A stretch of 64,000 nt of DNA from Allacma fusca. Lineage: Eukaryota; Arthropoda; Collembola; Symphypleona; Sminthuridae. The notes below the pieces were generated by a model. That model made no database searches and was not told where the DNA came from. It saw nothing but the letters and a program-made list of their open reading frames with translations. The stretch spans positions 72,651,067 to 72,715,066 of the forward strand of contig OX359245.1 in assembly GCA_947179485.1 (NCBI GenBank), written 5' to 3'. Both the position numbers and the translations under genes were made by a program. Numbering within the stretch: position 1 is the stretch's first letter; each line of letters starts with the position of its first letter. Positions 1-64,000 of the stretch are shown here, piece after piece.

Positions 1-324
1 TAGCGCAAAGGCACTCGTCGAATAAAATTGTGGAAACACAATTTTACAAATAATAACTATTAGAAAAAATATTTGATCTTCATGACATGAATTAATGCCG
101 TAAATGAAAAAACAAAGTTGAAAGGACGATGAATAAATCAATTGCGGAAAAGCAAATTGCTTAAATGTGGGAAATTCTGAGCAAATAAGACTTTAAAAGG
201 GTAACTTCGGTCCTACAGTAATGTTTTAAGGTTTATCTTTGACAAATAATTAAATTATTTTACCATTACAAATTGTCTCGGAGCAAGACACAGGGGACTT
301 TTCCGCATGTCTCTTAAGCAATTA

Positions 325-3300
325 TTATTCGGATTTCCCTGAAACCGAAACATCAGACTCGGATTTTTCGGGCGTGTTCAGACTTGGGGGATAAGGCGAT
401 CCTTCTGAACTGAAAAGGGATAAAGTTAGGGCTTGAAATTGGTTAACAAGATCCGCATTCTCTTTCACCATACTCCAGACCTCTTCTTGAAGAACACACA
501 AATCCTTAATTCCTTTCCTCATTGACTTGGCATGCTGTTCTCTACTGGAACCCCGGTTCGGAGAACTTTTACTTTTATTGCCCCGAAAGTCTGCATCTAA
601 AGTTTTGACTGAGAAATCATCACCCTCGTGATCCCTGCTACTCCCTCCAAGTTTATTTTCCTGATGGAGTTCCTTCAGTTCATTGGTTAGAAGTTCGAGG
701 TCAGTTTGGTAAGACTCAACAGAGTTGTCCAAAGTATTAAGGAATTCACTCATACTTTTCTCAAACTGAGTCATGTCCTTCGCTAATATTTCTGTCTGGA
801 TAAATGCTGCTTGAGCTTGCTTGTACCAATCAGAAAGGACTTCGGTGAGTTTAATTATGACCAGCTGACATTCTTCGTTGAGAAGTTCGGACAAACACTT
901 GGATTTCTCTTGCATTTTGATCCTCTCCAGAATATGGAATTGCTCGTCATTGTAAGTGAGGCTTCGTGTAGCTCGATCTCGGAGTAAATGCTGCCAGGAG
1001 TCCTGTAATTTGGCGACGTGGGATGCAGCTTTCTTGGAAGCCCGGGTGATATCTTTCACATCCTGCAATATACAACGATAAGACATTTTTTTACTCTAGA
1101 TATTTTTCAACCGGATTCCTTGAAAATTCGAAGATAACTAGCTATTAATGTGTGAATTAAAAGGAAAATTGAAAGTAAACTTAAATTGCTAAACGAAAAC
1201 AAAATTATGGCTACTAGTTTCTTAAAAACCAATTACAAAACCAAACAAAAAACGAAGTATAGAATTATGCTGGAATTACAACTTATTCAAAACAACGACT
1301 ATTTAGCAGTCAAATTAGAAACGAATTAGTGTATATTTGATACCCACATGAATTTTTATATAGACAATTAAGGTAAAAGAAATGTGCTGATACACAAATT
1401 AAAATGCCCTTTATCAACAAACAGAATCATACCGCTATTGGTTCCGACCATTCTGTCTTGAGGGTTTCATTTTCGGCAAATCTATGAAAAAGTTGCTTGA
1501 TAGGTTGCTCCAATGCGGTCAATTTGCTTGTTAATTGGCGGAAATGATTGTGCTGTAATTCGTTGGCCTTTCCCATAGACTCAACGCGACAAAGAATGTT
1601 CTTCTCCTTCTCAGCATTAGGAATAGCAGTGACAAAGGATTGGGAGGTTTTGTGAAAAAGACTCATGAGGCCCAACTGCTGTCCAATGGAATGGACAACA
1701 CTTTGAGTCTGATTGGTATCTTTGGACAGCGCGGTCAGTTCTGCAGTGATAACTTTGTCAATGGTTTCCACTGCCAAGGAAATAAGGCTGACACTCCGAC
1801 AAATCTTCTCCACGCGGCGTTTGTAAGAATATCCAACACTACAACAAAGCTTGGCCAAACTGGCGTCATTCTCGACATTGACCAAATTAGGGAAGGTAGG
1901 AAATTTGAGCAAATCTTTAATGTCCCAATCTAAAGATACATTGTTATTCTCCCTATGACAAAGTATTAATGGACTCTCCGCAGCAGTCACTGGTAATGAA
2001 GATATGGACTTGTAGGATTGATCCCATAACGACGTCAAGTTGACATCTTTGTACAGGAGCATTTGATTCTCGGGTGGAATGTCCGTCTGCTCCATGACAA
2101 GATTTTGAAAGCTCTTTAGACTGGAATGCTCTTGGGGATCCACATAAACCCTCAAGGTTTGGATCTTATTCACGTAAAAAATATGAATTATGGTTTTAGT
2201 GAGGATCCTTTGTACAGCAGAGAAAAAACTGTCATAGGTCCAACGTTTCCTCTGATCAGCTTCCATGAGACCAGCAAGTAGAGGCGTGACAAGTAACTTG
2301 AGTCCAGTATTTAGCTGGCAGGAATTTGGAAGGTCCCGCTTCCAGTCCACAGGTCCATTCTCAGTTGTTTGGACTCCTGATATGACTCCGGACTCTTTTT
2401 TCGTTGTAATAAAATGCATCATTTCCTTATTCTTACGGCCACCGTACGGACGGAATGGCAAATATCCTGCAATAATAATGATTACTCATTTCTACGTTGT
2501 TTTTGCGTTAACTTAATTTTAAATAAATTATTTTCAAATTAGATCAAAAAAATTATTCACATTAGAGTCTGTTTATGTGTCTGAAAGAGTTCAATAAATA
2601 ATTATTATCGGCACTATAAAACCCACCTGTTGCAACATGGTACAATGTGACACCAATACTCCATAAATCAACACTGGCTGAAAAAGTCTTGCCAACGGGT
2701 TTTCGAAGCACAGCCCTTTCATACATATCTGGATGAAGATACTCCTCCGTGCCGTATAGAGAAACAAATTCCTGATCCTCCTCCAACTCCCGTGCAGCAC
2801 CAAAATCAGTCAACTTGAATATTATCCGGCCATCTTCCGCCACGTACTTCATTATATTACCTGGCTTTAGATCCCTGTGAACCAATTTATTGTCCCTTAG
2901 ATGCTTCATTCCTGCAGACAAGTGACTGAGGACAAGAAGAAAGTCATCTTCACTTAGGCCATATGTGTTTTCGGGATGATCAAGCAAATTGTACAAGGAG
3001 CCTATAAATCACATACGGAATACAACCAGATTACAATTTCAAATAATTATAAAACTGGCCAAACTTCCATAGGGTACTTAGAAATATTAAACTATCTGAA
3101 AGAAGACGAGCTTAATAGACGTTAATAGGAAGTTGATAATATATTTTTGTTACCTCCAGTACAAAGTTCCATAACAATAACCTTGCCACGACCGTCTTGC
3201 TCCTCCTCTATAGCAAGCAACTTCACAATATTCTCATGCTTGACCTTCTTCAGCACCTCGAATTCCCGGACTTGAACTTCCTGAGGTCTCATGTGACTGA

Positions 3301-3436
3301 GTTGATTGAATGTCTTGACAGCCACGGGCTCACCATCGTGCTTACTAACACCTTGGAAGACCGCACCTGTGGCTCCTTTCCCAAGAACACTTGTGGTACA
3401 CCAAACGTAATTAGCCGACCCCCGTAAGTAGGACAT
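325..3436 (-). CDS. TBK1: TBK1/IKK-epsilon serine/threonine kinase, complete, 4 exons
   Basis: Noncanonical IkB kinase that, in this family, phosphorylates IRF/NF-kB pathway and autophagy adaptors; fly IKK-epsilon (ik2) acts in cell morphogenesis. Exons on the minus strand: 3436-3154, 3001-2627, 2466-1433 and 1062-325. The joins are in phase and give 809 residues (human TBK1 is 729). The kinase domain shows the glycine loop GKGATGAVF, lysine in VAVKTF, catalytic [11 protein letters not shown], and the activation loop [18 protein letters not shown], whose serine matches human Ser172. Then come SGAISGVQ-like kinase-end residues ([17 protein letters not shown]), a ubiquitin-like region, and long helical scaffold/dimerisation segments including LTYNDEQ (human LAYNEEQ). 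The serine-rich tail is longer than in vertebrates. Splice junctions are GT-AG. Downstream lies only about 320 bp of AT-rich sequence to the window edge. No defects seen. Confidence 0.95.
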
Positions 3437-5960
3437 GATCAGTGATCTCTGGGCCTACTAGGATTAGACAAGGGAAAATAAAAATTAATTACATCACTAA
3501 TTCCTTCAAGCAATTTTTTATTTGTTTAAAGATAAGTACGTATTGGGTGAATCATATAATTACTTTCCCCCTTAGCCTTTAGCCCTAGCCCATACAAGGG
3601 AAGTTGAATTGTCAAATGCACTACGTACATTTGACAATTCAATAAAGCCATAACATACATAAGTAAATATGGGCTACAGAGTAGAAAAAGTATATGATAC
3701 ACCCAGTATAATAAAGGAAAATCTCAATCTCGCTGTAGCTTACTATCTATGGAAAGCTAATTGAATTTTTATCCGTTAAGCAGTATTTCGTCGATGAGAT
3801 AGCAAAGTTGACTACAACAATTTAGATTAAAAGGAAAATGTTACAACATAGACTTCAGGATTAACTAAAACCCGAACGAGCTAAGTGCATACAAAAAGAT
3901 ATCTGTAATCTGCAGTAACTCATTTTTTTGCTTGTCATTTTGAATCCACTGTTATGATACTGTGCATTTAGTGCAACTACATGTAAATCCTTGCACTTTG
4001 AAACAAACATGCACCTAGTTCGATTTGTTAACTAAATGGCCAGGCAGAAGTGTAGATTCTTAGCCCCTCTCGGATTTTGATAAAAATTGATAGGTATACA
4101 CCTACAGGCATTATTTGAGGAGTATATTAAGGATCTGAAAGGCTCTTTTTGGAAACTTCCAGTACAAGATATAACATGAAAAAATTCCCGTTCATCTCTC
4201 CGGAATATGACAACAAACTTCAGATCCGAGGAGCACTTAAAGCCTATATCCGCCCAGCTACTGTCCCGAGTGCTAAACCATTCCAATATCTTTCACATAA
4301 GGCTCATTCAATAAGATTTGTAAATACCTATTTACTGATCAGAACACAAAACGTTAAAACCTAGTTATAGTACGTTTTAAAGCCTCAAGCTAAAAGCCGG
4401 AATATTGTCTAATCTTGTAAACACTATGGGGATTACACTCTGCAATAAATGATCCTTGACCCCCCATAACTCAGAAACTTGAAGCCTCCTCAGCAAAACA
4501 GATTCAGATTCTCAATCAGGCGTTATCCGAAGAAAACATTAAAAATCCAACAGGCTACTCAATTAGAGCCCCTCCAATCTCTGAGATACAAAAGAAATTG
4601 ACACGGAGGTTACATTTCCCATATAATTCCCATCAAAATTCCGTAAGGGGCTAATAAACTCCCCCACGTTCCTCATTTACTTACAAAGCCGGTATTTACT
4701 TCCGACTTTGAACAAAACTAACAAAAATAAGGAAGCTAGACTTGTTCCTGACCTCACGTCACTTATAGAATCCCCGACCTATTCTTCTCCAGTTTCGAAA
4801 AGAATTTCCTGAGACCCGAACCCAAATTTATTTTCTTCCTGACCTCCGGACAATTATTTTTTACTCCCGACCTCCCGCGAAATTCTCAGAGCCAGTAATA
4901 GTCCCAGGAAGTAATGTAATAGGACCCCTGGTGTAGTAATTATATCTAACAAAAAAAAATTAGAACAACAGAAATTAATTAAAACAATTTATATTCATCC
5001 CCACTAATGATTTCGTAGTAGTTGTGCAATATTGCAAAATGAATAATAGCTTAAATAAATATAAACAAATAATTATTAATAGTAGGCCTTAATATATTTC
5101 CATCCTGCAAAAAGAAGTATTCAATTTATCTTCAGAAATATTTTGAGGAAATTATAGTTTCAATATTAATTTACAATTAATTAAAGATTTGAAATGGACA
5201 ATATTTTGAGGGCTACCTGAATTTGAGTAGTTGACCACAGGAGCCCCAGAAATCCTGAGGTCTGACGATTTCTCTTTGACTTGACACCACTCAACTGGAA
5301 CTCTCAAGTGAGATTCTTGCCTGAGTCTCGTTTCATCCTTAACTGTACTTACTACTCACAACAGTAACTACTCATTGTGTGTATGTGTGTGAGTAATGGT
5401 TTAATGTACACATAGTCCTATGCTCATGTATGTAAACTAAGCGTACGAACGAACACACAGTTTTTTAAAACGGTTTTTAGCGATAGTAAATGCAGCAGCA
5501 GCAAAAAGGAAAGATTAAGCAATGGGAAGCTCAAACTCCGCGCCAGAAAGCACCCCAGAAGGTCCTTCCACTCAAACTCTCTGTGGTTAAATTCAAGCTC
5601 CCGTCGCCGTCAAGAGTGAACATCCAAAGGCAAAAGGCACCAGACCTTCGCAGCACAAGCACCTGCCCACCTTTAATACTTTAAATGTTAAACATTTTCG
5701 GATATTTCAAAAGACTCCAGTCGCCCCAAGTCGATCCGTTTTTTCGACCTTTTAAACACCAGTCTAAATAAATTTAAGGAGAGAATATAAAAATATTCAA
5801 AAATTTCATTAAAAGAAAATTCGTCTCGAGGGCAAGTGTCAAATGATACCTCTTGGAGAAAAGTATATTTGAAATTTTGAGCGAAAATTTGATGAATTTG
5901 AATATTAAGTCAAAACTTTGTGTAGACCAGCCAAAATTTGGTCAACATGACTTTAAATCG
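3437..5960. other. Intergenic, no gene recognised
   Basis: Upstream of the kinase start. AT-rich, with short ORFs on both strands that resemble nothing known to me. A short GT-rich run lies near 5375-5395. Near 5522 an ATG opens a 22-codon frame beginning MGSSNSAPE, which stops and then continues in frame with lysine-rich codons. This could be a relic exon but cannot be supported. Confidence 0.5.
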
Positions 5961-6203
5961 TAGAGAAATAATTAAATATCTTTTTAAGGAGATAGAAATA
6001 ATTAAATATCTTTTTAAGGAGATAGAAATAATTAAATATCTTTTTAATGAGATAGAAATAATTAAATATCTTTTTAATGAGATAGAAATAATTAAATATC
6101 TTTTTAATGAGATAGAAACAATTAAATATCTTTTTAATGAGATAGAAACAATTAAATATCTTTTTAATGAGATAGAAATAATTAAATATCTTTTTAATGA
6201 GAT
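5961..6203 (+). repeat. 30-bp tandem repeat, about 8 copies
   Basis: A 30-bp unit with core AATTAAATATCTTTTTAA is repeated head to tail about eight times with very few differences (AAGGA/AATGA and AATA/AACA variants). Since 30 is divisible by 3, the array stays open and would encode a 10-residue EIEIIKYLFN repeat. There is no other support for a protein. Confidence 0.9.
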
Positions 6204-9200
6204 AATATGGGCGGAGATTGCGGAGAAAAATAAAGTTATTTTAGCTTTTTGATGTGCTTCGAGGGCTGAAAATTAAGTTCTTTTGAAAGTTTGACGCCCT
6301 GTCGATATGAATTAATGTTTCTTAATTATTTTAAAACTCTGTCGTAAGACGATATATAGTCCTGAGAGGGGGCCAGGTCTCAGGTGATTCCTGCTAGGCA
6401 GAAAAATGTCGTGTCAGAAAATGTGGGAAGAACCGGTTTTTTCATAATTTAGGGGTTAAAATTGTGAAAATGCTTCTCCGTTAGATCCGGGGTTGCCTTG
6501 ACGGCTCGAAAGAGGTAGTGCACTTAGCAATAAGATTGATTTTCCAGGAGTTGCAGTGTATTTTGCAAATCTGGGACAAATTACAAGTACGTAAGGAAAA
6601 TCCATACAGGAGTTTGTATGGACTGAAAATCTTGGGAGATTATTACTTGGGTTGAAAACTTGAATCTTTTATGTAATAGCTTCAAAATTTATTCATAGCA
6701 ATAATATTGCAAACAGTCTGCGCCGGCACCGAGAAAAATTGGTGAATGTTGCCAGGTTGTAATGGAGAAAGTCGGATTGTTTGAAAATGTCGCCTTCAAA
6801 AAAATACTTTACATTCCCTTTTATCCATGAAGAAATTTGAGAAATACCGTTTTTTGAAAATACAGATGTTCAACCCGGAAAAAATTCCTAACTGAATCAC
6901 AAAAGAAGGGTTTTATCACAAAATTATACATGAATTTCAAAAATTTCATGGTCACATTTTGGTTTTTCGTGCCCGTATGTGGGGTAAATTTGCTCTTCAA
7001 CTTAAGGCGGTGGATAGTGTAAAAATTCACTAAGAAGAACCTATCCGCTGTATAAACTCTTCTCTTCTTTGTGAACAGTACATTCCAGAAAACATCCCAC
7101 TATACAATCTCTACATTAGAGGTCTTTTTAAAAGATCAAATTTATCTTATGATAGAATGGTCCTTTAAGGGATACATAATTAGGGGGTAAAACAATAATA
7201 ATGAACACACTAAATGGGCTGGGAACACCACATATACATGTAAAAGTCTTAACTGGAGAGTAGGCGTACATCATTGCACGACTAAGAGTGCAATTTCTTT
7301 TTCTAGCAGTCTTTTTGATATTGTGAGTCACACTGCATGTAAAGATCTAATAAAAGTAAGTACAGTTGAACACATGTAAAAAATCATATCCCCATGATTC
7401 CCATCAAGATTGCATTTCTCGAACCGCATTGAATGTACACATAGACTTTTTTATACTTTAATAATACCAGTAAAATTGAGACGCAACTAGATACTTCACA
7501 CTCTGCTGAAAATGATGTACAATGCTGAAATATAAACGTGAGCCGAGGGCTGAGCATTGACTCATTCATTTATAATCAGGGCTTCGTGTTTAAATTTTGA
7601 CCTGATCTCTCAGTCTGCTGGTCTTATCTCTTATGCAGATGGCAGATTGCTGTTTTTACCTGACCGCTACATACATAAACTATAAAATGAAAGTTCTCAG
7701 GTAAATGCAAAATGCAATTTTTGCATACAGTCCGCTCACTTTTGCATGTTCGTAATGCATATTTACTTTTATTTTAATAAGTGCTTCATAATTATTCCAA
7801 AAGTAATAACTCATTGTCATCACATTTCATATCTCCTCACAAGCACTGCTTTTAGTGTCCCATCCACATACCTATTCGACACGACTGGCAAACCAGTGTT
7901 CTCACATTACCCCATACAATCCCATGTCTGCTACCTAAACACTCTGACATTGATACTTTTTTTAAGCAAACTTGCCTTAAACATTTTTCCCGAAGTTATC
8001 TGACCCCTTTTCAAATTTTTAATGGACCCAATATTGCATATTATTACCCATACAAAATTTCATTTTCAAAAGTCGAAGGAAATTAAAAAGTAACATTCAA
8101 CAATGCTAAAAGTCCATAAATATGATGCATTCATGGCCATAGACGAAGGTAGGTCTTGGAAATAAAAAAATCTACAATTGTTCATATACTTCATATACCT
8201 TGATTCAAAAAAGAAATTAAAAAAAAATACTTCCCGAATCCAAAAAGTTAATAAAAACCTGGACAATTTCCTTCTCCATATCCTGTCTTCGTGTACTCTG
8301 AATCTTCCCAAGTCAATAACGATTCCTGTCCCAGGAACTGTGACGAAAGGCTTCCAGCTTATAAATTGCTTTAAAAAAATGTATTTCTATTTTTCAATCT
8401 TGCCATGCACATCCCATTTGATTCCCACCATCTCGTTAATCGTTGATTATTTTTGACAATTCCAATTATCGACCTCAGAATTTGATCTTACAATTAGACT
8501 AAAATGAATCCCCATGATATTTGCTCGAAACACAACCTTCCAAATTTTTATAAATGTCGGACCAAAATCCTACATTTCCCGTAATATTCTCATGTTCGCT
8601 CATCTTAAGGTTAAATTTTTAAAATCTTGTTCCGGGTCTTTCCCTGACCCCTTATCAATTCTCAAGGTAGAGAAACTTCAAATAATTCCCTGGAAGGCTC
8701 ATAAAATTTTCTGTAAACAAGCGTGACGCCACTGTTTTAAAAACAATTGTGTGCGGGGATCAACAAATAAAATTCGAATATGAACCCGACTTTCCTTGAG
8801 GTTTTCACTCCCTGTGACCTAAATATTCACCCGGGTATTTGAATGAATTTTAGGAATTCTAGAACGGAAGCTTCAAACAGGGGAATCAAATATTTCATAA
8901 GTAACTCCCTTAAACTTGGTCTAGAGAGGGTCTGCGGCACTGCGGCCCTTTTAGTGACTCCGCACGTAGCATGTAAGTGCTGGGGCAATGAGCACTGCTG
9001 ATGTTGACGTTGAAGCTCTGACACTGACCGTCGCACTCGTGGGTGGAGTGCAAGTGCTGTGCAGGAAATAATAAAGGAAGGACGCCTCACAGGTATTTAC
9101 ATGAGACAGATGTTGGCGCGTAGTTTGAAATTCTCATTCCTTAATATTTTCCGTGTTGTTGCTCCTTGACGCCTTTTGAGCTCTGATTGTGAGCTGGAGT

Positions 9201-11236
9201 TACTCTTCTCAAAATAATTTCCTTCTTTAGGAATGTAAGTAAGTAATCTCCGTTCAGTCCGTTCCTTCTTAACTTTGGTAGTTGAGGTTGAGATCGCAAT
9301 TGAGTTAAAGTGTCCTTTGTCCATTTATTGAAGGAAGTCGCAGTTGTAAGTTCCAGCTGAGTAGTGTCAAGTCCAATAAATACAAATCTTGGGTCCGGAT
9401 GCTCGCCTGGTCAACTCCTACATTTGAGGTAAAGTTCAAAATATTTCCGGGGTCATCTACGATAAGGATCTGTCCCCAATTTATACATTCGGACATATAC
9501 GATATTACTACATATGTTATTACAGATACTATATGGATTATTTATTTGTGATTATTAATAGTACGACGATTACGTGGAAATGATTATTAGGGAGGAATGT
9601 GATTTATTTTAATAATGAAATTGATTGTTTTTAAATCCTTTTGTTAGGTTGGAATTATTATTACAGAAATCCTATTACATTGAGTATTCGTACTGTTCCT
9701 GAGAGTTATTAGCGGAAGTTGGGAAATAAATTGTCCGGGGTTCGGGTCAGGACGAGGGGTCAGTTTTGTAGAAGGATCAATGTTGATCGTCCCAGGGGGG
9801 TGGGTCAATTTTGTCAGAGTGTTGTTCCTTATGCCAGAAGTATGTACGTATTTGATAGGAAACAGGCTTATGCTGTGCTGCTTGTTCGAAAGGCCTTTAA
9901 GTTTCTTTAAGGAAGCGTGGAACTAAATGTTTTGTAAAAATTATAATTATTAGTTGATACAAAAAAGAAATTTTGAATATGTCCTAATGCTTTCAACTCT
10001 GTTTCAAGAATTTTAGGCTAAACAGGATTTAACAAATTTGGGAAAATGTGGAAGACAAGTTAGAATAGTAGTTTAGTATTGGTCCCTGAGGGTGATGGAA
10101 TGAATGAAATACTTACCTGTGTCTGCACGTTATCCCATAGAAAGGAAGTCGGGTGGAAATAATTAATTGATGCTATTTGGAGGGAATTTTTATATAGGTA
10201 GATGTCTATAGATACAATTTTGATCCATACCTTGCCCAGGAACTCGAACCCTTTGAGGAACTATGATGAGTCTCAAATATCTCTGATGAAATTCGGATAG
10301 AATTTCTCGTAGTTAAGCCATTTTAATTTACGGATGTCATACCAAGGTCTTCCGTGCTTTAAACCCCCCTTGTAATAGCTTATTTACTCTACACTTTTTC
10401 CTTTGAGCAAAATCGGGTAGTAAATATTGTCACCAACTGTGGGTAACTTTACCCTTTCGTATAACCGACCCCTCTGGGGTAAGGACAAAAGAAATCTGCC
10501 GGATTGTTCCTGATAGTTGCGTACATTTATCCCATCAAATTTAGCGGATGCGGAACCATATCTGATGGCAGTTTAGAATACCTGAGGTAGTTCCTCAGGT
10601 TCCCAGGTTTCCTCTTTGATCTGAGAAGTCGAAAAAAGGATATTTACAGAAACGACTAGTAGTACTCCTCTGCAGTGCGCATGTATACCATATTAAATCT
10701 TGTAATACTGTAATTATTTTTGAATTGAGATAATTTTTTATATTAATACTCTTGGGACTGGGATGATTACGTTTCAGTGGTGTAATTAGTAAAGAAGTTC
10801 AGAAAAGCTGTCATTTCACATTGCGTATACAATGAGTTAATCGTCGTAATGCATTGAATTGAAGTTAACCAACAATACAGTACAATTAATTATTCATTTT
10901 TGTAGTTGTTTATGTAAAGGCAGGGAGTTCCTATCACTTAAGTAAGAAGTGTAAGTATCTGTAGTATTGTGTCGGCCGTGGAAGAATTTCATTTAGTTTT
11001 TATATTATTGTCGATTGTGCATCGTTTCCATTTCAGCATTAGTGCCATTAGTTGTTCCTTACATTATAAGATTGGAATGGAAAATAATTTAACTCGTATT
11101 TGTCTGTGGCATTTAGATTGATTGGGATCAAAGATTACCGGAAAGTGCACCATCATTGCTCGAGACATTGTAAAAATTTGAAGACCTTAATACATTGAAG
11201 ACTTAACGAAACTGTGACGACAACTTAATTTAATTA
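6204..11236. other. Intergenic, no gene recognised; upstream region of LMBR1
   Basis: Five kb of AT-rich sequence. Short ORFs are scattered on both strands without conserved motifs, and between 8.0 and 8.8 kb there are vaguely similar 60-100-bp stretches rich in TTTTTAAATTT and GACC. The 5' untranslated region and promoter of the LMBR1 gene must lie in the last kilobase or so, but no promoter element can be placed with confidence. Confidence 0.5.
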
Positions 11237-14200
11237 ATGGATGGGGAGGGGACTGAAGATGATGATATTGGCGATCTTAGTCAGCAGTTTCACAACACTG
11301 TCCGTGAGAACATCGTAAGTTCAATAGTTCATTGCGGCACTGATTTGAAGTGGATAACAATTTTTATCGACGTTGAACATTGTTTACAATGAACGTCATC
11401 AATATAGTGGAGAGGTGGTTTTGGGAAAACAATTAAATAATAATTGACTTCGATGACGGGACAAAGTAGACGAGCTATGTTCAGATTCAAAAGTATTTAA
11501 TTTGGATTAGTTCAATTAAGTTCGACTAACTATTTTTGCGATTCATTTCAAGTTGACCTTATATAGACAGGAATTCTCACGTAAAGTTTTGTAAGAATTT
11601 GATTTTATCCTTGTTTGTAGCAATGTTTTGTAAAAATTTGTAATAGTCTGGAAAGACCAATTTCCAGTAAACCAGTTTAAAGACATAATCATTACTCTTA
11701 AAAACATCGAAACCAAAGTTTATTTAAATGTCTGTGAGTAATATTTAATCTTGATTTGACATTTCATAATTCTTTTGTTTTTCCGACTTTCACTCCTAAT
11801 ATCTTACAACCGGGATACACCAATTGACATTCCGTGTAAAGTTTATTGTTTGTAACCTATTTGATAATTACGCCGAACCTGGGTTCATACTTCTGCTTCC
11901 TGTACCTAAAGTAGTCGATGGTGGTTGTTATTTTAAAGACCTCTAAATTGGATACAAACAAGCGTCTGGTTATTTTTCATTTGATGTTGTAGTATCATGT
12001 TGAATTGTTTTCTCGAACAAAATCATGTTTGTTCCCACTTCGAATCAGATAAATATAGGTAATCTGACAAAAATCAAGAGAAAATCGAGAAAACTGGAAT
12101 TTAAAAATGTTCTCTTACACGGCATTATTTGCATGAGCTAGAGGGGCAATAACATGCCCAGCGATTTTATGTATTACATTTTTAGGCCTACTAGACTAGT
12201 ACTGTTGTTTAGTATATTTACTATTTACATTCCGTGTATTACAAATTTAAATAATTAATTTACTGAGTTTTATTTGGTATCAGCATAAGAGCAAGTTTAT
12301 ATATTTGAAAAGTACATAATTATGTACTTTGAAATTAATGATGGGCCAATTTAATTGTATTACATTTCAAATTTCAGATCTACTTAATATTTTTCCTAAC
12401 GCTAGCAGTCTGCAGTTGGGCAGTCACTGGAGGCTTCTTGAAAAGGAAGGACAGATCACAAGATGATGAGGATGACTCTGAGTCCGTGGTTTATGGAATT
12501 TGGTAATTAAATATAGAATTGTAGCAAATATGCAGTGACGTGTAAATGATCAAATCATTGTTTTGCGGTGTCACAGGAAACATGTTTAAAGACTATTGAG
12601 ATTCCTGGTATCTAAATTATGAACCAATTTTTAATTTGTATTTATATAAAACATTAAGTATGTATTTATAATAATTGTAAATATGTTTGATCGTTTCAGC
12701 TTCTGGATCTGCGTGTTTTCTCTCTCTATTGCCACGGGTGCTGCTCTCCTCCTCCCAATGTCGGTCATTGCAAACGAAGTACTACTTCTTTATCCCAAAA
12801 CATACTACATCCAATGGCTCAACGATTTGCTCATTCAAGGCTTGTGGAACCTTATATTCTTGTTTGCCAACACGTCTCTCTTCATACTTCTACCTTTTGC
12901 GTACTTTTTTATTGAGTCAGAGGGCTTCTCAGGGCATAAAAAGGTATGTATGATCGAAGCCTCATTCAGGTTAAGAAAAAACGCAGTAAGAATTCTACCC
13001 ATCCCCCAGCTTTGACTTTAAATTCTCGAAAAAATGTATTACTATAACTAACTGATTAGGTTGAGAAAAGAATATTGAAGCAATAATTTGTAGAGTTTAG
13101 ACAAAGGCAAAGGATTCCAAATATCATAGTGAGGAATTCAACTGAAATCGAATTTTCAAATATCGAAGATTAAGTTGTGAATTATGTTGAGTCAAGTTCG
13201 CTATAATATTTGAACTTATTAAGCTTTAGTATATAAATGTAATGAAACATAAATTTAATTTCACTCGAGTGAAGCCTAGCAACATGGTAGCTTTTACTGT
13301 TAGGTTCTAGAACACCAAAGTAGGGTTAGGGTTGGTCATCTTGGACCGGGTTTTTGCTTGTATATATTATCATAAATCCTTGACCCAAAGTCCACCCAAG
13401 TATCATTTACAGCAGTAAAATCAGACTTATATCTATCCTAAGTTATACTTTAGCCTAACATCCGTTCAGCTATTTCTATACACAAGATTTGATCATTTAA
13501 ATTTAAATCGTCGAATTTTTTATGTTAAACCAATTTAAGACATATTTCAACACTGTTTTTCTCTTCCAGGGTGTCTCGTCAAAATTTAAGGAAGCAGTTG
13601 TTGTGTTAATTCTAGCTGCTTTCACTGTTTGGGGCATGGCGTACATACTAGCATTAGTGCTCTCGCCAGAACGCTCAACATTTAGTCTGGATTTCGGTAT
13701 TTTTGTCAACCAACTGCCTTTCATGTACTCCTGCATTTCGTTCCTTGGGGTCCTGTTACTTCTCGGTAAGCTTCTTTAGTATGAATTTCAAATGTAACAG
13801 TACTTAATTGCAAAATAATATGTGAATGCTATAGTGACAGTTAAGCATTGTACTCATACTACCCATGTCCATGTATTATTTCCATGTCTTATTTGCATAG
13901 TATAACTTATTTGAACTTATTACAGTGTGTACCCCGACAGGCTCCGCACATTTGTTTACTGTTCTTGGTCAGTTCATCGTTGGGCCACAATTTATCAGGA
14001 ACATTGAGGAAGAGTACACAGTGGCAATGCTGGAGTTAGAGTCTCTGAAGAATGTGTTGAAGTCGAGGAATGGAAGACACAATGGGGAGGCCAAGAGCAA
14101 GGAACTCGAGGGGAAGTTAGGATTCATGAGTGCAGTTATGCCGTCAGGTGTGGAAACTTCGAAAGTCGGACTTTTAGGCAAACTGGAACAAAAAGTTAGG

Positions 14201-15520
14201 GAATTAGGTAATGATTCTCTTTTGCAAACGAGCGTCTTTTAACATTGTACTCCGAAGTTTAACTCGAATACATAATTGTCAATTGTTTACTATTTTTGGC
14301 TGGGCGTTTAGCTGAAACAATATTGATTTAATTATGTATGAATACATTGTGTTCTCAAAGCGTCTGTATGCATATTAAAAATACTGGCATCAGATAGTAA
14401 TTTTAATATTTTTGAATTCAATAATTTTAAGATGTACTGAAGAAGTCATCCAAGTGGAAAACAAATTTTATCTTCCCTTGCGCTTATGTGATCCTGCTAG
14501 TTTTGACTGGGTTTACAGTTTTGTTGGTAGTACTTAATACGCTGCAACTTCTCTTTGGAGTCAAGGCTCTACCTGTTCAGGCTCAAGTAATTTTCTAATT
14601 TTCTAAAACTAATTAAGGGAGAAACGGTGTTCAAATATAGATTCATGATTTTCGGATAGTTATGGACAACAATTAATGTTAATCATTGTGTTTTTCTCAC
14701 AGCCTTTTGCCTTGGGTCTGTCATCTGTCTCAGTTTTGGGAACTTGGGGGGCGGCTTTGGAGATAATAATAATTTTTTACCTCATGACCACATCTGTAAT
14801 TGGCTTATACAACTTACCCGGCATCAGAAAATACCGGCCTAGATTTCATGATTCTCCTATTTCCCACATTATCTACAATTGTGGCTATCTTCTAGTTCTT
14901 AGTTCTGCACTTCCCGTCTTGGCCAGGATTTTGGGTAGGAAATTTACCGAATTAAAATACGCTGGTTATTTTGCTTTAACAACCGTTTAGATAATTTGTA
15001 TATTTACATTATATTTTAGGAATCACAAATTTTGATTTACTTGGAAATTACGGGAAAATTGAATGGCTCGGAAATTTCTACATTGTGTTTCTAACGAACA
15101 TAATTTTTTCCGCCGCTTCTATCCTATGCTTGGCCTCCAAATTCACTTTGGCTATTCGCCAAGAGCTGTACAAAAGGCAAGTGATTTTTCAATATTGTGG
15201 ATCCCTATTTAGGTCAAACTTTGTGTAATCTAGTTCCAATAAGTTTTCAAAAGTAAATTTGGTTTTGTCCTGGTTATTCAGACAGAGACAACAGACAAAG
15301 TTGGTCTAGAGCTGTTGTTAAGTTGCTCAAATCACCTTCTGACTTGAACTTGAGAATGAACTCCTAATTTAAATTGGAACATATATAAATTGAAAGGTAG
15401 AACACTTCCAGCTGTTTAATGCAGTATTCCATACATTTCAGATTGCGGAGTGTATTTCGCCTGACAATCACCGATTCAAAAAGTGGAGGTCCCCAGTTTG
15501 GGCTTGGGAAAGAAGACTGA
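11237..15520 (+). CDS. LMBR1/Lilipod family multipass membrane protein, complete, 9 exons
   Basis: Polytopic plasma-membrane protein of the LMBR1/LMBR1L (lipocalin-1 interacting receptor) family; the fly orthologue Lilipod promotes BMP signalling in germline stem cells. Exons: 11237-11314, 12378-12502, 12700-12943, 13570-13765, 13926-14207, 14432-14586, 14703-14934, 15020-15176 and 15442-15520. All joins are in phase and give 515 residues. Family landmarks in order: an acidic N terminus (MDGEGTEDDD), then GAALLLPMSVIANEVLL, YYIQWLNDLLIQGLWNL, FFIESEGFSGHKK, PFMYSCISFLG, LLVCTPTGSAHLFTVLGQ, a charged coiled-coil loop, WGAALEIIIIFYLM, VLSSALPVLARILG, and a final YIVFLTN segment. These match vertebrate LMBR1L along its whole length. 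The last intron uses a GC donor (AG|GCAAGT at 15177), which is required to keep the frame ending LRSVFR. The alternative GT donor 3 nt downstream gives an unlike tail. Confidence 0.94.
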
Positions 15521-16539
15521 TGAAATACAAGCGCATATTTTATGACTATGCACATTATTGCAACTATTTATTTGTTGTTACTATTATTTATTTATTATTG
15601 AACAAACTCCGTACTGGCAAAGTTTCCGATATTTTTTGTCCGCATGTTTTCGATCGTCATTTGGTATGAATGATTATGTAAATAATACAATGTAAGGTCC
15701 GTTTTCTAATTGATGTTACGTATACTATATATTTAGTCGACACTGTCAAGATTAGCCCTTTTCCTCACTGATTGCCCTAGGCGAAAATGATAGGATTTAG
15801 CGTGTAGTAAAACTGTACCATGAATGTGATTTAATGGAGTTGTTATTGTTGTGCATTATTGAATCGCATACCACAAAAAATATGTTAGTTTTAGGTTTGT
15901 TTAGGCAATTATGCGAGCGAGTTAATCTTGCTTCCTATTTTTAGTGGCCATGTTCTTAATTGATGGTCGACAGTCGACAACCAACCCGGTTAAGTTTTAT
16001 GGAAAACCCACAATTTCTTCTATTTATATCACCAGTAAAAATATTAGATGATAGAAAGCATGTTGTAACGGTAAATTGGTAATGTGTAACTCGAGAAAAA
16101 ATCCCGATTTTGTATTTCACGTGTTCTCCACTATTGTACTGTAACATAGCTATAATTTTAACCCTGAAATATTGATTTGAGAACTTTTTAATCCGTAAAC
16201 ATTTTGCTATCAATGAAGCAGGTGAATACGCATACGATTACGAGCTGTTAAATCAATGTTGTAGTTCCGATATGCAGGGTCAAAGGATGAGAATTTCAAT
16301 GTATGTATGCTCTCAAAATATCCATGGATTAAGGATTCAAAAAACAAACTGTTCAACCAATGCGGTTAAACTCATTGATTATTTTAACTTCGGTATTTTG
16401 AAGAATAGATGAATGCAACGTAGATTTGGAAGAACGGTTTGAGAGGCATACGATTTGGTAGGATACTATCTAACATAGGCCGAAACCGGGGCTATCCCCA
16501 GGGGGGTCTCAATGTACCAAAAAGAGTCGCCGTATGAGG
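15521..16539. other. 3' flank of LMBR1, no gene recognised
   Basis: AT-rich sequence that probably holds the 3' untranslated region. No second gene, RNA gene or clear transposon end was seen. Confidence 0.5.
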
Positions 16540-17075
16540 GGTGTCAAAATATAGTACTGTGAGGCCGGGTCTGGAAAAAGTTCCCTAACCTGCGAACCCG
16601 GTTAGTCGGGGATTTTAGATACCGGGGAAGTAAGCAAATTGTTTGAATTTTCCCCCGCGGGGTCGTCGGGAAAACGCGACCAAGTCTGAATTTTCCCTGG
16701 ATAGGTCGCCGGGTAAAATCGACGAAGTCGAAATTTTTTCGAAAAGGCTGGCAAAGGTCGTCGGGAAAACTCAATGAAGTCGGAAATTTTTTGGAATTTT
16801 CCCTGGCTGGGACGTCGAGAAATATCGACAAAGTCGGAATTTTGCCTGGCTGGGTCGCTGGGTAAAATCGACGAAGTCGAAAAATTTCCGAAAATTTGCC
16901 AAGCGGGGTCGTTAGGAAAACTCGATGAAGTCGGAAATTTTTTGGAAATTTCCCTGGGGAGGACGTCGAGAAATATCGACGAAGTCGGAATTTGGCCGCA
17001 ATTTTCCCTGGTGTGGTCATGGGAAAAATCGACGAAGTCGCAAAACTTCAGAAAATTTGGCTAGCGGGGTTAGAA
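16540..17075. repeat. Degenerate motif array, CGACGAAGTCGG type
   Basis: About 500 bp made of irregular units of 50-80 bp containing the near-palindrome CGACGAAGTCGG (variants CGATGAAGTCGG, CGACAAAGTCGG), AATTTTCCCTGG and GGGTCGTCGGG. It resembles the motif-filled transposons elsewhere in the window, but no terminal inverted repeat or target duplication could be found. ORFs across it are artefacts of the repeat. Confidence 0.75.
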
Positions 17076-17499
17076 TTTCATAAATTTAAATACTACTGAC
17101 AATTTGACATAAATAATTTTATTAGCCATTATGATGCAAATGATGAGGCAAACGGATTTTCAATGACCAAACGATCAAAGTCCTGGGTGTTTGTGGCGGT
17201 CACATTGTTATAAGCGGACACAGTCTGTTGAAGGATCCTTTTCTAAAGTAATAATACAGTGCTGCATTTTTATTTTTTGTACACATTCGCACACTCTGGA
17301 AACTTCGATTTTAGATATTGTTAGCTTCTTTTAGGATTTTCAGTACGTATAGCAAACATTTGAACAAATTAGCATTTTTTGTTATTTGATCTTTCTGCAA
17401 ATTATGGGAATCAACTATTTTCTTGACGGGATATTTCTGGAAAGCTGGTCATAAAAGGTTGCCGTACTAATGCAGTCTCAACGTCGGACAGAATCACAT

Positions 17500-18140
17500 A
17501 CTTATTAGGTATTTCACTTGAGACAAAGATGAGCATATCAGTTTACCTACCTACAATTTCATCGTCACATACTATGAGCCGAGCCTACTTATAAGCCTAG
17601 AAACATTCTCTGCCTACCTACTTTCCTGCATAGGATTTTTGGAATGGCTTCGCCTAGCCAATTTCCTATAATACCTATAAATGCTATTGCCACCTACTTC
17701 TGCCACTTTGAGTAGTTCCTACAACCAATCGTAGAGATGCCACTGTTCTGATTTAATCCCGATTTTATGAAACTACGCTCTGGTCCAAAGCTCAGACCGG
17801 ACCATTGATTTGGTCCAGACGTTTGGACCAGACCAGATCACAGACCGTGGTCAACACTTAACCTTAACTAAACAATGACGTTTGTGCGTGCATGTTATAA
17901 CCGTACATACAAAATTTACGCTGAATAACCAAATAAGGGAGCCCTTGAAATACGTCATGCCTATTTTGCCTACATCTTAGAATTATTTTGATTGCCTATC
18001 CAACATTGCCTATCGGCCACAAGTGCTGGAATGAAAATTTGTTCTTTGCCTATAGCCCATCCTATTTTGGGACCAAAATTTGCTTCCACTATATTTCCTT
18101 GCCTATTTTGTGACCTATTTATAGGCAATGTGGACATCTT
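17500..18140. repeat. Motif-filled repeat, TGCCTATTT/CCTACCTAC type, with a GGTCCAGACC block inside
   Basis: Dense repeats of TACCTACC, GCCTATTT and TATAGGCA. The block at about 17765-17855 instead uses GGTCCAGACC/TGGACCAGACC and looks like a separate insertion. Related TAGGC-rich stretches occur at 41020-41230 and 49320-49520. Ends are not resolved. Confidence 0.6.
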
Positions 18141-18369
18141 TGGTCTGCGGCTTTGCTAATGGCAATGCTAGTTCCTCAACTAAAAGTAGAATATAAATTT
18201 TATTAATAAGGGCATGCAAAATAATGTTACGGTCTCAAATTGGCTGCAAAGATAATTGTATTTTTTACCGAGAACCTCTTCTCGTCTTCGAAGGACCAGC
18301 TTCTTAGAAGCACCTGTGTGAGGTCAGGTTTTTGTTTTTCCTTCTCGCATGTGAAAACCCTTGCTTTCT

Positions 18370-20066
18370 GTGCGAGTAGAGCAGAAAAAAGGCATTATAA
18401 AAAATAAATTATGGATTATACATACAACACAACTGATTTCAATCGCATATTCCAAAAATGGAATACAAGTTTAATGACACAATAGGTTTAATTATTATTA
18501 TATAATATTATATGATATAATATATTTATATTTCAAAAATTCTGATTTATGAAAGCTTAAACCTTTGGATATTAAATACAATATGGAATATAAAGTCGAG
18601 CATGAGATATCAAAAGTTCTTACATTATTCATATGTAATTATGTATGTTTTATTATTTAAAATTAAAACTATATACACATACATATACTGCATGTAAAGT
18701 GTCCACGAATACTGCTCAGTCTCATTGTCAGTAAAATAAAATGTCTTAAAACGGACAGTTGAGAAGATCATTAGCTTGAATAACTATCAATCAAGTTTTA
18801 AAATGTGATGTAATTTAAATTAAAAAAAGAATTTCAAGTCCTGTGATCAATATACAGTACCTATATCCACAACATACATATCTATATGTTATCCACAATC
18901 CACATCATAATCATCTGACGAATCAGAACTGGAGTGAGATTCCATGTCAGTTGTCTCGCCTTCACTACTTTCAACCCTGGCCATCACGATCTTCTGGATC
19001 TTCTTCGTGAATATTTTGGTTAGTTGCTTCAAGGGAGTGTTAGCCACTGAAAGACCCGGGATTTCTATCACGCCCATCCGCATCTCCCAGATCCAATCCA
19101 CCCACCGATCCATTGTCTTCTTCAGCTCCCTGTCTTTTTCGTTTTTGGCCCGTTTATACTCAAGGCTTCCTTTAGGGGGTGCATTTGGATCAAAATGACT
19201 GGGATATTTCTTCTTGTACCCCTTCAAATGACATAGAGTGACCCTGGGATGATTCTCATTCAATTTTTCGAGCAACTTCGTCATCCACTCTGAGCTCCCG
19301 ATAGTGTCGATTGCGCTCTCACTTATTCCTGCGCTTACAGAAGCCCTCACGAACACCTGGACCTCCTCTCTAACTGCTTTTGTAATAGTATCCTTCATTG
19401 TAGGTATAGCCAGGAATTTACGTGGCGGCATACCCCCATAACTTTTACGTGGTGTAACTCGCCTCCGCGGCATCGTCAGCTCTGACAACAAACAATAAAA
19501 AAAAAACAAAATTTACAATATTATCCACCCAATGCGTATTTTTACACAGAATATCATAAAGCGTAAAATGTTTGTTTCAAATAGATAGCGGATACAGAAC
19601 TCCTCCCACAGTCACATCCATATCAAGCTCAAAATTGTATCCTAGTTATTACGTGCTCCTATATAAATACATAATAAATTTACCCCTTTTTGTATTGTAA
19701 AGGGTAACAGGTTCAAGTCTAAATATATATTTTAAACTTTAGGGCCTATAACGTATTTATAAAATGTTTAGTGGAAAGTTTTTATGCCACAGTTGAACCC
19801 TTGACAAGTTTGTATAAAACGCAAACAGATCTAGTATATTTAAAAGAATTCAACCCTCAAATATTATTGTGCAATCATCACTTCACACTATACGGAAAGA
19901 GCGCAAAATTTCTCAATACTGAAAATAATATATTTACCAAATATCTCTTGCAAACAGTTTAAGAGTTACAATTTGAAAAGTATCTATCTAAACAGTACAG
20001 CAAAATTCTGCTCGGAGGAAAGTCTTGATGATGTGGATAAAGATAAAACCGAAACCTCCCACCCTT
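18370..20066 (-). repeat. Duplicated segment around the orphan ORF
   Basis: Coding and flanking non-coding sequence here reappears, diverged and deleted, on the plus strand at about 33420-34100, and partly at about 52040-52270 plus 53630-53740. Shared landmarks: ATGTGGATTGTGGATAAC at the ORF end, ATTGATCACAGGACTT downstream, TTTTGCTGTACTGTTTA upstream and GGGAGGTTT further upstream. This marks it as a copied unit rather than a unique gene locus. Confidence 0.8.
18889..19509 (-). CDS. Orphan 206-residue ORF, unknown function
   Basis: I do not recognise this protein. The frame opens at 19509; a second ATG 12 codons in gives a better-looking start (MPRRRVTPRK). It has a basic N terminus, a middle segment rich in K, R and W (YKKKYPSHFDPNAPPKGS, RWVDWIWEMRMGV), then LTKIFTKKIQK, and an acidic serine tail (SHSSSDSSDDYDVDCG). 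The basic-to-acidic layout suggests a nuclear or nucleic-acid-associated protein, but that is inference. Two decayed relatives lie in the 33.6-kb and 52.2-kb duplicons, and conserved flanking sequence copies along with it. It may be the ORF of an unclassified mobile element or a lineage-specific gene family. No introns are needed. Confidence 0.6.
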   Translation of the reverse strand: MFFFYCLLSELTMPRRRVTPRKSYGGMPPRKFLAIPTMKDTITKAVREEVQVFVRASVSAGISESAIDTIGSSEWMTKLLEKLNENHPRVTLCHLKGYKKKYPSHFDPNAPPKGSLEYKRAKNEKDRELKKTMDRWVDWIWEMRMGVIEIPGLSVANTPLKQLTKIFTKKIQKIVMARVESSEGETTDMESHSSSDSSDDYDVDCG

Positions 20067-21089
20067 CAAATCAGCGGAAGTAAAATTTTAGCCGACATCC
20101 GACATTTGTCGGGAGATTTTAGCCGACAAATGTCGGGCGATTTTCCCCGACATCCGACGCGGGAAAGTTTCTAGCCGACGAGACATTTCGAGATAGTACC
20201 CGACATCCGACATTGTCGGCCAGAATCCACCGACATTGTCGGGAGTTGTATGGATTTTAGCCGACATGTCGGGTGATTTTAGCCGACTTGTGTCGGGTGA
20301 AAGTGGATTCTACCCGACACGTTATTTTTTACAATTCTAGCCGACATCCGACAAAATGTTGATTTTATCCGACATCCGACATATGTCGGGAGATTTTACC
20401 CGACATGAATTTTTTTCTTCTTCCGACATATGTCGGGAGATTTTACCCGACATGATTTTTCTTCTTCTTCCGGCATATGTCGGGAGATTTTACCCGACAT
20501 GATTTTTCTTCTTCTTCCGACATATGTCGGGAGATTTTACCCGACATGAATTTTTTTCTTCTTCCGACATATGTCGGGAGATTTTACCCGACATGACATT
20601 TTTTCTTCTTCCGCAATCGGGAATATGTCGGGAGATTTCAGCCGACATGAATTTTTTCTTCTGACATCCGACATGTCGGGAGATTTTACCCGACATCAAA
20701 TTTTTACTTCTTCCGCAATCGGGAATATGTCGGGAAATTTCAGCCGACATGAATTTTTTCTTCCGCAATCCGGAATATGTCGGGAGATTTCAGCCGACAT
20801 GCAATTTGTACTTCTTCCGCAATCCAGAATATGTCGGGAGATTTCAGCCATCATGAAAAATTGGTTTTCTTCCGATATCCGAAATATGTCTGGAGATTTC
20901 AGCCGACATGAAAATAGTTTTATCTTCCGACTTGTTGGATGCCGTTCAACTATTATTTTGAAGAGGTAAAACTGGGAAAACAGATGTTTTCATATTTCTA
21001 TCGTGTTAACCATTGTCGTTGGATATGAAAACTGATTTTACCTTTCAAGAAAAACAGTCTAAGGGCATTTTTCCGGGAACCGTCCTTTT

Positions 21090-21584
21090 TAGTGTTTCTG
21101 TTCGGTATCGGGAATTACCGAGGCTCCGGTTCGGTTTCGGTTCCGGTACGGTTTCGGGCCAACGTTTTAAAGAACCGTTACATTTCGGTCCGGTTTCGGG
21201 TCATCGGTATATGAACCGTCAAATTTCGGTCCGGTTTCGGGTACAAAAATCAAAATCGAAAGATTTCGGGAATGGTTTGTTAAAGCTGCCGTTTTGGATG
21301 AAAACGCGAAACTTGCATTTGGCCAGCATTTGTCAACTATCATTTGAAAAGGCTATAAAATTTTGGCTTCCATAAAAATGAATCATATACATTTTCTGTC
21401 TGTTTGGAAAGGAAGCGGAACCGGTTCGGGAACCGCTTTTATTTTCCGGATCGGTTCCGGGAAGCCAAAAATGTCCCGGACTCGAAAATATCGGTTCCGG
21501 TTTTGGGAACAGAATTGGGATTTTTTTCGGTTCGGGAAAACGAGTTGAGTCGAGTCCATGTTTTGGTACCGTTCAGAAACACTA
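21090..21584. mobile_element. hAT-like non-autonomous element, GGTTTCGG-filled, 495 bp
   Basis: Ends TAGTGTTTCTGTTCGGTA and, reversed, TAGTGTTTCTGAACGGTA. Target duplication GTCCTTTT at 21082-21089 and 21585-21592. The other foldback arm has a single GTCCTTTT at the equivalent place. The interior is repeated GGTTTCGGG/GGTTCCGG on the way in and out. No ORF of transposase type. Confidence 0.9.
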
Positions 21585-21736
21585 GTCCTTTTTCACTCCT
21601 CTATCATTTTTTTCCGAAGCGTTTGCATTTGAACCACTTTGGCACAAACATTTTGTGCTACAGTAATCGAAACGCATAAAATTTAAGGAATACAGCATTA
21701 GTGACGTAGGAAGGTTATGCTATTCGATCATTTAAG

Positions 21737-22713
21737 TAGTGCTGCGCTCGGGTCAAGTATTTATAAAGATCCGACCACGAACTTGACTTGACCCCGAATT
21801 CTCAAGTACGTATTTCAAGGTTACCCGAACTTGACATTTTCAGTTAAAGTAATACTTGAATGAAACAAGTTCGGGTTTTGAAGTAATTCTCAGATTACTT
21901 GGCCATGATTTTATACGCGCGTTTCGGGTCCAACTTCATTCTGACTTGACCATGACCCGAACTTGACCATGAACTTGAACTTTCAAGTACTTGAAACCTG
22001 ATTTGAAGGACAACAAAATACTTTTGGTGGATTTCAGTGGAGAAAAATTTTTGTTTATAATGAAAGCGAACTTGGGTTTCTAACACACTAGGTTTCACCC
22101 AGCAATTTGCGAGAAACCGCCTCTAAAAATAATGAAATAATGTATTTTTGGTCCCTTTCAATGAATGTATGGTAGTACACTGAAGATCAACTCTTATTTC
22201 GTGTACCGGGTGGGTCTGGTGACTCATTGTCAGTTGACATTTTTGGTGACACAACTCCTTTTAGGTTTTGTTGACACATACTATTATAAACATGGTTGCG
22301 AACATTTTTAAATCAATTTACACGGAGCCATATGAATTTTGAGCGTTCTTTTGTATTTGTGTACACGAACAAATTAACAAATGCCGTTTAAAGTGATGTA
22401 TTAAATGCCGTTTTAAGTTTATGTAGTACAGTGAATCTTAAGTGAATTTAAATTCCCTCAGCCATGAAGAATTGCACAAACAAAATTACTTGAACTTGTA
22501 CACGAAAAACTCAAGTTCGTGGTCAAGTACTTCTTAATTTTTACTTGAACATGACCAAGTACTATGGTTCAAGTAAAATAATTATTTTTAAGTATGAAAT
22601 ACCTGAACACGACTCGAACCGTTCATGGTTTTTAATTTATTTACTTGACCACGACCCGAACGCGAACTTGACTTGAAATACTCGTGTACTACTTGTACTT
22701 GTGAGCAGCTCTG
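21737..22713. mobile_element. hAT-like non-autonomous element, ACTTGACC-filled, 977 bp
   Basis: Ends TAGTGCTGCGCTCGGG and, reversed, CAGAGCTGCTCACAAG. Target duplication CATTTAAG at 21729-21736 and 22714-22721. The unoccupied site is present in the right foldback arm near 23897-23904. Both subterminal zones are filled with ACTTGACC, ACCCGAACTTGA and CAAGTACTTGA. Confidence 0.88.
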
Positions 22714-23181
22714 CATTTAAGTTACCCAAATGACCTCTTACAATTCCCGGGGATAATCCACTGTGAACCGGGTGATACAGGAAATGTCAGATCAATATGG
22801 CCAAACACATTCAAGGTCTCCTCAAAACGCATGTAAGTTAAGAATATTGGAAAATACGATATTTATTTTACCTCTACTCCTATGCTGATGACGGAAATGT
22901 TCTACTACTTGCAAATACTTATTACATGTCTTATAAAACGTGATATTATGTTGTAATTCAATTTAATTTAAAGATCTTCACCTCTTTCATTCTATTTTTG
23001 ATTTTTAAACAATTTTGTGCGTAATCTTTTCATGGATCTGCAAGTATGCAAGTTAATTTTATTTCTACTCGACAACGCTTCTAATTTTTTTACTCTTGAA
23101 TGAAAATATATAATATCAAATATTGCTCTAGCTGGTCAAAATTACAAACTAAGGTGTCATACATTATTACGTATAACGTAC

Positions 23182-23630
23182 TATTGCATATAAACAAATC
23201 TGAATAAAGAACCCGGGTACGAGTACGGGTACGACACATATACCCAAGTATGTGTACAATGTTCGAGTTTTTTCCGGTACGGGTACAATGCTGGTACAGG
23301 TACATAGTTTGAGATTGCATTTCGGTTACGTGTATGAAAAATGTGTACCCGGATTAGGGCATCTACTGGGGACAATTTTTTTGTCCCGTCGACAATTCAG
23401 TCCAGTCCCGAAATCCTCGGGACAACAAAAATCGTCCCGATTCAGTCCCGAAATTACATGGGGACAAAAATTTTGCCCCGAAACTGTCCCGATCCCGTCC
23501 CAAAAACCTCGGGACGTCCTGTCCCTAACCCGGATACTCGGGTATGGGTACGGGTATAGATACCCAATAAAGCAATACCCGCACTTCGCGTACGGATACG
23601 GGAACAGATTTTTCATACAGCACTGGTCAA
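23182..23630. mobile_element. Motif-filled element, GTACGGGTAC type, approximate ends
   Basis: Sits in the foldback spacer. The right end reads CAGTGCTGTATGAAAAATCT inward from about 23624. The left end near 23182 is a degenerate match (ATTGCATATAAACAAATCT). The interior is repeated GGGTACGGGTAC. No target duplication was identified and the ends are uncertain. It contains the 173-bp element below. Confidence 0.55.
23355..23527. mobile_element. hAT-like miniature element, TCGGGAC-filled, 173 bp
   Basis: Begins TAGGGCATCTACTGGGGAC and ends, reversed, TAGGGACAGGACGTCCC. Target duplication ACCCGGAT at 23347-23354 and 23528-23535. It lies within the GTACGGG-type element and is the third nesting level here. 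Internal motif is TCGGGACAA/AGTCCCGA. Confidence 0.85.
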
Positions 23631-23784
23631 TGCCAGCGAAGCTTTTGTGGCAAATACGGGTGTCAGCGTTAATGCTAGACCTGGAGTTTGGATATATAAC
23701 AGCAGTCCCTCTTAAGGTAAAACTGACTGTAAACTCTCTTTTCAGGGACGTTTGAAACCCTTCCCTTGAGGCTAATCCCCCTTA

Positions 23785-25030
23785 CATTCGTTTTGAGGAG
23801 ACCTTGAATGTGTTTGGCCATGGTGATCTGACATTTCCTGGACTTCCCGGTTCACAGTGGATTATCCCCGGGAATTGTAAGAGGTCATTGGGGTAACTTA
23901 AATGATCGAATAGCATAACCTTCCTACGTCACTAATGTTGTATTCCTTAAATTTTATGCATTTCGATTACTGTAGCACAAAATGTTTGTGCCAAAGTGGT
24001 TCAAATGCAAACGCTTCGGAAAAAAATAATCGAGGAGTGTAAAAGGACAGTCCCAGGAAAATGCCCTTAGACTGTTTTTCTTGAAAGGTAAAATCAGTTT
24101 TCATATCCAACGACAATGGTTAACACGATAGAAATATGAAAACATCTGTTTTCCCAGTTTTACCTCTTCAAAATAATAGTTGAACGGCATCCAACAAGTC
24201 GGAAGATAAAACTATTTTCATGTCGGCTGAAATCTCCAGACATATTTCGGATATCGGAAGAAAACCAATTTTTCATGATGGCTGAAATCTCCCGACATGT
24301 CGGATGTCAGAAGAAAAAAATTCATGTCGGCTGAAATCTCCCGACATATTCCGGATTGCGGAAGAAGTACAAATTGCATGTCGGGTAAAATCTCCCGACA
24401 TATTCCCGATTGCGGAAGAAAAAATTCATGTCGGCTGAAATCTCCCGACATATTCCCGATTGCGGAAGAAGAAAAAATGTCATGTCGGGTAAAATCTCCC
24501 GACATATGTCGGAAGAAGAAAAAAATTCATGTCGGGTAAAATCTCCCGACATATGTCGGAAGAAGAAGAAAAATCATGTCGGGTAAAATCTCCCGACATA
24601 TGCCGGAAGAAGAAGAAAAATCATGTCGGGTAAAATCTCCCGACATATGTCGGAAGAAGAAAAAAATTCATGTCGGGTAAAATCTCCCGACATATGTCGG
24701 ATGTCGGATAAAATCAACATTTTGTCGGATGTCGGCTAGAATTGTAAAAAATAACGTGTCGGGTAGAATCCACTTTCACCCGACACAAGTCGGCTAAAAT
24801 CACCCGACATGTCGGCTAAAATCCATACAACTCCCGACAATGTCGGTGGATTCTGGCCGACAATGTCGGATGTCGGGTACTATCTCGAAATGTCTCGTCG
24901 GCTAGAAACTTTCCCGCGTCGGATGTCGGGGAAAATCGCCCGACATTGTCGGCCAAAATCCCATTTTGCCCGACATTTGTCGGCTAAAATCTCCCGACAC
25001 ATGTCGGATGTCGGCTAAAATTTTACTTCC
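23785..25030 (-). repeat. Right inverted arm of the foldback element
   Basis: Uninterrupted partner of the left arm. It preserves the unoccupied target sites of both left-arm insertions (GTCCTTTT and CATTTAAG on the reverse strand) and so acts as an internal control. Confidence 0.88.
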
Positions 25031-26573
25031 CAAATCAGCATATTATGGAGATTTTAGCTTATTGTAATTCACTAAAAATTAACTATGCATTTGAATGAAA
25101 TGAATAATCGTGCTTTTAATTAATAATGCAATCAATGCTTGAATAAACTTGGAACTAGAATAATATCCCTAAGGCTAGTTATTTATTCTGACAAATGAAA
25201 AAGAAAGCTTAAAATATTGGAGCTGGAGATCAACAACTATAGATAAGCGTAGCTGGAAGGAATACGTAACGCCAGTCCCATTATTTATTTACAGACCGAA
25301 CCCTGTCGGAGCCCAAAATCTGTTATTAATTACGGTCCGAACCCGGGTAAAAATCCGGCCGATCCCAAAAGTTTGCTTCCGTGCCCCAACTCTGGTTGGC
25401 ATTTTCCATTTTAAAGAATTGATTTCTAAAAACCCATCATCCCGATTTATAATAAATATAAGCTCAGCCTTGCTGTTGACAGAAGTAAAGCCAGTAAAAC
25501 GTTTCTGTTTCTGTGAAGTCGATCCAGTAGTTTCTAGACTCATGGGTACACTGGGAAGATTTTCTTTTTAGGGGGTTTATTGGGCCAACCTAGAAAATAA
25601 TTGTATAGAGGGAAGTCCCTTTATTAAAGGATAGGAGGCAGGACTGGGAAGTCTTGAACCAATGCTGGGACTGTTCCTCTTGGGAGCAAAAATTTTGGTC
25701 TGGTCGAAACTTGTACACTATTTGAAATGGTATGTTCCAAACATGTGCCGAAGAAGTTAATCCGTCCAATAATTTTGAAACATATCGTTAGGATAGTACA
25801 TGTATAAGAACCAGACCCGCAATCCTTCAAAAACCGATCGATTATTTTTGATTCAAGGCTACAATTATTTGCGCTTGTAAAAAATTTTAACTTTATACAT
25901 AAACTTAGAAAACGCCTAACTACGATATGTATTTACTTAAATTTATTGTAAATATTTCCACTGTTACGATGCGAATGCAATTTGTACATCAAAGTGTAAC
26001 TACTGTGTTTCGGTCACTTCAGTATGCATTGACTCACTCATACTTACCGTACTTGAATTTTTTCAAAATTAAGCTGAAAATAATGTATAATGATTATGCA
26101 GGTAAATATGAAGGAAAACAATTTTTGCAAATTCAATCAATGATCCACGTGTGCACTTTATTGCAAATTTACAAGGGCTACTATACAAGGGAATTCGTTT
26201 AAGGAAGGGAAAATAGCTTCATTGGAAGCTCAGCCTAAAAAATCCGTGCACTGCACTGATTTGAGCAAACTTCGTTTGCATGTGCAGGAAAGTGAAACTT
26301 GTATTAAAAGATTTATAGTAAGGTAGGGAAATAGATTTGGATTGTAATGGGTAAAGGTCGCATGTCCGTACGGCAATCCGTTGGAAAGATAGCAAATGCA
26401 AGATTTTCTTAATATTATATACAGAAAATAATTTTCTGAGGTCAAACGGTTGACCTCAGGTCACCGAAGTTATCAGAAGGCACAACTAGATTTTATGGCC
26501 GATGTTTTGGTGAAGGTCACAGGTCCCTACGTCATTCCGTTGTAAAGATATGGCTACCACAAGATTTTGTAGT

Positions 26574-26600
26574 GACGGACGGACGGACGGACGGACGGAA
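26574..26600 (+). repeat. (ACGG)n microsatellite
   Basis: Uninterrupted GACGGACGGACGG run of about six units inside the long-inverted-repeat transposon. Confidence 0.9.
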
Positions 26601-27913
26601 TACACTCGTGCATAAGAAAGTTTCACTTTCTAAAAACGTGATAGCATTCTGGTAAGGTTACAAAATTTAGCAAACACGTTATTCTGACGGTCGTAGCTGA
26701 CGTCATCTTAGGCAGGCGCAGCCTCTTATGAACGCGTAGTGATTTTTAGGGGCGAAGCTCAAAATCCTTATTGAGGTTGATATCGGGATGTTTGCTGGGT
26801 GTTTTGCAATTTCTTCCTGATTTTTCTTTAAATTAGTGCACATACTCCCCAGTAATAAAATTTACCATAATTAAAAGTTAAGTCGAATCTGTGAGCGAGG
26901 TTCAAAGTTACCCAGGTTTTACCCAATTTTCTCCTTTGGTTAAATTTGGTATACATATTCTACAGTCATACTTAAATACGCATTGATTATAATGTATATA
27001 TATTATTTTCGCACACTCACAGCTCAACTCACAAGTACAGTATACGTATTTCGCTACGGACGTCAAAACCACTTCAGCGTAATATATCAAATATTCGTCT
27101 ACTGACACAAAATGAAACAAAACTAAGATCACCTCATTAAACATGCTTTGCAACTAAACCAACTAACTCATAACAAACCGATAAACTCATTTCTTTTTTA
27201 TATCTCACTTTGCTCCCTCTGTCACCGGTTACACTTCCATGATTTTTTAGAGTGGTAACGTGGTAAAATAGATAAGTTTTTGAGTTGTGTTTATAAAGTA
27301 TGTGAATAATTTTATGCTTTTTATGCTACAGTTCGTAGTAAGTTTCACTAATAATTAGATTGGCAGACTGTAAACGAATGTTTCAGCCCTTTAAATGCTA
27401 CGTTTAGTAAAATAATTATTTTTACAATTATTCTTGAATATAAAACTCCCAGTGTAGTGATTGAAGAGCTATAAATGATATATTAAAAAATCATTCTAGA
27501 CCTGTGAAGGATCGGTTGCACAAATGTTCATTACGCATTTGCAGGGGCTTATGTGCTTGTATAATTGTTTAAAATAGTTTCAGTGTTTTTACATCTGAAA
27601 GCAACACTGATAACATTCATGATCACATGCATTTCAAATAGCATTTCTAAAATCACTTGAAAAATCCCGTTGAGATGGTCTTATTAGCACCATGTTTGTT
27701 CACGTATGTACACATATTTCCCAGCAATTAACAAACATGGTAAGAGTGTTCTAATACCCAACCACACACTTTCGTAAACTTCCTCAATACGCGTGGACTC
27801 ACCCAGAAATCATATTAAAACGCCTCAAATACCCTATAAATCTTTGTAGGTTTTTTGATCACCCACCCCAAACTTTGGGACATTGCATCTAAATTATTTG
27901 TAGTTTATAAATA

Positions 27914-28805
27914 CAGGAAAAACTCGATATAACGGATGACTCTACAACGGATATTTAGTTACACTGGACAGATTTTTTTGTCCCGGCAAGGCTCCCATAT
28001 AACCAATGCTAAAAATATTGCATACAACGGATATTTGTATAACGGAAAATTTGTTATAGTGGACACTCTTTGAAGCCCTTTGGAAACATTTTGCATGCAT
28101 ATAACGGATTTTAAGCGGAAATTTATTACAAAATAGTCTATTGGCTCTCTTTAACATGTAATCGTTAGCCAAGGCAATTCAAACGTATATTACTCAAATA
28201 TGTATGTAGCAAGAATGGTAATGCTGGGACCTCATCGTTGTACAAACATTTTGGTTGAATGAATAAGAACTCTTGAACACTGGCGAGTGCCAAACTAATT
28301 AGTTTGGATTTATGTCTTGACATATGTATACAGTGCTAAAAGGTCTGAAAAATCAAACATGGAGTTTAAATTTAGGAGAAAAGGCAAGTGTTAGTTTTGA
28401 AATTCAAAGTGGGAATTCTCAAACTCAAGTATCCATAGATCGTGCTCTATCATCATCCAGAGTGAATGATATTTGGAGGAAATTGTTTAAGTGATCACCT
28501 AAAAATGGACCAAAATGATAAAAGCCCAGCAACCAATAACTACGTTTATGCGTGTCGATGAATAATTATTGTACTTATGTATTTAATCAATTCAATGTTT
28601 CTACAGTTGATTAATTATTATGTTATTAGTCTGGTGTTTCCATGTTGTATTTCGATGAATTTAAGTCAATATTCGTAATTAGCCTTGTTTGCCATTTCGG
28701 AAATTATATAACGGATTTTATCCGTTATATGCATACAACGGACATTGTTTATAGCGAACAAATTTTACCGGTCCCCTGGGAATCCGTTATATCGAGTTTT
28801 TCCTG
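27914..28805. mobile_element. pogo/Tigger-like non-autonomous element, 892 bp
   Basis: Inverted ends CAGGAAAAACTCGATATAAC (20+ bp, with CGGAT following) and TA target duplication at 27912-27913 and 28806-28807. The related segment near 40230 lacks the insertion and reads continuously through a single TA. The CTCGATATAACG-type terminus is the hallmark of Tc1/mariner pogo/Tigger elements. The interior carries repeated ATAACGGAT motifs and no transposase ORF. Confidence 0.9.
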
Positions 28806-29748
28806 TAAGACTACATTTAAAAGGACATCACTTTGCGCGGGTAGATTTTATGTACAAAGGGTTAAAGATCATTTGAACGCAATCATGAGGTTTTTTTTAC
28901 AAAATTCTGTAGTTGTTTAATACGACACAACATACTTTTAGGAAAATGTCGCTCTTCTGTAAGAATTTTGTATGTTTACCAAAAAAATACCACACATTAG
29001 GCTCAGCTTTAGAAATAAAGCTATTTTACCTCCCTTAAAAGAATTCAGTTGCATATAGTAGTCCTTGTAAATTGTACAATAAGTGAACTCTGAGATCATG
29101 CTTGAATATGCAAAAATGTTTTCCGCTGTATTTACCTGCAAAGTCACTACATTATTTCCAACTTAATTTAAAATATTATTTCAAATATGGCAAATATGAG
29201 TGAGTCAATGCATACGTAAGTACCCGAAACCCGAAATACAGTTGGTATACTCGTGTATAATTTACAATAGCAAAACAGTGGAAATATTTACAATAAAATT
29301 AATTAAATACATCGCGTAGTTTAGCGTTTTCTACTTTTGTGTATAATGGTCAATTGTTTTTACAAGCACAAATAATTGTACTGTAGCCTTAAATCAAAAA
29401 TAATCTGCGGGTTTTTAAAGGATGGAATGAAATTACCTTTTCAGATCATATTGAATAATATACATACATGATTCTAATTTTAAAATAATTAACCAAACAA
29501 CTCAAGTGTTTACAAAACAAATTGTAAGCATGCAACGTAAATAAGTCCAATCAATTTAAATGTTATTAGAATATTGAACGACAACTAAATTTTTTGGAGC
29601 AATCAAAGAATTGCATAGTGTCTAGTTTGATTTAGTTTAGGTTAGTTTATTTTAACCAGTTAGCATATAAAGCTTCAGCTGAATAAAACTGCTTCTAAAA
29701 AGCGAGGTGGCATTTCGTTCTCGAAATTTTCTTCACTGGCGTCCAAAA

Positions 29749-31241
29749 ATGTTCGGCTTACTTGCAAAAAAGCTGTTTTACTCAGGACTTTGGTGGAACA
29801 AATTCTTGTATTATGTACCTTATGACCTGGATATCCACTTAAATAAGGTAACTGTCCGAAAAGGCTTCAAACCTCGCATCGGATGGTACATTAATGTGAT
29901 TTTGTACATGATTTTGACACCCTGGTGCTTGGTAAGAACAATACAGACGATGACTACATTTGATGGCACTGCACAGAAAATGCTCTACATCGTCACGGCA
30001 GGGGTAGGAGCGGTCAGCTGTTTGATGCATCTTTGTTTCCAGTTGACTCAAACGCGCGTAGTAGAAGAATTGCCAGGATTTTGCCTCAAATATATTCAGT
30101 TCTGCGAGAATTTAAAAGGTAAGCCGATTAATTTTTTGGATCCACTCTTCTAAGTTGAACGAGTGGATAGTTACCGTGATGGTAAGAATCAAATATTCGC
30201 GCGCTCTTGATGTATCCACAACCATAGCACTGCGCAGCTAGCTATTGCATGTACTATTTTCTGTCATCGCAACTTACATTTGCCTTGCTTAGCCAACCAT
30301 TGTTGGCTCTGCAGTGCTAGTGGTTTCTAATTTGACAGGCAAAACGTAAAAAATGGTTGTAAAGTTTCTTTATTTTCTAGAAACATACTTGAAACAATCC
30401 CATCACAAACAATCATATTTTGAAGACATCAGTGGGGTAATTATGTTAGTCGTGTGGTCAAGTGCGAATTGCAATGTTATATTTACTCCTTTGATTTGCT
30501 TCCTTAACACAAGCATGCCTACACAGCTTTCATCATTTATTACATTTTCTTCGTGGTACTGGGAATTAACGTTCGTTATTTTTCAAACCATCTTCATCAA
30601 TTATCTGAACATCACGCTAATTTCAATGTATTTTCTATTTGGAAATCCGATGATAGAAATGTGGTTTACAAGCTGCTTCGCACTCCGAGAATTGAGGTTA
30701 GTGCTTGATTAAATGTTTAACCGTCGATAATACGTTCAGCTGAACAGATTGAATCAATTGAATGTTTTATTCTAGCCTGGATTTGGATAACTACAGAACA
30801 AAACGTGTATACAGATCTTATTCATCGTTTAAAAAGAATTACCGGGAACTTCAAATCCTGCATCAAATCGTGTGTGAAATATACTGCCCAATCATCTTCC
30901 CTTGTCACTCTTGGCTCTTAAGTGCCCTATGTACTATAGGGATTTATGGATTCTTTAAATGTAATGGGCTAGCATGCGCCACGTGTTTTTTTGTTGGGAT
31001 GAGCGTGTTTTTAATTTCAGTTTCTGAGTTTGCGTTCCTCTCCAACATCAATCAATTGTCATCTGCAATGCTGCAAAGTTGGAGACGCAAACGGCATTCG
31101 CTGTACATGCAAAAATTTCTTCGAAGCTGCTACACCCTGCAGATTCAAGTGGGTTCATTTTATTTCTGTGACAAAGGTATGGTTCTAACAATGATCCAGA
31201 GTATTGTAGAGAATACCATATATCTAATTACGACTTTCTAG
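29749..31241 (+). CDS. Gustatory receptor-like chemoreceptor, copy 1, 3 exons
   Basis: Arthropod 7TM chemoreceptor of the Gr type, expected in sensory neuron membranes; ligand unknown. Exons 29749-30118, 30381-30696 and 30776-31241 join in phase to 383 residues, a normal Gr length. I chose the ATG at MFGLLAKK because copy 2 preserves it and the frame upstream has no ATG. Seven hydrophobic segments fall roughly at residues 37-57, 71-90, 140-165, 180-205, 270-290, 295-315 and 360-383. The C terminus, TIYLITTF, is close to the family TYhhhhhQF motif but lacks the glutamine. A nearer acceptor for intron 1 (30338) would run into a stop, so the CTAG acceptor at 30380 is used. Nearly identical to the gene at 50672. 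Family assignment rests on architecture and C-terminal motif, so it is not certain. Confidence 0.82.
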
Positions 31242-31500
31242 CCCTGGAATACCTAAGCAATGGTCAGGCTGGCCAAGAGTGGCAATGTTCATCATTCACG
31301 AGTTTTATTTTATTTAACAGAGAATTTTAAAGTGTAGAGGCCAATAATTTTTCTAATCGTTGCATGTCATTTTGTTGACCTGTAGTAAAACTTTAATGAA
31401 GATTTGTTTAGCCAAACACAGGAAAAAAATTCCTAAATTTGCAAAATTTTAGATTTCGCCGCCATTTTCAATAGTAAGCATACGACGCAGTAGTGTTTAC

Positions 31501-32267
31501 CATACATGGGCATTAAGTCAACCCTCGCCCTCCCCTCACGAGGCAGTCAAAATATGTGGTCATGCCCTCCCTCACAAACCCTCGCGCGACATCTACCAGA
31601 TGGCCCTCACACTCTCTCTCGTGAGCACCAATTTATAAAACACAGCCCTCTCCCTCGTTAACGTGAGTGCCACTCCCAACGTGAATTGTTCTTATTTAAT
31701 GTCATTAAAATAATTGATTTGTAACGGGTTTCCATATTAAGTATTTAAAATAAATATAATACAAAACAATATTAGTTGGTGAAAAAATTAAAAGTGAATT
31801 CCAAAAAAAAATTATCAAGGTGTCTTGTAGACAACCAGGTTGATTTACGCCACTAATTTTGGTTTAGTGTAAAATTTTGACTTACTTATACAAATGTAGA
31901 AAGAAGGAAATGGGGTAGATTTGGGATGTCATGAAATGGATAACCATGCTGATCCGTAAATTTTTTGAACTTTGGAAATGACTTTTGACAATATAGGACA
32001 TAATTTGTGTAGATTTGAGTTGCGTGATGACGTTATAATGTTGGAATATTTTTGTACTCAATTGTTCCGATTTTTTCCAAATGAGGGCATCAATAGCACT
32101 CTCCATCGTCCTCATTTACAGACATGTCTTCTTTTGCCCCTCAGCCTCATTTTAATGAGTGCATTCATGTTAAGCTTGTACTCTCCATCATGCCTCTATT
32201 TTAGGAGGGATGAGGCAGAGGCAGAGGGCCATCAATGCCTCATCCCTCGTGAGGGTGCCCATCTGTG
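31501..32267. mobile_element. hAT-like non-autonomous element, CCCTC/GAGGG-filled, 767 bp
   Basis: Ends CATACATGGGCA and, reversed, CACAGATGGGCA. Target duplication GTGTTTAC at 31493-31500 and 32268-32275. Both ends carry repeated CCCTCACGAGG, CCTCATCCCTC and similar. It lies downstream of the chemoreceptor gene, in the part missing from the second duplicon. Confidence 0.88.
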
Positions 32268-32499
32268 GTGTTTACGGGGAGCATGTACATACTACAGAGA
32301 AAGCCCAAATATTACGAAGGCTACTGGAACAGGCAAATCCAGTGAAAAAATGGCAGCTATAGTATATATATAAAGTCATAAGGGTGTCAGAAGTCTAAAA
32401 GGTTAAAGGTCACAGCCAGGTCAAACGCCGGAGACGCTATTGGAGTCTTTTAGCATTCACAATTATTGAGGAATGGTTCGTTCAAAATTTCGATTAGTC

Positions 32500-32715
32500 T
32501 GTTTATTTTGTATATATTTATATAGTATACATATGTATATAGTATATATGTCTAGTATATATTATATATATATACATATTTTGTATAATATGTACTATAT
32601 ATATAATATATATAAACAGTATATATATTATATATATATATACATATATATTGTATAATATGTCCTATATATATATATAATATAAACAGTAAATATATAG
32701 TATATATTTATAGGA
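32500..32715. repeat. AT dinucleotide-rich low-complexity tract
   Basis: Long runs of TATATA with interspersed GTATA and TGTA. The overlapping ORF is an artefact. Confidence 0.9.
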
Positions 32716-33419
32716 GCACGTATATTTATAGTTACTGGCAGTTGTTACATCCTGTAATGACGCTTCGCCCCTTAGTGACTGAGCACATAGTGCTGTGCTG
32801 ATCACTCCTGATTTTTTGAACTCGTACGCTGTTCCTGGCAAAATTTTCTATGAACCCGAATTTCGGATTTTTATGGTTACAAAATTCCGGAATTCGGTTT
32901 TCCCGGTTCCATCCACCCGGAGGTGAGGTCAGAGGTCACCCATATGTTTGACTTGACCTCACCGTTAATAACAAGTCAACAGTCCGCAGACATTGATGCA
33001 AAGCTTCCCACTAGTTTTGGAACGTTTGAATTAACTTGCAATGTAATATGTTATGGCTCCTATGTTAAAGGCTTTGGCCAGGCTGACCATAGCTTAGGCC
33101 CTGATGGTAGTGAAAATGCGTAGGTACTGTAGGGCTAGTACGTTATGTGCACTCGTGTATTAGTTATGGTAATCTTATAAAAATAATAAATTGTAAATTG
33201 TAAATATACCTATAAGAATAGAGGAATGCATAACATTGAAATGGCAAGCATATTTTTAGTATACTTGGATGAAAGAACATGGTCCAGTAGATTTTGTGGA
33301 ACAGGACGGGCAAGACCGTTTGTACCATGCATTTGTGTCGAATTATTCGAAACAATACATTCACTAGTAACCATAATTATGTATATTCCTATTAAACTAA
33401 CAGAAATAATATGAAATAA

Positions 33420-34100
33420 ACTCCTTTGCTGATGCGAACGTTGGGAGGTTTTGATTTTATTTTTATCACATCATTGCCATAGTATAGCTATATAGAATAA
33501 TAGAATTCAGCTCGGAACAGAGTTTTGCTGTACTGTTTAAATACTCCCTGAACGCACAATCTATTGCACATCTAGCCCCGGCAAGCACACAGTTGGGCTT
33601 AATTGTGGTCAAATTTTAAATTTCATTGAGCAATTAACCACAATATTCACGAAGAAGATCCCGAAGATCATGATGGCTGAGGTTGAAAGTAGTGATAGAA
33701 AGACAAAACTGACATGGAACCTGATTCTAATTCTGATCAGTCAGATGATAATGTGGATTGTGGATAACATATGTCGATAGCTATATTGATCACAGGACTT
33801 AAATTATTACAAAAAATACATCACATTGTAAAATTCGTTTATTATTCAAGCTACTTATGTTCGGGACTGTCCGCCTGCACTATCACAAAGCAAGAGAGAT
33901 ACATTTTATTTTACTGCCAATGAGACTGAACAGTAGTTTTTAAATCTTAAATAGCAGAATATAAATAATTGAATTTAAATAACCCAAGCCGTTTTTATAT
34001 CTCATCCATGTCATTAAACTTGTAATTTGAATATGAGATTGAAATCAGTTGTGTGTATGTATTATATTCCACAATTTATTTTTTATATTATTGTTTTGCA
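33420..34100 (+). pseudogene. Decayed copy of the orphan-ORF unit (copy 1)
   Basis: Plus-strand relative of 18370-20066. Recognisable pieces: TTTTGCTGTACTGTTTAAAT, AATATTCACGAAGAAGATCC (encoding the IFTKKI segment), GTGGATTGTGGATAAC and ATTGATCACAGGACTT. The N-terminal and central coding part is missing and the remaining frame is broken. It lacks the foldback insertion found in the 18-kb copy. Confidence 0.75.
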
Positions 34101-35029
34101 TGACAAAGGAATTATAATAGACTTTTAGATGACCAACTATCAATACCATCAGGAAGTGAGAAGTCCGAAAATCAAGCTGGTCCAAGCAGTCATGATTTAC
34201 TAGCTTGAGATTCTCACATGTTTAAAGCTAAGCTTAATGCCAAATCATGCTGTAGGTTTAAGTGCATTTTGTTTTGTATTTTCTAAATTTCACAAAATTT
34301 TGAGGTTATAAACCTTCTATTGAACATGGATTTCGGTACTTCAAGTCAGGGATGGATAACGTTATGAACTCAAATGTTGGATATGCAAAACCAAAAACGT
34401 AGACCATAACCACAAATACAAACCTTATTTTCCATTTTTACAAATCTCATGCATTGCTAAACTTGTAAGCTCCAATAACGCTTTAGTCGGATCTCAAATG
34501 AGACTCATAAAACGCTTCAATTTAGTTTCACTTGAACTAATTGTTTTAACACGTGCTCTCATTATGACATATATAGAAATGCATAGAAACTACAGAACGT
34601 CATTCCTTATCAACTTACAGTTGGTAATTAGTTACAATAAGTACGTAACGGCCATAACGTTAGTGTTCATTTCGAAGTTAGTGTTCACAAGTTCGTGAGG
34701 TCTAATCAAACTCTTATACAGATACTCAGAAGGAGTAATTTTTCTAATTCTAATGTTGAAAATCTCAATATATCTTAATATTGGTGGAAAATCCCATAAA
34801 ATTGGGTTAATACTAAAGAAATTATTTATATAATAATTCACAATCTGGTCAAACCAATTAGCACAATATGGTAATATTTATAACAAACTTTAGGTTTAAA
34901 CATTAATACTGAATACTGTTAAGTGAATTGCAAACGATAAAAGCACGCCACTGATAAACTAACTTGAAATTTAACAGTTCATTCATGCACACCCTTCATT
35001 GCATCCCATTATGGCTCTTCGTCTCTTAG

Positions 35030-35650
35030 TGAAGTGCTGATCACAGTTAATTTTTAGGGCCGAAGCGAGTCTAGGAACGTTGTTTTCTGTAACGAAATTT
35101 CTCCCATCCATATCTTAACACTGAAGGCACCTACGGTGACGTTCAAAGTATCATTCGACCCGCCGCGACCTAAAGTTGTGCCTTAAAAATAATTGGGCCC
35201 AAATTGGTCAACCCGTTTCAGAGTTACCCGGGTGTTATGGAATTTCCTTCCTTTTGCTTTAAATTAGTGCACACACTCTCTAGTTATAAAATTTAGCGGA
35301 ATTAAAGGTCAGTCAGGTTCAAGTTTACCCGGGTTTTACACAATTTTCTCCCAATTTGGTTAAATTTGGTATACATATTCTACAGCCATACTTAAACACG
35401 CATTGATTAGAATTTGTATTCAATCACTTTCGCACACTCACAACTCAACACACAAGTACAGTATACGTATTTCGTTACGGACGTCAAAACCACTTCAGTG
35501 TAATACATCAAATAATTGAGTACTGACACCAAATGAAACAAAACTAAGATCACCTCATTAATCAAGCTATGAAACTAATCCGGCTAACTCATTTCCTTCA
35601 TATCTCGCTTCGTTCCGTCTGTCACCGGTTACACTTCTATGTTTTTATGA
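35030..35650 (+). repeat. Internal fragment of the long-TIR transposon family
   Basis: About 600 bp similar to 26750-27310 (shared TAAATTTGGTATACATATTC, GACGTCAAAACCACTTCAG, GTCACCGGTTACACTTC). No coding potential. Confidence 0.8.
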
Positions 35651-35992
35651 GCGAAGCGATATAATGGAATGATCACGGTTCTGACCTTATGGACACTAAG
35701 GATTCAATGCTATTCAACTTAGATGAAAACCAATTTCAATACCACAACCTCCTGACCCCGTGGGTGTGCAAACTACTTCAAATTTTCCAATTTTCAAAAA
35801 TTTCAAAATCGATATTTACACATCAAATTTGCTTTGCACATTCTCCTGACCTCGTGATTGATCAAGCATCTACTTCGAATTTCCCAGTTTTCTGCTATTT
35901 ACTCAAATTTGTCTTTCACTTTCCCTTGACGGTCGTCGAAGACATTCCTACAAGGCAAAGCTGGGCGCAAACCCTACATGTATGCCCAGAAG

Positions 35993-37460
35993 TAGTACAT
36001 GGGTACAAACATCCGGTACCTGTCCCTGTTCCTAAACCCGAATAACGGGTGCTTTAAAATTGTGTACCTTTACCCGTACCTGTACCCATATTAACGGGTC
36101 CAAATTTTTTGTACCCGTAACTGATCTCAATTTAAATCCTTGTACCTGTACCTGAAATGTACCTGTATCCAGAAACAACCCAAATACTGGACCCATGGGT
36201 ACAGGTATCTGGTTGTACCAGGACCTGTACTCAGGTCCTTCTTTTGAAATGCTCAGAAATTGTTGTAACTAATATTCCACACTGTACGAAAATTAATAGT
36301 TGCAATCAAAATTTACGACTTATATATGATATTTAACGGTAACAGTAAATCCGAAAACCTATATTAAATTATGCGACAAAAATAGTTGCGACTATGTTTA
36401 ATTATTGGGTATTTTAATTTAACTACTGTTTTTGTTTCAATGAACAATTGTTCAAAAATGATACAAAAAGGATCAAGAGTCTGAAAAACTATTTATGAAA
36501 CAAAAGTAGCTTTTTAAATACGAGTTACCAAAAGTCGCTATTTAATGCATTTCACAGATACTGCCACCTGTTTTAATCAGCTTTTCTGTATGCACTTTTT
36601 AATGTTCAACAGTCAAGTATTGTGATACTGTTCAAGTACTCCTACACAATTATTATAATAAAATCATCAAACTAATTACCATTTTATTCACCAAAACAAT
36701 TACCACCACTAAAACTATTTTATTTGTTAATGATATATTTTACAAATTTTATATAGCAAAAATGCAAGTTTATTATATTTTGAATAGGCTGGATTTTCTA
36801 TGGCGCGAAAGTTCTTATCTAGTTTTTATAATATAATTTTTACAATACTACATAACACTGGTGATTTTTGACATTTTCATATTTCCGATACTACTTCCTC
36901 CTATACAAAGTTACTTTAGTATTAGCAATTAGTGATCTACTCAATTTTCCCTTTACATCAAATTTCATTAAAGTTGTGGAATACCTTGTTAAGTAAATTT
37001 ATTTAAATTCCTGTAAAACAAAAGCATAAGCATATCTACGAGAATGAAAAGTCTACGACCCATGGAGCAATATGAAATCACAGGAGGCTGCGCGCATGAC
37101 AAAAATTCTAATGTAGTTATGAAATAATAAATTTGTGTTGTGCTCAACACAGCACATGTTGTAGAGTCGGCTGCTTTCTTGATTTTAGGTTTTCATAAAA
37201 GTATGAAAATGTTTAAGGTACTTGGAGATTAGGTTCAGGTATTCCAGGCATTCGTATCTACGTGTTCCTGATGGAATCGACTCAAATAGGTATTCTTCCG
37301 TACCCGTTCCCATACCTGTTCCTGTACCCAAATTTGCCGGTACAAATTGTGTGCACCCAGAAAGTACCCAAAATGTTTGGGTACAAAATTTATGTACCCA
37401 TTTTGTTCCTGGACCTGTACCCATATACCCGGGTACTACCGGTACCCATGAGAAGTACTA
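35993..37460. mobile_element. hAT-like non-autonomous element, GTACCTGTACC-filled, 1468 bp
   Basis: Ends TAGTACATGGGTAC and, reversed, TAGTACTTCTCATGGGTACC. Target duplication CCCAGAAG at 35985-35992 and 37461-37468. About 250 bp at each end is made of GTACCTGTACC/GGGTACAGGTAC motifs, and the middle kilobase is plain AT-rich DNA. No transposase ORF. Confidence 0.88.
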
Positions 37461-38684
37461 CCCAGAAGTAAGCAAAATTGTAGGTTATGCTCAAATTTTC
37501 AAATATTTTGTAGGTAATTTTATTTAGGCTACATATTTCGGATTTTCATTCTGCAATTCATGTATGCTGAGAATAATCAGTATGTATACACAAAAACAGT
37601 TAATAGGTACTAGGTAATGGCGTTACAACGTCGGTAAGTATGTTCGAACCTTGAATGTTCCGAATGAAAGCCCCATCTAGAGGATTTTTACTTTTCCTTA
37701 CTTGCTGAAGTGCAAACAATTTCAATTCGTTTGTATTGACGCTAGTAAGTCTTGGTATCCGAAATAACGTGCTATCGTGCAAATTGAAAAGTTGATTCAA
37801 CATGAGAATCAGTGTGTAAATTTATTGTATAAATTAGTGAATTATAAATCACGCAACAGAAATTGAATTTGAAGAGTAGCACATATAAAAACTTGCTAAG
37901 CCATATTTGAAACGTTTCGGAAGCAAATTTAATTAAGGTGACTTGAAAATACAATGTCATTGCCAATTGTAGGTAAGACAATTCTCAGGAATGATGTATG
38001 CAGGTTGTATTTAGGGTCAAATCTCGGGAGTGATCTATGTATTCTAATATGCAGACTCTACGTTAGAATTTAAAAATATGTAGGATTTAGGGTTTATGTG
38101 AATGTTTTACCCACCTTTGATTCAGTGACATAAGATTCAGCAGGGAAATTCATAAATGATTTTTTAGGGAGATTTACAAAAAATCGTCCCCTGGCTCATG
38201 TTTATTTGCATCAAAAGAGGTACAAATATAAAATAACACGTGTGAATCAATACAATAACAATATTCAGCAAGGCTTTTGAACAAGTAAAAATTGTCAGCC
38301 TATAGTTAGTTTTGGCAACTTCAACAGTAAGTGTTGAATCAATTTTTTCCAAGAAAAAGGGCTTTACAATAAGTTATTCTTAATTGTAATCGCAATTTAA
38401 AAGGAATTAATAAAAACTTCAGCGAAAAATAAAACTTTTAAACATAGAAAATTATGTGAGAAATGTATCCTAGATTTCGTTATAATCAAACGTATTGTTA
38501 AAGAATAAATTATAACTAAAAACTAGATTCTCCTTAACGTTTCTGCATGGCTCAGCGAACAATTTCATGTTCTGGTCCTTCGAAACGATACCATATGTAA
38601 ACTTAAGCATACTAAACTGTAATGATGATGCAGTTTCACCCTGGCTTACTTGCTTTGACTTTTAGCTACATGAGGGAGCCTTAA

Positions 38685-38900
38685 GTAATTGTGACTTGAC
38701 TTGACTAGCGTTTACTTTTTACGTGAAGTCATATGCCAGTCAAGTCTAGTCAAGTCATGTGATTTCGCAAGTTGCCAGAGTCTATTCTAATCAAGTTTTA
38801 TAATATTAACACCATGTGTAGTCAAGTCAAGTCTTTTACATGTATTTTGCTTTCTAGTCAAGTTAAGTCTAGACTTTTGTAGTCAAGTCTGACTAGACTA
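38685..38900. repeat. Motif array, GACTTGACT/AGTCAAGTC type
   Basis: Short region of repeated ACTTGACTTGACTAG and AGTCAAGTCAAGTC, closing with GGGCAGCAGTGCTCTG. The closing sequence, reversed (CAGAGCACTGCTGCCC), looks like a hAT terminus and resembles the end of the element at 22713. No partner end or target duplication was found. Confidence 0.6.
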
Positions 38901-39602
38901 GGGCAGCAGTGCTCTGGCCTTATAAATTATCGAACCACCACTTCGAATTTCCCAGTTTTCCAAAAATTATGGGAAACTTCTCAACAAACGGAATCCTGGA
39001 GCGTTCTTGGTTTTGAACTCGTCGACACAAAGGCTTCAATACCATTGAGATAAGCTGGAAGCAAAATTCCCCAACACAACCTCCTGACCATGTAGATATG
39101 CAATATGCAATCCATTTTGAATTTTGAATGTTTCGATATTTCGAGAAATTTGAAAAATACATAATTTACGCTTTAAGTTTCCCTTGCACATTTCCCTGTA
39201 CATGTACATAGTTGTGCAAACCGCTTCGAATTTCCGAATTTTCAAAAATTCGAAAAATAGAGATATCACACAAACCGGGATTGGGTTTTAAACTTCACTG
39301 AAACATTTCTTCAGCATGCGTGTATGCAAACCCGTTCAAATATTTCAGTTTCTGAGAACTTCGAAAAAATTTCGCTCATAAAAAACCAAATTGCGATACC
39401 ACAACAAGCTGCGAAAATAGTTTCCATTTATACTCATACGACGCCCATCGCTTCACTCATTGAGCTGTCGGTCAACCGATTGCAATTTACGATTTTTTTA
39501 TAGTGGTAACACGCAGGGTCGGATTTATGTGGGAAGACGGGAAGAATCTTCCCAGGGAAAAACAATTTTCAGCAGGGAAACTTTCAAACGGGGTTGTCAA
39601 AT

Positions 39603-39735
39603 CTGTTGACCTTTTTTTGACAGGGATTTTCGAAATTGTTGAGGTGTTTTATGGAAAACAATTTTTGTCAGCAGGGATTTTTGAACTTGTGGGGGTGTTT
39701 TATGGAAAACAATTTTTGTCAACAGGGAGTTTTAA
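39603..39735 (+). repeat. About 57-bp tandem repeat, 2-3 units
   Basis: Repeated GGTGTTTTATGGAAAACAAT followed by TTTTGTCA(R)CAGGGA. It is next to CAGGGTCGGATTTATG at 39515, which resembles a hAT terminus, but no opposite end is visible. Confidence 0.7.
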
Positions 39736-39789
39736 ACTTGCTTCAAACAGGGGCATCATGACCAGCAGGGAAAATATGTGTATAATTTT

Positions 39790-40345
39790 CTTTCAAGTAT
39801 GTTTCACTAATAATTATATAGATTGGGAGACCGTAAACGAATGTTTCAGCCCTTTAGGTGCTACGGTTAGTAAAATAATTATTTTTACAATTCTTGAGTA
39901 TAAAAATTCCCAGTGTATTAAAGAGCTATAAATGATATATTAAAAAATCATTCTAGACCTGTAAAAAATCGGTTGCACAAATGTTCATTACGTACTTGCA
40001 GGGGCTTATGTGCTCATATGATTTTTTAAAATTATTTCAGTATTTTTCCTCTAAAAGCAAAACTGATAACATGCGTGGTCACTTTCGTAAACTTCCTCAA
40101 TAGGAACCCACCCACAAATCATATTAAATCACCTCAAATACCCCCTAAATCTTTGTAGGTGCTTTGACCACACACTCCAAACTTTGAGAAATTACATCTA
40201 AATTATTAGTTCATTAGTAGTTTACAAATACGATTACATTAAAGAGGACATCGATTTGTGCTGGTAGATTTTATGTACAAAGGGTTTAAGATCAATTGAA
40301 CGCAATCATGAGTTTAGTTTTTTAAATTTAGTAGTTATTTAATTC
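39790..40345 (+). repeat. Internal fragment of the long-TIR transposon family, with empty pogo site
   Basis: Matches 27330-28920 without the 892-bp insertion (shared CGAATGTTTCAGCCCTTTA, GTAGATTTTATGTACAAAGG, CGCAATCATGAG). Around 40225 the sequence runs through the insertion point uninterrupted. Confidence 0.82.
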
Positions 40346-40419
40346 GGTACAACATATTTTTAAAGCGAAGCGCTTTTGTAAAATTGCTCGTTTTTGATTT
40401 TGTCCTTCTAAAGGCTTCC

Positions 40420-40990
40420 GCACGGGATGAGATACAACGACCGGACCAGCTGCAAACGACCTATTGGGTCCTGGACTTGGGAATAACGCTTTTACTTTTT
40501 CAATTTTCGAAATTTCATGAAATTTTACGAAAATTCATGAAATTTTGAAATTTCCACAAATTTACGTAAAATTATGATTTAACCGCACAAACGATTTCGT
40601 TGATCACAAAAGTCGTGGAAAATATCTTTCCCACCCCAAATTTTATGAAATTTCGAAAATATTCAGAATTTACGTAAAAATCTGATTTAACTGCACAAAC
40701 GAATTCCTTGATCACTATAATCGTGGAGAATACCTTCCCCGCGGCAAAATTCGAATTTTGATGAAATTTCGAAAAAAAAATCATGAAATTTCGCAAAAAA
40801 ACTTCGAATTGTCGTGAAAACCTGATTTAACCACGGGAAAATACTCGTTGATCCCTATAAGGCCGTAAAAATAGCTTCCCCGACTCGAAATTTCTTCAAA
40901 TTTTGCAAAATCTCCCAATTTATGTAGAAACCACATTTAACCACAGAAATGAATTCCTTGATTTCCAAGGACGTGGAAAATACGTTCCGC
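40420..40990. repeat. About 115-bp degenerate minisatellite, 4 units
   Basis: Four imperfect units each containing TTTACGTA(R)AAA, CTGATTTAACC, a TTGATCAC-like stretch, CGTGGAAAATA and TTCCCC, separated by ATGAAATTTCGAAA palindromes. A single related unit lies near 53945-54130, and looser relatives near 35760-35980 and 38930-39410. Confidence 0.75.
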
Positions 40991-41802
40991 GGGAGGCATT
41001 AGTGTATTGGCCAAATGTGGGCTTCTATACCAGATCTAGGATAGAATATAGGCCCAGATCTGTGGTGCAAAATAAAAATGAGAAATAAAGGCATGGATAT
41101 AGGCTAAAAATAAATACAGGCTAGGATGAAAATCTAGGTAGGGTCTCCAGATTGCTTCTCGGGGTTAGGGAATATAGGCTAGGCTTCCTGAAACTACCCA
41201 CACCTAGAACGCATATAGGTAAGCCGGTGTGTAAATATTATCGCGTTGCTGTGGGTTACATACATTATAAAGTATGGTGTTACTATGTAATAATATTGTG
41301 TTGCTGTTAGTTACCACTAGGATTATTTGTGTTAGACAACAATACTCTCTTTTATATTGTATCTCCAAATTAGATGATTTGATTGGTATTCCTTGTTCTT
41401 TAAACCATTGTACGTACAATAAGCTAGGCTAGAATTCACTCTTGTTCTTACTTTTGAATCTTCAACACCTAAGAAATTACTCCTCCTAAATAAAACCATT
41501 CTTTTCCATTTTACTTTTCTTCCCCTGCTTTATTCACCTCCCATATAACTCCGTAAAGGTGCAGGGTAGGACAAAAAGATTCAACTACCTTATTGCCCTC
41601 CTTGATTCTAAAAGAACAAGAGTATTGGTAATATTTTAAAATAATCATTACTTTTAATTTAATTATTTATTAATTAATTTAATTATACTATTATAATTTA
41701 TTCAAGTGTGGTAGTCGCCATAAGCATCCTCCCCATCCTCTCACAGCCAAGTATCCTCCAATAAAAACCCTCCAATAAAAACCCCCCAATACAAATCCAA
41801 TA

Positions 41803-42819
41803 ATGGCTCAAGTCTCTTATTCCCAAATCTTTGCCGATCTGCCCAAATATGATGGCAAATCCTCCTCAGTCAAATGGCTTGAACTATTTGACGAGATTTC
41901 CCTCCACTACAATCTAGATAATTTTTGGAAATAAAGAAATCTGTCCCGTTGCTTTCATGCAGCGGTCGCTGCCTGGTGGTCGTTTCATTCTAAATCCGTC
42001 CTCCCTGAGCTTGATGCTGAAAGTGCCCCATTTAAGTATCAAACCTGCTGCAACTCACTCAAGGAAGTTTTTCCTGAGGAGGACGACAGGAAAAAGGCGA
42101 AATTGCTAAATAAAACTCGTGTATTTCGCGTTCGTAAGGACGGTCCATTAGATTATGCAATGGCCAAGCTAAATTTATTTGATCGGATTGATTCGAATAT
42201 GGAGAAATCCAAACAACTTCATTACTTGTTTAAAGGGCTCCCAGCTCAGATTGCACACACTGTACATCGGAATTTGGGTAATGACGCTTGTGTCAATGAA
42301 TTCATTAAAGAATTGAAATATCAGTGCAATGATCCCCATTTCCACTTATTTACCTCCTCCACTCAAAATCCAGAAGTTCCTTCTGAACTTTACGATCCCG
42401 ATTACAACCCTCCAAACCCTCCAAAGCCTCAACCAACCAGAAACTTCAATTATCCAAATAAATATCCCTTTATTGGTGAAATAAAACAACAGATGTGTGG
42501 TTATTGTGATAGGCCTGGTCATCACATCAGACAATGCTATATTTTCAATAGACACTACGTTGCACGTCACAATATCGAGAATCCCCAAGATCCTCCAAAT
42601 TCTTCACAAAACCCTAAAACAGCTCCCCCACAAAATTCTCAAAATACTCCGATGCGACCTAATAATGGTGGTCGACCTTTTACCCGTTCCCAGAATACTC
42701 CTGATAATCGCAGAACCGCAGACTGCAACACTCTAGCATCACTAATGCATGTTGATGTACTCCTCCCTACAAATCACGTGTCTGGAAATGTTCCGCGCTC
42801 TGGCTATTTAAACGAGTAA
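41803..42819 (+). pseudogene. Gag of the outer Ty3-type element, one nonsense codon
   Basis: Starts MAQVSYSQIF. A TAA at 41932 interrupts the frame, after which the same frame runs open to 42819. The C-terminal part contains one CX2CX4HX4C zinc knuckle (CGYCDRPGHHIRQC) followed by a proline/asparagine-rich tail. A gag polyprotein that would package the element RNA. Confidence 0.8.
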
Positions 42820-43025
42820 GCCTGGAAACGCGGGCACTCCAGGCTGAAAATGGTAAGGATAATAATTTGTATGTACATAGTAATAATAGTGATCGCATCC
42901 CGATGCAGTCACATAGTAGTAATATGGCTCTCAATAAGTGTAATAATTATTCTAGCATCCCAGTGTCGCCGGTAGTTCGCTAATTTGACATCTTTGGTAA
43001 ATTACAGCATAGTAGTAATGGTCTG

Positions 43026-43610
43026 ATGATTCCTCTTGAACTTGAGAAAATTCATACTCAGGGTTTTATTGATAGCGGTGCCTGTTTGTTAATAATTAGT
43101 GAATCCTTCTTTAATAAATTGCCCTCCCATATTAAGTCAAGAGTACGTGTTCTCAATTTTCCCTTTTCTATTGGATTAGCAAGTACGGATTCACCACGAG
43201 TTCCAGTCAATAAATTGATTCATTTAAATGTGAAAATTGCAAGTTATTCTACTTCTTGGCAGTTTTATATTTTCCCTCAGTGTTCTCAAGACATCAGTTT
43301 AGGAGTGGACTTACTTCATCTTGAAAACCTCATCATTGATTTCGGTAAGCTATCAATTGGTCAACCGGTGTATAAAGTTGACAGCAGTAGTCAAACAGAA
43401 AAGGAAAATTTGGGTTTTCCACTCTATCCTCCCATTACTGGTGAGAATACCAAAGAAGTCGTAGGGAACTCCGAGATTCCCTCCTCCCCTATATCCGGTC
43501 CTCCACAAACGCTTGAGAATCCTCCCATAGTTATGGAAGATTGTAGACTACCTTTGAATTCCATCCCCTATTCCGGTCCTCCAGACCGTGCAACAAACCC
43601 TCCAAGGTAA
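43026..43610 (+). pseudogene. Aspartic protease domain of the outer element
   Basis: Retropepsin-like segment with the active-site triplet in GFIDSGACLLIIS, and the later hydrophobic ISLGVDLL stretch. It continues into proline-rich linker codons and ends at 43610. In the intact family it would be fused to reverse transcriptase in Pol. Here the downstream frame is broken and interrupted. Confidence 0.75.
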
Positions 43611-43855
43611 TAATTACAAATGACAGTAATCCTCAAGCCCTTACGTTTCGTTGTACCACTGTATATCCGGTGGATATCCCTAAAAAATTGTGCTGTTAAA
43701 GTTACAGTTTCAGTTCCCAATATGATTAATATGTTTGGTTTATTCATCCCTTACGAGAGTGTGTTACATAGCAAGTTAATTAGCATTCAGGATTCAGTAG
43801 TTAGTAGTAGAGCAAGTAAGTTATTAGTTTACAATCTATCTGATAGTATGTATAT

Positions 43856-44127
43856 TGTTACGACATTATTAGAATAACTATAGTTGTTATTATTGAGTCA
43901 AACAATTATTGCTAGTTTTAGAAATAATGAATTATAATATTATGAAAGATATTCACCAATACTTACTACACGATGCTTAGCTAACTAAATGACTACAATC
44001 TATTCTGTTGAATAAATTAAGGGAGGTGATTCCTGGTTTAGCTCTTGACATAACTTGACCTATCTTTACTACTCTCTACCACTGAGCCACCCTACACTAT
44101 TTCACTCATACATTTTACATTCCTACA
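43856..44127 (+). repeat. 5' LTR of nested element
   Basis: 272 bp, starts TGTTACGACATTATTAG, ends ACATTCCTACA. Followed by AGGTGCGGG, a candidate primer-binding zone shared with the outer element, though it does not begin with the usual TGG. Confidence 0.92.
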
Positions 44128-44845
44128 AGGTGCGGGTTTCTTGACTCATCCTCATCACCGTTATTTCCCCGCCCCCACCGGACAATCAGAATTTGTGCAC
44201 ATACTAAACAAAACAAAACCCCACACTATTTTTACAGTGATTTATTTTTAACGACACCAGTGCTCCGATCTAACTTTTGGTTGGTTTAGTGACCAAGTCT
44301 GCTGACCAAGTGATTCCCCTACTGGTTGCGACTACTGGTTCTTTACGTTAACCAGATTACTCACATCTAATAGTTTTAAAGTGTCACAAGTGAAAATTAA
44401 AGGCACCATCTACCTAATTCTGTGTTACTGACAAGTAATATTTTTCTAGTGTTCAAGGTTAACATTTGATCCGACCAGAGTTGACTTTACCGTCCTACCT
44501 GTGTTTGATCTTTACATCAGAGTTCTGACCTGTGTTGACCTTTGCGTCTGACCAGTAGTTGAACTCATTCAAAATTACTTGAACCTCAAAAAAATTGAAA
44601 AAGTGTAAATACTGGGGAAACCCCTGCCCAATTTTTTTAAAAATCACAACAACATTAATTATTTAAAGAAAAAGGTAAAATCAGAACAAACCCCTGCTCA
44701 AAGTTTTAAAAAATTATAAAGACTTGTCATTTAACTACTTTTTCTCAATCGGTGGAAGTTGCTGCGACCCGACCATCTCTCACTGCTAAGCCAACCCCAT
44801 GGTCCTCATGAACATAATTCTGACAGTCAGTAATAGATATTAACC

Positions 44846-45820
44846 ATGACTTCATTCTTACCGAACGAAATATTCTCCAACATTCCCACCTACGATGGAC
44901 AATCATCATGCAAAACTTGGCTGAAATCCTTAAACTACCGATGTACCCATTTCAAACTGACTGACAAATGGAAAATCGAAAATATGGATTATTTACTCAA
45001 AGGAACTGCTCTACATTGGTGGAATTTTTCCAACGACAATTTTCTAGAGAATTTAAATATTGCTAACTCCCAACTACGTTTCAAGGAATTTGAAGAACAA
45101 ATCCAGAACGCATTTTCAGAAAAAGACGATAAAGCCATTGCTACAGCAGAAAATTCAACCACTGTATTTCATGCTGAAACAGACAACGCTCGCGATTACA
45201 TTTACAAGAAATTAAGTATCTTTAAACGTATGGACCCTACAATGACTGACTCCTGTAAACTCGACTACCTATACCAAGGACTACCTCAAGATCTGGCCTG
45301 GAATTTACAACTAAAACTTGGCGCTGACGGTACCATTGAACAATTTCAAAAACACTTAGATTTCTCTACCTCTAAATTACAATCCCACAACGCTCAACTA
45401 CTGCAACAACAACATCCAACAGACATGGCCAAACTTTATGAATTCCCAATAAGAAACACTAGTCAGCCACAACTTCAAACTCTGAATATGCATATACCGA
45501 CAGACCAGATACCAGCTGAACTACCCCAAACAATTACAACTACATCCCACACTTGTCCATTCTGTAATACAAACACCCACCAACTACGCCACCGCTATAC
45601 GTTCAAACGATGGCTAAATGAGACTAATATCGTTACCAGCAACCCAAATAATAACTATCAACGACGAAACGACCCTACAACTCAACAACAATTTGGACAA
45701 CTCGACCAACAATTTCCTAATCACAGGCCAAATCAACTTAATCATCTAAATACAATCTACGATTCAATCAGTGACCACTACCCTTCAAATGAGGACCAAT
45801 ACTGGCGATCGGAAAACTAA
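44846..45820 (+). CDS. Gag protein of the nested LTR element
   Basis: 324 codons from an ATG. The N-terminal part (KTWLKSLNYRCTHF, ALHWWNF, FEEQIQNAF, YLYQGLPQDLAW) follows the Ty3-type capsid layout also seen in the outer element. The zinc-knuckle position reads CPFCNTNTHQLRHRY, where the last cysteine of CX2CX4HX4C is an arginine. The glutamine/asparagine-rich tail is typical. The frame ends at 45820. Confidence 0.8.
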   Translation: MTSFLPNEIFSNIPTYDGQSSCKTWLKSLNYRCTHFKLTDKWKIENMDYLLKGTALHWWNFSNDNFLENLNIANSQLRFKEFEEQIQNAFSEKDDKAIATAENSTTVFHAETDNARDYIYKKLSIFKRMDPTMTDSCKLDYLYQGLPQDLAWNLQLKLGADGTIEQFQKHLDFSTSKLQSHNAQLLQQQHPTDMAKLYEFPIRNTSQPQLQTLNMHIPTDQIPAELPQTITTTSHTCPFCNTNTHQLRHRYTFKRWLNETNIVTSNPNNNYQRRNDPTTQQQFGQLDQQFPNHRPNQLNHLNTIYDSISDHYPSNEDQYWRSEN

Positions 45821-45828
45821 ATCGCCTG

Positions 45829-46260
45829 GTGAAGAAGGGAGATCATCAGGCTACACAACAAGTCATCACGGAAACCTCCCACCGTATCAGCAATTCTAGA
45901 ACCAACCCAAAGCTCATCCCATTAATGTCAATTGTATTTGATAGTCCTCCCACTCCCCCGCGAAAACGGAAACATCCGCCTTCGTTATCCCTTATTCCCA
46001 AAACGTTCCCCAACTCTCCATATACCCCAGATTATCCCCGTTACTTCCCGCGACAAGGATCTGATCCACGACATCACCGATTTCATCCCACTACCAAGCA
46101 AAATATCTTCAACTCCCAATATCCAAGCATCCAACAACCCCTACCTGTTCTAGACGATCTACAACGACACATGATGAAAATTAGCACACTACCCCGCACA
46201 ACTTTAAAAAATGCAAAATCCAGCAAGCGAATAATTAATCACTCCTTATTTCCCAACTAG
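45829..46260 (+). CDS. Proline-rich ORF downstream of gag in the nested element
   Basis: 143 codons opening 8 bp after the gag stop, rich in P, S, R and H (PPTPPRKRKHPPS). Unrecognised. Likely the separated C-terminal part of the gag frame or a remnant of a Gag-Pol linker; no protease motif. The stop falls just before TAAAAGCCCCGTGCTTCG, where sequence character changes. Confidence 0.4.
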   Translation: MKKGDHQATQQVITETSHRISNSRTNPKLIPLMSIVFDSPPTPPRKRKHPPSLSLIPKTFPNSPYTPDYPRYFPRQGSDPRHHRFHPTTKQNIFNSQYPSIQQPLPVLDDLQRHMMKISTLPRTTLKNAKSSKRIINHSLFPN

Positions 46261-47404
46261 TAAAAGCCCCGTGCTTCGCACAGGAGCAATTACTTGTGTA
46301 AATAAATAGTGTAAATAATAAAAGTGTAAATGGCAATAAATCTCGTATCAAGGTCTGTCGAGAAGGATTAATATTGATATCCCGCTTCGCCAGGCAAAGT
46401 AATCTCATATAAGAAGTGAAGTATTAACTGCAAGACTAACAATTCGTTTCATATAGGTAGTTGGCAATTCATCATCAAAATATTATGGAACAGCTTCCGG
46501 CCCACTAAAGTTTTTTCCCAAACTCAATATTGACTATACACGTGGAATTTAACTAATCGCTTGATCAGTTTAATACCAACGTCGTTATTAAATCTTGCTG
46601 TTGCATCACTGTATGGTGCTTCACCCCTTATTGTTAGTGGATCAGCACACCGTGCTGATCAAATATGATTTTTTGTTATTATAATTTGTATATAGATCCG
46701 TTGTACCGCAATATTGTAACTCAGACAACTAAGCCTCAGACACTGGACGCACTGATTATTTAAAATGAAAGGATTTCATATTAGCGCAACACATTTAACT
46801 TGCTATAGTTACTAAAGTCCATGGTTCCTACAAATCCATTTTACATCCGAATGATATTTTTATGGATATAAAGATCAAAACTCTGGATGCTAAGGCTTGT
46901 AATTATTCTTCCTAATAAGAATCCCACACTAATGTGAACTAAGTTCAGTCATTAAAATTCTCCTCTTATCAAATTATTCAGTACTGTAACCGAACGTAGT
47001 TTTTATCACTACCAGTCTTAATTTAATCCAAATTTGATGATTTATGTCTGATGTTTATAATAATTATGGTTAGCGCTGTTAAGTGATAATCTAAAATGGC
47101 GTAATATTGCGAGCTTCCAGTATGCTGCAAGCAGTTGGTATATGCCGAGAAGAACAGCGAGCTGAGCGAGCTGAAAAACCTCTCCACTGCGACAGAGTTT
47201 CAGCTTTCAGCCCGCTGTGCTTCTCGGCTTGTTGTATATACCACCGACTTGCTTGGCTGTATAGTAAATCAGCCGGGAGGGTTTGAATTTGTGAAATAAG
47301 CCGCGAAGGTTTGAATTGTACTACAAACGCGCGAAGGTTTAAATCAACAGAAGTGCTCAATAATAATAAAGGATTATTCATACAGTCTACCCCAAACAAA
47401 TAAT
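46261..47404. other. Non-coding insert region within the nested LTR element
   Basis: Unlike the flanking gag-like DNA. It contains GGTGCTTCACCCCTTATTG followed by the palindrome GATCAGCACACCGTGCTGATC near 46641-46661. This type of block recurs near 32755-32805 and 34995-35045, so it is probably a dispersed repeat terminus. It also holds the 130-bp hairpin described separately. Confidence 0.5.
47127..47258. repeat. Imperfect 130-bp palindrome (hairpin)
   Basis: Left half carries AAGCAGTTGGTATATGCCGA and AGAAGAACAGCG. The right half carries the complement CGCTGTGCTTCTCGGC and ATATACCACCGACTTGCTT. The loop is around CCTCTCCACTGCGACAGAG. Could be a miniature foldback repeat or a structured transcript; no evidence separates these. 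Confidence 0.7.
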
Positions 47405-47704
47405 TTGAGAGAAATTAGGAAACAACATAGATGGAATAACCAACATACACATCATCATCAGAACAACTCCAATAAAAGACATGCCAAATTCCCAAGAAAG
47501 GACTTACAACAACGAAGACACTTTAGAAACCACTATACAGAGAACAATAACTACCCTGCCCACACTTTACGAATCTCCACAAACACAACAATACCACCAA
47601 CTTGTTCATTCTGTAATACTGGCAATCACAAATTACGTGACTGTTATGCCTTCAGACAATGGATAACAATGCATTCAAGAACACCACGAATTCTACCAGA
47701 ATAA
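47405..47704 (+). pseudogene. Second gag fragment with intact zinc knuckle
   Basis: About 99 codons without a clear start, carrying CSFCNTGNHKLRDCY, a proper CX2CX4HX4C knuckle, followed by FRQWI. It resembles the knuckle region of the upstream Gag (which has lost its last cysteine). It looks like the tail of a second gag copy joined just upstream of the 3' LTR, so the nested element may be a recombinant. Confidence 0.65.
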
Positions 47705-47818
47705 ATGCGAATTAGTTAATTTCCAATCCATTGCTATGACCAGACGTGCTTAACCTATAACACTCCCATGACGGAGAGATGTTCCAGTCTCAAAACACCC
47801 CACCCCGGGAAGGAGAAG

Positions 47819-48090
47819 TGTTACGACATTATTAGAATAACTATAGTTGTTATTATTGAGTCAAACAATTATTGCTAGTTTTAGAAATAATGAATTATAA
47901 TATTATGAAAGATATTCACCAATACTTACTACACGATGCTTAGCTAACTAAATGACTACAATCTATTCTGTTGAATAAATTAAGGGAGGTGATTCCTGGT
48001 TTAGCTCTTGACATAACTTGACCTATCTTTACTACTCTCTACCACTGAGCCACCCTACACTATTTCACTCATACATTTTACATTCCTACA
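47819..48090 (+). repeat. 3' LTR of nested element
   Basis: 272 bp, no difference from the 5' LTR seen by eye. Followed by target copy ATAT at 48091-48094. Confidence 0.92.
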
Positions 48091-48131
48091 ATATCTGATA
48101 TATATATGTTACGTTACCTTAAAAAACCATT

Positions 48132-49053
48132 TTGGGGAAAGTACATGTAGATATTGAATTTGAAAAGTATTTAATTCCTAAGTGTAATAAAAATCTAAAA
48201 TCTATTAACTCGTTCACAATGGACAATGTTAATCCGGATAAACTCCGAGACTACCAAAACCATCCGGTTGACCCTGATATAGACACCCAAGAGTTTTCCG
48301 AACATTTATCGGAGGGCCAGGTGTTAACTTTGAAGCGTTTGTTGTCAAAGTACAGAAAAGCCTTCGCTTTTCAATCCGGGGAAATTGGTTGCACAGATTT
48401 GGTTAAATTTTATATAGAACTACAAGATGATACTCCTTATGCTACCCGCCCTTATAGAGTTTCCCCGGCAGAGTGGAAAGAAATTGACCGTCAAATCCGG
48501 GAGTTGTTAGATAACGGTATTATAGAACCCTCAAACTCCCCATGGGCTGCTCCTGTTATTTTAAATCGGAAATCTGATGGTTCTTATCGTATGGCAGTTG
48601 ACACCCGCATCCTTAATTCCAAGACTAAGAAAATTGCTTATGTACTTCCCAGACAAGATGAAATATTTGACGCTTTTGTCGGATTTAAGTATGCTTCGTT
48701 TCTTGATTTTCTTAGTGCCTTCCACCAAATTGAGTGTACGGAGAGAGCAAAAGAATCCAGTCGACTCATTTGTCTATAGACGGATGTCATTTGAATTAAA
48801 AGGAGCCCCGAAAGGTTATCAAGATTTAATGTTAAAATTATTAGGTAAACTGGCGTGGGAGGTCTGGTTAAAACCAGCAGTGTTTTCTCACAATATAAGT
48901 ATTAGTTCAGTATCAAAATATTCTCCTTTTTATTTGATCTACGGTGTGACCCAACACTTTCGTGCGACAGTAATTTTCCCACCATTGATTTATTTAAGGA
49001 TGATTATGATCCACATAAAATTAGAAATAGAACTGAAGCTGCAACAACAATAG
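48132..49053 (+). pseudogene. Reverse transcriptase and integrase remnants of the outer element
   Basis: Residues typical of Ty3 Pol: the RPYRVSP entry motif, IIEPSNSPWAAPVIL, then SYRMAVDTRILN, and SFLDFLSAFHQI (first catalytic aspartate). A frameshift near 48775 moves the frame to the one containing FELKGAPKGYQDLM. The YxDD region, RNase H and most of integrase are gone. Directly after comes an integrase-end scrap (YSPFYLIYG). Not functional. Confidence 0.85.
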
Positions 49054-49203
49054 CTTCTGATAATACAAATGAAGTTAGAGCTGCAGAAAAACGAAGATTC
49101 GACAAAAGTCATCCCCCGAATTTATTTAATGTGGGTGATAAAACATTCTTTTCCATTTTACTTTTCTTCCCCTGCTTTATTCACCTCCCATATAACTCCG
49201 TAA

Positions 49204-49908
49204 ATATGTTCCGCTAGTAATAGTTATGTATCATGTGTACTTTGTTACTACACGGGTAGTAAATATACACATTGTAAAGTATTAATAATGTATACATAAT
49301 TATCCCGGGGTTTAAGGGAAAGTAATGTCTTCTAGGCTAAGGCAATTTCTAGGCAGGCGGTCCCTAATGCTAATAGCCTATATAGGATTATAGACAGGCA
49401 CTTGTCGCCACCAGCCTTGAGGGATAGGGGCATAAATCGTAAATTGAAAGTTTGGGCCTATAAGGGGGCCGCAGAAGATTTTAATATTATAGGCAGGATA
49501 TAGGCTAGGGTAATGAAAAGGCCCACCTTTGGTATTGGCAACGTAATGAACAAATTACACCGTCGACGCAGTGAAATCTCAAACTTTAAAGTTACAATTT
49601 TGTTTTCATGGAAATGTTTTCGATGATGACAACGTATAAAATACCTTCCACACAAAGACCAGAAAATAGGACTCATGATGAGAGCTGGGATATATTTCCC
49701 ACTCAAAAATTGCACGTTCAATGACATTTCCAAAAAAAGCAAAATTAACGGTTATTTTATCAACCTACTTTACTCTAAACATACATTTCGCGTTAACAAC
49801 TACCCAACCAGCCAAAATTACAGCTTCCAATCGACCTCACACTAGCGAGGCAGTAGCACTTCGCTTCTGTTGCAATCGATTCATCGATTGAAATTTTGGA
49901 TTTTTATT
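49204..49908. other. Intergenic with TAGGC-rich repeat
   Basis: 49320-49520 holds repeated TAGGCTA, ATAGGCAGG and GCCTATA motifs similar to 41020-41230. The rest is AT-rich. No gene recognised. Confidence 0.5.
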
Positions 49909-50671
49909 AAAATGTCGCTCTTTTGTAACAATTGTGTGCGTTTGTCAAAAAATATCACACATTACGCCGAGTTTTACAAATAAAGCAATTTTACCTCCCT
50001 TAAAAGAATTCCCTTGCATAACAGTCCTAATAAATTGTACAATAAATGCACTCAGAGATCATGCTTAAATATGCAAAAATGTTTTTCGCTGAATGTACCT
50101 GCAAACTCATTTATTTAAACAAATTATTTATAGTGTAATTTAAAATATTATTTCAAATATGGCAAATATGAGTGAGCCAATGAATACCTAAGTACCTGAA
50201 ACACAGTAGGTACACGTGTATAATTTACAAAAAAATTAATTAAATACATATCGTAGTTTTCTACTTTTGTGTACAATATTCCAATTTTTTACAAGCGCAA
50301 ATAGTTGTACTGCAGCCTTAAATCAAAAATAATCTGCAGGTTTTTGAAAGATGGAATGAAATTACCTTTTCAGATCATATTGAATATGCATACGTAATTA
50401 TAATTTTAAAATAATTAACCAAACAACTCAAGTGTTTACAAAACTAATTGTAATCATGCAACGTAAATAAGTTAAAGCAATTTAAATGTTATTGGATGCT
50501 ATTTTATAATGCTAAATCATTTTTTTGAATAGTCAAAGAATTACATGATGTCCAGTACTTGAGGTTAGTTTATTTTAAAAAGTTAGCATATAAAGCTTCA
50601 GCTGAATAAAACTCCTTCCCAAAAGCGAGGTAACATTTCGTTCTCAAAATTCTTCTCACTGGCGTCCAAAA

Positions 50672-51988
50672 ATGTTCGGCTTACTTGCAAAAAAGCTGTT
50701 TTACTCAGGACTTTGGTGGAACAAATTCTTGTATTATGTACCTTATGACCTGGATATCCACTTAAATAAGGTAACTGTCCGAAAAGGCTTCAGACGTCGC
50801 ATCGGATGGTACATTAATGTGATTGTGTTCATGATTTTGACACCCTGGTGCTTGGTAAGAACAATACAGACGATGACTACGTTTGATGGCACTACACAGC
50901 AAATGTTCTACATCGTCACGGCAGGGGCAGGAGTGGTTGCCTGTTTGATGCATCTTTGTTTCCAGTTGACTCAAATGCACGTATTAGAAGAATTTCCAGG
51001 ATTTTGCCTCAAATATATTCAGTTCTGTGAGAATTTAAAAGGTAAAAGGTAAAAGGTATATTTTATATGGTTTATAATTTGACAGGCAAAACGTAGAAAA
51101 TGGTTATGAAGTTTCTTTATTTTCTAGAAACATACTTGAAACAGTCCCATCACAAACAATCATATTTTGAAGACATCAGTGGGGTAGTTATGCTAGCCTT
51201 GTGGTCAAGTACGAACTGCAATGTTATATTTGTTCCTTTGATTTGCTTCTTTAACACAAACATGCCTACACAACTTTCATCAATTATTAAATTTTCTTCG
51301 TGGTACTTGGATTTAACGTTCGTTATTTTTCAAACCATCTTCATCAATTATATGAACATCACGCTAATTTCAATGTATTTTCTATTTGGACATCCAATGG
51401 TAGAAGTGTTGTTTACAAGCTGCTTCGCACTCCGAGAATTGAGGTTAGTGCTTGATTAACTGTATAACCGTCGATAATGCGTTCAGCAGAAAATATTGAA
51501 TCAATCGAATGTTTTATTCCAGCCTGGATCTGGATAATTACACAACAAAACGTGTATACAGATCTTATTCATCGTTTAAAAAGAATTACCGGGAACTTCA
51601 AATCCTGCATCAAATCGTGTTTGAAATATATTGTCCAATCATCTTCCCTTGTCACTCTTGGCTCTTAAGTGCCTTATGCACTATAGGGATTTATGGATCC
51701 TTTAAATGTAATGGCCTAGCATGCGCCACATGTTTTTTTATTGGGATGAGCATGTTTTTATTTTTAGTTTCAGAGTTTACGTTCCTCTCCAACATCAATC
51801 AATTGTCATCTACAATGCTGCAAAGTTGGAGACGTAAACGGCATTCGCTGTTCATGCAAAAATTTCTTCGAAGCTGCGACAGCCTGCAGATTAAAGTGGG
51901 TTCATTTTATTTCTGTGACAAAGGAATGGTTCTAACAATGATCCAGAGTATTGTAGAGAATGCCATATATCTAATTACGACTTTCTAG
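50672..51988 (+). CDS. Gustatory receptor-like chemoreceptor, copy 2, 3 exons
   Basis: Exons 50672-51041, 51128-51443 and 51523-51988, identical in length (370, 316, 466 nt) to the copy at 29749, giving 383 residues. No stop or frameshift. Same seven hydrophobic segments and C-terminal AIYLITTF. Substitutions relative to copy 1 are scattered through the protein (for example GFRRR for GFKPR, FGHPMVEVL for FGNPMIEMW). Intron 1 is shorter (86 versus 262 nt) and its donor lies in a short GGTAAAAGGTAAAAGG repeat. Both copies appear functional by sequence. Ligand unknown. Confidence 0.82.
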
Positions 51989-52089
51989 TACGTTATGTGC
52001 ACTCGTGTATTAGGTATGGTAATTTTATAAAAATAATAAATTGTAAATCCTCGGAAAACAATTTTGCTGTACTGTTTAGATACTCCCTG

Positions 52090-52270
52090 AATGCACAATT
52101 TATTTCACATCCAGCCCCTCCAAGCACTTACGCTTATTTGTGGCCACATTTTTATTAAGATGGGCGTGATATAAATCCCAGGTCTTTCAGAGGCTAACAC
52201 TCCGTTGAAGCAATTAACCAAAATATTCACGAAGAAGATCCAGATGATGGTGATGGCCAAGGTTGAGAGT
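52090..52270 (+). pseudogene. Decayed copy of the orphan-ORF unit (copy 2), first part
   Basis: Encodes the degenerate equivalent of PGLSVANTPLKQLTKIFTKKI at about 52170-52250, then is broken by two transposons. The unit resumes at about 53630-53740 with TGACATGGAATCTCATTCC and GAGGATTGTGGATAAC. Gene remnant only. Confidence 0.75.
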
Positions 52271-52637
52271 ATATCGTCGCTGAAGAGGCAAAATGGAATA
52301 CATGCATTTTCGATTAAAATCAAAATGGTCTACATGCAGTTTTACTAAATGCAAAATGGAATAAATACATCAAGTTTTAAAAGCAATATGGTCTACTTAC
52401 AATTTCGTCTTAAAGCAAAATGGTCTACATACAATTTCGCTTTATAGCAGAATGCCCATTATGAAAGTATACACGCATGTAGACCATTTTGCTTTTAGTG
52501 AAAACTGCATGTAGTTCATTTTGCTTTCAGGAAAGCTTGCAAGTATTCCGTTTTGCCTTTAAGGAAAAAGGCATGTAGACCATTTTGCTTCTAGTTGAAA
52601 TTGCACTTAGTCCATTTTGCCTCTTCAGCGACGATAT
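52271..52637. mobile_element. Miniature inverted-repeat element, TAGACCATTTTGC-filled, 367 bp
   Basis: Perfect inverted ends of about 26 bp beginning ATATCGTCGCTGAAGAGG. The interior is repeated AAAATGGTCTACAT and its complement TGTAGACCATTTTGC on the two halves. Compared with the equivalent place near 33690, the likely target duplication is only 2 bp (GT), so it differs from the 8-bp class. Confidence 0.8.
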
Positions 52638-52641
52638 GTAG

Positions 52642-53622
52642 TAGAGCTTCCTTCGGGTTTCCGAAATCCCGAAGTTCCGTGTTCGGAAACGGAACGGAAC
52701 AATTTCGGAACATTCTTTTTGATTCCGTCATTGAATCGGGACAAAACAGGAACATGAGCACTTGTACCGATAATATCGGGACCGGGACGGTTCAGAGCAT
52801 CGGTGCGAAAAATGTCCCATATAATTTATTTCACCGGAAAGCGGAATTGTTCTGTTCCGTTCCGAACCGATCCCGGTACAATTTCTGAAGTGTCGCGCCA
52901 TCGTTCAACTAGAATGGAAACACATTTCTTATCGCTCTGGCTTGTAAGCAGTTTTTTGCCAAAATAACGAAATTGGATGAACACAGTTAGATTTAATTTA
53001 CGCAAATGCTTATATGTAATGCGAGTATCGTTTTCCATGAAAATCAACAGAATAACTAATTTTGTTTAATAAACATGGGCATGGGCGATTTTTCTTGAAA
53101 TGAAAATTCTGAAATCGAAATTATTAGCAGCAATGAAGCAAGCTTGCAGGAAATTAACACTGTTAGGCCATTGAAGTCCACACGCTACAAATATTTATTG
53201 CTAAAAAATAATTAATAATAATTTTATAATACTGCACAGTAGTTCTTTTTATGTGGCCTAATTATTATTAAATATTATTTTATATAATTAAATAATAGCA
53301 TTCCCTAGCATCCAATCTATTAAAAGTGTATCATGTATATTAAGTTTTCAGTAATTTGTACACGCGTTTCATGTATATGTTGTGAAAAATTCCGGGATAT
53401 TTCGGAACGGAACGGGTTCGGAACGGAAAAACTGGCATAATACGGAACGGAACACAACCTGTAACGGAAAAAATACTTTACTCCTTTGTTCCGAACGGTG
53501 TCAGTTCAAATGTTCCGATGTCCCGACAGCCGGAACGGAACCGGGAACAATATTATTTGTAGGTTTCGGAACGGAACGGAATTTCGTACGGAACAAAAAT
53601 GTTGAACACGTTGGAAGCTCTA
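52642..53622. mobile_element. hAT-like non-autonomous element, CGGAACGGAA-filled, 981 bp
   Basis: Ends TAGAGCTTCC and, reversed, TAGAGCTTCC. Target duplication ATATGTAG at 52634-52641 and 53623-53630. About 200 bp at each end is GGAACGGAAC/TTCCGTTCCG repeats, with an AT-rich middle. It inserted at the edge of the 367-bp element, so it is younger. Confidence 0.9.
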
Positions 53623-53925
53623 ATATGTAGTTATACCTAAACAGCTGACATGGAATCTCATTCCAATTCTGATCAGTCAGATGATAATGAGGATTGTGGA
53701 TAACACTTGTCGATAGCTATATTAATCACAGGACTTGTCCAAAAAATAGGCAAGGAAAGGAGGAAGGAGCTCGAGATTCTCACATTTTAAAAGTGAAACG
53801 TAGTGTCAAATCATGCTGTAGGTTTACATAACTGCCCTTTGTTTTGTATTTTCTAAGTTTAACGAAATTCAGAAAAGTTATAAACATTCTGTTGAACATT
53901 GATTTAGGTACTTGAAGTAATAACA

Positions 53926-55241
53926 AATAAAATGGGAGTTGGCTTAACTTAAGACTTTCTTACGGGATAAGTTGCAACAACAGAACTGATGCCAACCGAC
54001 CTCTTGGGTTTTGGGCTATTGTCACCCACCTTCAATTTTCAAAATTTCATGAAATTTCGAAAAACAACAAACTTCCGACCAATTTCAATTTGACTTCACA
54101 AATGAATTCGGTTCTCACTGCGGCCGAGAAAAATAATTTTCACAACTTTTTGTTCAATTTTTAATTATCCCCTTTTCCTGGTAACCTTAACTAAATAAAC
54201 TTTAACTTAAACTTATGTAATGACGTATAAAAATACTCAGATTTGTTGTATAATTACATCTACTTCAGAATGCATGCCATACACAGAACCCAGGACACAA
54301 TCCGCCGTGTCAATTAATTTCTCGTGGTAAACCATAATCGTAAACTCAATTGGAACGTCTGACCTTTTTATTCAGTACAAATCTGCCCCATTACCTCCTC
54401 CATTTATTCCTAATCAAACACTTGCCATGTCGTATGTTTCGTTCGGGGTTCATTCCGTTTTTATTGTAACGGTTCTGAAAGCTCATTCCAGTGCTCATCA
54501 ATCTCTCACTTCCGACATGGAATCTCACTTTGCCCCTGTAGTTTTTTAAACCCATACAACCACTTTATTTAGGACGGGATTACTTCAACAAAAATATTCG
54601 TAGGTCGGTAATCAGATTTTGGACAAAGCTTCTAATTTAGCTGTTTAGTTAATTGAAATGCGAATGTTTGAATTATTGGGCGTTAATTATTATGCAGTAC
54701 TGATTCGTGCTCTGGATTAAATAAGAATTCTCAGTGATTAATCAAGAAACTCACCTGAAGATTAAATAAATTTTATTTAATTCCAAGTGAAAGTGGAAAT
54801 CTACAATTGAGAATCAACTCCAGAAAATATGATGTATTGAATTACTCTCAGGCAGTTATCAGCTGAGAGATTTCGTATCAAGAAACTTAACATTCTAACA
54901 ACTATTCAAGATAAAACTGGACGCAACCAGTTCTACGGAAGTAATAATAATTTATTTTTTTAAATAGGGCACAGGGAACATTACAAACGTGTGAAGTAAA
55001 ATCACGAGTGGGAAATCTAGAGTAGGAAGTCCAAAGTGGCGTCTCCTTAGTTATGCATATCCAAAAATTTATCAATGGGACAAATAATGAATGTTTGCTA
55101 AAACATAACCAAGCAAGGCTTTCTACAGTTCTGCACGCATATGATTAGATATGGAGAAGTGTATTAAAATTATAATCATTGTACAATTTTTACGGGCGTA
55201 TTTTAAAATTCATATTAGTATGCGCAGTAGATATATACAAA
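53926..55241. other. Intergenic, decayed repeats
   Basis: Near 53945-54130 is a single relative of the 40.4-kb minisatellite (CGACCTCTTGGGTTTTGGGC, AAATTTCATGAAATTTCGAA). The rest is unstructured AT-rich DNA with no gene recognised. Confidence 0.5.
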
Positions 55242-56226
55242 CTATAGCTCCTCACGGGTCGAGTAGGTATCCATACCGTACTCGTACTTGGAATCGTACT
55301 CGAATTGTAGGGCCAAATTCCCGCTTGACCCGGACTTGTGTCTTCAAGTTAGAGTAAAAAATCTTTTACTCGGAGGACGGTATTATATTTCTTAATTTTT
55401 TACCGAACATGGACCGTATTTACGAGTATGAAACGTTTATACCGACCGACCCGTACTCGAACCGTACTCCAGTATCAAGTACGCCGAAAAAAAATTGTTT
55501 TATACATTATTTTTTGTTTAAGAGAGATTGACGTAGACTGCAAGTACTAAATTCAGCTAACAAGGATTTTTAACTGCAACTTACGAACAGTGTTTGCAAT
55601 GAAGATTTTCTCCAACGAGATTAAAATGCTGATGAACTATAGATCAAGATTTGATACTGCCAGTCACATCGACTGGATTCTCTTCAGTCAGGTCAATCTC
55701 AAACCTCAAATAATTCTGCACTATTCTCCGGTTCCATGATATTTTACGGCGATAGGTCCTTAAGTACAGTATTACTCCTTTCGGCGCTGTAACAATAACT
55801 TATAGCAACGTAATCAAGTGTTGACTCACTCATATGACACTGTAGGTGCAACGATTTATTCAATTCGTAGTCATTTTGAATTTAACCGCTTTTCCTTTCT
55901 CACTTCGGAATAACAACTTTTTTGTAATCAAGGATATATGGATGTACACTTCGTGCTGGAGGAAATTACTCGATTATCTCGTATAAATACAAGTACGGGT
56001 TCAAGTACTCGTGAATTTATGTCCCGAGCTTGTACTCGTGCTTTGGTTTAAGTACTTTGAACGTACTCCTACTCGCTCTGATACTCGTTAGAAATATACT
56101 CAAGTTCGAGTACGAGAACGGATACTCGACCGATGAGTACAAGTCTCAATCTTTAATTGATACCGTACTTGACCAGTACTCGAACTCGAAACTCGAGAAT
56201 CTACTCGAACTCGTGAGGAGCTATAG
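55242..56226. mobile_element. Motif-filled element, ACTCGTACTCG type, 985 bp
   Basis: Inverted ends CTATAGCTCCTCACG on both sides, with direct flanks TACAAA (55236-55241 and 56227-56232). Subterminal zones are repeated CGTACTCGAA and GAGTACGAG. The middle is AT-rich. The flank may be a degenerate 8-bp duplication, of which only six bases match exactly. It lies directly upstream of the first acyltransferase gene. Confidence 0.82.
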
Positions 56227-56381
56227 TACAAACGTAATCACGTATTCCTACATATTAACTAATGCAATCAGAATAAAACTGAGGCCAACAAGTATAAGTT
56301 CGCAAATATTTCTCGAAAGCCAGCAGCTCTACGTTTTCTTCTCCTCAGTCCATTATAGTTAGACAAAACAAACTTTTCAAA

Positions 56382-57996
56382 ATGTTGTTCTCCCGCTTTA
56401 TTTATTTAAACATCCTAGTTTCAGTAAGTATAGATCTTCTGCTATTATTATCTGCATACTGTTTTTGCCATGTCGATTGTTCGTATACATCTTATCCAGG
56501 GTTCTTAAACCACACTTGAAACATTTTGTCACTGGCTTTGCTCACATCTGTTGCCAACCGCATGTAGGAGATCATTTCTTTCCTTCCACAATTACGGTTA
56601 CAGTAACCGTTGCTGGAAATATTGACATTGAAGATTTCAGGGAATTGTTTCATCAGAGAATTCTACAGCTTGGACACAACGATGTAAACCATCCCTTCCG
56701 ACGCTTTCAAAGAACCATGGACAGTTTCATGGGCTACTGGTTTTGGACCGATGAAGTCAATTTCAATCTGAAACAACACATTCGAGTTCTAAAATCTGAA
56801 GAAGAATACTCCGCTGATGATAGAAATTTTCTGAAGGAAATTCTAATCAAACTTTCGCAAGAGCCTTGGAATAAAAACCGAAGTCCCTGGGAAATAGTTT
56901 TAGTTCCCTGTAAAAATTTTCACACCTTATTGATTACAAGGTGGCATCATTCTATAGCTGACGGAATATCAATGGCAAAAGTTATGCGGCTGTTATTAAA
57001 GTCCGAAATCCCCTGCTCATTTGAGAAGAACGAAGCTAGAAATGATTTACAATTTTCTCCAAAACTTTTGCTCGACATCCCACGTGATACCGCCAAAGCT
57101 CGGAAGTGGTCATTTGAAACTATTTCGAAATTCAAGAACACGACCCAAGCCGGAGCTTCATTTACAAATTCTTTCCCAGTTGAAGTAATAAAAGGAATTA
57201 TGTCTCGTCATAGAACATCATTTCAAGCTGTCCTGTCGGCTGCTGCAGGTAGTGCAATGCAAAGAGCTCTCGAAGAATCCCGCCACCCTCAATCCGTTCC
57301 AAAATGCGTTGTTTGCGTTACTCCAATGAAAACGCCGAAACACTCGGGAAATATGACCAATGATTAGTAACTAGAATCTCTTTAAAATCATATATTTTTA
57401 ATTCAATCAAGTTTGATTTAAATTTGAATGACCTATAAATTAATACACTTTAAATTGAACTAATCTGAATGGATTTTATTTGAGTCCAGCCTTCTAGCCT
57501 TTTTGCCGATTCTGGTTAAGTGTTCTTCTTTGAAAAGGCGTTTAATGAAGGCGGAGGAACTCTTCAAAGAAATGAAAAATTCAAGTTTTCCTCTGGCTCA
57601 ATTTTATAGGATCCACGCGGCAAGCACTTTGCCGACTGTACTTCGAAATTTGTTTTTCAATTGTATTTTTGTGAAGGGAACAGTTCTCGTGAGTAACTTC
57701 CCATACTTTGGGAAGATGACGCTGCTAGGGAAAGAAGTTGTGGATGTGATGGCCATTCAATATACCATTCCTGGAAAAAGTGGTAATACTTGCTTTAGTA
57801 GTTTGATGTACATATATGAATGTACTGTACTGATTGTGTGTATTGATAAATTCATTCAGATGTAACCGTTGTGGTAACTGGATGTCTGAACCGAATCAGG
57901 TTCGGAGTAGCAACGAATAGCGGTTTCCCAATTGAGAGTGAGAAATATTGCAGATACCTAGAACTTGAAATGGAAAAACTGATTAATTTAGACTAA
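56382..57996 (+). pseudogene. WS/DGAT-like O-acyltransferase, copy 1, 1-nt frameshift in exon 1
   Basis: Family enzymes transfer acyl groups from acyl-CoA to alcohols or diacylglycerol, making wax esters or storage lipid. Exons 56382-57366, 57490-57782 and 57860-57996. The catalytic HHxxxDG motif is intact (HHSIADG), as are GYWFW, RSPWEIV, VSNFPYFGKMTLLG and NRIRFGV of the C-terminal domain. Spliced length is 1415 nt, one short of copy 2's 1416. The missing base falls in about 56445-56475, in the hydrophobic N-terminal segment, so the ATG that aligns with copy 2 is out of frame with the rest. The next in-frame ATG (about 56719) would drop some 110 residues. It is either a recent pseudogene, a start I cannot see, or a sequencing error. 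Exons 2 and 3 are clean. Confidence 0.78.
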
Positions 57997-59459
57997 GCAA
58001 ATTAAATTTTCCAGCACACAATTTTAGCTGGATCACAAAAAGATACTTTCCAAAATTATATCGAGAATACGGCATGTCATATGGTCCAGTACAACAATAA
58101 AGTTTTTAAAAATTTGATAATTTTTTAAAAAAGAATATTTGTATGGTCGGAGTAATTCCCATATTAAGCCTGGGCTAAAGGGGAGAAATAATACAGGGAT
58201 CCCCGATAAATAATTTACTATTTAAGTTCTTTAGCATACGCACCAGCACCCCAACCGATGGTAGGGGTTTCTATATGGTGTGAGTTTGCAGTCAATAGAT
58301 AATAAGAAAGGACAATACGAACTAAAATTTCTGTGAATTTGTTTTCGAATGTCTTCTAGTGCATTATTAAAGTACGACCCTGAATAATACTGTGTAATAA
58401 GCATGACAAGTGATGGCAACTTGTAAGGAATATTCAATCTTGTGAGATCCTACCGACGATTCATTTATTTCTGATATCATATCATACATTAACATATTAT
58501 CAACATATCCTCTGAATTTTAAAACTTTACAATCTGTAATGAATAGACGCATAAATCATGTATGTAAATAGGCATACCTAGATACGTCATGATACATATG
58601 ATATCTAACGTTAGAAATTTTTTGTAATACATATTTTTTCTGGTAATTTCCAGCATTCAATAGTATATTGGATTCATATATCTTCCGTGCATGCATTGTG
58701 GTATTTCTGGTGGCTATCCCATGACTCGATCAGCAACGGGCACATTAAGACAAAAATTAACGTTGGGGTTGTACAAAATTTCATGATAATTCATATGCGA
58801 TTGATACGATCTTCCCCAGTCAACAATTTTATTCCAGTACCCAGAATTGAAGATCTGAGGCAATCTTTACAATATTTTAGAAGGTGTGGCAACGTTTTTG
58901 AGGCGTAGAAAATGGATTAGTGTTTATGTGACACATGTGTCAAATTTATTCACATCTGTTTGTGGCTTTTTCCAATTTCGCTATCATTTAGTTTGAGTTT
59001 TTACAAGTATTATTGTACAGTTGAAAACTCCTTAGATTTTCTGTTTTACTTCCTGATTTGTGAGAATATTTCGATTAATGATTACCAATTTGCAATTTTA
59101 GAGTTAGTTCTTCGAAACACCCGCTAAATATATCTCCGTATCTCCAGTTGAATTAAAAGCCACCAAGCTTCTGCTCATTAAGTCTTGCATGAAAGATTTA
59201 CTACGAAAATTTATCTTTCAAATACACAGAAAATAATGCAACATTAATTTGCAAATGATGTCTTTAGTAGGGCAGGGGCTTTTATATAGTTTTATTTATA
59301 AAATTAGGTATATCTTTACGTTAATCTTATCTAACAAAAAAGATAAGCGTGCAAGTATAAGTTCGCATTTCAGCTCACATTTGACTTTAAACCTAGGTGT
59401 TTCTCACAAACATCAGCTCTAAATTTTCACAAGTAGAAAGACAAAACGTATGTCTCAAA
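57997..59459. other. Spacer between the two acyltransferase genes
   Basis: AT-rich, no gene recognised. The last about 120 bp (GCAAGTATAAGTTCGCA onward) resembles the DNA just before copy 1, showing that the duplication included the 5' flank. Confidence 0.5.
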
Positions 59460-61964
59460 ATGTTTTTCTCCCGCTTCATTTATTTTAACATCCTAGTGTC
59501 AGTCACTGCAGATATTTCTAGTACTTGGACCAGTTCAGTTCAAAACCGAAAAATTCCGATTCGGTTCAGTTCAGTTCAGTTTGATTCATTATAAACACAG
59601 TTCAGTTCAGCTGTTGAACTGAACTGAACAGTTCGATTCAGTATTTGAATCGAAATGAACCGTATAATGCAAACTGCAGTTCAAACAGTTTGCAAACGGG
59701 CTCCTTGCTGGAAATGTCGCCACCACCGTACATTCGTATCTGTCATTCCCATGTATAGTTAATTAACGAATAATCAACAGTTTTTTAATTACTTTACATA
59801 TTATTTCAAAAATGTTCTTTTCATAATAATATGGGGGGGGGTTGCCGGACCAAACTTAGGGCTAAAGAAGTTCGAACTAACTATTTTTAAAACTTCAACA
59901 AGTACTTAAAATTCTGGTTTGATTATGGAGCGAAAAAAATTAAAATTTAAACGAATCCTAAGGAAAATGTAGATACTGAATTCGCCCAAAGATGTAATGC
60001 TAAAAGGAAGCAATCTATTACGGATTACTAAACGTTGATTCTGAAACATAGGGCCATTCCAGTGTACATTACCATCATCAAGATCATATCATTTGTGCAT
60101 TCTCCAGTGCACTGTATGCTATGGTGAATGCGATTAGGAACAGGTTAAGAGGGAAAAAATCTGTTTTTCTGGGATTGACTCGGATGACTAAATTCGGATC
60201 TTTATGTGTGTACACCCGCAATTATTATTGTTTACCAAACACTGCTACTGAATTGTTTGATTCACCGATTCAGTTCAGTTCATCAGGTAAAACTGAACTG
60301 AACTGAACTTTTTTTGCTTGAACTGAACCGAAACCGAATTTTCGTTTCAGTTCACTGCTCAAACTGAACTGAACTGCAAATTTTGAATCGAACTGAACTG
60401 TTCCGAGTACTAGATATTTCCTTACTATTGTCTGCAATACTAGTTTTCCCATACCGAGTTTTTGTATACATCTTAGCTAGGATCTTTAAATCACACTTGA
60501 AGGAATTTGTCACAGGTGGTGCTCACTTATTTTGTCATCCACACGTAGGGGAACATTTCTTTCCTTCCACAATTACGGTTACGGTAACTGTTGCTGGAAA
60601 TATTGACAGTGAAGATTTCAGGGAATTGTTTCATCAGAGAATTCTACATCATGGACACAACGATGTAAATCATCCTTTCCGACGCTTTCAAAGAACTAAT
60701 GACAGTTTCATGGGCTACTGGTTTTGGATCGACGAAGTCAATTTCAATCTGAAACAACACATTCGAGTTCTAAAATCTGAAGAAGAATATTTCGCTGATG
60801 ATAGAAATTTTCTGAAGGAAATTCTAATCAAACTTTCGCAAGAGCCTTGGAATAAAAACCGAAGTCCTTGGGAAATAGTTTTAGTTCCCTGTAAAAATTT
60901 TCACACCTTATTGATTACAAGGTGGCATCATTCTATAGGTGACGGAATATCAATGTCAAAAGTTATGCGTCTATTATTAGAGTCTAAAACCCAATTCCCA
61001 TTTGAAAAGAACGAAACAAGAAAGGATTTACAATTTTCTCCAAAACTTTTGCTCGACATCCCACGTGATACTGCCAAAGCCCGAAAGTGGTCATTTGAAA
61101 CTTTTCCGATTTCCCAGGACACACTACAAAGCGGAATTTCATTTACGAAGCCTTTCTCAATTGAAGCAATTAAAGGAATTATGTCTCTTCATAGGACATC
61201 ATTTCAAGCTGTCCTGTCGGCTGCAGTAGGCAGTGCAATGCAAAGAGCTCTCGAGGATTCCCCACAACCACAATCAATTCCAAAATATGTCGATAACGGT
61301 GTTCCGTTAAAAACGCGGAAACGCGCGGGACACATGACGAATCACTTGTAAGTTACAGCTATTTAAAATTCAGACAATTTAAATTTCCTGTAAATTAGTG
61401 CATTAAATTGAACTAACTTGGTTTTTATTTGAGTTCAGCCTTCCAGTCATTTTACCGCTCCTGGTTGAGTGTCCATCTTTGAAAACACGTTTGCTGAAGG
61501 AGGAGGAGATGTTCCAAGATATGAAAAATTCCAGTTTTCCTCTGGCTCAATATTATAGGGTCAATGTTGCAAGCATTTTGCCGACTTTACTTCGAGATTG
61601 GTTTTTGGCTTTCAGTTTTGAAAGGTGGACGTCAATGGTGAGCAACTTCCCGTACTTTGGGAAGATGACGCTGTTAGGAAAGGATGTTGTGGATCTGATG
61701 GCTATTCAACAAGCCATTCCAGGAGCATTTGGTAATAATACAGATTATAACAGTTGTGCAGACACTAAATCTTACTGCTACTACCAATGAATGTACGGCT
61801 GCATGTGTTTTTCTTGATTTCATTTAGATATAACTGTTATTACAACCGGGTGTCTTAACCGAATCAGGTTCGGAGTCTCAACGACGCACGGTCACCCCAT
61901 TGACAGTGAACAGCACTGCAAATACCTGGAACTTGAAATGGAAAAATTGATCAATTTAGAGTAA
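59460..61964 (+). pseudogene. WS/DGAT-like O-acyltransferase, copy 2, exon 1 split by a transposon
   Basis: Exons 59460-61347 (containing the transposon at 59519-60412 plus one extra target copy), 61439-61731 and 61828-61964. Without the insertion the frame is open for 471 residues, a usual length for this family. It starts MFFSRFIYFN, has an N-terminal membrane-like segment, HHSIGDG as the HHxxxDG catalytic motif, RSPWEIV, VSNFPYFGKMTLLGK and NRIRFGVS. The insertion follows codon 19 and brings a stop within about 25 codons, so a normal full-length product is not expected unless the insert is spliced out or a start inside it is used. Introns follow GT-AG. Highly similar to copy 1, with separate damage. 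Confidence 0.82.
59519..60412. mobile_element. hAT-like non-autonomous element, CAGTTCAGTT-filled, 894 bp
   Basis: Ends TAGTACTTGGACCAGTTCAG and, reversed, TAGTACTCGGAACAGTTCAG. Target duplication GATATTTC at 59511-59518 and 60413-60420. The paralogous gene copy is uninterrupted here. Both ends are made of CAGTTCAGTT/AACTGAACTG repeats mixed with ACCGAAACCGAA. No transposase. Confidence 0.92.
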
Positions 61965-63799
61965 GCAAATGAAATATTCTAGCATGTACACATTTTTTTA
62001 ATTTGTCGGAATCACCGTATTCAATATACTGTTGAATAAAGTTTCCTTCTGCAAGTTTGATTTACTCCAGGGATGTATTTCGGTATCATTATAGGGAAAA
62101 TATTGCAAATCAATTTAAGCTTCTGAATTTCAAGTAGCAAATAATTCCGGGAGAGGTAAAAATTATAAAACGGCATAAGATTGAAAATGTGTGTAGATTA
62201 TTTAGAATAAAACATTATACCATTAAATAATTCCAACGTTTTTAGTACAAAATGAAGGTAAAAATTGCGCACGTATGCTTTTTATTCAACCCAAAACACT
62301 TAGTACACAAATTAGTATAAAATTTTCCGAAAGCCAGCAATATTGCTGGCAAAAAATGTAAATGACGAGCATCTGTGACACTAAAATATGTACGTACATA
62401 TGTTACTAAAGAAAATACAAGACTAGATGAAAATTGAAAAAAAATTTGTAGCAAATACGGGTACATGTCATGATTACTTTCGGAGTCACTCCTTTATTTG
62501 GACTGGGCTAAAGGGACCAAATAAATAGAGCTACCGCATGATAAACGTAGGATTAAACTACTTTATTACATCAGGCAACATCAATTCCATTATTTTTTCC
62601 GGAACGAAATTCCTGTACGTTATTTAAATACAATCCTTGAGGGTAAATACTTCATGTTCTAAGCTTGGTAAGTCTTAGGCGGTATTTATGCGAGTGCCCA
62701 CAGAGTAAATATAGTCGTTTATTTTTCATATTAGTTAAATTGACATAATATATTATTTTTTATGTCAATATCATCATTATTTTTAAACTTTACACTGCAT
62801 AACAAATACATGTACTAAAATCGTATACGTATATGTTCACAATTATGTATACACAGAAACGACATGATATCAAACTGCCGTCCTTTTTTAATATAACCAT
62901 CGTTGCACGTAATTTCCAAAGGGCTCAGTAGTGGTCGAACATGAGATTATGGAATCTATAGTAGGGTTCTGGCATCTCATGAGGGAGGCTAATGGGTTAA
63001 AGGAGTCTAGGATCCATAATGTGGAAGCGGAGGGACTTTCAGATTGTAGAGTTGGTGTTTTGGACTATAAATATACATTGTAAGATGCAAGTGCACTCAA
63101 TATGTAGCGGAAGTTCTGGATTGAGGGGGATTTGGAGGGGGCGAAGGGTTGTAGTGAGAGGCTATGTATGTACGTTGTAAGGTGCGAGTGTTTAGCTGAA
63201 GTCAGAATGGGGAGATGGCACGTTGGGGACGCGTGTGGGAAAGATTCAAATTCGGTGATGCAATTGTTCTTTCCAATGATAATTAAATAATGCAAACAAC
63301 GAGAAAGAACGTCGTACCATAATATTCATTTGTAATTTTGTGCGCCGTTTTGTTATTTAGTCGGAGGTTTCATCGCAATGGTTAAGTATCTTGATGATTA
63401 TTTGTTCTAGATATTAATACAAAACCTTAGAAATTGCATTAAAAGCAATTTTATATGCTTGATTTCAAAGTGCTGAATAAATTTTTAAAGTGTCAAATAA
63501 AAATTGAATAAATAAAGTATGCAATTCCAAATTTGGTGAGCCCTGCAATCGCAATGGTTGCTTTTCTTTAGCTGTAGCAAGTAAATCCTGTGGGTGCGCG
63601 AGTAATATTAGCTGCATCCCCAACTTGGAGTTGATGATTGGACCAGGACAGCAGTGCGGTCGTTTTCAGGAAGTTATTTGTCCTGACGATGACACAAAAA
63701 GTAAAACTTGGCCTAATTTGCAAACTATCTTCATTTATGTATTAAACTATGCCTAATGATGAAATAAAAATATTAATAACAATAATAAAAAGTACTTGT
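61965..63799. other. Intergenic, no gene recognised
   Basis: AT-rich up to 62.9 kb. A G-rich stretch at 62.93-63.25 kb has no conserved ORF. Nothing identifiable. Confidence 0.5.
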
Positions 63800-64000
63800 T
63801 TAAATTTTTAAAATTTTGTAGTTATTACTTTGGCTGTCATGGGAGCAATAGTGGTGGTTCTCGTTGTTATTGCAGTTGGGTATCGATAGAGAGGAGAGGT
63901 TGTCGTAGCCTCTTGTAACTGCGGGAGAAGAATTCGGGCTGTAGTCGAAACCGCACGGGAAAAGAGCAGATGATGGTTTCGGTAAAACTACGGTATCCAA
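63800..64000 (-). CDS. Possible 3'-terminal exon of a gene extending past the window
   Basis: A 66-codon frame open to the window edge and ending in TAA at 63800-63802. Its base composition is more GC-rich than the surroundings, and the peptide is rich in S, N, P and Y (PCGFDYSPNSSPAVTRGYD, then NNNENHHYC), in the style of a disordered C-terminal tail. No domain is recognisable and the true exon start is outside the window. Confidence 0.4.
   Translation of the reverse strand: MDTVVLPKPSSALFPCGFDYSPNSSPAVTRGYDNLSSLSIPNCNNNENHHYCSHDSQSNNYKILKI

Follow-up and report, generated by a model that had tools for sequence, protein, structure and literature searches.

hAT-type elements of Allacma fusca with family-specific word arrays at both ends, probable recognition sites of their own transposases

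Introduction

Why should a series of unrelated-looking elements in one stretch of a genome each carry many copies of a short word of its own? This question is raised by a 64,000-nucleotide stretch of Allacma fusca DNA (hereafter the window), in which an earlier note saw a single, unnamed class of hAT-like elements, each filled with a private motif that might be a transposase-binding site amplified through competition for transposase. The joint change of specificity of a transposase and its DNA ends is an old question with few natural series, and it becomes testable in one genome with many hAT families that have their own dense words and recognisable gene-bearing and gene-less members; the DNA itself gives the word, which can then be paired with the DNA-binding domain encoded by the adjacent gene. 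The tips of hAT elements are short and inverted and begin with YA, commonly as YAG/CA. For maize Ac/Ds, 8-bp duplications, 11-bp tips and about 200 bp of transposase-bound subterminal AAACGG repeats are described; three hexamers are enough, and some hexamer-bearing Ds-like elements are immobile (PMC3260210). For the housefly hAT element Hermes, about 220 bp are described as needed at each end, with 17 and 14 putative 4-bp sites that are bound by BED domains and arranged asymmetrically between the two ends (PMC10368747).

Results and Discussion

Seven window elements combine hAT-type tips with a private word

hAT-type tips together with a private word far above shuffles were found in seven window elements, E3, E4, E6, E7, E10, E11 and E12 (Table 1), and the tips of the window families (TAGTG, TAGAG, TAGTA, TATAG and CAnA) fit the YA-type consensus. 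For these seven the proposed common architecture is largely real, but a single hAT class for all of the noted elements was rejected, as the duplication of E2 is 9 bp long and its arms can be aligned, and as TA flanks the element at 27.9-28.8 kb; both fall outside any hAT class. The array near 16540 could not be kept as a hAT element either: it has copies in the genome, but no hAT ends were found, and five of seven loci allowed its left side to be placed, in all of which the similarity ran on to the left of 16540.

When the most frequent exact 7-mer was counted in 400-bp segments across the window, it reached at least 5 copies in 70 of 637 segments vs 7 of 480 shuffled ones. Most of the 70 lie inside elements, and the remainder come from around 6 kb, where a 30-bp unit repeats in tandem, from an AT microsatellite at about 32.5 kb, and from stretches around 29.1 and 40.3-40.9 kb. 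De novo motifs, scored against 10 dinucleotide shuffles each, gave z values of 3.8 to 15.1 in 12 elements and of -0.6 to 1.8 in six control stretches, so that enrichment over shuffled sequence was borne out; a general GC-richness of the words was not, the exceptions being AACTGAAC, ACTTGAAC and ATAGGC. A scan of viral contigs with the words gave 0 matches.

The word is private to each element and lies at both ends, as indicated by searching the motif of one end across the opposite ends. The left-end motif scored most sites in the right end of the same element in six of seven cases (E11 fails) and exceeded all 50 shuffles there in six of seven; reciprocally, the right-end motif was highest or tied in its own left end in 7/7 elements and above all shuffles in 5/7 (E3 and E7 fail). 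The two arrays of one element nevertheless aligned no better than block-shuffled arrays do, which was true of the seven hAT-type elements and of the TA-flanked element. Because the ends share words but not alignment, the idea that one end is a recent copy of the other was rejected. Nor are the elements made of one motif, as had been stated: the words take up ~150-250 bp per end, and 162 of 177 sites in seven elements lie at most 250 bp from an end, a count in which E3 is uninformative, since no middle can be made out in elements as short as E3, E5 and E8.

Table 1. Elements of the window, with positions, duplications, tips, words and motif z scores against dinucleotide shuffles (TSD, target-site duplication; TIR, terminal inverted repeat).
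Element	Position	Strand	Type	TSD	Tips or TIR	Word	z	Remarks
E9b	17540..18145	.	second ATAGGC-word stretch		right tip CAAAGATGTCCAC	ATAGGC	5.7	left limit provisional
E2	20076..25030	.	foldback	CAAATCAGC (9 bp)	long inverted arms of CCGACATnTGTCGG units			contains E3, E4, E5
E3	21090..21584	.	495-bp non-autonomous hAT-type	GTCCTTTT	TIR TAGTGTTTCTG	CCGAAAC / CGGTTCGG	6.6	
E4	21737..22713	.	977-bp non-autonomous hAT-type	CATTTAAG	TAGTGCTGCGCTC / CAGAGCTGCTCAC	ACTTGAAC		passenger within foldback E2
E5	23355..23527	.	173 bp	ACCCGGAT (window copy)	TAGGG	GTCCCGA	5.2	host: GGGTAC-rich element, about 23205-23640
TA-flanked element	27914..28805	.	not hAT		TIR CAGGAAAAACTCGATATAACGG	ATAACGGA at both ends	3.8	
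E7	31501..32267	.	767-bp non-autonomous hAT-type	GTGTTTAC (window copy)	CATACATGGGCA / CACAGATGGGCA	CCCTCAC	6.8	
E6	35993..37460	.	1468-bp non-autonomous hAT-type	CCCAGAAG	left tip lacks a few bases of family tip TAGTGCCCCTCATGGGTACA	GGGTACA / TACAGGTAC	10.5	
E8	38680..38925	.	short array, putative element		hAT-like right tip CAGAGCACTGCTGCC (by eye)	ACTTGACT	5.1	span is that of the array
E9	41012..49531	.	hAT-type ends	GTATTGGC (window copy)	CAAATGTGGGC / CAAAGGTGGGCC	ATAGGC		split by retroelement-like insertions
E10	52642..53622	.	981-bp young non-autonomous hAT-type	ATATGTAG	TIR TAGAGCTTCC	CGGAAC		
E11	55243..56225	.	non-autonomous hAT-type	ATACAAAC/GTACAAAC (7/8)	TIR TATAGCTCCTCACG	CGAGTACG	15.1	
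E12	59519..60412	.	894-bp non-autonomous hAT-type	GATATTTC	TIR TAGTACTCGGA (family form)	AACTGAAC		

Genome copies keep the ends and the 8-bp duplications

Seven of the duplications listed by the earlier note (GTCCTTTT to GATATTTC as placed in Table 1) are exact and 8 bp long, and those of E9 and, with 7/8 matching, E11 can be added; CAAATCAG proved to be CAAATCAGC, 9 bp long and flanking a 4955-bp foldback element. A blind search of the window for paired duplications and inverted tips (k=8) found 9 pairs, five of which are the elements, vs a shuffle mean of 3.4 and maximum of 8 (30 shuffles), and it was dropped as evidence for being barely above shuffles. The case for mobility therefore rests mainly on the genome copies, which keep their ends and bear exact 8-bp duplications in six families. 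E10 was scored at 40 places, the window's included, all spanning 1-981 at 99-100% identity, with exact duplications in 29/30 copies read (window's included). E3 was likewise found at 40 places including the window's, all 1-495 at 96-100%, and the duplication was exact in 9/10 non-window copies, two of the ten lying at one common target. Among 40 places each, again counting the window's, E12 spans 1-894 in 25 (86-100%), E11 comes within 4 bases of both ends in 27 and E6 has many partial matches, with exact duplications in 9/10, 9/10 and 7/10 non-window copies, respectively. E4 spans 1-977 at 38 of 40 places, was also seen inside E2 copies, and has exact duplications in 6/6 non-window copies read, three of which carry the window's own duplication.

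E7 has 14 full-length copies, the window's included, at 84-100%. A 6.3-kb element with E7 ends lies at C8:26424331-26430661. Coordinates also hint at E7-like right ends 7.2-7.3 kb upstream of the hAT genes L019-L021, and no E7 match beyond shuffles was found in the sequence of those loci that was examined.

Gene-bearing hAT elements carry the same kind of ends

Two gene-bearing elements each combine a hAT dimerisation domain, a TIR and an exact 8-bp duplication on one element, with word arrays at both ends: A1 (C9:21627328-21630666; duplication ATTGTACT, tip TAAGGTTCTCAACGG, CGGATAGGA arrays, dimerisation domain E 6.8e-16) and A2 (C9:2570701-2574310; duplication GTAGAAAG, tip CAGTCATGGGCA, AAGGCAA arrays, E 1.5e-16). 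Their zf-BED matches are below the Pfam cut-off (E 0.09 and 0.076). A miniature family outside the window matches the ends of A1 over 260 bp (84%) and 236 bp (88%), and 0/143 12-mers are common to their middles, the arrays being the sole shared part; the two appear to form an Ac/Ds-like pair. Among five miniature copies, the duplication was exact in two, had one mismatch in one and was absent from one, and the right end of one copy was not found.

This pair bears on amplification through competition, by which binding sites would multiply in gene-less elements. Gene-less families of many copies do have dense arrays. Site counts, however, are 16 and 15 in A1 vs 16-17 and 13-15 in four miniature copies (two thresholds), so that an excess of sites in the miniature was rejected for this one matched pair, and gene-bearing elements with other words have arrays too. 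The equal numbers speak against amplification by competition, which we regard as quite unlikely, and together with the shared arrays they support transposase-binding ends.

Beside other hAT genes, an array was found within 700 bp downstream of the stop codon at 15/30, at least one of which (at L018) belongs to a neighbouring element, while a clear array was absent at 15/30 and at no fewer than three of eight further genes; about 3.5 kb upstream of L070 and of L073 showed no left array. On the 3' side of hAT genes the words of E3, E7 and E9 were found again (L186 for E3, L022 and L038 for E7, and L010, with tip CAGTGATGGGCAC, for ATAGGC of E9) with 8, 6 and 5 sites, the shuffle maxima being 4, 3 and 4 of 380. 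None of the words of E5, E6, E10, E11 and E12 formed a hAT gene's own array among 38 flanks. Gene-bearing relatives that share ends, for which the earlier note proposed a search, were thus seen for A1 and its miniature family, and for the window families it is the word alone that stands beside hAT genes. For annotation, arrays beside a hAT gene mark the end of the element and its miniature relatives.

Sites and spacers diverge differently, and array pieces duplicate in tandem

Between A1 and the miniature, 29/292 site positions were changed vs 43/175 spacer positions (Fisher p 3.4e-5). Within families, arrays were less diverged than middles in 14/15 comparisons (copies of a family not being independent), for example 19/472 vs 45/455 for E4 against L134 and 13/312 vs 63/529 for E12 against L140; for E11 against L147 the two were equal. 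Sites were less diverged than spacers in 5/5 E12 and 4/4 E11 comparisons, the difference for E11 against L146 not being significant (p 0.30), and more diverged in 4/6 E4 comparisons (e.g. 12/232 vs 7/240, p 0.25).

These data also bear on growth of the arrays as simple sequence or satellite by slippage within transposons, with no role in mobility. Array pieces are locally duplicated in tandem in single copies, with a 48-bp unit in the E6-like L149 and a 25-bp unit in the E11-like L145; L015 carries a tandem array, spacer identity is slightly raised at lags 40-42 (0.30 vs about 0.27), and E4 lacks excess conservation of its sites. Against slippage stand the element-private word at both of two unaligned ends, the lower change of sites than of spacers between A1 and the miniature, with arrays alone in common, and the absence of E4, E6, E7, E10, E11 and E12 from the output of Tandem Repeats Finder. 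We therefore consider it an unlikely account.

The words as probable docking sites of the families' own transposases

Ends of this kind also occur on gene-bearing elements of the genome, and the words are therefore most likely docking sites of transposase. We hold, with a probability of roughly 0.83, that many hAT families are represented in the window by non-autonomous, Ds-like elements and that the word at their ends is most likely read by the family's own transposase. Each end would have two parts, a short inverted tip, where cutting takes place, and 150-250 bp in which copies of the word stand at irregular intervals; the word would be a putative site for the BED zinc-finger domain of the family's transposase, and the array would give the family its identity. 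The array at each end may gather several transposase subunits, presumably by avidity, before the tips are cut and rejoined, and arrays would grow by tandem duplication and then decay except at the sites. The avidity step is weakened by Hermes, in which, as described in PMC10368747, BED domains of the complex hold just three left-end sites, mutation of putative inner sites left about 70% activity, most inner sites seem to be dispensable, and extra transposases bound along the ends are called unlikely by the authors.

The words could instead be sites of host proteins, such as promoter-binding, insulator or silencing factors, and arrays of this kind could act at any distance from the tip. The word, however, is family-specific and the same at both ends and in the gene-bearing relative, which makes a common host factor a poor fit, and the binding words measured for four hAT proteins are distinct and match the subterminal regions of their own elements (PMC8097297); none of the results here points to a host protein, and this reading is very improbable. 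The words thus behave as family-specific end-recognition sites, the part of the binding-site idea that stands, competition among non-autonomous copies being the part that does not.

The design is accordingly not an unnamed class but that of known hAT ends such as those of Ac/Ds and Hermes. The end anatomy of Ac/Ds, with arrays at both ends and an unrelated middle, is matched here at the level of sequence, and as in Ac/Ds, especially Ds2, gene-less members keep the ends and hold unrelated filler (PMC3260210). Unlike Ac/Ds, one genome here holds many families, each with another word, about 8-17 sites per end and a spacing pattern common across words. The length of the word-bearing ends, the many sites and their asymmetric arrangement resemble Hermes, whereas the words here are longer, denser and different between families (PMC10368747). 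Protein-specific words, often with CGG, are described for hAT-derived CGG-binding proteins and hAT-19-type transposases; that work used protein arrays and selected proteins, whereas the words described here come from the DNA sequence of a single genome (PMC8097297). Tol2, also a hAT element, has terminal regions of 150-200 bp with tips and subterminal repeats, the repeat type differing from the words here (PMC8151067).

Unrelated words share spacings

Spacings of 5-6, 11, 36 and 41 bp are common to unrelated words. The spacing lattice was derived from the window elements and then tested on eight ends of gene-bearing elements, one of which (L024), a choice made by eye, does not reach significance as an array in the survey of hAT flanks. 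Lags 5, 6, 11, 36 and 41 were borne out, those of 25 and 31 were weak and 17 failed; the unpredicted lags 10, 20, 30 and 40 were also raised. Should the shared spacing hold across the genome, it would record the grip of the transposase assembly on an end. We tentatively suggest, as a possibility that we rather doubt, a hAT end code of two layers, in which the word is family-specific and the lattice (~5-6, 11, 31, 36, 41 bp) is common and set by the geometry of transposase assembly; a transposase may then switch its word while the lattice stays, the sites at both ends all changing in concert. The genome would in that case be a natural table of enzyme-to-word pairs, drawing on about ten words seen next to hAT genes and a further seven from gene-less window families. 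The lattice could instead trace old tandem duplication in steps of about 36-41 bp.

Word-bearing elements outside hAT

The arms of E2 align with a score of 159 vs 62 when block-shuffled, and 9-bp duplications recur in 3/5 other copies besides the window's; the duplication and long inverted arms are marks of MULE or foldback elements. E2 resembles Galileo and Foldback of Drosophila in its very long, internally repetitive arms, in which several transposase sites have been proposed to give specificity (PMC3688188); it differs in its 9-bp duplication. The element at 27914-28805 was found at 40 places including the window's, 36 of the others spanning query base 1 to 886-888. TA precedes CAGG at 10/10 tips on one side and 9/10 on the other, and TA at both flanks with inverted tips marks it as Tc1/mariner-type. 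As it has the same end-array design, this design is not confined to hAT.

Private words are concentrated at the element ends

The earlier note had described a single class of hAT-like elements in the window, each filled for several hundred bases with its own short motif (hereafter its word). In an unbiased count, the commonest 7-mer per 400 bp reached at least 5 copies in 70 of 637 window segments versus 7 of 480 shuffled ones, the majority lying within elements, and the z values of de novo motifs ranged from 3.8 up to 15.1 across 12 elements, compared with −0.6 to 1.8 for six control stretches. The word enrichment over shuffled sequence was thus confirmed, but the several-hundred-base fill was not, as 162 of the 177 sites in the seven non-autonomous elements with hAT-type tips (E3, E4, E6, E7, E10, E11 and E12) lay within 250 bp of an element end, E3 being uninformative at 495 bp long. 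Left-trained motifs scored their top count in the element's own right end in 6/7 elements, E11 being the exception with 6 sites in E4's end and 5 in its own right end, and exceeded all 50 shuffles in 6/7. Reciprocally, a right-trained motif was highest or tied in its own left end in 7/7 elements and exceeded all shuffles in 5/7; E3 equalled the shuffle maximum and E7, with 2 sites, fell below it. Although the motif is common to both ends, alignment of left with right arrays showed no gain over block-shuffled sequence in any of the seven elements or in a TA-flanked element, and therefore the two ends of an element share a vocabulary, not a sequence. The arms of the foldback element (E2), unlike the hAT-type end arrays, did align better than block-shuffled sequence. 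This anatomy is a direct observation.

Three of the features do not fit a single hAT-like class. The foldback element has long inverted arms and an exact 9-bp duplication, found also in three of five further copies (the third by eye), a length of the Mutator type. A second element has CAGGAAAAACTCGATATAACGG tips, ATAACGGA words at both ends, and TA at 10/10 of the tips read on one side and 9/10 on the other. For the array near 16540, which is repeated in the genome, no hAT ends were found, and its copies also agree leftward of 16540 in the 5 loci, out of 7, with a placeable left side. The foldback element seems to ferry E4, and in at least one copy E3, as passengers, the order of pieces and the E4 duplication recurring elsewhere; at another locus its arm (query ~293-863) forms many tandem repeats, as if turned satellite (Table).

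Genome copies retain their ends and target-site duplications

The genome (392.7 Mb in 91 contigs) was searched with about 40 candidates scored per search, so that copy numbers are lower bounds; the window copy is counted unless stated. E10 was found in at least 40 places at 99-100% identity, every one running from base 1 to 981, and its target-site duplication (TSD) was exact in 29 of the 30 copies read, window copy included. E3 occupied at least 40 places (each 1-495, 96-100%), with exact TSDs in 9/10 non-window copies, two of which share one target. At least 40 places were likewise found for E12 (25 of them 1-894 at 86-100%), E11 (27 reaching within 4 bases of both ends) and E6 (many partial, mostly 76-91%), and TSDs were exact in 9/10, 9/10 and 7/10 other copies, respectively; one of the three E6 misses becomes exact if loss of a tip base is allowed. 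E4 was also present in at least 40 places, 38 of them 1-977, and its TSD was exact in 6/6 copies read, CATTTAAG being common to three because these are located inside foldback-element copies. Among the matches listed, 33 places ~1000 bp long scored almost alike when matched to the window copy, each at 88% identity, which suggests a recent burst. E7 had at least 14 full-length copies at 84-100%. Mobility is thus seen in the copies themselves: those of E10, E3, E12, E11, E6 and E4 keep their ends and mostly exact TSDs, whereas the earlier note would have been contradicted by copies without common ends and 8-bp duplications.

Arrays adjoin hAT genes, and one gene-bearing element has a miniature

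Of 860 candidates for the hAT dimerisation domain, 150 were scored, and every one of these exceeded the cut-off. Among 30 correctly oriented hAT loci, several of which are copies of one family, 15 had an array within 700 bp past the stop codon (z ≥3, reached by 0/40 shuffles); the array counted at L018 is part of a neighbouring E4-like element, and that at L023 may be too. Of eight further hAT genes, selected because their reading frames are long, four (L186, L187, L189 and L191) outscored every one of 30 shuffles, L192 was weak (1/30 shuffles reaches its score), and L185, L188 and L190 showed no array; the best-scoring array at L191 is a neighbouring element's, its own AACCG-type array being recognized by eye. 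About ten distinct words were found beside hAT genes: CGGATAGGA, ACCACTACT, CTCTATT, GAAGGAAGG, AAGGCAA, CCCTCA and ATAGGCAAG in the 30-locus set, and CGGTTCGG, AACCGTTTT and GACTGA in the eight-gene set. The upstream side was examined at five hAT loci, two of which are the complete elements A1 and A2 (Table), with zf-BED matches below cut-off only; no left array was found within ~3.5 kb upstream of L070 and L073, and that of L071 lay at the border of the sequence covered.

Motifs trained on the window elements were run on 38 flanks 3′ of hAT genes. The E3 word peaked at L186 (8 sites versus a maximum of 4 in 380 shuffles), the E7 word at L038 (6) and L022 (5), with 4 at L009 (maximum 3), and the E9 word at L010 (5 versus 4); by eye, the tips of L022 and L010 look like those of E7 and E9, respectively. 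The top match of E4, E8 and E11 (the last with 4 sites, maximum 3) was the neighbouring element in L018 and not a hAT gene's own array, and the E5, E6, E10 and E12 words did not exceed shuffles in any of these flanks. One element of 6.3 kb, whose E7 ends enclose 5.8 kb, is a candidate gene-bearing E7 relative (Table).

The left end of A1 matched three relatives at 96-99%, two of them adjoining listed hAT genes, and at least 36 places at 82-85% that match solely A1 bases 1 to 238-261. Of five such gene-less miniatures read, four measured 939-943 bp tip to tip and the fifth had no right tip found; the TSD was exact in 2/5, off by a single mismatch in one, absent in one and not assessable in the fifth. 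The copy compared in detail was 84% identical to A1 over the first 260 bp and 88% over the last 236 bp, with an unrelated middle (0/143 12-mers). Site numbers are equal in the two: at 6 bits A1 has 16 + 15 sites and four miniature copies 16-17 + 14-15, and at 7.5 bits 16 + 15 and 16-17 + 13-14. Changes affected 29/292 site bases and 43/175 spacer bases (Fisher p 3.4e-5). Both this pairing and its site conservation are observed. The pair is arranged like Ac and Ds2 (PMC3260210).

Words share a spacing across elements

Of 167 pairs of neighbouring sites within 40 bp, 58 had a distance of 10-12 bp. Same-strand distances in 11 window elements favoured 5-6, 11, 31, 36 and 41 bp (z against jittered sites 9.7/5.2, 4.4, 4.3, 4.5 and 6.3, respectively), and in a motif-free test lag 41 had z >2 in 9/16 ends. 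The lag set fixed on the window (5, 6, 11, 17, 25, 31, 36, 41), applied to eight array ends of six gene-bearing elements with other words, gave a mean z of 2.19 versus 0.51 for other lags, a value that 5 in 20000 randomly drawn lag sets attained. In these eight ends lag 41 had z >2 in 6, lag 17 failed, 25 and 31 were weak, and the unpredicted lags 10, 20, 30 and 40 were also raised; the triple 31, 36, 41 by itself was reached by 316/20000 random triples. The common spacing may stem either from how the bound transposase is arranged in space or from tandem duplication long ago; agreement at lag 41 was 44% for site bases and 30% for spacer bases.

Arrays diverge less than middles

Divergence from the window copy was counted in 6 E4, 5 E12 and 4 E11 copies, same-family copies being non-independent. 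Arrays were less diverged than middles in 14/15 comparisons, for instance E4/L134 (19/472 vs 45/455, uncorrected p 4e-4), E12/L140 (13/312 vs 63/529, uncorrected p 1e-4) and E11/L146 (36/471 vs 59/465, uncorrected p 0.01), the exception being E11/L147 (56/471 vs 56/478). Counting as a site base any base within a site in either copy, site bases were less changed than spacer bases in 5/5 E12, 4/4 E11 and just 2/6 E4 comparisons, as in E12/L140 (3/173 vs 10/139, uncorrected p 0.02), E11/L147 (20/232 vs 36/239, uncorrected p 0.03), E11/L146 (14/225 vs 22/246, p 0.30) and, reversed, E4/L134 (12/232 vs 7/240, p 0.25). Local array growth was seen as a 48-bp unit repeated in an E6-like copy and a 25-bp unit in an E11-like copy; for the arrays generally we infer a history of growth and decay.

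A proposed mechanism

We propose, with a probability of about 0.83, that each hAT transposase would recognise its own word through a BED finger, that several subunits would collect on each array, and that the end pair would then be cut at the tips. Binding is the expected reading, since words of hAT proteins have been measured (PMC8097297). Avidity is the weakest inferred step because Hermes (PMC10368747) supports binding near the tips but argues that most inner sites are not needed; our confidence in the mechanism is slightly lower for this reason. The end design is already known for hAT; less usual are how many private words a single genome holds, how dense they are and the spacing that they share, and no account of such a spacing pattern or one-genome word set was found in the open-licence papers searched.

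Other features of the window

Above Pfam cut-offs, open frames match three kinds of protein: a protein kinase, an LMBR1-like membrane protein and a wax-ester-synthase-like enzyme. At 42-49 kb the matches to reverse transcriptase and aspartyl protease stay below cut-offs, and we read that stretch as Gypsy-like; retroelement-like gag, protease and reverse-transcriptase pieces split the E9 element, and the interruption holds two direct copies of one repeat (by eye). A perfect inverted repeat of CGTCGCTGAAGAGGCAAAATGG flanks GCAAAATGG words in ~32-bp steps, with E10 inserted at its right edge and no 8-bp duplication seen. An open frame of 207 codons, for which Pfam gave no match, may be part of a large repeat hosting the foldback insertion, because similar text occurs near 33.6, 52.2 and 53.6 kb (by eye).

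Coordinates of the elements and features (window positions unless a contig, C, is named)
Feature	Position	Remarks
A1, complete element	C9:21627328-21630666	TSD ATTGTACT; own word (CGGATAGGA-type) at both ends; hAT dimerisation domain
A2, complete element	C9:2570701-2574310	TSD GTAGAAAG; own word (AAGGCAA-type) at both ends; hAT dimerisation domain
Foldback element (E2) with apparent passengers	20076-25030	window copy
Foldback copy with apparent passengers	C1:70368238-70373264	
Foldback copy with apparent passengers	C5:1429062 onward	
Foldback copy with apparent passengers	C12:25535809-25539531	
Foldback arm in tandem	C10:32193017-32199172	
TA-flanked element	27914-28805	
Element with E7 ends	C8:26424331-26430661	
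Retroelement-like pieces	41300-49250	
Direct repeat copies	~43860-44140 and 47820-48095	
Inverted repeat	52270-52636	
Open frame	18889-19512	minus strand
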